From Perkinsus marinus ATCC 50983 (taxonomy: Eukaryota; Perkinsozoa; Perkinsida; Perkinsidae): 47,923 bases of DNA. Location of the stretch: the NCBI RefSeq assembly GCF_000006405.1, contig NW_003202385.1, forward strand, positions 343,743-391,665, in the 5' to 3' direction. The position numbers were made by a program, and so were the translations under genes. The notes below the pieces were generated by a model. It saw nothing but the letters and a program-made list of their open reading frames with translations. It was not told where the DNA came from and made no database searches. Positions 1-47,923 of the stretch are shown here, one piece after another (within the stretch, counting starts at the first letter, position 1; each line of letters opens with the position of its first letter).

Positions 1-353
1 CACCGCTGGAGGCGACTGCGACGATCTGAGCAGTCGGAATGTACGGAATCTTGCCCATCCGTAGCGTTTTACGTGAAGTACGCGAGTTGATCGATGTTGG
101 TAGAGCAGAAGGGCTCCGGAATGAGGGAGACTCCTGAGGATCTTTTCTTTCGGTAGCATCGGGATATGTTTGAACTTCGATAGCGAGTTGTAAACATCTC
201 CTGATGACTAACTCATCATCTAGTGCCGATGGCAATGTTGAGATGTTCACCAGTGGTGATTGGCTTGATCAAGAAGACACTACAGTACAGTTAGAAGTAA
301 TAGCATTATCCATGAACCTGAATTTATGTCTTGTAGCTGATTTCCAACCTGAG
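1..353. other. 5' flank of protease copy 1
   Basis: No gene seen. An in-frame ATG lies at 204, but the translated segment between 204 and 354 has no counterpart in the second protease copy and would put the signal peptide inside the protein. I therefore treat this stretch as upstream sequence. Confidence 0.4.
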
Positions 354-1463
354 ATGGACATATTCCGTTCTCTACTTTTCCCTCTCTCCCTATTATCAAG
401 TGTAGTGGGATCTCTCATAAGGGTTCCTATATCATATGAGAAGGTTACGAAAGAGGCTGATGTGTATTTTCTAGTTGGAAAAGTAACACTCGGTAGCCAA
501 AATGTCTATGGTCTTATTGACACCGGCGCCCCCGAGACGTTCTCCCTCTGGAGGCATTGGTATGAGAAGGGTCATCCAGGGAGGTGCAAGGACATCATCT
601 TCGGTTGTTATGAATGCAGCCCTGAACCTTGCAGTGAGAGAAAACCTTATACACTAGATTTCGGGGATGGATCCGAAGTACGGATCTTCGAGGAATCTGC
701 AACGGCCCATTTCGGCTCAGCTGTCAGTGCCACTATTTCATTCGGTCTGCTTGCTGAATACACGTACGGTCCCAATGTGCCAGTCCCTCATGCTGGTTTC
801 GGATTGGCACCACAAGATGATCCAAAATCACCATATATACCGATAATAGAACAACTTCTCGCACGGGAGCTTATCGAGAGTGATATCTTCTCGATTTACC
901 TCAGGCATGATGGCACTAATGAAAAAGGGGAACTCCTTCTCGGTGGATCGGATCCTAGTATGTATAAGAGTCCGTTGGTCTATGTAGCGGTTACTACTGA
1001 AGACAAGTTTGTCCGAGTTACTGGCTTCTCCCTTGGAGGTAGCGCGTATCCTGTAATAGCTGTGAATGATGATGGTATCCTTGATACTGGAGCAGAGTGC
1101 ATATTCATACCTATGCACAGGTATACTCTTCCTACCCTTATTAAAGATCTTGAGGTTCGATCAAGCAGTAAGGTGACGATTACCCAAAGGGGTTCTAAGC
1201 TTATCGTCAATTGTAATCAACGACAACACCTTCCACCGATGGAATTTCTTCTAAAGGGTCTAGATGGTTCGGACGTCAAGCTGAGAATCCCCTCTGATGC
1301 ATATGTGGATATTAGAACGGATGCTCAAGGGCGAGCTTATTGTCGCGTACTTCTTAATGTGACTGATTATCCTCTATGGGCTATTGGACTCCCTAGCCTC
1401 ATTGGACGTTATTTTTTGTATGATTGGAAGAATAATAAGATAGGTATTAGTGAACTCAAGTAG
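354..1463 (+). CDS. secreted pepsin-like aspartic protease, copy 1
   Basis: This is a family A1 aspartic endopeptidase, predicted to be secreted or to enter the endomembrane system. I start it at the ATG at 354. That gives 369 residues with an N-terminal hydrophobic signal peptide (MDIFRSLLFPLSLLSSVVGS) directly before the block conserved with copy 2 (366 residues). Both catalytic motifs are present, IDTGAPETF near residue 60 and LDTGAECIF near residue 245. Both read DTGA where many family members have DTGT or DTGS. The flap region reads FGDGS, so the usual flap tyrosine appears to be phenylalanine. The hydrophobic motif before the C terminus (LPSLIGRYFLYDW) is typical of the family. It is a single exon, unlike most genes here, and converges on copy 2. 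No pro-segment was recognised. Substrates are unknown. Confidence 0.85.
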   Translation: MDIFRSLLFPLSLLSSVVGSLIRVPISYEKVTKEADVYFLVGKVTLGSQNVYGLIDTGAPETFSLWRHWYEKGHPGRCKDIIFGCYECSPEPCSERKPYTLDFGDGSEVRIFEESATAHFGSAVSATISFGLLAEYTYGPNVPVPHAGFGLAPQDDPKSPYIPIIEQLLARELIESDIFSIYLRHDGTNEKGELLLGGSDPSMYKSPLVYVAVTTEDKFVRVTGFSLGGSAYPVIAVNDDGILDTGAECIFIPMHRYTLPTLIKDLEVRSSSKVTITQRGSKLIVNCNQRQHLPPMEFLLKGLDGSDVKLRIPSDAYVDIRTDAQGRAYCRVLLNVTDYPLWAIGLPSLIGRYFLYDWKNNKIGISELK

Positions 1464-1758
1464 AAACACTCTTCGAGACTGAAATAAAATAGACTATAGG
1501 GATGCGTATGGCACATGCGCGAATTGCTTATTCCACACAGCAATCAGTCATTAATCTCTTCCGTTTTTCAATCATTCATTGACCCTCCCATCTTTCATTG
1601 TTGTGTTGCACCAGTGTGTCCAAATATTATCGAATTATGTTTATCTTGTGCCATAACGGATCGAGTCTCCATAGCTTATACACTTTTTCAGCGCCTGTTT
1701 GAAGCGCAGATTTTGAACGATGACAGAAGTAAGATGTACGATGTTCCGAGAACTGAAC
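381..1758 (+). repeat. left arm of a 1.4 kb inverted repeat
   Basis: This arm matches the reverse complement of about 2020-3435. It begins inside the signal-peptide region of the protease gene, covers the rest of the coding sequence and runs about 295 bp past the stop codon. It ends at the motif GTTCCGAGAACTGAAC. Homology is continuous but imperfect, so this is a diverged duplication rather than an assembly mirror. Confidence 0.85.
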
Positions 1759-2019
1759 TATGCCTAATTCACCCAATGTGTTTTTCCCTGCAAGCATACA
1801 ATTTCTATTCATTCTATGCTCGGAACTCATAACGTTAACTTGACCCAGTTCTTTTCAGGCCCAACTTCGATCAAAATCTTCTCCTCATCGTATATCCATG
1901 CGGCTCAAGAAAAGAAAACGAGCTCATAATCTCGACTGATGCCTCACAACTGCATAACAGCATGCCAAGGTTGTTCACGTTGTGGCGAAACATTGGAGCG
2001 TCATGCCTGTCTCTATTGC
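1759..2019. other. spacer of the inverted repeat
   Basis: These 261 bp between the two arms have no coding features that I recognise. The spacer keeps the two convergent gene ends about 890 bp apart. Confidence 0.6.
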
Positions 2020-3435
2020 GTTCAGTTCTCGGAACATCGTACATCTTACTTCTGTCATCGTTCAAAATCTGCGCTTCAAACAGGCGCTGAAAAGGTGTAG
2101 GAGCAATGGATACTCGATCCGTTATCCCACAAGATGAACATAATTCGATAATATTTGGACGCACTGGTGCAACACAACAATGAAAGATGGGAGGGTCAAT
2201 GAATGATTGAAAAACGGAAGAGATTAATGACTGATTGCTATGTGAAATAAGCAATTCGCGCATGTGCCGATACGCTGCGTATCGGCACATGATATAGGGA
2301 TGCGTGTCATACGCATCCCTATAGTCCATTTTATTTCACTCTCGAAGAGTGTTCCTACTTGAGTTCACTAATACCTATCTTATTATTCTTCCAATCATAC
2401 AAAAAATAACGTCCAATGAGGCTAGGGAGTCCAATACCCCATACAGGATCATCAGACACATTAAGAAGTATGCGACAAAAAGCTCGCCCTTGAGCATCCG
2501 TTCTAATATCCACATATGCATCAGAGGGGATTCTCAGCTTGACGTCCGAACCGTCTAGGCCCTTTAGAAGGAATTTTATCGGTGGAAGGCGTTGTCGTTG
2601 ATTACAATTGACGATGAGCTTAGGACCCCTTTGGGTAATCGTCACCTTACCGTTTGATCGAGCCTCAAGATCTTTTATGAGGGTAGGAAGAGTATACCTA
2701 CGGATAGGTATGAATATGCACTCTGCTCCAGTATCAAGGTCACCACGATCGTTCACAACCGTTACAGGATACGTTCCACCTCCAATGGAGAAGCCGGTAA
2801 CTCGAACATACCTGGGCTTAGTGACCGATACATAGACCAACGGACCTTGATAAATACTAGGATCTGATCCACCGAGCAGGAGTTCCCCTCTTTTATTAGT
2901 GCCATCATGCCTGAGGTACATCGAGAAGATATTACTCTCGATAAGCTTCTGTGAGAGAAGTTGTTCCATTATCGGGACATATGATGATTTTGGATCATCT
3001 TGTGGTGCCAATCCGAAACTGGCATGAGGGACTGGCACATTGGGAGCGTACTTGTATTTAGCAACCAGACCGAATGTAATAGTGGCACTGACAGCTTGGC
3101 CGAAATGGGCCGTTGCAGATTCCTTGAAGATCCTTACTGCGGATCCATCTCCGAAATGTAGTGTATAAAGTTCTCCCTCCCTGCAAGGCTCAGGGCTGCA
3201 TTCATAACAACCGAAGATGATGTCCTTGCACCTCCCTGGATGACCCTTCTCATACCAATGCTTCCAGAGGAAGAACGTCTGGGGGGCGCCGGTGTCAATA
3301 AGACCATAGACATTTTGGCTACCGAGTGTTACTTTTCCAACCAGAAAATACACATCAGCCTCTCTCGTCACCTTCTCATATGATATAGGAACCCTTATGA
3401 GAGATCCCACTACACCTGATAATAGAGAGGAAAGC
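2020..3435 (-). repeat. right arm of the inverted repeat
   Basis: Mirror of 381-1758. It differs from the left arm by point changes and by an extra block of about 40 bp at roughly 2264-2306, which builds two adjacent hairpins (see 2261-2323). Confidence 0.85.
2261..2323. repeat. two adjacent hairpins, present in one arm only
   Basis: Positions 2261-2275 and 2277-2291 are perfect 15-bp inverted arms around one base. Positions 2293-2305 and 2311-2323 are perfect 13-bp arms around five bases. The other arm of the large repeat has the flanks (ATAGGGATGCGT and GGCACATGCGCG) as single copies with nothing between them. Confidence 0.85.
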
Positions 3436-3455
3436 AGAGCATGGTATATGATCAT
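2355..3455 (-). CDS. secreted pepsin-like aspartic protease, copy 2
   Basis: This is a family A1 aspartic endopeptidase paralogous to copy 1 along its length. It has 366 residues in one exon, starting with a hydrophobic signal peptide (MIIYHALLSSLLSGVVGS). The catalytic motifs are IDTGAPQTF and LDTGAECIF, and the flap again reads FGDGS. The C-terminal PSLIGRYFLYDW block is conserved. Nothing is broken, so both copies look functional. Most substitutions are scattered, which suggests divergence under constraint. The gene converges on copy 1, so read-through transcripts from both would be complementary over more than 1 kb. The first residues differ from copy 1 because the repeat boundary falls inside the signal peptide. 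Confidence 0.85.
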   Translation of the reverse strand: MIIYHALLSSLLSGVVGSLIRVPISYEKVTREADVYFLVGKVTLGSQNVYGLIDTGAPQTFFLWKHWYEKGHPGRCKDIIFGCYECSPEPCREGELYTLHFGDGSAVRIFKESATAHFGQAVSATITFGLVAKYKYAPNVPVPHASFGLAPQDDPKSSYVPIMEQLLSQKLIESNIFSMYLRHDGTNKRGELLLGGSDPSIYQGPLVYVSVTKPRYVRVTGFSIGGGTYPVTVVNDRGDLDTGAECIFIPIRRYTLPTLIKDLEARSNGKVTITQRGPKLIVNCNQRQRLPPIKFLLKGLDGSDVKLRIPSDAYVDIRTDAQGRAFCRILLNVSDDPVWGIGLPSLIGRYFLYDWKNNKIGISELK

Positions 3456-4310
3456 CTTAGATCGAATATTAACTACAAGAAATAAACCTTGGCTTACGGA
3501 TGATGCTAATACGTACTCCTAACTGTACCCAAAGGAGAGAACGGCTGTTCTTCCCCCTCGTGTCACATGAGTCCTGTGGCGTGATACGTCATGCCACACC
3601 ATGACGTGACGCCACTGGCGTCATCACGGTGCTGTTGCCACCAGATATTGATGATTTTATAGCACGAAATGCGACAACGTTCGAGGTAGGCGCTAGGAAC
3701 CAGTAGCGCATAATTCAGTTCACTTGATCCGAAATGATATCACGGATAGAACGACCGAATTCTTGTTCATTTTTTCTCACGCTGACTCAAAGAGATTAAC
3801 GCACGCGCGTGTTCACATTATTGTCAGTCTGAGGGCAACGACCCCTCCTCCCTGTTGAACTAGGTCGTGGATCCGATGAGAGTGAAACATGGAGGGATAC
3901 CATTATGAACGATTCTCTTTCTGTTGATGTATAGCATTAGATCAGGAGCGGAGTTATAGATATACTCCCCGAGTAAAAGTTGGTATTTTAAGGCGCAATT
4001 TTAACACGTGTATGCTAAGAATATGTGGAGAAAACTTTTTACCAGTCTTCGACTTCTCACTAACTACGGAGTTAGGTCCTGAAACCTGGAGGTCATATCA
4101 GATAAAGCATAAGTACATACCTCCCTGAGCCGCAAGATGATACTCGTTGTGGTGGCTGTGCACGAATCGAAAAACCGGATATGGTAAGAACATGTGGAGG
4201 GGTGTACACCTTTCGCCGTGCAAGTTTGATGAGTGTGCAGGCAACCAAGTCAGTGTCACATCCAAAAATGGCAATACGTATTCATGTTCGACACAAGTGG
4301 GAAATGTCAG
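3456..4310. other. intergenic stretch
   Basis: No gene recognised. It holds the CGTCA-rich segment at 3556-3628 and a perfect 8+1+8 hairpin at 3607-3623. Confidence 0.5.
3556..3628. promoter_or_regulatory. cluster of CGTCA/TGACG half-sites upstream of protease copy 2
   Basis: Several CGTCA and TGACG motifs lie close together 100-170 bp upstream of the start of the minus-strand protease. CGTCA is the half-site recognised by many bZIP factors. A similar cluster lies near 11995-12035. Function is inferred from motif density only. Confidence 0.2.
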
Positions 4311-4440
4311 GTACAAGTTTGACAATATGCATTTATCTCTGACACATCCTTGATTTATTGAGTCCAAGTTTGATAGTACGCATCCAACTTTGGCACACCC
4401 TTGATTTATCGGGTCCAAGATTGACAATATCTCATCCAAG
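4311..4440. repeat. 51-bp tandem repeat, about 2.5 copies
   Basis: Units begin at 4311, 4362 and 4413 with the motif GTNCAAGTTTGA or a near match. The period is 51 bp. Because 51 is divisible by three it keeps a minus-strand frame open, but that frame looks like repeat sequence rather than a gene. Diverged units may extend left to about 4218. Confidence 0.7.
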
Positions 4441-4830
4441 ATTTACATTACGCACGCAAGATTGACACTTCGAACAAATATAGATGGGATAACGTAAAAA
4501 AACGTAACGTTTATTTACAGTGTGGTTTGATAGATGGTCCGATAGTGGGCCTCACCGACAGGTTGTATGCGTCACCTGTCTCTTTGTCTATTTCTGATCG
4601 CTTCGGCGCTTACTAAGTGCCGCTTAGTGTGCTTCCGTGCAATCATGTGCACGCGTGCTTTGCTCGCGCCGAGCAATGGCCAGTCTTTTACTCGTATAAC
4701 CCAAGTCTGAGTCGTGATAGACTCTATCGCCATCAGATTTATGCCTTAGTAGTTAGTTATTAACCTCGAGACTTAATAGCATCTTCTGTGAGTCGCGTTC
4801 ATGAAGCGGAGCCCGGTCAAACTCTCACAA

Positions 4831-4920
4831 CGGTTTACGACACGGAGTGCGTAACGTAAGCAGTTTACGGTTACGGAAAGGCCTTACGACTATACGAGTG
4901 GCGCTGAACTGCTTTTTTAT
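4831..4920 (+). repeat. dispersed direct repeat, copy 1
   Basis: This segment of about 90 bp is recognisably repeated at 5935-6026. Shared blocks are CGGTTTAC, GTAACRTAAGCAGTTT, TACGGTTACG, AAAGGCC and GCTGAACT. It may be a small transposon remnant. Confidence 0.65.
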
Positions 4921-5500
4921 AATTGTGGCGGAAACACATTCGCTGCATTGCACTCCACGGTGGCTCAAATAGTTGTTAAACTCATTGCTTGTAGCTCGGA
5001 TTCAAACGAACCGCTGAGAGAGTAACATTTGGTTTCGCATTCACCCTCGTCCCCCTTGCAAATTCCGTCCGTCTTACTTCCAGGCTGGTCCGCAACTGCC
5101 AAGCCGGCCGGGTCTACGGATGCGCATTCACATGAAATAGATTCAGGCCACTTGAATGATCAATCCTCGATTTGTCCTCTGCCTCTTCGTCAGACTCGTT
5201 ACAGCCTGTAGCTTACAGCACCGTAACTTTACGATAGGGATTTGAAGCGTAACCGTAAAAGTGAGTCGTAACGGTCCGTAACATGATTCTGCCCATCTAT
5301 ATTCCGGATCAGCCGATCCGCGGGATGGTGGTGCCTATAGTCATGAGGATTGCTTACCAGGATTTGCCTTGCACTATGGCAACGGCAAGCGATACCTAGC
5401 ACACCGAGTATGCTTCGGATGCCTGTTCGATCCAGAATCCCTCGAGTCTTCCCGCGGAGGACAAATCCGATCATTCCGTACGTCAACGTTAATAACGTTA

Positions 5501-5541
5501 ACTCGCCACGACATCGTATAATATACGATGTCGTGGCGAGT
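5501..5541. repeat. perfect hairpin, 20+1+20
   Basis: The arm 5501-5520 (ACTCGCCACGACATCGTATA) is exactly complementary to 5522-5541 around a single A. It is the longest perfect palindrome in the window. Confidence 0.95.
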
Positions 5542-5934
5542 GGTATAGCACACTTTGTTGATGATCTGTTGTTACACATCTCAATGGAAGATGCATGCAA
5601 AATTGTGTTCTGACTATCGATATTATTATCTCACCTATCGCTGTGTGGATGTACAATCTCTGTCTTGAAATTTGCTATACTCGTCCATCCATCCGTACAA
5701 TCCCATGTGGCGTCTCTGCACCCATACATTCGATAGTCCATGCCAGTGCTTGGCGTCTTGCTCTCTTACGACCAGAGGGGGCTGGTGATCGATTGCAATC
5801 CACGGTCTAAACTGGAGAAGGCTGAGAAACTGTTAGAAGCGGATTGTTGTTCTTGCCAAGTCCTTCACCGTATTGCTGGTGCCCTGGGGATGGATAAGGC
5901 AGGGCTTATAGATGGACAGCGTAACGTTTTTTCA

Positions 5935-6026
5935 CGGTTTACTTTACGATATGCGTAACATAAGCAGTTTTACGGTTACGAAAAGGCCCTACGACTTTAC
6001 GGTCGGTGCTGAACTACCTTTTTCGT
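5935..6026 (+). repeat. dispersed direct repeat, copy 2
   Basis: Partner of 4831-4920 in the same orientation, about 1.1 kb away, with scattered differences and small indels. Confidence 0.65.
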
Positions 6027-6295
6027 GTAGGATACGCAATTAACTATCTATATTCGGGCGAGCGCGATACAACCTGCGCTGATCTTTTTCGATCGTGTCG
6101 TCACTGTAGTTCCACACTGATCCAATTTAGTGACGGGGTAATCCGCAGTCCCTCCCGGAAATTTAAGGAGCATTAGATTTTACGTCAAGAACTCGATATC
6201 AGCTCATCTCAAGGCTCATCTGATGTTGATTCAAACAGAAGCGTCCAGTCGGCATCGACTACGCAGTCTCTTCAATTCTGCCAGGGCTATGCGTA

Positions 6296-7868
6296 ATGCA
6301 TGCTTATGAGGCTCTCTACATGACAGGGGCTGCATGGTACGTAGGTACTCGGGCCAGACCCTCCGAAGCATCTCAGAAAGTCTTCACCATCGACAATCCC
6401 GTGACCTCCAAGAACTGGCCACCTAATGTCAAACAAGAGCCCATTACTCCCGAGTCACATCAGAGTGTTGGGACTAATCTCGACGCCTTTCTTTACAGGT
6501 ATTGTAAAACATTAATGGAGCACTTGAAGCTGAAGGAGATCAATGAGATGAAGAAGAAACGAACCTTCACAGTAAAAAGCATTACATTTGTCGTCATTTC
6601 CGGGGACCATCGTCCAGATGCCTAGGATGAACCTTGGAGATTTGGTTGAAGTTCGGTATGAGATAAGTCGGAGCAAGAAAACGTTTGGGACCTTTCAGGT
6701 AGTATTGACGATTGAACTCTCTTGATTATGATGAGCTTGGGCAGAGGTTTTCGATTGGATTCCCAACTCTATAGTTCGAAAGGATCTCCAACTCCTATCT
6801 ATTCAATGTCTTTCCTCCCTACGTTCTTCCTACCTGTCTCAGGGTTACGTCATACGAACGGCTAATAAGCTGCTAGACAGTACTTTCACACTGAAGAACT
6901 CTTATGATGGCATCACAGTGGAGCAAACAGTAACGATTTCGTTGACTTGTCATAGTCTATGAACTGGGTCGCCTCAGCGCATTTTTCAAATTGCAGTTTC
7001 CTCGGTATTCTCCACGATTGCTCGACGTACGAGTAGTAAAGTCAATCGGTTCTTATGAACGCGACAGGCTTGATAGGCGGCCACGGAATAGAAACTACAG
7101 GTGGGAAACTGACGCCACTCCCACATCTCCTTATCCAGTGTCGAACTCTCATACAGTAGATATCAGATACCAATGGTGGTACTATAAGCGCCATATGTAC
7201 TCGGAAGGATACCAAGTTCGATGGCAAGCTATACCTCAGAAATTCGGTACTTCTTGGGCCGTAAACACTGAGTGGTGTATCGAGCCGTGTGGGCAAATGC
7301 GTACACGGTTATCTTCATGTGTTGGTGACAGTGTTGGAAAATATGCATACAGTCAGTCCGACTTCGTATGTAAAGTTGTATATTTATTGAAGGAGCTCCT
7401 GAACTGATGAGAGCGGACGTATACTCCAACACTGGTTGGTGACAATATGAAATTACTTCTACGTGTCTGTACGCATCTACCCGAATTCGTATGTGAACTT
7501 TCGTATCAGGTTGGGGAGTTCATAGGTTCAGCTGATGGAAACGAATATATATCACTTGCATTGTTGCCAATGGTTGTAGGTGTAATGAGTCTGGAGCCGC
7601 GACTAGGAAGGGAACTAGCTTTACTGAGACGGAGATACAATATGATGAGGCTAGAAGCCGGCCTACCTCCGTGAGCAGCACGGACTCGTTTACTTCCATG
7701 GTCAGATGTCACTGCCTCAGGTACGTCTGGGCAGGACCTTATCAAATACATCAGCGTATGTCGCGAGAAGGGAAGGCCGAGCAAAACCGCAGGCAGTTAC
7801 TGTACGCATACGACGAGCGACGTAAGAGAGCTCTCAAGAAGAAGCTGCAACGGATGAAAGTGAAGTAA
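6296..7868 (+). CDS. MRPL19: mitochondrial ribosomal protein L19 (bL19m), six exons
   Basis: This is a large-subunit protein of the mitochondrial (or other organellar) ribosome. The exons I infer are 6296-6571, 6618-6698, 6843-6929, 6997-7260, 7510-7670 and 7721-7868, all joined by GT-AG introns of 46-249 nt in matching phase, giving 338 residues. The bL19 core is clear: MNLGDLVEVRYE, then GYVIRTANKLLDSTFTLKN, DGITVEQT, FPRYSPRLLDVRVVKSI and the basic RLDRRPRNRNYRW. A long C-terminal extension unlike bacterial L19 ends in a lysine/arginine-rich helix (RRKRALKKKLQRMKVK). The N-terminal extension before the core could hold the targeting peptide. The start at 6296 is the first ATG of the open frame; 6320 is an alternative, and an upstream exon is possible. 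Confidence 0.8.
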
Positions 7869-8282
7869 TGGATAAGTCTGAGGCGCGGAATGTTCTTGGA
7901 GGGGACGACGTTTTAGGTGGGGCATTTACAAGATTGACAAGGAGCCGAGAGTTCCCGCGGTCGACAGGCTGATGGCCTACCATCCCTTGACGCCCCATAA
8001 TTTGCCTAAGTAGATTGGCGTCAGCATGGAAAGGTGTGTTTCTGTCCACCATTTTGGGTTTGTTGCTTCCGTCAATACATCGTCCGCATTTAAGAAGTAT
8101 ATCAAAGGCAAAATGACGAACAGTGAAACGCAAAAGTAGTGCGGTTAGCGGACTTAGGTAAAGCACTACTGTTCGTAGCCGCCCACTCCCGATGTTAGTC
8201 AAACATACGAATATTATGACACTTCATGCTGTGATCCAAGATTGGAATGGGGCGACTCGGTGAGTCAATAGTTTTGATTTTG
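7869..8282. other. intergenic stretch
   Basis: No gene or notable repeat recognised between bL19m and the duplicated block. Confidence 0.4.
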
Positions 8283-8609
8283 CCTGGAAGCATAAAGCAC
8301 TTTCCTATCCATGCAATTGGTCACATTGCTGGTCACATTGGATACTGTTCTTTGTTATGACTGCATCTGCGCATTTCCCCACAACCCTGCATCAGCCACA
8401 CGATGATAAATGCTCAGCTTTCGATATTACGGTGAGGACCGGGAGGTTTCGTCTGGCCTAGCAGCTAGTTAGCAACAGGACTTGGGAAAAGGTGTTGGCT
8501 TCCGAGATGCTGCTTGGGTATCGACGGCATCCGCTAGAGCTAGTGCGATGTATGTATACCGTCGTGTGATTCATAGACTTTCATAAGCCTAGACACCACG
8601 CTTACAAGG

Positions 8610-9700
8610 CGGGCTCGCATAGTCTACAGCTGGCGGACGAGACTGCTGCAGCAGCTAATGAAGAAGAGGCCTTGACGCGAACATTGACTCGTTTGTTGGA
8701 TAATTACATGGCAAGTGAGTTTGGTGGCGTTCGGAAGCAGAAGCAGCGAATCGAAGTCTATTCTAGTTCTGTTACCAAATTCTCGTTCTGTCGCCAATTC
8801 GTGTGGCTTACCATTTCTAGCAGTATTCAATCTCCTTGTCAGCAAAATGCAAACTTTTCGGTATTGTTGAACACAAGTTACTCGAGGCCCGGCAAGACGC
8901 CTCTCGAGCTGAGAGTGGCATGCACCCAAGCGGGATAAATCATAGTCTACAGCTCACAGGTGGGCGCGTGAATTGTATTTATACCTACAAAAACAACAAC
9001 GCATGTAGTGTACATAAGCAACGAAAATCCAGTATCATATCGGCAGTGTTCCGTGCAGCACGGACCGTGCTGTTGTCGGGGATTTCCCGCCGTCAAAACG
9101 GGTCGTTTGTAGTCAGGGACGCGAATAGAGCTGCTGACGACCTGAGCCATCTGAAGAACTACGAGTTTGACAGATTGGACTCGATTGCAAACTTGCTCGA
9201 TCGAAGTCGAGATTTGGCAGACAGAGTGGGGCTTCCCATCTTCTACCTTTCCTCGCACTCTAATGCTATGGCCCGTCCTCCGCCGCCTGCTGGAGTCTCT
9301 CTTAGATGCTTCACATGGTTCGGGGTTCTATATCAGAGTCTTCTGTTGCTGCGAATCTAGCCAAGACACAGGATTCGTCACGAAGCCTTGCTCGTAAGTT
9401 CCGTCCTCATGCTATTTCGCAAGACCCACTGACGTAATAACGAGAAAATAGTCGCGGCCATCCGAGAGTTGACTACACTGCCTGTGGACGTTGCACACTG
9501 ACCTTGGAGTCTACATTGGAGCATAGTTCAATGACTCCCTTCTTTACCGAAGCTAAGCTGGTGAAAACAATATGATATTTTCAGCAACTCTGAAGGATAC
9601 TGGCTTCGGTGACCAGATGCTCAACGCATTGGTGCATAGCCGGCATTTAGAACGAACAGCCGAGCACTCTCGGGCAGTAGCAGACGTGAGTTGACCCATT
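8610..9700 (+). CDS. alanine-rich helical protein, copy A (exon fragments)
   Basis: I do not recognise this family. Three open segments look like exons of one spliced gene. One lies near 8630-8707 (LADETAAAANEEEALTRTLT and onward, ending NYMA before GTGAGT). One lies near 8843-8910 (KCKLFGIVEHKLLEARQDAS). One lies near 9119-9230 (RAADDLSHLKNYEFDRLDSI, then ANLLDRSRDLADRVGL). All are rich in Ala, Leu, Glu, Asp and Arg with helical or coiled-coil spacing. A further one near 9580-9690 contains DQMLNALVHSRHLERTAEHS. Exact boundaries are not fixed. The same exons recur in copy B, where the gene seems to continue, so copy A may be a truncated duplicate. Open frames on the other strand here are shadows. 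Confidence 0.4.
9056..9072. repeat. hairpin insertion (8+1+8), copy A only
   Basis: CAGCACGG-A-CCGTGCTG is created by 14 extra bases absent at the equivalent place in copy B (about 13607). It lies in a probable intron. Confidence 0.9.
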
Positions 9701-9919
9701 TGGGCTGGTGTATATCTTGTGCAGATCGTTGTGGAGGTGCGATAATCAAAAGTGATATTCAATTGCGATCGTCATGGCCATTTGATAGTCAATACATCTC
9801 GAATCGTGCACCAAACTCGTGCACCAAACTCATTTCTTGAAGCTGTGGGAGTAGTCGAGCTTTACATTTTTTCTGCAAACCTCCGGTCATAGAGGACTCG
9901 TTTGATTCATCTGATGCCC

Positions 9920-10029
9920 TCGGACGGTCGGTAGTTCAGTCAAAATAACTCGTCGCGCACGCACGCACGCACAACGCGAAAGTGCCTGTTGTTGCGGTAT
10001 ATGCTCCCCTCGCTTCGCTCGCTCCGCAA
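9920..10029 (+). repeat. short interspersed repeat, copy 1
   Basis: It has the order GGACGGTCGGT, then CGCACGCACGCAC, then CGCTTCGCTCGCTCCGCAA at 10011-10029. The same ordered blocks occur at 42109-42206, and the second and third in diverged form at 18850-18900. Confidence 0.6.
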
Positions 10030-10782
10030 CTGGGAGATAGAACTGCGCACGAAGACAATGCAAATTTTGGCAGTGTCTAAGTTCTTAGATTGCTAATAAA
10101 GGAATGAAGGTATTTGTATCCTCGGCACTACTCTTCATAAACGCTAAAACTCCAGTCACGACTGTTGACTCATGAGTTGGGTAGTGGATTGGGGAGGTCT
10201 ATGTTGCCCTGCGCAGCTGTTAAGCGACAGATCATTGCTTAGTAGGTGCAGCATGTGCACAACTAGCATGGTAATACCGCGGTCAACATGGGCGGTTCGG
10301 GAAAGATAGCCCATCGCTGACAACTGCATTCTATAACTTGTAATTCGGTTATCAAGTCCTGATTATCGGGGCTTGATGTCATCGCTACTGCTCGAGAGCA
10401 GCTGTCAGCAGAACAAGCAGAGGGACAGGTTGATGGTCCTTCAGCATGTTAGCTACTACTCGATTCTTCTAACCATGTGTTAGCTAACTGCCTTGACAAA
10501 TAGCTAACGTTTTTCATCGAACAAACTACACAACATGCTTAGATAACAACCCTGGAATGTTTTCTATATGTATAGTCGATTAACAAAAAATGAGTCTCAA
10601 GGTCAGCATAGTGAATAAGGAAGCCGTCGATGTCTGGGCTTGTCGATACTAGTGCATTGGACGTTGGCGTTTCTGCGCTTTCATGAGATATTTGTCCGCC
10701 CGGGACATCGACGGCGGGAAAGTGTGCAACGATACTTTACTTGATAGGTCAATTTATTGGGCGAGGTTAAAGTGAGGAGCAC

Positions 10783-10809
10783 AGTAACACAACCTGAGGT
10801 TGTGTTACT
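10783..10809. repeat. perfect hairpin, 13+1+13
   Basis: AGTAACACAACCT and its exact reverse complement flank a single G. Intergenic. Confidence 0.95.
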
Positions 10810-11149
10810 ATGGCAAAAGTATCTGTAGGTTCGGGCTGTTCAACGGTTGATCAGTTGTTCATGATAGCGAGGACTCTTTATCGGTTCAAGTACCAGTTGA
10901 TACGAAGAACGACAGCGACGACGTGAGTTCACGGGAGATTGACGAACATAACAAATGGGTCACAGCGCGACTAATAAACGGTTCATAATAAACTTACTGG
11001 TCATAGCTAACATTCAATGATCGATCATCTCATCTGTAAAGCGTCCAGGATGCTGGTCCTTCAACCAACTCGCAAGTCTTCATCACCGGAAAGCGTCATA
11101 AAGGTATAAGAAAGTCATAGAAATTATCTCCGGAAGTACATACTGATCT

Positions 11150-11560
11150 TCAGATGAATTTCAGATGCAAGTTTTCCGGGTGTAGGGCTACAACAACAAT
11201 CCCCGTCTCTGTAGACCAGAAAGACGCCAAGTCGCCCATCTCCACATCTTGGCCCCATTTGGGGCACTTAGCTTCGAAGTCATTACGAAACACGATGTAC
11301 TTCGAGCGTTCCTCCCCCATATTCAATATCCCTTCGTTAGGTCCCTGTTCTAGGTAAGAGAATAAGTAGGTAGAGTTCTTCCCCGAATTGCAGGAAAAGG
11401 TGATGTTGACTTCCTCAGAAGTGAAGGCGTATTTTATCACCAATTTTTCTCCAAGTGTATCCCCATCATAAGCATATGTTCCAACTAGCTTTCCTTCGGT
11501 GCCCGAGCTGGACAAAGCTGATAAGCAGAAGACTGTGAGTGCAGCTACGGCGGATCTCAT
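11150..11560 (-). CDS. small secreted protein, function unknown
   Basis: A single-exon frame of 136 residues starts with a clear signal peptide (MRSAVAALTVFCLSALSSSG). The mature part is about 115 residues, polar and predicted mostly beta, with two potential N-glycosylation sites (NIT and NST) and two cysteines far apart (FSCNSG and AKCPKWG) that could form one disulfide. I do not recognise a family. The frame is closed by TGA at 11150-11152, and no splice signals are needed. The neighbours are repeats, so context says little. It may belong to a lineage-specific secreted family, but that is inference. Confidence 0.6.
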   Translation of the reverse strand: MRSAVAALTVFCLSALSSSGTEGKLVGTYAYDGDTLGEKLVIKYAFTSEEVNITFSCNSGKNSTYLFSYLEQGPNEGILNMGEERSKYIVFRNDFEAKCPKWGQDVEMGDLASFWSTETGIVVVALHPENLHLKFI

Positions 11561-11823
11561 GGACGGGAACTAAGCGAGCCTGAATCTCTGATAAAAAGGA
11601 AACAGAAGTCGCCATCATTCGATGCTGTCCACAGTCGGCTTGGCGAATATTCTCACAAACAACCTGATGTGGCTAACTTATCAACTATAAACCAACGACA
11701 TCACCAACCAACAAACAGTCATACCCAACTAGCTATGCTCTATTACGAGAGGGAGTGTTGTCTATCCGCAACTATTGAATGCAAATCTATGAAGGTTTAG
11801 TCAACCAGGCAAAGCGACTTTTC

Positions 11824-11842
11824 GTAACACCAGTGGTGTTAC
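11824..11842. repeat. perfect hairpin, 9+1+9
   Basis: GTAACACCA and its reverse complement flank one G. A further partial copy (ACACCA) follows directly. Confidence 0.9.
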
Positions 11843-12734
11843 ACCACACTAGAAGCATATAGTACAGCTCACGTGACCTAGATTAAACCACATGTGAGTA
11901 CGGTTCACGAATCCACGAGACTTTTCCTCGTAAATTTGCTGCGCATCGCAGGCACGCGACTCGTGTGCGCGTGCGCGTGACGCGAGCACATAATGGCTCA
12001 ATCCCTCGCGTCACGTCACGCGCGGCGTCACGGAGCACGAGTAGGGCGAGCGATAAAGCGAAAGTCTATTGAATGACGAGTTCTGGGGATTTTGTGCGAC
12101 TCACACTTATAGCCGATATGATGTGAAAGAAATAATACTTTTTGAGCGGTTGGTCTGGTTCTTAGCTACGGGAAAATCGATCAATTCACGTGTGCAGGCC
12201 AACTTGCGCACAACCTTGTACGTCATCTTCACGCACAAATCACAGCAAACTGACGAAGTTGTCATCCTTACCAGATGACTCAGAGAAAGGGAATTGATTC
12301 GAGACAGAAATAGCTGATGATAATATTAGATAACCACGCCATCTATGGATGAAAATAAGAATACATAGGGAGCATTCGAGACAATGATGTACACGATACT
12401 CGTGACACGATGCAGCGAGGCTAGCAAAATGGGTAGTCTGAGGCCCGAACACTTAGGGTCGTTAGGGTCGCAGTCTGCGACTTGCAAATCGGGAAAAGTA
12501 TGATATTCGTCGTTCATTGGTCTTTGTTCCTCATCACCTTGCAACTAAGACTCGTAACAGGAGTCTAGATCGGGAATAGCTACGGTGATGCGTAGCTATT
12601 CACTGAGAATAATTCACAACCATTGACGGCTGTCTTACATTGTGAGCCCTGCCTGTATCCATGAGCGGCGTTAGGAACGCCACGTGGCAGACAGGGAGCA
12701 AGCGGTTCTTGACGTGTACAACGCAGTTAGTGAA

Positions 12735-12753
12735 TAGTATTCAGTGAATACTA
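12735..12753. repeat. perfect hairpin, 9+1+9
   Basis: TAGTATTCA and its reverse complement flank a single G. It is just upstream of direct repeat copy B. Confidence 0.9.
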
Positions 12754-12851
12754 CTCGGGCCGGAATCGAGACAAGGGGTCCGCCAGCTGAGTGGATAAGA
12801 CCGTATCGAAGGTGATGGCTGAATACTCAGCTTAATATCAGCTGAGTACTG

Positions 12852-14267
12852 TTTTTGGCATATAAAGCACATGCAATTGGTCACATTGCTTCCGGATACT
12901 GTTCTTTGCTATGACTGCATCTGCGCATTTCCCCACAACCCTGCATCAGCCACACGATGATAAATGCTCAGCTTTTGATATTACGGTGAGGACCTGGAGG
13001 TTTCGTCTGGCCTAGCAGCTAGTTAGCGACAGGACTTGGGAAAAGGTGTTGGCTTCCGAGATGCTGCTTGGGTATCGACAGCATCCGCTAGAGCTAGTGC
13101 GATGTATGTATACCGTCGTGTGATTCATAGACTTTCATAAGCCTAGACACCACGCTTACAAGGCGGGCTCGCATAGTCTACAGCTGGCGGACGAGGCTGC
13201 TGCAGCAGCTAATGAAGAAGAGGCCTTGACACGAACATTGACTCGTTTGTTGGATAATTACATGGCAAGTGAGTTTGGTGGCGTTCGGAAGCAGAAGCAG
13301 CGAATCGAAGTCTATTTTAGTTCTGTTACCAAATTCTCGTTCTGTCGCCAATTCGTGTGGCTTACCATTTCTAGCAGTATCCAATCTCCTTGTCAGCAAA
13401 ATGCAAACTTTTCGGTATTGTTGAACGCAAGTTACTCGAAGCTCGGCAAGACGCCTCTCGAGCCGAGAGTGGCATGCACCCAAGCGGGATCAATCATAGT
13501 CTACAGCTCACAGGTGGGCGCGTGAATTGTATTTATACCTACAAAAACAGCAACGCATGTAGTGTACACAAGCAACGAAAATCCAGTTTTATATCGGCAG
13601 TGTTCCGTGCTGTTGTCGGAGATTTCCCGCCGTCAAAACGGGTCGTTTGTAGTCAGGGACGCGAATAGGGCAGCTGATGACCTGAGCCATCTGAAGAACT
13701 ACGAGTTTGACAGATTGGACTCGATTGCAAACTTGCTCGATCGAAGTCGAGATTTGGCAGACAGAGTGGGGCTTCCCACCTTGCTATCTTTGCTCGCACT
13801 CTAATGCTATGCCCTGTCCTCTATCACCTTCTGGAGTTTCTCTTAGATGCTTCACATGGTTCGGGGTTCCATATCAGAGTCTTCTGTTGCTGCGAATCTA
13901 ACCAACACACAGGACTCGTCACGAAGTCTTGCTCGTAAGTTCCGTCCTCATGCTATTTCGCAAGACCCGCTGACATAATAACGAGAAAATAGTCGCGGCC
14001 ATGCGAGAGTTGGCTACACTGCTCGCGAACGTTGCACACTGACCTTGGAGTCTACATTGAAGCATAGTTCAATGACTCCCTTCTTCACCGAAGCTAAGCT
14101 GGTGAAAACAATATAATGTTTTCAGCAACTCTGGAGGATACTGACTTCGGTGACCAGATGCTCAACGCATTGGTGCATAGTCGGCATTTTGCACAAGCAG
14201 CCGAGCACTCTCGGGCAGTAGCAGACGTGAGTTGACCCATTTGTGCTTGTGTATATCTTGTGCAATA
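12852..14267 (+). repeat. 1.4 kb direct repeat, copy B
   Basis: Partner of 8283-9724. It lacks the 14-nt hairpin insertion. Homology fades near 14267, after a shared block around GTAGCAGACGTGAGTTGACC. Confidence 0.9.
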
Positions 14268-15060
14268 GTAAGACTAGGCAAACCGAATCACCCGTAGGCA
14301 ATGATTCTAGCGCATAAACCAGCGACGACAATCGCTGAGCAAACCACAATCGCTGATAGCGTTATGCATGCTCGCAAAATTGCAGTCGAGGATGGTATGC
14401 CAGCGAAGCAACTTGAGAAAGTAAAAAATTCGCATGTAGACGTTGATGACGGAGAACTTTCAGGCAGAATCGGCGCTGCGTCATGCAGCCGAGTTTGCGA
14501 AAATTGGTATTCGCGCGAAAGGAATTGAACAAAAGGTGCTACAAGCAATGTACGCCAAAAGCGGAATAAGGTAGAGAGTATGAGAGGGTTATTGTGACTG
14601 CTCGGATCGGAATGCAGATTTGCGATGCGAGAAGTTGCTGACAGTCTAGCGATGCAACAACACTATTCCACATCACCGGAAGCTATCGCTTCGAAGGCAT
14701 GTCGGTTAGCTGTCGACTCAGCTCAGGAGGTTCGAAGGCATGCCGAGGACGCTGATATGGTGATGGACATTCCACTGTTCATTCGTACAGCTCATCGCAT
14801 CAATACTGCTATTGTGAGAGCGATCGCTCCCCAGCATTGACTGTCTCGGCGCAGTGACACTGATTATCATGCTGGCATAACGGGATGCTGTATTTCAGCA
14901 CGCTCGCGACGCTCTCCACGCTCTCGATGACAACAATACCATAGCGACGCAAAAGCACGTTGAATCTCAAGTACATGGCGCGATGAGGCATCAGAGTATC
15001 GCCTCGTCGTCCACCCTATGGTTGACCGTCAATGCTAAGCTGCTGAGAGCACGGGTCGGT
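13163..15060 (+). CDS. alanine-rich helical protein, copy B with further exons
   Basis: This is the same exon set as copy A, followed by more helical exons not present there. One lies near 14298-14420 (AEQTTIADSVMHARKIAVED). One lies near 14459-14570 (ESALRHAAEFAKIGIRAKGI). One lies near 14625-14840 (SPEAIASKACRLAVDSAQEV). One lies near 14880-15050 (FQHARDALHALDDNNTIATQ). All share heptad-like Ala/Leu spacing, so the product is probably a long coiled-coil or helical-bundle protein. I do not recognise it. Several plausible GT-AG introns separate the segments, but phases were not all solved, so the limits are approximate. It could be one gene from 8.6 to 15 kb with an internal duplication, or two tandem paralogues. 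Confidence 0.45.
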
Positions 15061-16019
15061 CATTCATTCCTCTGAACCCTTGTGTTTGAGTCTCTCGCGA
15101 TGTCGTGTTCAATACCGTCGCGTGTCATGGAATGAACGTGGACGTGTGTACTCAGTGGATCACCCAGTGAAATACGGTCGGAGGTGGTCCATCGGTTAAC
15201 AAGTGAAATTCACTCTTGATTTGCCATTGTGCACGTGCATTCGAACAATATTAACATGTTCGCAGAGTTGCTATGCAAAATTCTAGGCTGATGTGAGCAG
15301 TATTTGAGAAGTTGGATCTGCTACACATACCGGGGCCTTCATATTGCGCGTAATGTATCTGGAACCAAGGATCCAAAGACTCACTTCGCGAAAAGCATTC
15401 CTGGTTTCGGCGGAGGAATCAGCTCACTTCTACAATCATTTACTTGAAATAGCACTGGGGGACGCGCGTCCTCAGAGACTCGGCTAACATCGGGCGCATA
15501 CAGTTAGGAACTCAGATGAATGCTCTCCGCACTTCCCAAACGGTGTCTCCTTCCCCCTCGAGAACCCTTGAGCGGTGAGAGTGATTGCCCCTCAACGTTC
15601 GTTCGAAGATTACCCTGTATAAAGAAAGTTCTGTAGATATTGGTTTAGTATGGCTACGGTTTTATCAAGGTTGCTTTCAGGAAGTCTATCACACTTGCTC
15701 GCTACTTTTAGATCGTAACAGCATGACATGCTGAGCATGCATCAATAACATGATCACTCTCTAATAGAGAGTCTCGATAGGGTTTTTCGCCCCGTGCGGA
15801 CCCTCGATTCAGCTTTGATCTAACACTAACATGCTGCCGACGGTCCAATTCCAGAATCTCCAGCATTTCTCCCAAGGTTATTCCGCACAGCAATCACCAG
15901 GCTTCAAAGGTTTGCGGACTGCGCCTCAACTGCAAACCACACCGGGGTGAGCCCTCGAGGTGAACGAGACGTTCGGATGATTTCTCCACGAAGTTTCATG
16001 CTGCATCCGTGGTAGATTT
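15061..16019. other. intergenic stretch
   Basis: No gene recognised. There is a hairpin ACTCTCT-AAT-AGAGAGT at 15756-15772. Confidence 0.4.
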
Positions 16020-17930
16020 ATTTCGTATATATCGCTGTCCTATCAGAACAAATGTGAGGAGCCTCACTCCCACTGGCAAGAGGCTCTCTAACGACCATCT
16101 CCTGCCGTTATTCGGTCCTGGTTCGAGCGCCGTTCGATCGTTCACACCGCCGCCGATGAGAAAAGGGGCTCAACCTGTAGTTTCACGACAGGTAATGTCG
16201 TGATATTATGCGATTGCTTTCACCTATTCTTCCCGATGAGCCCTGCACAGATAAGTCAACCCGTGCCGGTCTCGCAGAGTCACTCGAACGCCGACCCGAA
16301 AAGGTCTCCGAAGGTTGAGACCAAATCACCGGAGCTGAAGGCAGGCCAAGTCATCAACATCACAATCGCAAAAAAGAGAGCGAGCGACTTCTTCTCTCTG
16401 CGTGTGTGGTGATGTCATCTCAATTTGACGAGGTAGGTCCCGGAGCCCAATGACACTGCTGAGAAGCCGGAGAACCGAGTAACAAGGCCTCCGAGGATGG
16501 ATGATGATTTGGTGTGTGGATTTATCGACGAATTATATACATTGATAGTGTCATAGTTACGACGGATTCGTCACGTGGCCGAGGAGAGTGCTAGAACGGC
16601 ATTACTACAGAGCTTAATACGCAGTGACCACCAGAGTGCAGAGTCAGTCCCTGGGTTTGTTATGATACATTAATAGATGCAATATCGATTCCTCAGTTCG
16701 GTGGCATCCCTGACTTCTCATTCACCTCGTTCCAAGAAATGCAGCTGTCCCGCGTCGCCATCGAAGCCTAACATTGCCAGAAGTCGGGAGCAATCACCTA
16801 GAGTTGCCAATAGAGGTATCTCTCGGCTACGTATTGTGAAGTCAGTTTGGATTGCGATCTTGAATGTGAGGGAGTTTTTCAATGACAATGTTCGACATAG
16901 TATGCGTCTTAGACTAGTGCTCTGATGCTTAATGGTTCAGCATTCTCATTCAGTATCTGTTGGTGCATCTGTGAGGACCTCTTTGAATCAACAGAAGCAG
17001 ATAGCGGAGCTTAAAAACCGCAACGATAAACTCTCTAAGAAATTGGTGAGGGCCAGTAGATGCCGCTGAGCAATCAGAATTCTTCTTCTTAGTCATCCAG
17101 TCATGAGGAACTCCGCCAAATGAGATCACGCAACCTATTGCTCGAGAAGGAGCTCCGCACATTGCGTCAGAAAATACACCAGATCGATCACGCCGAGCAT
17201 ATGGCGCGAGTGAGGCTCCATCGCAATTTTCGAGGTCCAAATGGCTCGTTTAGTCTCGTTCAAGACCATCAGCACCGAGGATCGTTGATCGGTTTCGAAC
17301 GCAAGGCGTAGATGTTCATCAAATGCTTATGGAACAGGTCGGCTATCCGCGACGTGACTATATAGTCGAATGCGCATTCATCTCGATATGGGGAAGCTGT
17401 CGCTGACAGACTTCGACTTTCCTATAGGTCGAAAATGCAGAGAATCTTTTAGCGTCAACTACAGCGAGTCTCTCGGGAGAGGCGGGAGCGGCGAGTCTGG
17501 CAGAAGAAGACGCGAGCCTCGTGTTAGTCGACTTGTCATATTCGACTCAGTGGCTCGAGAGGTCCGGGCATGATATCACCACCCACGCGGCGTAAACAGG
17601 TCACTTCAGAAACGGTATTGCGGTGTCTTGTCCAATACCCGAGAAAACATCTGTGTTCGTTTGTCGGAGTCCGTCGACGGACAACACAGTCCTACTTGGG
17701 CTGGTTGATGGAGGGTCCAAGAGCTCCGAGGTGCAGTTGGTCATGAGCAAGATCATCGGTCAGGCAGAGATGACAATCTTGACGCTCACTCGCAGCGGTC
17801 GTAGGTGTATTTAACTCTGAGCCTGTCACTGCAGTACGTGAGTCACCTGAAGAAATACTCCGGGAAGCACTAGAGCAAGCAGAAGATTGCGAAAGTCGGG
17901 GGCAAGCTTTGAGAATTTTCCCTGTCGTTT
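16020..17930 (+). CDS. Ser/Pro-rich protein with coiled coil (approximate, spliced)
   Basis: Unrecognised spliced gene. The probable exons are as follows. Near 16055-16190 there is a basic Ser/Pro segment (RSLTPTGKRLSNDHLLPLFG). Near 16251-16400 lies KRSPKVETKSPELKAGQVIN. Near 16760-16850 there is an Arg/Ser-rich segment. From about 16950 to 17046 comes SLNQQKQIAELKNRNDKLSK, which joins through a 47-nt GT-AG intron at 17047-17093 in phase to SSSHEELRQMRSRNLLLEKE at 17094. That pair forms a clear coiled coil. Acidic exons near 17429-17575 and 17817-17920 (EEILREALEQAEDCESRGQA) may belong to it. The overall shape is low-complexity regions around a coiled coil, common in cytoskeletal or scaffold proteins. 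No function is assigned, and start and stop are not fixed. Confidence 0.4.
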
Positions 17931-19497
17931 CTGATAGATATTAGCGTGTCACTCGCTCTATTGCTCACGGGAGCGGTTGATGAGGTTTCCGGTTCCCCGA
18001 TGAGAGGGATGTTTCTAGCACATGTTGGGAGGTCCAAAGTGGTGCTCTCTTACAGGAAAGGATTACCAGAAAAGGGAGCTTTCGCCGTGAGATCATATCA
18101 CTGAACTTCCTTGTGTCTGAACACTTCCAGTATGCTTCTTCTATCATCTCGAGTGTTCTGTCAGCGAGTTGTAATGCTGGATTGTCATCCCGCTATGATG
18201 AGATCTCGCGGTCTGGAGCTAAGAGGGATTGCTATCCTCGATAGGTAACATGCTTGAGCAAGGAGCACCATAACAACACAGTTCAGGGATATCAGCTGCG
18301 CCCAGGTAGCCAGGCTCAACCTGGCAGGCTGACTAAGCCAGCGCCACTTTGCCTAGAAAGCGCTTGTGAAATCTATTGCGTCATAGACGTCCGTGTATGA
18401 ATGCTCCTTACATGCATAAAAGCCGCATATATGCATGCAGTATGAGGCATATTCAGAGACTTATTCAGGCATCGACGTCATGCTCGTGCTCGTATCAAGC
18501 GCTGTGGCAGAGCATATGACTAACAAGCGGATGGTACTCCATGTGCTCCAGGGCGGACTATCAACTGTTGCAGAGATAACTGCTGGCGCTTTGGTACGTA
18601 TGGTGTTTGCAATAGTCCCCGATACTGAGGAATTCCGATTGTAGGCCAGAGGACCATCGTCAATGGTAGCCATGGATCTCACCGTGTACGAATAATGGAG
18701 TTTTTCACAGGCGTGAGACACACCGTATAATCAAAGATGATATCACTTCTGAGCAGTGTTTTGTGTTAATATCACATCGGGGATTCTGGCTCAACTAGCA
18801 ATCGTATAAGGTTTCGAGATATCCCGACTCAGGATGAAGATCCTGCATGCACGCATACACAACACGAAATTGCCTCCTCTCGCTTCGATCGGTCCGCAAC
18901 TTCGAGATTAGTAAGAAACATCGGTTTGTAACGAAGACCGTTACAGACCGAACCGACACTGCCAATGAGTCTCTTAATTTGACAGACTATAACTGATAAA
19001 TCAACAACGTATCCGATAAATTCTACTCACTGCTCACGGTGGGAGGCTGATTTTACTCGCAGTTCTGGAGCTGTATGCGGGTACTGATTCAAGCGGGTGG
19101 GCCAACGTATTGGCCCAGTTGAGAAATCAGGCGATGAGTGTTAAGTGCTGACTAATTGACTTTGCATTGCTTCGAACAATGAATCTTCGACCTGATTCGA
19201 GTTGGGAGTTGTTTCTTTGAGCTGTTCGAAATCTTAGTTGAAACATCTCGCTCACAAGGCTGATTCCACAGGTGATGTCTTAAAGCGGGGTATCTCGAGT
19301 AATCAGAGAATCAAGGTCTGAATCAGCCATTCATGTTGTGACGAAGTTCATAGTCGTGGCATGCCGTGATGTCTTCTCCGCATGACATGAGTAGTTGTGC
19401 CCGTGGACACTGATGAACTCAAAGAGGTTATTTGTGCTTGCTATCCTTATGAAGGTAGCTACCAGCTACCAACCAGCTGTCAGTGAATCTGGCAATT
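17931..19497. other. intergenic or unresolved stretch
   Basis: No exon that I can support. A short open segment near 18435-18644 (plus) has some helical character but no partner exons. It contains the interspersed repeat at 18850-18900 and a hairpin GGGCCAA-CGTA-TTGGCCC at 19099-19116. Confidence 0.35.
18850..18900 (+). repeat. short interspersed repeat, diverged copy
   Basis: GCACGCATACACAACACGAA is followed by CGCTTCGATCGGTCCGCAAC. It matches the block order at 9953-10029 with substitutions. Confidence 0.45.
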
Positions 19498-19803
19498 TTA
19501 TCGAGCCTCAGAAATTTCAGAGCCAATTTGGCACGAGAGTTGGCCAACGCATTGGCCGCAAGATTTCAGTGAGGCCGCCTTGACCACTTTGAACTCCTCC
19601 TGAAACATATGCCAGATGGCTCTAGCGTTGAGTCGGCGAATTAACAAACTATCGTCGAAATCAACAATCAACTTATGTAAATAATTTGTTTGCATAACGT
19701 GGGCTCGGAGTCTCTGATCATGGCTCTCTTCGATCTGTGACTCAGAGATCAAATTACTCGGGGTTGAATTGACCGGGTTATCAGACAGTTTCGAACTGGC
19801 CAT
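19498..19803 (-). CDS. possible gag-like fragment
   Basis: An open frame of 101 residues contains a segment (RRLNARAIWHMFQEEFKVVK) that resembles the helical gag region of Copia-type retrotransposons, where a short helix precedes an 'A-x-x-x-W-x-x-x-x-x-x-F' pattern. There is no protease, integrase or reverse transcriptase next to it, and no terminal repeats were seen. It may be an old fragment or a chance frame. Confidence 0.2.
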   Translation of the reverse strand: MASSKLSDNPVNSTPSNLISESQIEESHDQRLRAHVMQTNYLHKLIVDFDDSLLIRRLNARAIWHMFQEEFKVVKAASLKSCGQCVGQLSCQIGSEISEAR

Positions 19804-19895
19804 ATCGCATCTTTCTTGTGGATATTTCGTAAATATTCAGACGCTTGACAACGACTCTTTGATGGCTGTATGTCGGCTGGCGCTTTTCTGAGAAT

Positions 19896-22800
19896 CTATC
19901 CTTGAACATCTAGCTGCGGGAGAACAACTGTCTGCACTACACTGTAGAACTCACCGGAATCGTCAGGAACCAGCGTCTCTATTGTTTTATGGAAACGGAA
20001 TCTATACTTTTCCGGGAAATGATGAATCAGATATCTGAAGGACGAGCTACGAACAGCCCTCAAAACTCCTCCAATCTTGACTACACGAAAGACGCACAGG
20101 TTGGACGCCGCACCGAATGACTAAATGGCCTACCCGCGGAGAGAGTTAGATGCAACTATTTTGCCGGGTATACCCGCTGTCTCGACTTGATTGGCTATCG
20201 TGACATCAACACCAAAGATGTCATAGTTGATCTTCGTGGTAGCTGCGATGGAAAGTTAGGATGAAGTCTCCATACACAATGCTGTTCGAAATTACAAGCA
20301 GCTACTAGGCTCACCAATAATCCCGCCAACGAATTTGCCGAGGTGCAAGCCTATTCGCATTTCCAATTCCGGCGCCGACATTTCCTCGCGAACCGTACTG
20401 AGAGCCTCCACCATTGCCTGTGCGAACGATACCATCTTGCTAGCGGACTGTACCTGCCACTAGTTGTTGTTACCAATCGGATCAGGACCGCAGAATCAAT
20501 TCAAATCCACCGGTAATCTGTGCAGAGAGTTTTAAATACTAAAATACTGGTCGGCAACTGATCGCTTCATACGAGGTCCAGACTGGACAATTCAGTCTGG
20601 CAGTGTCATATTATGTGACTCACATACGTGCTCAAAGCATACAAGACGACCTTAACACACGATCGGGATTCCATAACATCAGTGACGTTACATCACTATT
20701 CTATGATAGTTTCAGCGGTACGACTCAACACACCTTATCCACTCCCTCTTTGGGTTCAGTGCTCGAAACGTAGGCATCCCCAATAGTATGCACCTGAGCA
20801 TCAGCAGACACCAGTCGTGCTTGAATGCTCGCGTTGCATCGCAGAGGAATGACACACGAACGGGAGCATCCTTAAAAGATGTAGCTACGGGTTCTAGAGC
20901 TATCCGAAGAGCTCACCTTGTACACCCCGTGAACATCCGATAAATCGTCGAACCGCGAGAATAAGTTGGTGAGAAGAGATACAACCCGCTCGGCAGGGGC
21001 GCTCTTCGCATAGGCTGTGTAGTTACATATGTCGGCGAACAGAAGGGTCATATTTTTATACAACGACGCTATGTACTTGTCTGCTAGATAGCCTTCCAAT
21101 GCCTAAAGGAACCACAAGGACATACTCAGGAAGCCTTTGTCGAAGTCAGGACCTACGGAGGAGGGCATGAATTCCGACAATAATCGACGGACTCGTTTCT
21201 GCCAACTTCGGTACTCAATGTTGGTTAGATATATTCTTCTTTCCCAGGACTCTCTCATCCGTACCATGATTGCCGCAACGAAGGCAAAACAAGCAGCCAA
21301 TCTTGATATCTGCGCAGAGTCACCAGATAAGAACTGCGAATGCGAGGAAACATAATAGTTCAAGTCGAACATTTTTCACGCCGACAAGCCTCTAGCTACG
21401 CTGTGCTTCTACTTGGAATTAGTTTGAGATAAATCTCCAGAGAACAACTGTGTCGTGGCGACTACCTCTATAGCCAGGTCAAACCCCACGCAGTCACTGA
21501 GGTTCCACAATACCAGTACTGGCACGAGGATGATGATGTTGATATAGATGAGATGCTTGAAAAGCAATGCCGCTTTGAAGTTAATCACCATCAACCACAT
21601 GGTCAGCTCGAGGCTATTCGCGTACGACTGATACCTGGCATGGTGCTGGCGAGAAACTGATTATGATAGACTCTGACGTCGAATGGATGACCAAGGTTAT
21701 CACCGATCATTGGGTCAGCACGATCTATTACATTATAGTAGTGGACTCATTTGTGGTGTCCAGACTGCTACATGCCAGGTCATCATCGACTTCACAATAT
21801 TGTAGCCGTCCCGATTCGACAAACGCGTATGTATGTAATGAAGTTAGCAAAATGCCAACAGCGTAGACTACGACCGTGAGTAGTCTCAGAGCGGATGCGG
21901 GTATGATATTCCCCAGCGAATGAACGATATAGAGTACCATCAAAAGGACCGATACGGTGATACGAGCAAGGAGGAGACGGGAGAGTATGATTTGTGGCTG
22001 TTGTGGTACGGCGACTAGCTCGATGGTCTGGAGGAGGTAAGACACCAATAGTATCAATAAAACACGTCGCGTCCATTTAGAGGTTGGCAATGTCGCAAGA
22101 TGTTCTTTGCGAACTCGATCTCATGAGCTCTCTGTAGGAATTCCAGAGTGAACAGGTTGGCCCTGTCTCTGCCGAGATCGGTATACTCGATGACATGCCT
22201 CACGTTAGCATCACGACTTTTGCTGCGGCGTCTCAGGGCCTCAACTGTCATCTTTACATCGCGAGACTCGTCGTAGTGAGCCGAACTGTCAGTGTAGCTC
22301 ACATATTCCTCATCACCCGAATGGACGGAAGAGTGGTCAGTGTCGTTAACAGAGGTTCGCACCGTCCTCCTACTCCTCCATACAAACCGCTTGATGCCTG
22401 CAGAAAGCCTCTCAGCAAGGGTGGCTGAGGCGCTGACTGATGGTGCACTAGCACTAGACCGAGAACGCTTTAGAGAAGACGCCAGTCTCCCCACCTTCTC
22501 CCCAATGGGAATGCTAATCGCGGCGGCTGAAGACTCTGCCCTCGATACTGTAGGAGATGATACACCAGCATCTTGCAGTGGTCCAACAGCCCGCGAGGCA
22601 TTGTAGGTTACCAACATACCTTTACCTTTGACGAATGTCTCACGCTCCTCGAAAGACAGGCTTGGAGAGAACTCCAAGCACTTCCGCGTGCTCGCAGAGA
22701 GGTGAATACAATTAGGAACTGCAGTGGACTTCATGCGCGAGGCGGTATTGATGGTATCCCCGAATATACAGAACTGCGGCCTTCTCGACCCGACCACGCC

Positions 22801-25800
22801 GGAGATGACCGGACCGGTGTGAATGCCAATTTTCATAACGAGGGCTATCGGGGTGACCTCCGCAAGGGAACCAGTAGCCAAGTTCTCGTGGTCAGTTTCA
22901 GTTAACACATTTATGTAAGCAGTATTGTCCAGTATATCCAGACCCAAGAGTACTGTTCGAAAGGCATCCTTCGACACAACGCGATCTGACGAGTCGCTAT
23001 CAGGGTTCAGCCCACTGCAGACAACATAGGACTCGGCGACCGTTTCGAGCTTAGTCAAAGCGTGGACGAACACCAGTTTGTCTATCTTGCTGAATAGTCG
23101 ATGCAGTATCAAAATGAGCTGCTTCGGCGTTAGTGCAGCGACCAATTGCGGGAAATCGGCCACGTCGCAAAACAGTACAGTAACGTCTCCGCAGCGCCGG
23201 GCAAAAGTTCCTATCTCTAGTGCAGAGAGTGCTTTCGAGTCGAAACTCGAGATCCTGGAGATCAAAGGGGACTTCCTCGACACGAACAGAGAGCGAGCGT
23301 CACACCCCATCCGAGCTGCGAGATCTCGGTTGCCGTCGATGATGGAATCAACAACGTATTCAGGAAGCATGTTGTTGAGAACATCTCTACTCCGACTTTG
23401 CTCAGCTCTGGAATTGAGTGAGAACAGATAGCAACGTCTCTGGTTTAGTTCAATCTCGTAACCTAGCACTAGGCACACCAGTGTGGTTCCGAGCACCATC
23501 GGGAGATAATCCAGCAGCTGGCAGTAGCTGCCAAGGCTCGCACCGCAGTCTCGGGAGTCCAGGGTATCCACAATTGAATCGTGCCGTATTTCCAAATCAT
23601 ATGCAAAATGAAGGAGAACGAAGCAGACAATATGGACAGAGGATATGGTCAATGCTCTAGGGAACGGTATCCGAACAACGATGTTAATAAAGAAGGAAGT
23701 CCAGGCGACCAGATGGGCATCATCTGTTCTCGTGGGAAGTCTCCAAATGTAGAATCCCACAATTGAAAAGAATGCCAGAGCAGTCAAAAAAGCATTGTAG
23801 TGAATCCGGAAGGAGCGTGTACTCGTTGCACAATAAAAACAGAAGCTGACAAACAGGGCGAGGGCAAGTTGTACAGACACCATCCCTGGCTGGACCATCT
23901 CCTCGATCACGCCCCAGGAAAACTCGTAGACGAACATGGCTCCGACAGACAACCGGCGTGTTTGACGGCCTCATCCTGTGAGTGTCGCAGATAGCCGGAC
24001 TCTGTGGCAAGATTATTGAATCTGAGCGTCCTCGGATTGACTTTCTTCAATGCGTGCGAACAGTCGCCCTCCGATGTAGGACGTCCAAACGCACCCTTCC
24101 AATATTCCCTCATCACTTCAAGCAGTCGTTGGACACCCAGTGCTCGGGGTTTGTAACGAAGTGCACCTCTTTCTTCCAAGGTTTGGTCCTCCAGATCTTC
24201 GCTCAAGGAAAACTCGAGAGGCTCTCCCTTGCAGGCGAAGGTTTCCTTGAGCTTCGATGCGAGGTATGGCAACCCGCGTTTGACCCATTGACGAGGGGCA
24301 GCCGCCAGCCACCGTTGGAGCTTCTGTACCGGGGTGGCCGCGGCCCTCGAATAGGCGAGAAATCTCTCAAGTACACTCAAGGAGATGCAGACGCCAACCA
24401 CAAAGACGGGAATTAACCAGTTGATGAGAGACCCTTCCCAGAGCATCCCAGCCACATTGGCTGCTGCTGACCATGGACGACCAAAACGAGAATAGAGGAA
24501 AAGGCATGGTAAGAACGTGCTGATGGAAGCGAAACAGAGTAGTACGAAGAGAGAGGAGAGATGATTGGAGAAAATGACCAATATGACATTAACGGCAACC
24601 ACTACAGAGTAGTAAACAAGAGTGCCCATGCTGGCATGATCCATCACGCCTCCGTTGGAAGCGAGAGCTGAAGAGTAGCTCATTCCTATAGCGATAGAGA
24701 AATAGACTATTGCAGCATAAAAGATGGCTCTCAAAGTCCACCCGAGGAACTTTCTCGCATTGAATGAGATGGATTGTCTCCCTTCACGATACACAATGGG
24801 ATATCTCGCGACGACCCAACGTGGGAAAGTGATGTCCAAAGCGCCGAGGACTATGATAGGGAGGGAGGTCCAGAGAACATTGTAGGACATCAGGATCCAG
24901 GATTCGTACAGAGAGGTGCCCGTGAACGCATTGCTGAATGCGAAGAATACAGTGGGCAGTACCAGGCAGATATTCTTGAAAAAGGAATACAGTATAACGA
25001 GCGTGATGCGGTTGTAGCAGTCTCGACCATGGACTAACATCAGCTCCCCAAGGTGAGAGAATGTTGCCACGGCGTAGTCTGAGGCTCTCACTGCCTGCAT
25101 TCCCTCGCTACCAATAACTCCAATGCCGATATGAGCCATCTGTAGCATAGGAACATCATTCGCTCCATCGCCTATACTCAAGATGATACGATCATTTGCT
25201 TCTTTCAGCAGCCGAGTAATCAGCGCCTTCTGTGATGGTGAACTGCGGCATGCTAGCACCGTTTTAGCGTTCGAGATTACATTGGCAAGAATTCCCAAAT
25301 TTTCTCTAGATGTTGAGAAGCAGGATATAGCAGAGCCGTCCAGTACGACGCAAAGGTGCTTCGTTTTCCCATGGGCCACCCACTGCAGATAATCCCTTTC
25401 GAATGCCTTCTGTTTTTCGCGTACAAAGGCATCCGATTCTTCACTCGTCATTTTCGTCTCGCATTCACGGCGGAGGTCCGACAAAAGAGCATCCAGAGGC
25501 AAAAGTTCAGAAGCTCGAGCAATGTTCAAGGACGTCTCATACCGATCTCCCGTGAGCATCCAAACCTTGACACCAGCACTCAGAAGTCGCGAAATCGTTG
25601 TACTGACGCCGCGTTGTAACTTATCTTCCACAGCTGTGGCTCCAAGCACGATAAGGTTCTTCTCGAACTTCTCGGCTACACGGACAAACCGATCTGCTCG
25701 ATTTGTTATAGCGTGCCTCGCTTCATTCAAGGCTCCCAGATACTCTGAGGTCTCGACTTCGTCAAGAAACCGCATCGCTAGCATGAGCGTTCGATTGCCG

Positions 25801-28800
25801 GCTGACGCGAAATCATTGATGTCGGAAACCGTCTCAGCTCGCACGCCGCGCACGGGTATCCCACATAAGGCTAGCGATGTACCGTCTCCAGCGCCTCTCT
25901 GGCAAAGTTCGAGCATCACGTCGTCTGCACCTTTAGCCAGCAGCATAGACCCCGTACTATCGAGAATATGACCTGTGCCGCCATCATCAGTCTTCAACGC
26001 TTGGACGAGAACACTCATGCGCTTGCGCTCGCAAGTATACTCATTGACACCAAGAATTTTGAATGTAGTATCCTGCCACTGCGACTCCTCTCGTCCGGGG
26101 ATAGACCGTAATATCTTCAATGTCACGTAGTTCGCAGTTCGGGAAGTGAGAATGTATCCTGAGCTCGCCGCCATTTCCACCAACGCTTCCTCATCTGGGC
26201 TAGTGCCTTCAAAACGGACTCCGAGCGGAGATTTAGTCGACGCCTCGGGTATGACAGTATTGCATATCGCACATGTCAACATGAAAAGATGCACGAAAGC
26301 CTCCTGGGGACTTGTGATGGCCGGTACTCCCAGATACTCTAGCAACGCTGCATCACGTGAGCAGTTCTCTGCGGCGTTGGGAAGCACTTCACTGCTCCAT
26401 AATGCGTACAGAGTGGCAGAGTTCACACTCTCAGTGGTGTATCCCATCTCGTCACCCCCATACTGTATGCCGCCGATACTGCACATTCTGAACGTCATGC
26501 GGTTCTCTGTCAAGGTTCCGGTCTTGTCAGCCAGAACATAATCAACTCGGCCAAGGTCATCGTTTAGGCCTGATGTTCCCACGATGATCGAAGGCTTGCC
26601 GTCCCGCATGCGGGAGTCACGCTGAATGATATATGCCTGAAAGTGACGACCTCTATTATGACTCATCGGGAGATCTGAATCAGTATGATCTCAATACTGG
26701 CGGCATGCCATGAAAGCACCATTCATGACGAGAGCGCGCTAAAGCTTTGCCCCAGCTAACCTGTATCGACCTCACGATGTCCACGGTAACGTACAATGAT
26801 ATTGGAATCATATTGTTGAATAAGAGGAGGAATGTCAGAAATTGGTGTCCCTGAAGAGCATCCTGCAGCAGGTTGATGCAACATTCCGAAGTGGTAGTTA
26901 TCGATGCAGACCTACCCAAGCTACGGTATTAGTGTCTATGCCCACGAATAACTCGAACTTGTCTCGCGACCTGGATGTACCGGTGAAGGCGATCGTTAGC
27001 CCCAATGCTAATATCAGAATGAGCCCAAGGACGAAGCCGAGGTATCTACAGGTGAAGCTATTCCTTTATAGGAATGCTCATTCCACTTGCTAGCACGATA
27101 TAGATGACCGTCAGCCCAGTGAGCGGGGTCCAAGCGACGCTATGAGACTAGCGACAGAGCTAGCCGCTCATTCGGAGCGGCAACACCGGTAGACAGTCAA
27201 ACGGTCGACTGGCCAAGTGTTAGCTAACTCTCAATTGTTGAACGGAGAGCATCGATAATGCTTTTATGTGACTCACATAATGTGAGGAGTATGATCGGAC
27301 AACCGCCCGACTGTGTCCGGCGTGGTAACTGTGTCCGCCGAACTCCGGCCGTCGGAGTCTCACTACTACATCACCACCTCAGTCTTGTCACAAGACTCTT
27401 GTGTTCTCGATATAGTATCACCAACTTGATGCTTCATGACATGGTCGATGTATCACACCGGCACACAAGAAACGCAGAAGTGTTCTACTCGAAGTAGTAC
27501 GAAACGCGGAGGTTGCGCATCATCGAACTGTTAGTCATCATTGCCAGAGATTACACAATAGAACCAACTCACCGTCAAGCTCGGTCGCAGATACTGATCC
27601 TGTCTTTCAGTGATATAGCAAGTCGAAATGCACCCGGCAGGTGCGTCAGACCTCCGGCAAAGGTCGTCTCCGCGTGTATACACTAGTCATTCGACCCTCG
27701 CCTACAGAACGTCAGAACGCTCAAGCGCTCCTTGAGCGCTCAGTATACATGCTCCCGGAGCATTGCTCCGGGAGCAGTGCTCCCTTGAGAGCGTTTATGT
27801 TCTGTATCAAGGTCCGATACGACAACATCTAATGTCGTCGGGAGGTTCCCCTCAAGGCCCTTGTCGCGCTACGTTGAACGTGTTCATCGGAACCTCGCGC
27901 GAAATACACGTTCGCGCGTCCCGGAACGAGGCGGAAAATGCATGGTAGCATGATATAGCTGAAGCCACTGAAGTAGAAGTGCTCCCCGTAGTGTTAACCT
28001 TCGCGGACGTATTCGAACGCGAAAGCGGTATCACTGCTATAAACATCCCGATTCTGGCTATGGAAAATCTACAAAATCACAACACGCAAATCGATTTCCC
28101 CCCAAAACCGGCGAAGTTTCAGTGTTAATTCTAGAGGATTTACGGAGTCGATGGAACAAACTATGACACGCGGAAAGGCTGTCACGCGACAATTCTCTGA
28201 GAGTTATTGCGCTGCGAGGTGATGAGCACAGAGAACACTTCCGCGAACTCACGAGCAAGTAAATATGCAGAAAATTCTCTAGCAAAACCTTCACTATATG
28301 TTCTCAGCTCGATAACTGCTATCTATCGAGATCCAAAAGCATTAGAACAGTGGTGAACGATTGGTTATCGGAACGCCTCGGCTGAGCCGAGTCGGCTCGC
28401 CCAGTATCGGAATTTCGCATGATAAGTGTTGATCCCACCTGTTAATAGGGAGCTCCACTTTAGATCTCTTTATTGGGGCGTTTGCCGTCATGTTCATAGC
28501 CAACTTGGTGTCTTTGCCCACATAAGTAACGACTCCGCAACACCACGCCGTGTTTCTAATCGACGCTCCTCGAAGTACCTCATCACCGAAAGCAATCGTG
28601 ATAGTACTGAAAAAGCCGCCCACCTCACACTTACCAGATTCTTGGCATCAGCAGGTTCCCTGTGTCCACCACTAAGTCGGAAAATGCCGTTGAACTCGTC
28701 GATGAGATTATTTGGAGCATCGCATTTTACCGATCCGACACACTCGGAAGCTAACGAGATAGAACGGAACATTCGCCTGAGTATCACAACTATGAGTGCT

Positions 28801-30469
28801 GGTCGATATGTCTTGTGAAGATATCCCCGAACATATTATTGCTGGGTGTCACACTAGACCGCTTTTGACGAGTGAATCGAAGCCCTACCGTGCTTCAGGG
28901 AGAGCTTGCTTCACTTTCAACGCAGATTCCCCATCGAGTTGACTCGTTTCAACATACACCATTTCGTCCGGATCGCTAGAGGTTATCAGCAGCATGTCAG
29001 CCTGGGGTGAACCAAACAGAAATCTGGATCTCCCGCGATTGCCAATACGTTAGACCATACCGGAACTTCCTCTCCTCTGCTCAGGTATATGATCGAGCCG
29101 GCTGTAATGTTCTCCCAAGGGATGAGTTCCAAACCTATCACACGCGCGCATCGTGTCACATGGTCGGACGAGAGTGGCCTGACCAGCCGCGGGGTGCCCA
29201 CTCCAAGATCTTTGCTCGTTGTCGACTGCAGCTTTCCTTCTCACGACCGCTCGGCACAAGCGCTTATTGACCTGTTGATGACCAGTAGTCGATCGGGAAA
29301 TGCAGCACGGTATGCTCGATTCAGTCGAGCATGTATCCTCGAGATCAATAGGGTCGCTTGATTTCTTTGCGATCGATGCGGAGTCCGCATCGTTCTGAAT
29401 GGCGAACACGTATGTCCGCATTGCGGAGATGTCCGCATTGCGGACACGTACGGGTTGCTTTGAACCGTGGGATTTCGAGAGAACATCACTTTAGTGTCAT
29501 TCATATAACGACGATAATCCTCTATCGCATCTTTGAGCATCGTCAGACTGAGCACGAATACCAGCGGCGCGATGGTGGCCCACTCCGAAGTAGGGCTCAA
29601 ATCGTAAGGAAGCATCTGGCAGATACCTGCAGAGACCAGGCCCTCAAGCATCGAGAGAGAACTCTTCAATTCCATGACGATGGTAAACTGTCATTGTTGT
29701 GCTTAGAATCCCGTGTGCGTTGTGCATCACCCTCTTACCAATGAGTAAGAACCATAAGTTCGCAAAGCGGTGAAACTGCTCCCATAAGTTCCGTGGGATG
29801 AAAGTTAGCAGACGGTATTTCGTCGACGGGATCTGGCAGAGATAAGAGTTTCCAGGCGTATGTGGCATCACCACAGGGTGAGTGCTGCAGATCTGCTGCT
29901 AGTATACCATGTCAATATACATCACTAGCAAGCGAATAGCGAATAGGGGCGAAGAATCCCATAATAGTCAGCGTCTGACGATTTCGGAAAGTTAATGCTA
30001 CGAAATCCAGTTAATTTAGATGAAGAGAATTAATGGTGGCACCTCGGTCAAGACCGCTTAGCTGTGAGGAACGATAACTCACTCTATTGTGAAGTTCGGT
30101 CCTGTAGTCACGAGAGATCATTGGGCACAGACTCAGCCTACACAGGAGACGATCAGAGCTGCCAGACAGACACATTGAGTACTCATCGGCCACCGTGACG
30201 TCGGAACCACGTGCCCTGAGCTCAGCCAACGCTCTGTTATTTCGGGAATGCAAACTAGCAGGCTTGTCGGAGGGATACGGTCCAAATGTCAGTTCTATGG
30301 TGTCCGCCTCGGTCGAGTTGCCAGGACTCGGGTTGCGACACCCAGGGGTTGAGTCGGCTCGACCAAATTCGAAGGGACTGATCATCGAATTTGGCGAGTT
30401 TCTGAGGCACAGATGATTCATCATGACGATGGAGAATACTCACTCTCCCCCTAAGATATTCGACAGCAT
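19896..30469 (-). CDS. P4-ATPase / guanylyl cyclase fusion, about 21 exons
   Basis: This is a membrane guanylyl cyclase (GTP to cGMP) fused behind a P4-type phospholipid-flippase-like ATPase. I infer 21 exons in phase, for about 2,430 residues: 30469-30444, 30401-30083, 29832-29739, 29626-29448, 29394-29272, 29225-29061, 29001-28889, 28776-28635, 28578-28439, 27045-26916, 26862-26761, 26636-23967, 23922-22066, 22027-21772, 21656-21466, 21309-21157, 21102-20917, 20793-20734, 20453-20315, 20242-20134, 20034-19896. ATPase motifs are intact: [60 protein letters not shown]. Two membrane blocks precede two cyclase domains. C1 (about 1650-1840) has [17 protein letters not shown] and [14 protein letters not shown]2 (about 2190-2420) has [16 protein letters not shown] and YDIFGVDV. 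The N terminus is uncertain; open sequence extends up to 30764 in other frames. Confidence 0.88.
27046..28438 (-). other. 1.39 kb palindrome-rich intron of the cyclase gene
   Basis: The donor AACAG|GTGGGA and acceptor TGTAG|ATAC join 'LPIN' to 'YLGFVLGL' in phase, exactly where P4-ATPases run from the nucleotide-proximal segment into the third membrane helix. The intron is roughly ten times longer than the gene's typical intron. It holds hairpins at 27264-27280 (8+1+8), 27718-27738 (8+5+8), 27750-27776 (13+1+13) and 28377-28391 (7+1+7). No coding content was recognised. Confidence 0.75.
27750..27784. repeat. 13+1+13 hairpin with a third copy
   Basis: TGCTCCCGGAGCA, T, then its exact reverse complement, followed after one base by another direct TGCTCCC (27778-27784). 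This direct-inverted-direct order is a template-switch signature. Confidence 0.9.
29374..29447. repeat. hairpin intron and adjoining palindrome in the cyclase gene
   Basis: The inferred 53-nt intron at 29395-29447 is built almost wholly of TCCGCA and TGCGGA repeats that fold on themselves (for example GTCCGCA-T-TGCGGAC at 29431-29445). The first codons of the next exon also form a perfect 9+1+9 palindrome at 29374-29392. Confidence 0.8.
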
Positions 30470-30764
30470 GCCGCGAACGAAGAACGGAGCCCTGATATTC
30501 CCTGGGACAGGCAGTTTGCTTGGAGAATGGGCCAAACTTCTGCAGTCGGTGGAACCTAAAACTCATGAAACCGCAATTCGACCAGAAGAATAGGGCATTG
30601 CCTGGGGGAGTAGTGCTTCCTTCAATGCGATCTGGTTGATCGACGTTGAGCTCAGGCACGCGTGAGGACGCGGGCGAGCTGACAGCTATCCGAGGTATGC
30701 TATGAGGCAGTAAGATTTCATCTTCAGAGTTTGGTTGGTGTTCAGAAGCTGGATTCGCCATCAC

Positions 30765-31968
30765 AACAACTGCTTACACTCAAGTTCAGTGAATGCATGA
30801 GCTCCATTCGGCCCCGAGTGGACAGCTCTTGAGCAAAGATCGCTCCCATACGGTGAGAATAGCGCGATGGTAGCCGGGAAAGATCCTTAGCTAGTCGTTC
30901 AGAGGCCGAAAGCAGGTAGGCGAAGTATCGACATACACGATGATGGAGGCTCTACCATCAAGATCAACTATTTGTTGAACACTCTAGTAGAGTGACTCTA
31001 CATATGCAAACCAGATGAAGAAAGTCACGTCTTATGGTTCGTTCCTATTATAGGCATTTGAAACGGAGCGATGAGTGCCTGGCTGACTCCACAAGGCTTG
31101 AGAATTCCTTAGGATTCCTATTCGTGTATCCGCAGCGCTCAGGACGTGAGGCAATCTCTTACCGTAGGACCTAATCATAATTTATCTAGTCATAATAAAA
31201 TGTAATTCGCTTGGTTAAGCGAGTGTTGAAAATGATTCAGAGCGCTACTCTCAATGATCTCAAACACAGCCCTTGAGGCCGGTCTCTGAGCGGACTGAAG
31301 CAGGAGCAAACGAAGTCTTGGTAATAGACTAGCATGCCCCGGGCATGATGCCCGTACGGCCCGGATCGCGCACGCTCGCTTCCTGCAGAGGGGAATGGAG
31401 CAATCTGAACGGGTTTAGTAGTATGGAGGTTCAACAGTGAACTATTCGCAAGCACCAGATGCATGCGAGTGCAGCCAGTACACTGCCAGCGCAGAGCCGC
31501 CCTGGTAGCGTGTCTGTCTCGATCACACTTGACGTCTAACTCAATGTTGCGAGAATGCTCGGCACCTCAGCTGTCAGGCTCAGGTGTAGCTAGGGAAAGC
31601 CGAAACATACGGGGTATTCAGAAACACTTCCAACACTTCCGGCCGACTGTCTCTCGCTGACCACGACAAGGTATGTGGCTCATACGGAATATTGGTGAAT
31701 CTATGAAAGTAACGGCAATATGGCCTGATCGTTAATGTGATTGGCTCGCTGTGCTGGCTGTGAGGGATGAAGGCCAAGAGGAGTGACGGAATCAAGAGAC
31801 GGAGTCGATGGCCGCAGCCTTAGGGCAGAAGAGAGTGATTGTTGTATCATGTATTGCTCGTAATTAAGGACCGTTTCAATTGGATTGGCTCGTTCGCCCA
31901 ACATAAATGCCAGGAAAACAGCTATTTGGAGTTGGGTTACAGAATCGAACTGGTCATACTGCGAGGAG
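30765..31968. other. intergenic stretch
   Basis: No gene recognised. There is a hairpin CACTCTA-G-TAGAGTG at 30980-30994 and a short GC palindrome near 31336-31350. Confidence 0.4.
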
Positions 31969-32858
31969 CGACATTTCGTCGTGAACCGCACTGTGAGCCT
32001 CCACCATTGCCTGTGCCAGCGTTGCCATTCTCTCTGCGGGCTGTACCTGCCGATATTCACCGCGGCGAAGGAGCCGGTAGAATCTGTAGGGATAAGTTGC
32101 CGCCAGGCTCTTGCATGGTGCTGCCATCCAGGAAGATCGACCGTTCACTGAGCGTTAGTGACGCTGCATCACTGTGGGAAAGCCGGAAGTCTTTCAACGA
32201 GGCGCCCTCAATGAGGCCGGACGTAATCGTCACTGCACGCGGAGTTCAGCATAGCCAACCCACGTGAATGATCAGAACAAGAAACATAATCATATCACAT
32301 GAGCACGTTTCAACAGTTTGGCCAGACTATTCTTGGCGGCTTCAAGTTTGAAGCAGCAGTATAAGTCGCCACACCTAGTCGACGTCCTCTTTCAGTTCAG
32401 TACTCACAGCATACCAGCTGTGAGTACCGGTAGTATGTACCGGTGAGGCCACCTCTTAGCATCAGTTAAGATTGGTGTGCGGGTAACCCTGCAAGATAAT
32501 TTGCGTTGGGGAGTGGCATATTTATTGTACAGAGTTCGAGCCATGGGAGTGAGGACAAGTCGAGGAGTTCCCTTTTTACACTTTGTGAGATTCGATGCCA
32601 ATACAGCAGCAGCAGTATTAGTCTAATACCATGCTACCGTGGTAATACTCCTAATAGATGCTCTAATACTATGAGGTAATTTCAAGTCCTCTTCAAGGTT
32701 CTGGTGATGGAGTACTATCCTCGATGTTATTCGCCGCCTGAATGCGATGCGCGTCACTCTCCCACCAACAAACAAGAACCATAGGCTCACAACGCAGTGA
32801 ACTGTTCCCATAGGTTCCGTGGAACGAGCATTAGCATACGGTAGTTCGACGACGGGAT
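31969..32858 (-). pseudogene. remnant of a second ATPase-cyclase gene
   Basis: Two pieces match exons of the intact gene downstream, in the same order and strand. 32858-32766 copies the exon encoding [20 protein letters not shown], but has lost one base and carries an in-frame TGA. 32046-31969 copies the C2 exon ([20 protein letters not shown] becomes VQPAERMATLAQAMVEAHSA), including its upstream CAG acceptor, and then loses similarity before a stop. The roughly 700 bp between them replace most of the ATPase and C1. Intron sequence after the first piece is also weakly similar. This looks like a tandem duplicate that suffered a large internal deletion and then decayed. A perfect 10+8+10 hairpin at 32400-32427 sits within it. 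Confidence 0.7.
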
Positions 32859-33339
32859 CTAGCGGGAAAGGCAATACGAATGATAGCATGACATTCTAGC
32901 ATACGTCGAGAACAAGGTACTCTCGACAAATCGCTATAGGATCCGCGTTAACGACTATCGGATGGCCACATTAAACAGAGAGCTCTATTTCAAACTCGTT
33001 GTCAGGAATTAGCTCTTCAACTGGTGAACATTACGCATGCACTACACAGATATAGAGGAGACTGAGAGCATTTCAAGCATTTGCAGTCTCCTCGTGAATA
33101 ACAGCGCTTGTCTATTTCAATCAACGTCCCATCGGCCAGTGATAAAACCGCCCATAGTTTGTTCCCCCAATACTGAGAACGCGACATTTAGGAGCATTTC
33201 AAGCCATCATCAGCTCCCACCCAACTTGTTAAAAGACAAGCGAGTGGGCTCTGACTCTGCCGTTGTACAGGCATTGTAGTAATGATAACCCATCACCGTA
33301 GTGGTAGTAGCAGGCAACAAAGTTTCCGGACGACAAGAT
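32859..33339. other. intergenic stretch
   Basis: No gene recognised between the cyclase remnant and the eL28 gene. Confidence 0.4.
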
Positions 33340-33810
33340 TTAAGCTCTGAAGCTCTTCTTGATGGCGCTGTACTTCTTGTTGGCAAGAGGGACAAGGTCA
33401 GGGCGAGTGAGGGCCAACTGAGCCTTGATGCTCTTCTGGGCCTTCTTGGTGTCTAAACACGGCAAATGATGCTACACTCTATCACTGTACTATTACTCTT
33501 GGAGACACCAGTGGTGGTGTAACGGTGGCAAGGCTTCTTGGTCTTCTTACTGGTAGTGAGGACGATAGTCTGCTTGTTGCCAGTGGTCTGGATGTCCAAG
33601 CCACCAACACGGACGTTGGCGATACCCGAGTAACTGGAAGAGGATAGAATGCTACGACATTATTACTCCAAAGCGGTCTTATTACCCAGCACGGTTGAGG
33701 TTGGTCATGTTACCAGGCTCAGTGGTGAAAGCGGCGGTGTTGGCGCGCTTCTGAATGAAGCAGTTGTTGTTACGCACGCACTGCCAGAGGAGTTGCTGAG
33801 AGGCCACCAT
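33340..33810 (-). CDS. RPL28: 60S ribosomal protein L28 (eL28), three exons
   Basis: Structural protein of the cytosolic large ribosomal subunit. The exons are 33810-33686, 33633-33497 and 33452-33340, joined by GT-AG introns of 52 and 44 nt in matching phase. The product has 124 residues. The N terminus LLWQCVRNNNCFIQKR followed by TEPGNMTNLNRAGYSG is the L28e signature. A basic middle (SKKTKKPCHRYTTTG) and C terminus (SIKAQLALTRPDLVPLANKK) follow. The length fits the family, and no residue blocks look missing. It is divergently arranged with the UBE2S gene across an 840-bp gap, which could hold both promoters. Confidence 0.93.
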
Positions 33811-34649
33811 TATACTGCTTGTTACGGTGATAAACACTACTACTGAATACGACACCACTTCGCCCAATGGTAAATTCACAAAACGCAGCTATACAACGCA
33901 ACTCGACGACCTTGCAATTTTAGAGTACGGAAATTTCCAAAAACTCCATGAACCACCAACGATGACGCATTCCTAAGAGATTCCACTCCTACAACCAACG
34001 CGATCCACAGGCTATCAGCGACGTACCTACGTTAAAGAACCAAAAATTCGCCTAGACGAAGCAGCTACTAACAAATCGATCACTTGGGCGAGCGAGATCC
34101 TTCCTACTACGCATGATTATGACTGTTATTTCAAGCAAGTTTCTAGAACTCCCTTTCCGGCGCAGGCGGGGGGATGAGTTAGACGAAGTGGAAGATAAAC
34201 GAGTGGTTGTATTTGAGGTCTATCAGCCAGGGAACTCCTCTTCCGCGGTTAGGCACCACGGTGGTTCTCGAAAGTGTATGCGCTCTAGAGACGTGAGTCT
34301 ACTTTTGTTGGCAACAAGTCTGCTGAAGTCGGCGATGAGAGGAAATTAACAGGGGAGTGATCAACAGATTGTTCCAATGGGTTCAGGTCATGAAGTTTCA
34401 CGACTGCGGTGTTGGTGAAAAAGTTCTACGGAATGTGATTCGATGAAACGGCTGAGGTTAGTCGCGCGCATATCTTGGTATCGCGCCCGCCCGTCCCGGA
34501 GTAGTCTTCGGCGAAAGACTACATTCTAAGTTGTTTGCACATGATTTAATTACATCGTGTGGTGTGATTGTCAACAGTTCGCTTCTCGTGTTCGCTTATC
34601 ATTTCTCCTTGCGATATTGTTATCTTTCAGCTTCTGTCGCTTTACTCGT
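33811..34649. other. divergent intergenic region between RPL28 and UBE2S
   Basis: Probably contains promoters for both genes, but no motif stands out. A hairpin GTAGTCTT-CGGCGA-AAGACTAC lies at 34501-34522. An in-frame ATG at 34557 would add 31 hydrophobic residues to the E2 and was not chosen. Confidence 0.4.
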
Positions 34650-36076
34650 ATGAGCCATGAAAATGTACAGCCTCAAGTCATTGCTGAGCTTATGCGACAA
34701 CTTCATCGACAGCAGCCCGCTAACTTCCTCAACTCGTGCGGTCCTCCGGAATCCTCAACCAACGCTCAGGAGCATGGTATGCTCTGCTGCATCTCGATCG
34801 CTGTCATTGCCATCATGTCGTCAGGCATTCTAGACGGGGCGCTTCCGAGCTGGCTGAAGGACAGAAGAGTAACTCTACCCAATGCTATGGATCCGACCGA
34901 GATCCATGCTGTCGTTCGTGGTTCACAAGTGTCACCATATTCTCGCGGTTTCTTCTCTCTAAAGTAAGCTCTTGTCGGTCATTGTGTCGCAGCCTTCTTC
35001 CTTAGACTCCTCATTGAAGCGGAGTTCCCGAGGCTGCCTCCTCGAGTGGTGTTCAGTACTAGAGTATTTCATCCTAATATTGATGAAGCCACAGGAGATG
35101 TGAGCTCCCTTTCTCTCGGTCGGACGATGTGATCGTTGTTCTGTTGGTGTAGGTTTGTAAGCTAGCTTTGGGCCGAATGTGGTCCGGCGAGAATTGGAGC
35201 CTCCAACAGTTTCTGGAGGATATTGTCGATCTGATGGAGCGGCCGATTTTGGACAAGCCGCTCAACATGACCGCGGTAGGCGCAGCTGGTCCTCGTGACC
35301 GTTCTGAACTGCATTACGACGTCAGGCCAGACTGTTCTCTGCTGACCGTGACGGGTATGATCGTCGTGCTCGACTGTGTACTGTATTGCATGCTCTGCCC
35401 CGCTCGTTGACTCCGGTCAAACGTCGACGTACCTCCTCGAGCACCAGCTCTGAGTATTGCGAGTTTCACGACTTAGTTCAGTTTGATGACGACGCTTATA
35501 CTAGAGTAAGTGTGAATTTGGCGATTTGTGATGTAGTACTTCTTTTATCAGGATGTTAACGATGAAGGACTAGTCTCGATGGCTGCCATTGCAGGAATGG
35601 GGTTATCTATAGACTCCATTGAAGCGACTGAAGAAGATGCGTTTTCCGATTCGAATAGTCCTTCTACGCCGTGCGCTATGAGTGTCGATGGTGACTCTGA
35701 GCGGAACGACTACGTCCCTTGTCAGAGGGTTCCGTTGGAGATCGATGTTGACGATGACAGTAGCAGTGATGATAGTGAATGCGAACAGCCAGTGGCCAGT
35801 GATGGTATGGTGACTCCACAGCAGAGCTATCCCCGGTATTCTCCTTCATCTGAGCTCCGCAGCGCTCAGAGGCTTGCAAGTACTCCTAAGGGTGGATTAT
35901 TCGGCAGAGGTAAGCTCCTCGTTTGAACGGCTTGTGATTGTTGTTCTGTAGATGCTTCTCCGCTCTGTGAGTCTGCACGCGTACGCAGTACTCGTCACTG
36001 TACGACCCCCCGAAGCCCCTTCCTTGGTACGCCAGTCCGAGCGAAGCCTGACGTTAAGTCAATCAGGAGGTTATAG
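34650..36076 (+). CDS. UBE2S: UBE2S-like ubiquitin-conjugating enzyme E2, seven exons
   Basis: This E2 enzyme probably extends ubiquitin chains for the anaphase-promoting complex. Exons: 34650-34776, 34825-34963, 35006-35099, 35153-35275, 35326-35505, 35552-35909 and 35952-36076, for 381 residues. Phases match across GT-AG introns of 42-53 nt. The E2 fold is clear: SPYSRGFFSLKLLI, FPRLPPRVVFSTRVFHPNI, then DEATGDVCKLAL with the catalytic cysteine, SGENWSLQQFLEDI and DKPLNMTA. The segment ARLFSADRDGYDRRARLCTV resembles UBE2S more than other E2s. A long Ser/Asp-rich extension ends in IRRL, like the C-terminal RRL tail by which UBE2S binds the APC/C. The extension is longer than in animals and holds a basic patch, PVKRRRTSSS. 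Confidence 0.78.
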
Positions 36077-36337
36077 CTGGTACTTGTGCTCGACTGAGTA
36101 CTGAACATGATTTGATCGTACTGTTGTTAATATATCTAGCCCTTGCGGGTTGTATAATTGGCTGCTGTTGTTAGCCGTTGGCTCAACACCATCGAGTATG
36201 TGACACCATTAGTGTGAACATGCACAGGTGGTTGAGTAGTACAGTTCTGCCATGGTCATGAAGAGGAGGCGTGAGTCTTGTGTTCTTGTCAATCTGGATG
36301 ACTGGGTGCGGTGAAAAAGATCTTATTTTAATCGGTG

Positions 36338-39300
36338 ATGGTGGACGAACGGGATGCCCTTGCGAGTTTGGACCGCTACTTGTGTTTAAGGCGGACCGTA
36401 ACTGCCTCTGGAAGTGATTGCCTGGTAAGCAGTGGTGAATCCTGTCGACAGTTTTACATTACATCGGGTAATAGCTCAATACGCTCACTAACATGGACTT
36501 GTTATCCTCAAGGCTGTGGGAGTGATCGTTCTAGTCACAAGCTATGGAGATCGGTATGGTGTAGATATATAGTATGCTAGTCGATTCGTCGTCCCTTCAT
36601 GTGGCCGCATCGTTGATTGCTGTGATGTCTGAGGTGGTACCATTGAGCTCAGGTTTTGGTCTGTGGCCCCGATGGGTCACTCAACACCGGCAGCATGCAG
36701 TGTGCGCTGCATCTGTTGTATGGCACATGTAGCATGAATAGACATGATTTTGAAGATGATCTCGTCCCTTGCTTGGTCAGCCGGGACCGTCCTCAATGGT
36801 TCCGAGTTCTCCGAGAGGGCTGATGAGCTAAGCGAGCTCTTCATAGTGGTGTCCGGGAAGGAGGGAATGTGGAGTAGTATTGTAACTCACGTTGCTGGAA
36901 CTCATTGGATGAGTTTGCTTTCCTAGGTACTATATTTTGCCCGGAAACCATGGTGTCGAAAATCAGCAGTGTAACCCGCTTGTGGCCTTCGACATTGGTG
37001 AGAGTCGAGTCTCGTAGAAGCATAGGGCAGGTTTCCCAAGTATGGAGAATAGGTTTTCTCGGCGGATATGGAAACAGATATCGACGACTACGACTTGAAG
37101 AAGACTGGTGCTTTCATTCGCGCATTGTCGGGGAGGACAGACATAGGTCTTTGTCAAAGTTGTGGGTCTTCTGTTGAACTGTGGTGTATTTGTAATCGCA
37201 AGTATATTTTGTAATCAGTGTTCGGAGAGAAGCCAAATGCTAACGGGTTGAAGATGAGCTTAGAGAAATGGCCTCTGGTGAGTATAAAGTACTGGAACCG
37301 AGAATCGAACTCGGGACCTATCGCGTGTGAGGCGATCGTCATAACCAACTAGACCATTCCAGCGATGTGAATCGAAGAACCATGTGCAAGTTTATCGCCT
37401 CTACAAGTCCCTCATCAGGTGAAGGCTTACGGTTATGAGGGCTTCGCGACGCCAGGGTTCCTAACTCTCTCTCGTAACGTTACCGACATCAGCGAGTTGC
37501 TCCGGCGTGAGGTCTTGTCCAATTGGACGCCTGCCGCTGCTTCTCGTGCTGCCCAGGGCCATCCAATGAAGGAGTTGGAGGTGGACGCGTATCGGCTTTT
37601 GAACTCTATCAGTCAGCCTTCAGACTGCGTGGAACCAAAGTATTGCTGCTGTGACCAGAATGGATGGCCGCGGCAGCGTCGTTCTTGAAGAGCTTGGGAA
37701 ACCTTTGATCGAACTTTATGAGTGAGTGAATGCACAGTGTCGTCTCTAATAACGATTGTGCAGCTACGGTCAAACGGGAGATGATGAGATTGGTTCGGCC
37801 AGGGCAAGGCGGCTGGTTCCGGGTTCTTGGGTGGGCACCGAAACGCTTGCTCTGAGAGAGGGTTTTGGGGGGGTTGGGGATTACAAGGAGGGAAGGGGAG
37901 GCTACATGGTGTGGGAGATATGGGTTGGAGATGGATTGAACATAGTGATGTAGGTATGGAAAGGAGTTCATCCAGAAACTCGTATCGCTTGCGCACGGAC
38001 ATACCTCTTGCCGTCCCACGATACGTCTGATGACGACATGGAAGAGATTGAGTCCATGACAATGGAAGCTATTCGACTAGTCCGGTCAGAAGAGTCCTTC
38101 CTATGAGTGGTGAAGTGGTGATTTGGATCAGAGATGCTGCCGGGGCTATCGGTAACGGCGAAGGCAGCGCTGCCGGGGTGAAGGTTGATTGGATTGATGC
38201 ATTCGGATCAACTTCGGAGAGGAGGCCGGAAGGAGCTGAGATTACTTGCGCTTTTATATCGGTAGTTGGCGTTCGAGTAGTGCTGGAGTCCCACTGCCCA
38301 GTATGATAGGCAGTCGTCACGAGCAAAGACATAACGGTCGTCTATGGGGATACCTACATGGTAGTAGCGGCCACATGTTGGGACGGTAGCGTTGTTAGTT
38401 CCGAGATGGGGGAGAGGACGTGATCGCGGTCACCACTGACAGGATGCCGCAATTGACGCCTCTATCTTGGAGCTGTTCGAGGTCGCAGATTAGGGAGAAG
38501 TGTGCAGTGGAGGACGATGCTGCAAGGTATGGGAAGTGCGTGCCGAAGACGACAGTCTCGTCTGCAGGTTCCTATCGGAGCACCGAGGGGTCCGTATGGG
38601 TCGCCTCTTGCTCAACATGGCAGGGAAGACTATGAACAATAAAGAGACCTCCAGCGACGAGTCGAGGGCGACGAAGAGTCTTGGAGAACTCGAATTTGCA
38701 CCTCCTGACGTCACAAGTCGTTCGAGGATCGGATTATGGTGAAGTGGTAGGAGTATTTATGGCTTGAATGCTCCGTCAGGAAATGCCACGCCTCGAAGAG
38801 ATCCCTCCTGGCTCGTGTTGGGATCACGTATGGGAAGATGAACATGTAGGGTGGGCGGCGAGCTGATGGTAGAGAGCAAAAGTGAATATTCATGTCGCTG
38901 GTGGGCTCACGCTACTCCCAAGGACTTCCATTTTGAATTTGGACAGCAACAGTGCAGAGCTAGTCGGAGATCTTCCTCATACCGTAGATACAGTAACGGG
39001 TTCGCATTGTGTGGTGACGGCTCCAGAGTGCTCTTGGTGAAAATTGACAACGAATCGTCCCTGTGTCTAATCGATGGCATTGGAACTGGCGGGTAGGCAT
39101 GAGCTCAGTTGTGGTGTACTATTGCTGTGAGAGGAGGTGCTCTCTGCTTCTCTTAACAACAAGGCCTGCTCGTGTCGGGGCAGCATTGTAATATATGATC
39201 CCCATCTGCTGACAGATTTTCCTACCTGGAGGAAACCTTGTCAGTATTAAACCTTATCAGTGCGAGCTGATATGCGGTGTGAATCTCCCATACGTGGTTG

Positions 39301-41588
39301 CCTCGGTTTCCGTTGATCAACTCCACCAGTTGATATAGTTCCTCGTCAGGCCGTGGCTGACCATGTCTATGGAGGGCCAGTATCTCCTCGTGTTTGAGCT
39401 TGTCCGTCCTTCTCTGCAATCCACAGACGAGCCCGACGACTACCTGTCATCACCATCACGAGTACTGCAGTTGTTGCGAGAGCGTGGTATCAGTATTGGA
39501 GTAAAGGATATCGGCGATCTGCCTATCGAGGTAAGTGTAAAGGCATCTACCATGCTTCTCCCATCGGGCTCAGGTGGCGAGATTTTTAAGAAGTGGGAAG
39601 AGCGGAGAGCAGCCTTTAGTAGAGGCTAATCTATGCAGGTGACGCGTCGAACCCCCCCCCCCCCCGGAGACTGGGGTGCAACTGTCGTCACTTCAGGCGG
39701 TTCACGCTGCCCCCGTGCGCTGAGCTCTCGTCCCCTCGAGGAGTTGTGTTTGTTGCTGGCCTACCAGGGTCGGAAGGCTCCACCCAGCGCCTTGCCAAAA
39801 GTTTGGCTGGCTACCTCGGGGCTAGCTGCCTGCATTTACCATACCACATAGCCGTCACCGAATGTAAGCCAGGTTGGTGTTGCTGGGAAGTCTCAGACAG
39901 TCGACGTAGGCATTGGAACAGCTGATACGAGCCGTGGAGTAGTGGTTTGGACTACAAGCATTGAGGATGTGAGGCCAGCCTAGTCTAGAGGGCTACTACT
40001 CGCAGCTCTTCCGGGCAGTCTTGGTCATATCTCATAGCTGTTGCTGGCAAGGTTGATGTTGTGGGCTTGGTCGTAGCATTTTTGGACCCCGAAACGTAAG
40101 GCCGGCAGTGGCGTGAAGAGGGTAGTGTTGTTCGCGTTGAGGTACTTCCCCATAGGGCAGGAGGGGACGATCAGACACCCACTGGTTGCCCGCCTAATTC
40201 GTCTGTGCTCGGCGGTCGTCGTACCCGATCGGAACACTGCGAACAAGTTTGAGCGTTTGATTCACTATGATCTGAGTAAAATATGCGGCAAAGTAGAGCT
40301 ATTGTGGTATCAGTAGCAGCGAGTGGGTGGTCGACTTTCGAGGTACATCTCCTCCCGATCGGGCCCGATAGACCTCGGGACGTTGCTGACGTGCTGAAGG
40401 AGTCCCCAACGATGGAGTGCCTGTACTTGCCTATGGAAAGGGCTGAACTGTCTTATCCTAGGCCGCAGTCGACATTGGAGATCGAACTAGAGGTTGGGTA
40501 GGGTCTGAGTTCTCCCTGCAGTGTGTTACAGTTGCCTACCACTGGGGCTGGATCTATTCTGTGTCGGGCCAGATTACGTCAGCTGTGCCAGAGTCTTGGC
40601 CTTGGTCGTTTTGGTCGCTACCTTGACCCTGAATATAGGTGAGCGGTACGATGGCTTTCGGGTAGTCCTATGGGAAATGGACAGGTGGCCACTGCCTGAG
40701 GGGACTATACTGTTGTCGGTGGTGGTCAGAGGTGTTCTTTGTGATGACGATAATGTGCCTGCTGATGCGCTTCTGGATATGGTCAGAGCTGGAGCATGTA
40801 GGGGAATTGGGCGCAGTATAGTTGGAAGAAGTTGTGGTAAGGGACGCGATGGAGTTACCCGATCGCTGAGAGTCTCCTCGAGGAGGAAGGGGGTCATGGG
40901 CCCACCATGAGGGGAAGGTTTCTCGCTCCGCATGGTTCGACAGCTCGGGCATCTGATATTGGGAAAGTCAGTTATGAGTAAAGGAGTAGTGCAACGTAGG
41001 TTGTTTTGTTTTAGGCGTTTATGGCGTTGGTAGTTCGAGAGTGTTTGCCGAGTATACTGCCTCGTGAGGCGCATCTCACAGATTCGGTAGTAATATTTCA
41101 TTATAGTCGCTGCCTTGAATGACGCAGTAGGCAAGTACTCAAAGGGAAGGCATGAATAGAATCAGTTGCTAATCCTCATAAGGTGTAGGTGGTTCCTGCC
41201 GATGTTCGGGAAGCAATACTGGAGGCTACTGTGGGGAAGGAGCTCCCCAATGGATGGTTCTATGACGGCACGTTCTACCTGGACATGAACTCTGGGAGGA
41301 GTAAGGTCCTCTCAGGCCTATCGTGCGATGCCGATGCTGCGTGTGTATTTTCTCAGGGAGCAAGTTGCATCCAGAGATGTCAGCGCGGTTGGCATCATAC
41401 GTGGCTGCGAGGCAAACTGAGGTGAAATTCTTGACGTTATCCGCAACTTTGTGGTTACGTGGTAGTCCTCAGCAGATGTGTCGGTTGATATTGGCGCGTT
41501 GCTAACACGTTTTCGTTCATAGTCGTTTCAGGTCGACGCACACAATGTGGCAGTGATAACGTTGAGAAGAGCTGCTATCGTGAATTGA
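36338..41588 (+). CDS. DNAAF9: DNAAF9-like dynein axonemal assembly factor, many exons
   Basis: Cytoplasmic factor for preassembly of axonemal dyneins. Boundaries are firm at both ends: 36338-36424 joins 36653 in phase (MVDERDALASLDRYL... then VLVCGPDGSLNTGSMQCALH), and 41189-41300, 41357-41421 and 41523-41588 form the end. In the middle, the exon ending at 37277 (SLEKWPL) joins 37419 (VKAYGYEGFATPGFLTLSRN). Later exons include GVHPETRIACARTYLLPS (about 37962), GEVVIWIRDAAG (38103) and VVVRGVLCDDDNVPADALLD (about 40720). The C terminus, ELPNGWFYDGTFYLDMNSGR then SKLHPEMSARLASYVAAR, matches the family's closing WW-like motif (LPAGYFYNGT...FHP). Several internal exons, and the C14 tract at 39652-39665, are not resolved. 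Up to 40% of the span is intron. Its presence fits flagellated zoospores. Confidence 0.8.
37291..37363 (-). tRNA. tRNA-Val (anticodon CAC)
   Basis: 73 nt folding into a full cloverleaf. The acceptor stem GCTGGAA/TTCCAGT has one G-T pair at its end, and the D arm is GTC...GAC. The anticodon stem is ATCGC/GCGAT with loop CTCACAC, and the T arm is CCGAG-TTCGATT-CTCGG. The anticodon CAC reads GUG. It has no intron. It lies antisense inside a 141-nt intron (37278-37418) of the DNAAF9 gene. No run of four or more T follows closely on the minus strand, so the terminator is unclear. Confidence 0.92.
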
Positions 41589-41884
41589 TCGCATGTTGGT
41601 GATGATGATGTTGTTAACCCCTTCTCTCGATGCACTGCATGTGTTGGCTTTGGACTAGGCATGTGGGGTGTGTATTGGATCCTCCTTAGCAGTCAGTTGT
41701 AGCCATGACACTAGGTCTTCGGTGCGAAGGGGCGGAGCTCGCTGAGCTTCCTATCAAGAATTCTGCGGGCTCTTATTGAGATTATTTTGAAATTGGGTGA
41801 CTAAAAAACAAAAGGTCGTCGGGTGTTGGCTGGCGTCGTCGACGTGGCCGACCACTGTCTCCTTATGGAGACATGTGAGAATAA

Positions 41885-41957
41885 TGACCATCGTGGGATT
41901 TGACCCTAGGTCATTCGGTTGGGAGTCGTGAATACTAACGTGCTGAGCTAACAGTTC
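41885..41957 (-). pseudogene. decayed tRNA-Gly(CCC)-like sequence
   Basis: The minus strand reads TTAGTATTCACGACTCCCAA, then GAATGACC and GGTCAAATCCC. This follows the D-loop, CCC anticodon and T-loop order of eukaryotic tRNA-Gly(CCC). The acceptor, anticodon and T stems are all mismatched, so it is probably not functional. Confidence 0.5.
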
Positions 41958-42108
41958 ATCACTTGTGCGCAAAATCGTTTCGTGAAAAATAAGCGGGCAA
42001 AGCAACAGCCACACTTTCGCTATATTTTTACGCTGATGAGGAGTCAACGGGGGACAGAATGATACCCTGTTTGTCTTCTGAATCGCCCTGGTCGGGTCAG
42101 AATTTTTG

Positions 42109-42206
42109 CTCACGCACGGTCGGTCGGTCGGACGGACGGACGGACGCACGCACACGAGTGTTCGTGCGCAGTAATATAAGCTCCGCTCGCTTCGCTCGCT
42201 CCGCAA
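42109..42206 (+). repeat. short interspersed repeat, copy 3, with microsatellite
   Basis: CGGT, GGAC and GCAC tetranucleotide runs at 42118-42152 are followed by CGCTTCGCTCGCTCCGCAA at 42188-42206, identical to 10011-10029. Confidence 0.6.
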
Positions 42207-43099
42207 TAATCGTACCATAAATCGCTCATCTTGCAGCAGACGAAGGAACCTTGCTTGAGAATGTCCCTACCAGGCCAGATAGGGTGAGGTCCAGCAAGGC
42301 CTGCCTGAGGAAGCTCTCCTAATAACATGATGTAGCCGATTGAAAATGTTTATGGTGAATTTGGGTGAAGACGGGGAAGTTTTATCATTGGCTCCTGTAG
42401 AGGATAGTGTTGCTGCTCATCGTCATCATGTTGTGCGACATGAGATGAATAATGAGTAGAGTGCAGACTAGTGATGGTAGACACCACTGTTGTTACTACT
42501 ATGGTGTTGAGTCTATCACTTTGATGGTATATGAGATTCTCTGCTGATATGTGCTGACCTTCTGGAAGGGGCGACTAGTGGGCGTCGATTTGTTTCGATT
42601 TGCTGCCGAACAGCTCCCTCCTTCCTGCACTTAGCACAAAATCTCCGTTCGATTTGAACTAGCTCCACAAGTTGAGCTTCCTTCAACCCTACATTCGTGT
42701 TGTCATCTCCCTAGGGAGAGAGACAGGGAGACCTCTGGCGCCCTATGTCAAAGGTCTCCCGTACTGGCACCTCCCTAACGGGCTGGTGATTGGGTGTCAT
42801 TTTTGGGCGAGCGACATTTATGATGAATCAACGCCAGATTGTAAATTCCTCAACTGCCTATTATACGGTTCGCTCCCTTCCTCGTCAGTACCTGTAGGGG
42901 TTTCAGTAAGGTCATTAGTGATTCTATATCTTGGGTTGCTATATAGGGAGATAAGTCTTACAGCTTGGAAGTCCCCTCGCTACTAAACCGTTTGAGTTGA
43001 GTATAGATTTCGTCCGTGCAATTGCGGCACGTCCTTCCTCGGACAGCTCGAAATTCCTTGGTGATTGCGGGGTGGACCGGGCCTCTTGGTACTAGCATG

Positions 43100-43138
43100 G
43101 TAGTAGTGGTGGTAGTAGTAGTAGTAGTAGTAGTGGTG
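43100..43138. repeat. GTA/GTG microsatellite
   Basis: Interrupted run of GTA and GTG triplets about 110-150 bp upstream of the BCAT start codon. Confidence 0.85.
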
Positions 43139-43250
43139 GAGTTCCTGTAGTGAGATAGAATTGTATTACGTAAGGTTGCTATGATGGAACCCTTGTAATC
43201 TCACTACACTTCCTATTGCTCTCCTCAGAGGCTACTATTCTTGCGGTGAT

Positions 43251-45268
43251 ATGCTTGCTCGTCGTACGCGTCGTCATCTTTTCAATGTATCAGCGTTATC
43301 CAGCACTCCAACTCCTATTGTTGCCAGACCACCTACATATCACGGCATTGAGCCATCCTCTGTAGAGGTGAATACTCACGGCCAGACGTGAACAGGACAT
43401 CTCCCTCTCAGCTGGTGAGAGCCCCCAGGCTCTCGGTATTGCCGCCGCTGGACACCCTAGAGTTTGGGAAGAGGTTTTCGGATCATATGCTCGAGATTGA
43501 CTACAATATGGCTACTGGATGGGCGAAGGTAGTGGGAATAATTTCGCGGTGCAGCGGTCATGGTCACGGGTTTAGCCACGGATAATGCCGATGGGGGACA
43601 TCAAGGTGCATCCAGCATCTCCTGTATTGCATTATGCAGTAGGCTGCTTCGAAGGACTGAAAGTGTAGATGTTATTATTATTTTCATACCATATTTTTCG
43701 CAAATCATGGAGCGCAGATATAGAGTGCCAGAGGGCATCAGAGAGTTTCGTCTGTCTAGTAACATTGCGCGTTTCGCCAATTCCATCCGGCGTAGTGCTA
43801 TGGCTGACCTCACCAAACAGGATGAGAAAGCTATGTAGTGTCGCAAGGGCGTCCATAATGTCCACCAGTTTGGAGAGTAGATACGACCTCATCAGAGAGC
43901 TGGTATTAATTGACGAGCACATGATACCGTCAGAGCCGGGTTATTCCCTCTATATTCGCCCGACATGCATTGGAACCCAAGTAGGCCTGGTCATAGTCAC
44001 TGGCACGGTCATGGTCCAATCATGGCAGGCCATATTAGGAGTATTGCCTCCTACTGATGCCAAGTTGTTCGTCATTAGCAGTCCTGTCGGACCGTAGTGT
44101 TGTCGAGGCTGCTGCTGTTGATGATGTGATGCCTCGTGGGATGATAGGTATTATAAGTCTGGATTCAAACCAGTGTCGCTACTAGCATCTAGCAAGGCTG
44201 TTAGGGCTTGGCCTGGAGGTAACGTTATTATGGACGATCGTAGTACCGCCATATTTGGACTAGGCACGGGTGCTCAGAAGGTCGGGGGTAATTACGGACC
44301 AACGCTCTTACCGCTGCGGGAAGCAGTGAGTGTGCTCATGCTGAGCGTGTCGTGTTAGCAGCGGTGATGTTATGCAGATCGAGATGGGGTATTCACAAAT
44401 ACTATGGTTACTCCCGACCGACTCGTCGGCTGAGGACTACTATGTAACGGAGGTTGGTAATAGCTGGCTGGATAGGGTTCAGTGTTGTGGATGCATCTTG
44501 CGTTATGAAGGTACTATGAATCTGTTCTTGGTGTTCCGTACTCCTGATGGTATGGAAGTGGTGACACCACCGTTGAGTGATGTGATACTACCAGGAATCA
44601 CCAGAGACTCGGTATGGACTATAAAGTCTGTTTGCCGGGAGTTGAACCTGCTACCTCTGGGATGAGAGCGCAGCGCTCTACCGCTTGAAGGGTTTATTGA
44701 TAGTGTTTTCAGGCGCTTCAAGTTTTGAGGTCCGAGGGGGCTCCCCGTGGCATAGAGGTATCAGAGAGGCATGTAACCATAAACGAGGTCATCGCTGCCT
44801 ATGAGGCCGGCAATCTCCTCGAAGTCTTTGGTAATAGCTTCCATTCGACCGTGGGGCGGCGACGTTTATTCATATCGGCTGCTCAAAGTCTGCATCCGCG
44901 ATTAGAGTATGCTGTCTAGGAAATTGATATGTCCTTCTCGTGATGTGGTAGGTACGGGGACAGCAGCTATTGTGTGTCCAGTTGATTTGATCAACTTCAA
45001 AGGAAAGGATATCCATGTATGACGCTCCTCGACGCTCCTCTTCTACTACACTTGAGTCCCTAGCAGATACCAGTGGACAATCAAGTTGGGACCGGGCCTA
45101 TCTGCAAGTTTGTTTTGGACACCGTACGTGGTAGAGGCATGTGTGAATCTACTCCTGGTCGCGACTCAGATTCAAGAAGCTCAGAGAGGATTAGGAGTGT
45201 TTGGTGAGAAGTGGTCAACACTGTGGACCCAGGATATGCGTATAACGCAAAGTCCTGTAAATTTCTAG
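43251..45268 (+). CDS. BCAT: mitochondrial branched-chain amino acid aminotransferase, 14 exons
   Basis: This PLP enzyme interconverts leucine, isoleucine or valine with their 2-oxo acids using glutamate and 2-oxoglutarate. Exons: 43251-43367, 43412-43528, 43576-43662, 43713-43834, 43869-43980, 44029-44093, 44148-44218, 44264-44325, 44378-44456, 44511-44611, 44713-44830, 44952-45016, 45067-45123, 45170-45268, for 423 residues. All phases match, and one intron is only 34 nt. Class IV motifs are in order: GKRFSDHMLEIDYN, LHYAVGCFEGLK, GYSLYIRPTCIGTQ, VISSPVGPYY, RAWPGGTGAQKVGGNYGP (PLP lysine in QKVGGNY), TEVGTMNLFLVF, VILPGITRDS, FGTGTAAIVCPVDLI. The N terminus MLARRTRRHLFNVSALSS is an arginine-rich amphipathic mitochondrial presequence. 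The final exon boundaries are the least certain. Confidence 0.93.
44632..44702 (-). pseudogene. tRNA-like sequence filling a BCAT intron
   Basis: The 101-nt intron at 44612-44712 is mostly a tRNA-like sequence on the minus strand. GGTAGAGCGCTGCGCTCTCA resembles the D-arm/anticodon region, and GCAGGTTCAACTCC is a B-box. The acceptor and part of the T stem do not pair. It overlaps a perfect 7+1+7 palindrome (44665-44679). Confidence 0.5.
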
Positions 45269-45300
45269 TAGTACCATAGCGCTGCCGTCCGCCACCACGT

Positions 45301-45588
45301 TTAGCTGCCTTTCTTCCTCCCAGGTACGCCGATGTTTGCCACCAATACACCCAAGCGTAACTTTTTAACGTCCTGTACTATTCTCATTATTAATAGTCTA
45401 TGTTGGTCTAATGCGAATGCCGATCTCGCATCCTCATCATCATCATTGCTCCTCCTCCTGCTGCTGCTACGCCATCGGCGGCGACACCGCAGGCTATAGT
45501 ACATGAGTTTTCTAACTTGAGCTCCATTTTTGAGGGTGGCCACTACCGTGTTGCGTATGGATAGTCTAATCGATACAACGTCGTGCAT
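45301..45588 (-). CDS. possible small Sm-like protein
   Basis: A minus-strand frame of 95 residues. The start (RLSIRNTVVATLKNGAQV) resembles an Sm1 motif (v-x-v-x-LKNG), and a later piece (ALDQHRLLIMRIVQDVKKL) resembles the segment that follows it in Sm/LSm proteins. A basic low-complexity stretch between them could be an intron. No third motif with RG was found. It may be a real LSm gene with unresolved introns or a coincidence. Confidence 0.2.
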   Translation of the reverse strand: MHDVVSIRLSIRNTVVATLKNGAQVRKLMYYSLRCRRRWRSSSRRRSNDDDEDARSAFALDQHRLLIMRIVQDVKKLRLGVLVANIGVPGRKKGS

Positions 45589-45923
45589 CTAGACGCTTTT
45601 AGAGGTGTTATGACGGTTTTCCAATGTCCGTTGAGTTAACGAAATATCGTCTGATCTCACGTCGAACGTAAGATTAGTAACAGTTTAAAGATCTATAGAA
45701 GTTCAATCGTAGCAGACTAACATACTAGCTTGACGGTAGATACTCAGCTCCATCACAATTCTACGACAACTATGGAGGACGACAATCTTTTGTGTCTTCG
45801 AGTGACCGCAACATTCTCACTTCTCATTATCAAAATCCGTGGAATCCAAGACAGTGTAAACGCCACCACCGTTGACTGACGTAGCAATAACCAGAGATTT
45901 GGTATGGAATTCGCATAATATCC

Positions 45924-45970
45924 ATCTACCGGGATTTGAACCTGCGACTATTGAGGATTAGGAGGCATTG
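45924..45970 (-). pseudogene. tRNA-like fragment
   Basis: The minus strand carries GCAGGTTCAAATCCCGGTAG, a good B-box and T-loop, after AATCCTCAATAGTC. It is too short before the T arm for a full tRNA. Confidence 0.4.
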
Positions 45971-46153
45971 CAGTGGATCTTCTGTGTACCGTGTTGTTGT
46001 TTATGCGTGCTCCTCCAAGTGTTGATGGGACGTATGCGTTCTGTATAAGAAACTGAACCCTCGTTAGTTTCCCCGATTGAATACTTGTTTACTCCTATTG
46101 TCAATCATCACAAGACCTTAGGTAATATCTATGGTAGAGTTTTTACTACTATA

Positions 46154-47923
46154 ATGTCTAGCCGCCAGCCTCTGGTCGCTTTGGTTGTCGAGGAGAGGTC
46201 CGCCATCACACCTGTTGGTGGTCGGCCGTCAGTCTGTGCGTCCTATTCTCACCACCGAGCGAAGACTGTTATCCTCATCTGCTTCCTCATTGGCTGTCTC
46301 CTGGCGGCAGGAGTGACGTGGAAATATCCTTTATATATCCAAGGTGACACCTAAAACGAAGCTCTAGTCATCGTCACCATGACCTCTGTCGCAGAGGTGT
46401 ACACAACAACGTTGCTTAGGTGGTCTTCTGGCCAGCACCACTACCCAAGCAGCATCCCAGAGTGGTGGTGATGACTCCTTCACTATCCTCAGCGTTAAAG
46501 TTGCGGTCTATACTGCTCTGGCCATTATATGCCTCACCACGTTAACGATAGGAGGCCTGGCTTTTACCGCTAAAGTAAGCTATTGCTCGCCACACGTTCT
46601 ATAGGAATCGAACTCGGTAGTGACGTCTCCTACTTCAGTGCTTGTCAACGCGTCAAAGTGGAGTAGGTCGATTCATCCGAATAGCCTCTCCTGAGATCCT
46701 CCTATATACCTGCGGTATGGTGTGCCTATATTCTGCTGCTGCTATCAACTTAGCCATACCAAGGTAGCACTCGTAACATCAGTCACTGATGTGGGCGTCG
46801 CCTTAGGCTGTTCGGGGCTATCATCAACCTAGTATCGGTGCCCTCTACCATGATCCCTGCTGCTGACAAGCGTGCTCGCCTCAACGAGGAGGCTATGGAG
46901 CTGCTCATCTGTCTGGTGTTATCGAATGTCTTCAGTGGAGGTAGAGCGGCTTACCTCAGTGTTGCCGGAGAGCGCATTGTAGCCCGACTAAGGTGGGGGC
47001 GGACGGCCCTTCCTAAGTAGCATGATCATGCCCCGTGTATGTTGCTTAGGAAGGACCTCTTCTCCAACCTTCTGCGCCAAGAGGTTGCCATGTATGACGA
47101 GACGAAGTCAGGCGAGCTCACCAGTAGACTTTCCAACGACGTTACGGTAGCAGTCGTAGCTGCCATTCCTCCGAAGACTCCATCCTTGGCCTTAGACCCT
47201 ACAAGATGCCTTGACCGTGAACCTCTCTGTGGGTGTCCGCTCTCTCGCCGCCGTAATTGGTGGTACCATCATCCTCTTCGTGATATCTACTCGACTAACT
47301 CTTGTAAGTGGCGAAAGATCGGCCTGGCGTAGTCCTGTCGTGGTTTATGCTGGCAGGCAGTGTTAGAATATCATTTGCTCAGGAGTTTCCTTACTCGAAA
47401 TACAAGTTTACATACAAACTTGTGTAGAAGTGTACGGAAACCAATGAGAATTTCCAGAAATTCCCTCAGAATTTTGATATTCTCCCCCTACACTGTGGTG
47501 GTCCGATTCAGATGATGCTGTCGGTGATTCCGCTAGCGGCCATCGCTACTATGGTATACGCCAAATTTGTAGAGCAGCTGTCGAAAGACTACCAGAAGGA
47601 GCTGGCCTCGTCCACTGAAGTAGCGAGTGAAGCTCTGAGTAACATTCGCGTTGTGAAGACGTTCCCTCGAGGGGAGGCTAAGGCCGAGACTCGGTACCAC
47701 ACCTTTGACGAATCATCTCAAGGCTGTGTACAGGTACTCCCATCATATAGATAGGAGCTATGCTATCGGGGTTAAGAAGTCGTTTGGTCTAGGAGGCTTC
47801 GGCTGGGTGGTGGGTATTATGATATATGTGTCGATGACAGGCGTGGTGTGGTATGGTGCTGGCCTGGTCCTCAGTGGAGACATGCTCCCTGGTCAAACTA
47901 CTACCATAAGGCTGTTTGTGTGT
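46154..47923 (+). CDS. ABCB-type half-transporter, N-terminal part (runs off the window)
   Basis: Membrane domain of an ABC exporter of the TAP/MDL type. Exons: 46154-46343, 46420-46574, 46696-46763, 46807-46992, 47050-47146, 47196-47303 and 47512 onward, with GT-AG introns of 43-208 nt in matching phase. The two N-terminal hydrophobic helices ([18 protein letters not shown] and [19 protein letters not shown]) precede the core. Diagnostic segments are [70 protein letters not shown] and [17 protein letters not shown]. The nucleotide-binding domain lies beyond the window. The frame shifts by one base near 47717-47724: HTFDESS is followed in another frame by [16 protein letters not shown]. That is either a sequencing error, a real lesion, or an exon boundary I could not place. 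Confidence 0.88.
46776..46792. repeat. 8+1+8 hairpin inside a 43-nt ABC transporter intron
   Basis: ACATCAGT-C-ACTGATGT occupies the middle of the intron 46764-46806. The first intron of the same gene holds ACCTCTG-TCG-CAGAGGT (46382-46398), and the 208-nt intron holds ACAAGTTT-ACATAC-AAACTTGT (47402-47423). Confidence 0.9.

What the first reader, a model, noticed from the sequence alone, without database searches (positions are those of the whole stretch)
2261..46792. Perfect hairpins with a single-base centre are strongly over-represented in non-coding DNA
I counted at least eleven perfect inverted repeats with arms of 8 bp or more around exactly one base: 2261-2291 (15), 3607-3623 (8), 5501-5541 (20), 9056-9072 (8), 10783-10809 (13), 11824-11842 (9), 12735-12753 (9), 27264-27280 (8), 27750-27776 (13), 29374-29392 (9), 46776-46792 (8). 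For random sequence of even composition, 8-bp arms at a fixed spacing are expected less than once in 48 kb, and 13-bp arms or longer essentially never. Ten of the eleven are in intergenic or intronic sequence; the exception abuts an intron. A one-base loop cannot form a normal RNA hairpin, so DNA-level foldback copying is a better explanation than selection for an RNA structure. I know of no described element with this form, though inverted repeats in introns are reported in some dinoflagellate relatives.
Basis: partly seen in the sequence, partly recalled or inferred. Interest (0 to 1): 0.88.

Follow-up and report, generated by a model that had tools for sequence, protein, structure and literature searches.

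The report
Scars of excised hAT-type transposons
The odd one-base-centre palindromes are most likely repair scars left where hAT-type jumping genes cut themselves out of the genome of a Perkinsus-like parasite, each break passing through a DNA hairpin that is re-joined in a surprisingly uniform way.

Summary
All 11 listed palindromes are perfect, 3 more exist, and the excess centres on a one-base loop, in the window (14 vs 0.5 expected, arms>=8) and in 170 kb sampled elsewhere in the genome (19 vs 2.8). They are not fold-back copies. Most belong to structures with one grammar, T1-X-[T2'-X'-T1']-X-T2: T1XT2 is an 8-bp target, X is 6 bp, and centres lie 7 bp apart (31 chains; 0 in shuffles; none at 8-30). 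The centres are the complements of the bases that bordered the lost element (41 and 40 of 45). All four 14-bp gaps in alignments of held repeats are this insertion. A second class has two separate palindromes predicting the same 8-mer. hAT excision predicts this: one-base-offset nicks, flank hairpins, opening to 3' overhangs, annealing across the duplicated target. The genome holds hAT transposases, one in an element with perfect 12-bp inverted ends and an 8-bp duplication. Such footprints are known from Ac/Ds; new are the abundance in a perkinsid and the near-uniform product. Four of the window's 14 palindromes stay unexplained, and no site was found with its element still present.

The parts
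2261..2323 (.). Two-hairpin footprint: left palindrome 2261-2291 (arm 15, centre T) and right palindrome (arm about 15, one mismatch, centre C); target GATACGCA
   Evidence: 39-bp insertion against three unlinked copies (C347, C118, C137), which carry GTGCC-GATACGCA uninterrupted; 7 of 8 target match downstream
3576..3623 (.). Right-hairpin footprint: palindrome 3607-3623, target GTGGCGTC, left target copy GTGGCGTG at 3576-3583 with its junction base complemented
   Evidence: 7 of 8 match, mismatch at the junction base and complementary
5501..5541 (.). Single palindrome, arm 20; no partner target copy found (unexplained)
7321..7442 (.). Candidate hAT-like miniature element still in place: 106 bp, ends CAGTGTTGG, flanked by perfect 8-bp repeat GTTGGTGA
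   Evidence: the only copy found in the genome; chance not excluded for this one
9050..9071 (.). 14-bp footprint, target TCCGTGCT
   Evidence: 14-bp insertion against the tandem copy near 13605
10783..10809 (.). Single palindrome, arm 13; no partner target copy found (unexplained)
11826..11847 (.). 14-bp footprint by its form, target AACACCAC; its history is not settled
   Evidence: three related copies elsewhere have an equally long but different filler, not an empty site
12730..12751 (.). 14-bp footprint, target GTGAATAC; the first centre fits the rule, the second (G) does not
15719..15740 (.). 14-bp footprint, target CAGCATGC; the first centre (A) departs from the rule, the second fits
15756..15772 (.). 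Single palindrome, arm 8; unexplained
27265..27286 (.). 14-bp footprint, target TATGTGAG
27382..27403 (.). 14-bp footprint, target GTCTTGTG
27749..27784 (.). Apparently two nested 14-bp footprints at one site (four centres 7 bp apart), one centre departing from the rule
28377..28398 (.). 14-bp footprint, target CTCGGCTC
29374..29446 (.). Two-hairpin footprint: palindromes 29374-29392 and 29430-29446 both predict target ATGCGGAC
30980..31001 (.). 14-bp footprint, target CACTCTAC
31333..31354 (.). 14-bp footprint, target CATGCCCG
46776..46792 (.). Single palindrome, arm 8; unexplained

Best explanation
The palindromes are excision footprints of hAT-superfamily DNA transposons. An element sits between two copies of an 8-bp target, T1XT2. 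To leave, the transposase nicks each end one base into the flanking DNA, and the freed 3' end attacks the opposite strand, sealing each flank into a hairpin whose tip is the single base left unpaired: T1 X T2' X' T1' on the left, and its mirror on the right. Host nucleases open the hairpins well away from the tip, leaving 3' overhangs. Because both flanks carry the same 8 bp, the two overhangs (T2'X'T1' and T1XT2) are perfectly complementary. They anneal, flaps are trimmed, and the join reads T1 X [T2' X' T1'] X T2, a 14-bp insertion with two one-base-centred palindromes 7 bp apart. When the ends are joined without that annealing, longer P-nucleotide palindromes (arms 6-29) remain on one or both sides. 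Shown here: the sequence grammar, the empty sites, the hAT elements. Inferred: the hairpins, the 3' polarity of opening, the annealing step and the causal link to hAT.
For: (1) X c X' c X chains: 31 at centre spacing 7 against 0 in 8 shuffles, and 0 at every spacing 8-30, in 217,914 bases; 5 of the 31 are links of one TATATAC microsatellite; 18 of the 31 have both extra complementary bases. (2) In 45 distinct spacing-7 structures from 34 held sequences the first centre is the complement of T2 in 41, the second the complement of T1 in 40, both in 36; the uncomplemented base occurs 0 and 1 times. (3) 6-mer direct repeats whose filler begins T2' and ends T1': 52 against 2.7 at distance 14 (3 shuffles); at every other distance from 8 to 60 at most 10. 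(4) All 4 of 4 gaps of exactly 14 bp in an all-against-all alignment of 37 held sequences are this insertion. Checked scar by scar, 9 sites have a second copy spanning them: 4 copies are empty and 5 share the scar, 3 of those with point changes that spoil the palindrome, as expected of older scars. (5) The 39-bp insertion at 2261 is absent from three unlinked copies, whose sequence GATACGCA is the target that the scar itself predicts. (6) Palindrome pairs more than 7 bp apart whose two predicted targets agree at 8 of 8 bases: 7 of 250 pairs against 0 in 5 shuffles; one (L040:602) lies in a local tandem repeat. (7) 8 of 20 non-chain palindromes have a target copy matching 7 of 8 within 40 bases on the predicted side (control 0.5); in all 8 the one mismatch is the junction base, changed to its complement (complement read by eye). 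These 8 are about 6 events, since two are related copies and two are one pair of (6). (8) PF05699 (hAT dimerisation) rings 14 times in the genome, 3 of them in open frames of 725-850 aa; one element on C172 has 12-bp perfect inverted ends CAGGGGTTTATC and a perfect 8-bp duplication GTCGTGGT around the transposase frame, another on C108 has TATAGATGGGC ends and GTGTTGAA. (9) Targets lean to T at 2 and A at 7 (32 of 86, being 43 targets and their reverse complements, against 26% background) and avoid T at 1 and A at 8 (9 of 86); the first is in the direction of the hAT nTnnnnAn (recalled). (10) Published Ac/Ds footprints have the same centre rule and palindrome arms up to 20 nt in yeast (PMC5873905, passages).
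Against: No locus was found with the element still in place in one copy and the scar in another. At 11826 the related copies at 75-78% identity are not empty: three read carry an equally long, different filler between 14-bp-spaced direct repeats, so that scar's history is unclear. Ac/Ds and TcBuster footprints are mixed and often short (PMC5873905, PMC3499496, passages); here the short class (distance 8) is at background (5 vs 4.7), so the repair step differs from the textbook. The target preference is weak. 10 of 32 loop-1 palindromes with arms>=8 fit neither class, where about 3 are expected by chance. Clear ends with an 8-bp duplication were found for 1 of 14 hAT loci as first fetched (a weaker candidate in L033) and for 1 of 2 extended ones, so most hAT matches are not shown to be whole elements. 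The number of scars looks large beside the hAT matches found.
Confidence: 0.87

Rival explanations
1. The same hairpin-excision chemistry, but by another 8-bp-duplicating transposase group or by a domesticated transposase that removes DNA as a programmed step, rather than by ordinary mobile hAT elements.
For: The grammar shows only an 8-bp target, a one-base offset and hairpins; it does not name the enzyme. The product is unusually uniform, and no element-filled partner site was found.
Against: hAT transposases and two elements with 8-bp duplications are present. hAT is a group for which a one-base offset flank hairpin is documented (PMC5873905 and PMC1978519, passages).
Confidence: 0.08
2. 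Polymerase template switching (fold-back or quasi-palindrome copying).
For: Inverted copies of adjacent sequence are its hallmark (recalled), and single palindromes with no partner copy would fit (4 such in the window).
Against: It predicts varied arm lengths and loop sizes, with return points anywhere. Observed: a loop-1 excess, spacing 7 alone, the 14-bp gaps, and two palindromes up to 55 bp apart naming the same 8-mer.
Confidence: 0.03
3. Selected binding sites or RNA hairpins.
For: Inverted repeats are common in such sites (recalled).
Against: The 45 targets share no core beyond a weak positional lean, and at four sites and at 2261 related copies simply lack the insertion.
Confidence: 0.01
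4. Composition, microsatellites or assembly artefact.
For: One TATATAC microsatellite in L021 does give five of the 31 chains.
Against: Dinucleotide shuffles give none, the signal occurs on a dozen contigs (with the contigs), and E. coli gives none in 50 kb.
Confidence: 0.01

Closest known systems
Ac/Ds (hAT) excision footprints with P-nucleotides in plants, yeast and Candida
   Same: Palindromes centred on the complement of the base next to the element; arms up to 20 nt reported in S. cerevisiae; microhomology at many joins (PMC5873905, passages read).
   Different: Those are experimental and varied (28 kinds among 128 in C. albicans, at most 3 P-nucleotides there). Here they are natural, abundant in the sampled genome, and dominated by one 14-bp product that spans the whole target duplication.
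TcBuster and Hermes (hAT) excision
   Same: 8-bp duplications and flank hairpins repaired by end joining (TcBuster: PMC3499496, passages; Hermes: named in PMC1978519 passages, details recalled).
   Different: TcBuster targets nnnTAnnn; the targets here show no central TA, and TcBuster footprints in human cells are commonly a few inserted bases.
Amoebophrya introner elements
   Same: Alveolate, repeats with inverted ends (PMC7789003, passages).
   Different: Those are 8-20 nt inverted repeats at the two ends of introns with 3-5 nt direct repeats; here the inverted copies meet at one base.
V(D)J P-nucleotides
   Same: Palindromic bases from hairpin opening (recalled).
   Different: RAG hairpins have no one-base offset, so their palindromes are even (recalled).

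Membership tests
hAT excision footprint | 8-bp target duplication | tested here: met
   Spacing 7 and both junction-base complements imply an 8-mer; two palindromes name the same 8-mer; the empty site contains it
hAT excision footprint | Palindrome centred on the complement of the base bordering the element | tested here: met
   41 of 45 and 40 of 45, both in 36; 8 of 8 in the second class
hAT excision footprint | hAT transposase and hAT elements in the genome | tested here: met
   14 PF05699 matches, the domain in 3 of 3 frames tested, two elements with inverted ends and 8-bp duplications
hAT excision footprint | Target preference nTnnnnAn or nnnTAnnn | tested here: inconclusive
   T2/A7 at 37% against 26%; no central TA
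hAT excision footprint | Mixed short footprints, 0-3 P-nucleotides | tested here: not met
   Distance-8 class at background, 5 vs 4.7. This is a usual finding rather than a definition, since repair is the host's part
hAT excision footprint | Same site seen with the element still inserted | tested here: inconclusive
   None among held sequences; most of the genome could not be read
Template-switch mutation | Arm length, loop and return point vary freely | tested here: not met
   not excluded for the unexplained single palindromes
Introner element | Inverted repeats at intron ends with short direct repeats | tested here: not met
   The inverted copies meet at one base; gene models were not made

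The most novel reading that the evidence does not exclude
This lineage channels hAT hairpin ends through one dedicated repair route: distant hairpin opening to 3' tails, then annealing over the target duplication. Each excision by this route writes a stereotyped, datable 14-bp inverted scar. Thousands of them would record past jumps, making excision a leading source of short inverted repeats and frameshift-size insertions and letting past transposition be counted from one assembly.
Probability: 0.5. Interest if true: 0.72.

Novelty: new variant of a known kind. Interest (0 to 1): 0.6.

Why it matters
A cut-and-paste jump is usually hard to see once the element has gone. Here the scar carries its own evidence: the 8-bp target, the strand polarity of hairpin opening and the repair route can be read from a 22-bp string. 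That would make the history of excision countable in a single genome, gives a natural record of hairpin-end repair in an alveolate, and explains a class of palindromes that would otherwise look like regulatory or copying structures.

Tried and rejected
Polymerase fold-back or template switching was considered first; the constant spacing of 7 and the fixed centre bases ruled it out for the two-centre class. A 7- or 6-bp duplication was considered; the extra complementary base on both sides makes it 8. Loss of NHEJ as the reason for the uniform product was tested and not supported: a Ku domain match is present (32.4 bits, above cut-off, in a stretch with two stop codons that may be an intron, plus a weaker one), as are single DRMBL (Artemis/Pso2-type, 63.5 bits) and Mre11 DNA-binding (52.7 bits) matches. 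Other footprint classes by distance: none stands out as 14 does. Element-filled partner sites among held sequences: 4 rows at 3 sites, direct repeats of 5-10 bp, none an 8-bp repeat with inverted ends. Three near-identical hAT-bearing repeats (L034-L036): ends not resolved, since the repeat reaches the edge of what I held, over 4.3 kb. Searches of the genome with window 27150-27900 and 30880-31450 found no other copy beyond self and one local match. The search with 11700-12850 found relatives of the 11826 scar; the three I read were not empty. Two of the four TSD-8 candidates lie in the window's inverted gene pair and were dropped as artefacts. The row of L002 was in the wrong orientation and is disregarded. 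The first all-against-all script gave no pairs and was rerun with other gap costs; an earlier sample script stopped on an all-N stretch and was rerun without it. Dropped before the counts: X with fewer than three kinds of base (which removes 11826-11847), the microsatellite, and duplicate contexts (48 to 45). One search covers 32 of the 33 arms>=8 palindromes; one lay too near the end of a stretch.

Papers: PMC5873905, PMC7789003, PMC3499496 and PMC1978519 were read as passages; nothing was read of Yu 2004 or Zhou 2004, which are not held. That such footprints are unreported genome-wide or in Perkinsus rests only on the listings, in an open-licence library.
Full report
OBSERVATION. All 11 listed palindromes are perfect and where stated; the window has 14 with arms of 8 or more. 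Compared with 20 dinucleotide shuffles, the strong excess is at loop 1: 32 vs 2.65 at arms>=7 and 14 vs 0.50 at arms>=8, with loops 0 and 2-4 near background and a small excess at loops 5-7. The same holds in 169,991 bases from 19 ten-kb stretches on four contigs of the same genome: 51 vs 12.0, 19 vs 2.8, and 7 vs 0.1 at arms>=10. Of 20 stretches fetched, one was all N and was left out. Other loops in that sample give 0-6 at arms>=8 up to loop 10; loop 11 has a lesser excess of its own (12 vs 1.6). The genome is 54.46 Mb in 347 contigs.

ORGANISM. The window encodes a guanylate cyclase frame next to a P-type ATPase frame. The best named relative of the cyclase frame is a Perkinsus olseni protein at 58% identity over 77%. 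I take the source to be a perkinsid related to, but not, P. olseni.

THE GRAMMAR. Neighbouring palindromes overlap in a fixed way. In 217,914 bases, strings X c X' c X occur 31 times with centres 7 apart, never in 8 shuffles, and never at 8-30. Five of the 31 are one TATATAC microsatellite; one is the middle link of a longer chain and one is a duplicate, leaving about 24. In 45 distinct cases over 34 held sequences (24 in the window and sample stretches, 21 in hAT-bearing loci) the first centre is the complement of the base after the last X in 41, the second is the complement of the base before the first X in 40, and both hold in 36. The whole is therefore T1 X [T2' X' T1'] X T2: an 8-bp word with its own reverse complement inserted, and 14 bp gained.

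EMPTY SITES. The tandem repeat in the window gives a direct before/after pair: the copy near 13605 reads ...GTGTT CCGTGCTG..., while the copy at 9050 carries 14 extra bases of exactly this form. In an all-against-all alignment of 37 held sequences there are four gaps of exactly 14 bp and all four obey the grammar (targets TCCGTGCT, GTACCATC, CTATGGAC and CGGCTGAC). Among the other gaps printed (7-49 bp, read by eye) I saw no clear case apart from the 39-bp one described next; gaps under 7 were not read. Taken scar by scar, 9 sites have a second copy that spans them: 4 copies are empty and 5 carry the scar too, 3 of these with point changes that spoil the palindrome. Scars thus differ in age, and old ones decay. 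At 11826 the relatives elsewhere in the genome give no empty state: the three read have an equally long but different filler between direct repeats 14 bp apart. I cannot say how that site came about.

THE SECOND CLASS. The 15-bp-arm palindrome at 2261 is followed by another 15-bp-arm structure with one mismatch. Three unlinked copies lack these 39 bp and read GATACGCA across the site, which is the target predicted from the left palindrome alone. At 29374 and 29430 two palindromes 55 bp apart both predict ATGCGGAC. In all, 7 of 250 pairs agree at 8 of 8 bases and none do in 5 shuffles; one of the 7 lies in a local tandem repeat. L021 8526 and 8567 (arms 9 and 29) both give CGTACTGT. Among 20 non-chain palindromes, 8 (about 6 events) have a target copy on the predicted side matching 7 of 8, against 0.5 in the control, and each time the one difference is the junction base turned to its complement (the complement was read by eye on that output). 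With 12 in chains, 8 of this kind and the 29374/29430 pair, 22 of the 32 arms>=8 palindromes examined in window plus sample are accounted for. 5501, 10783, 15756 and 46776 are not explained.

MECHANISM. hAT transposases nick one base into the flank and seal the flank as a hairpin. Published Ac/Ds footprints carry 'palindromic P-nucleotide insertions ... [quoted passage not shown] Opening such a hairpin to a 3' overhang makes the centre the complement of the bordering base; a 5' overhang would leave the base itself. The counts 41 to 0 and 40 to 1 favour 3' overhangs on both sides. Those overhangs are T2'X'T1' and T1XT2, which are complementary, and annealing them yields the 14-bp product. The hairpins and the annealing are inferred from sequence, not observed.

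THE ELEMENTS. PF05699 rings 14 times in the genome (a lower bound), and 3 of 3 frames tested carry the domain. An element on C172 has perfect 12-bp inverted ends CAGGGGTTTATC and a perfect GTCGTGGT duplication around its transposase frame; the same search on C25 found no ends. Another, on C108, has TATAGATGGGC ends and GTGTTGAA, the one clear case among the 14 loci as fetched. A 106-bp candidate with CAGTGTTGG ends and GTTGGTGA duplications lies at 7321-7442, but it is the only copy found and could be chance.

WHAT IS UNUSUAL. Known hAT footprints are mixed and often short. Here 52 direct repeats with complementary filler ends sit at distance 14 against 2.7 expected, the short class at distance 8 is at background, and no other distance exceeds 10. 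The product is nearly uniform. A Ku match, an Artemis/Pso2-type match and an Mre11 match are all present, so simple absence of those enzymes is not supported as the reason. At about 24 chains per 218 kb the genome would hold some 6,000; this is an extrapolation from four contigs. hAT-bearing loci are denser (21 in 43,254 bases), a sample chosen for hAT content.

CONTROLS AND LIMITS. A 50-kb E. coli stretch has no spacing-7 chain. No gene models were made, so the exon/intron split is open. No locus with the element in one copy and the scar in another was found.

VERDICT. It is a new variant of a known kind: known chemistry, a natural record spread over the sampled genome, and an unusually uniform repair product.

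Noticed in passing
386-1758 and 2020-3429: Head-to-head inverted duplication (92-96% complementary) carrying two aspartyl protease frames.
   Followed up: partly
8310-9723 and 12870-14264: Tandem copies about 94% identical, which supplied the first clean empty site.
   Followed up: yes
12089-12491: About 400-bp repeat with dozens of partial matches elsewhere; sites such as C281 seem to lack it, with a 4-bp overlap (GGGA) at the junction, so it may be another mobile element.
   Followed up: partly
11826-11847 and C111, C69: Related copies have direct repeats CGTAATACTA 14 bp apart with a filler that is not the inverted copy, where the window has a perfect scar.
   Followed up: partly
22054-26690: Guanylate cyclase frame adjoining a P-type (phospholipid) ATPase frame, an arrangement known from alveolates (recalled).
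   Followed up: no
37289-37363: tRNA-Val (cac) on the minus strand, the only Rfam match in the window at gathering threshold.
   Followed up: no
L004 1081-1418: 336-bp insertion absent from two related copies, flanked by a 9-10 bp direct repeat AAACAGGCGC with no evident inverted ends.
   Followed up: no
L034, L035, L036 (C79, C157, C333): Repeat carrying a hAT dimerisation match, 99.9-100% identical between contigs, over at least 4.3 kb for two of them; ends not found.
   Followed up: partly
L031-L041: Loci around hAT matches hold about four times the scar density of the other stretches (21 in 43 kb against 24 in 218 kb), as if elements hop into each other.
   Followed up: no
L021 7315 and 6900: Two related places share the palindrome core CCCGAAA-A-TTTCGGG with arms 13 and 8, possibly one old scar later duplicated.
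   Followed up: no
sampled 10-kb stretches, loop size 11: A lesser excess at loop 11 (12 vs 1.6 at arms>=8) that I did not trace.
   Followed up: no
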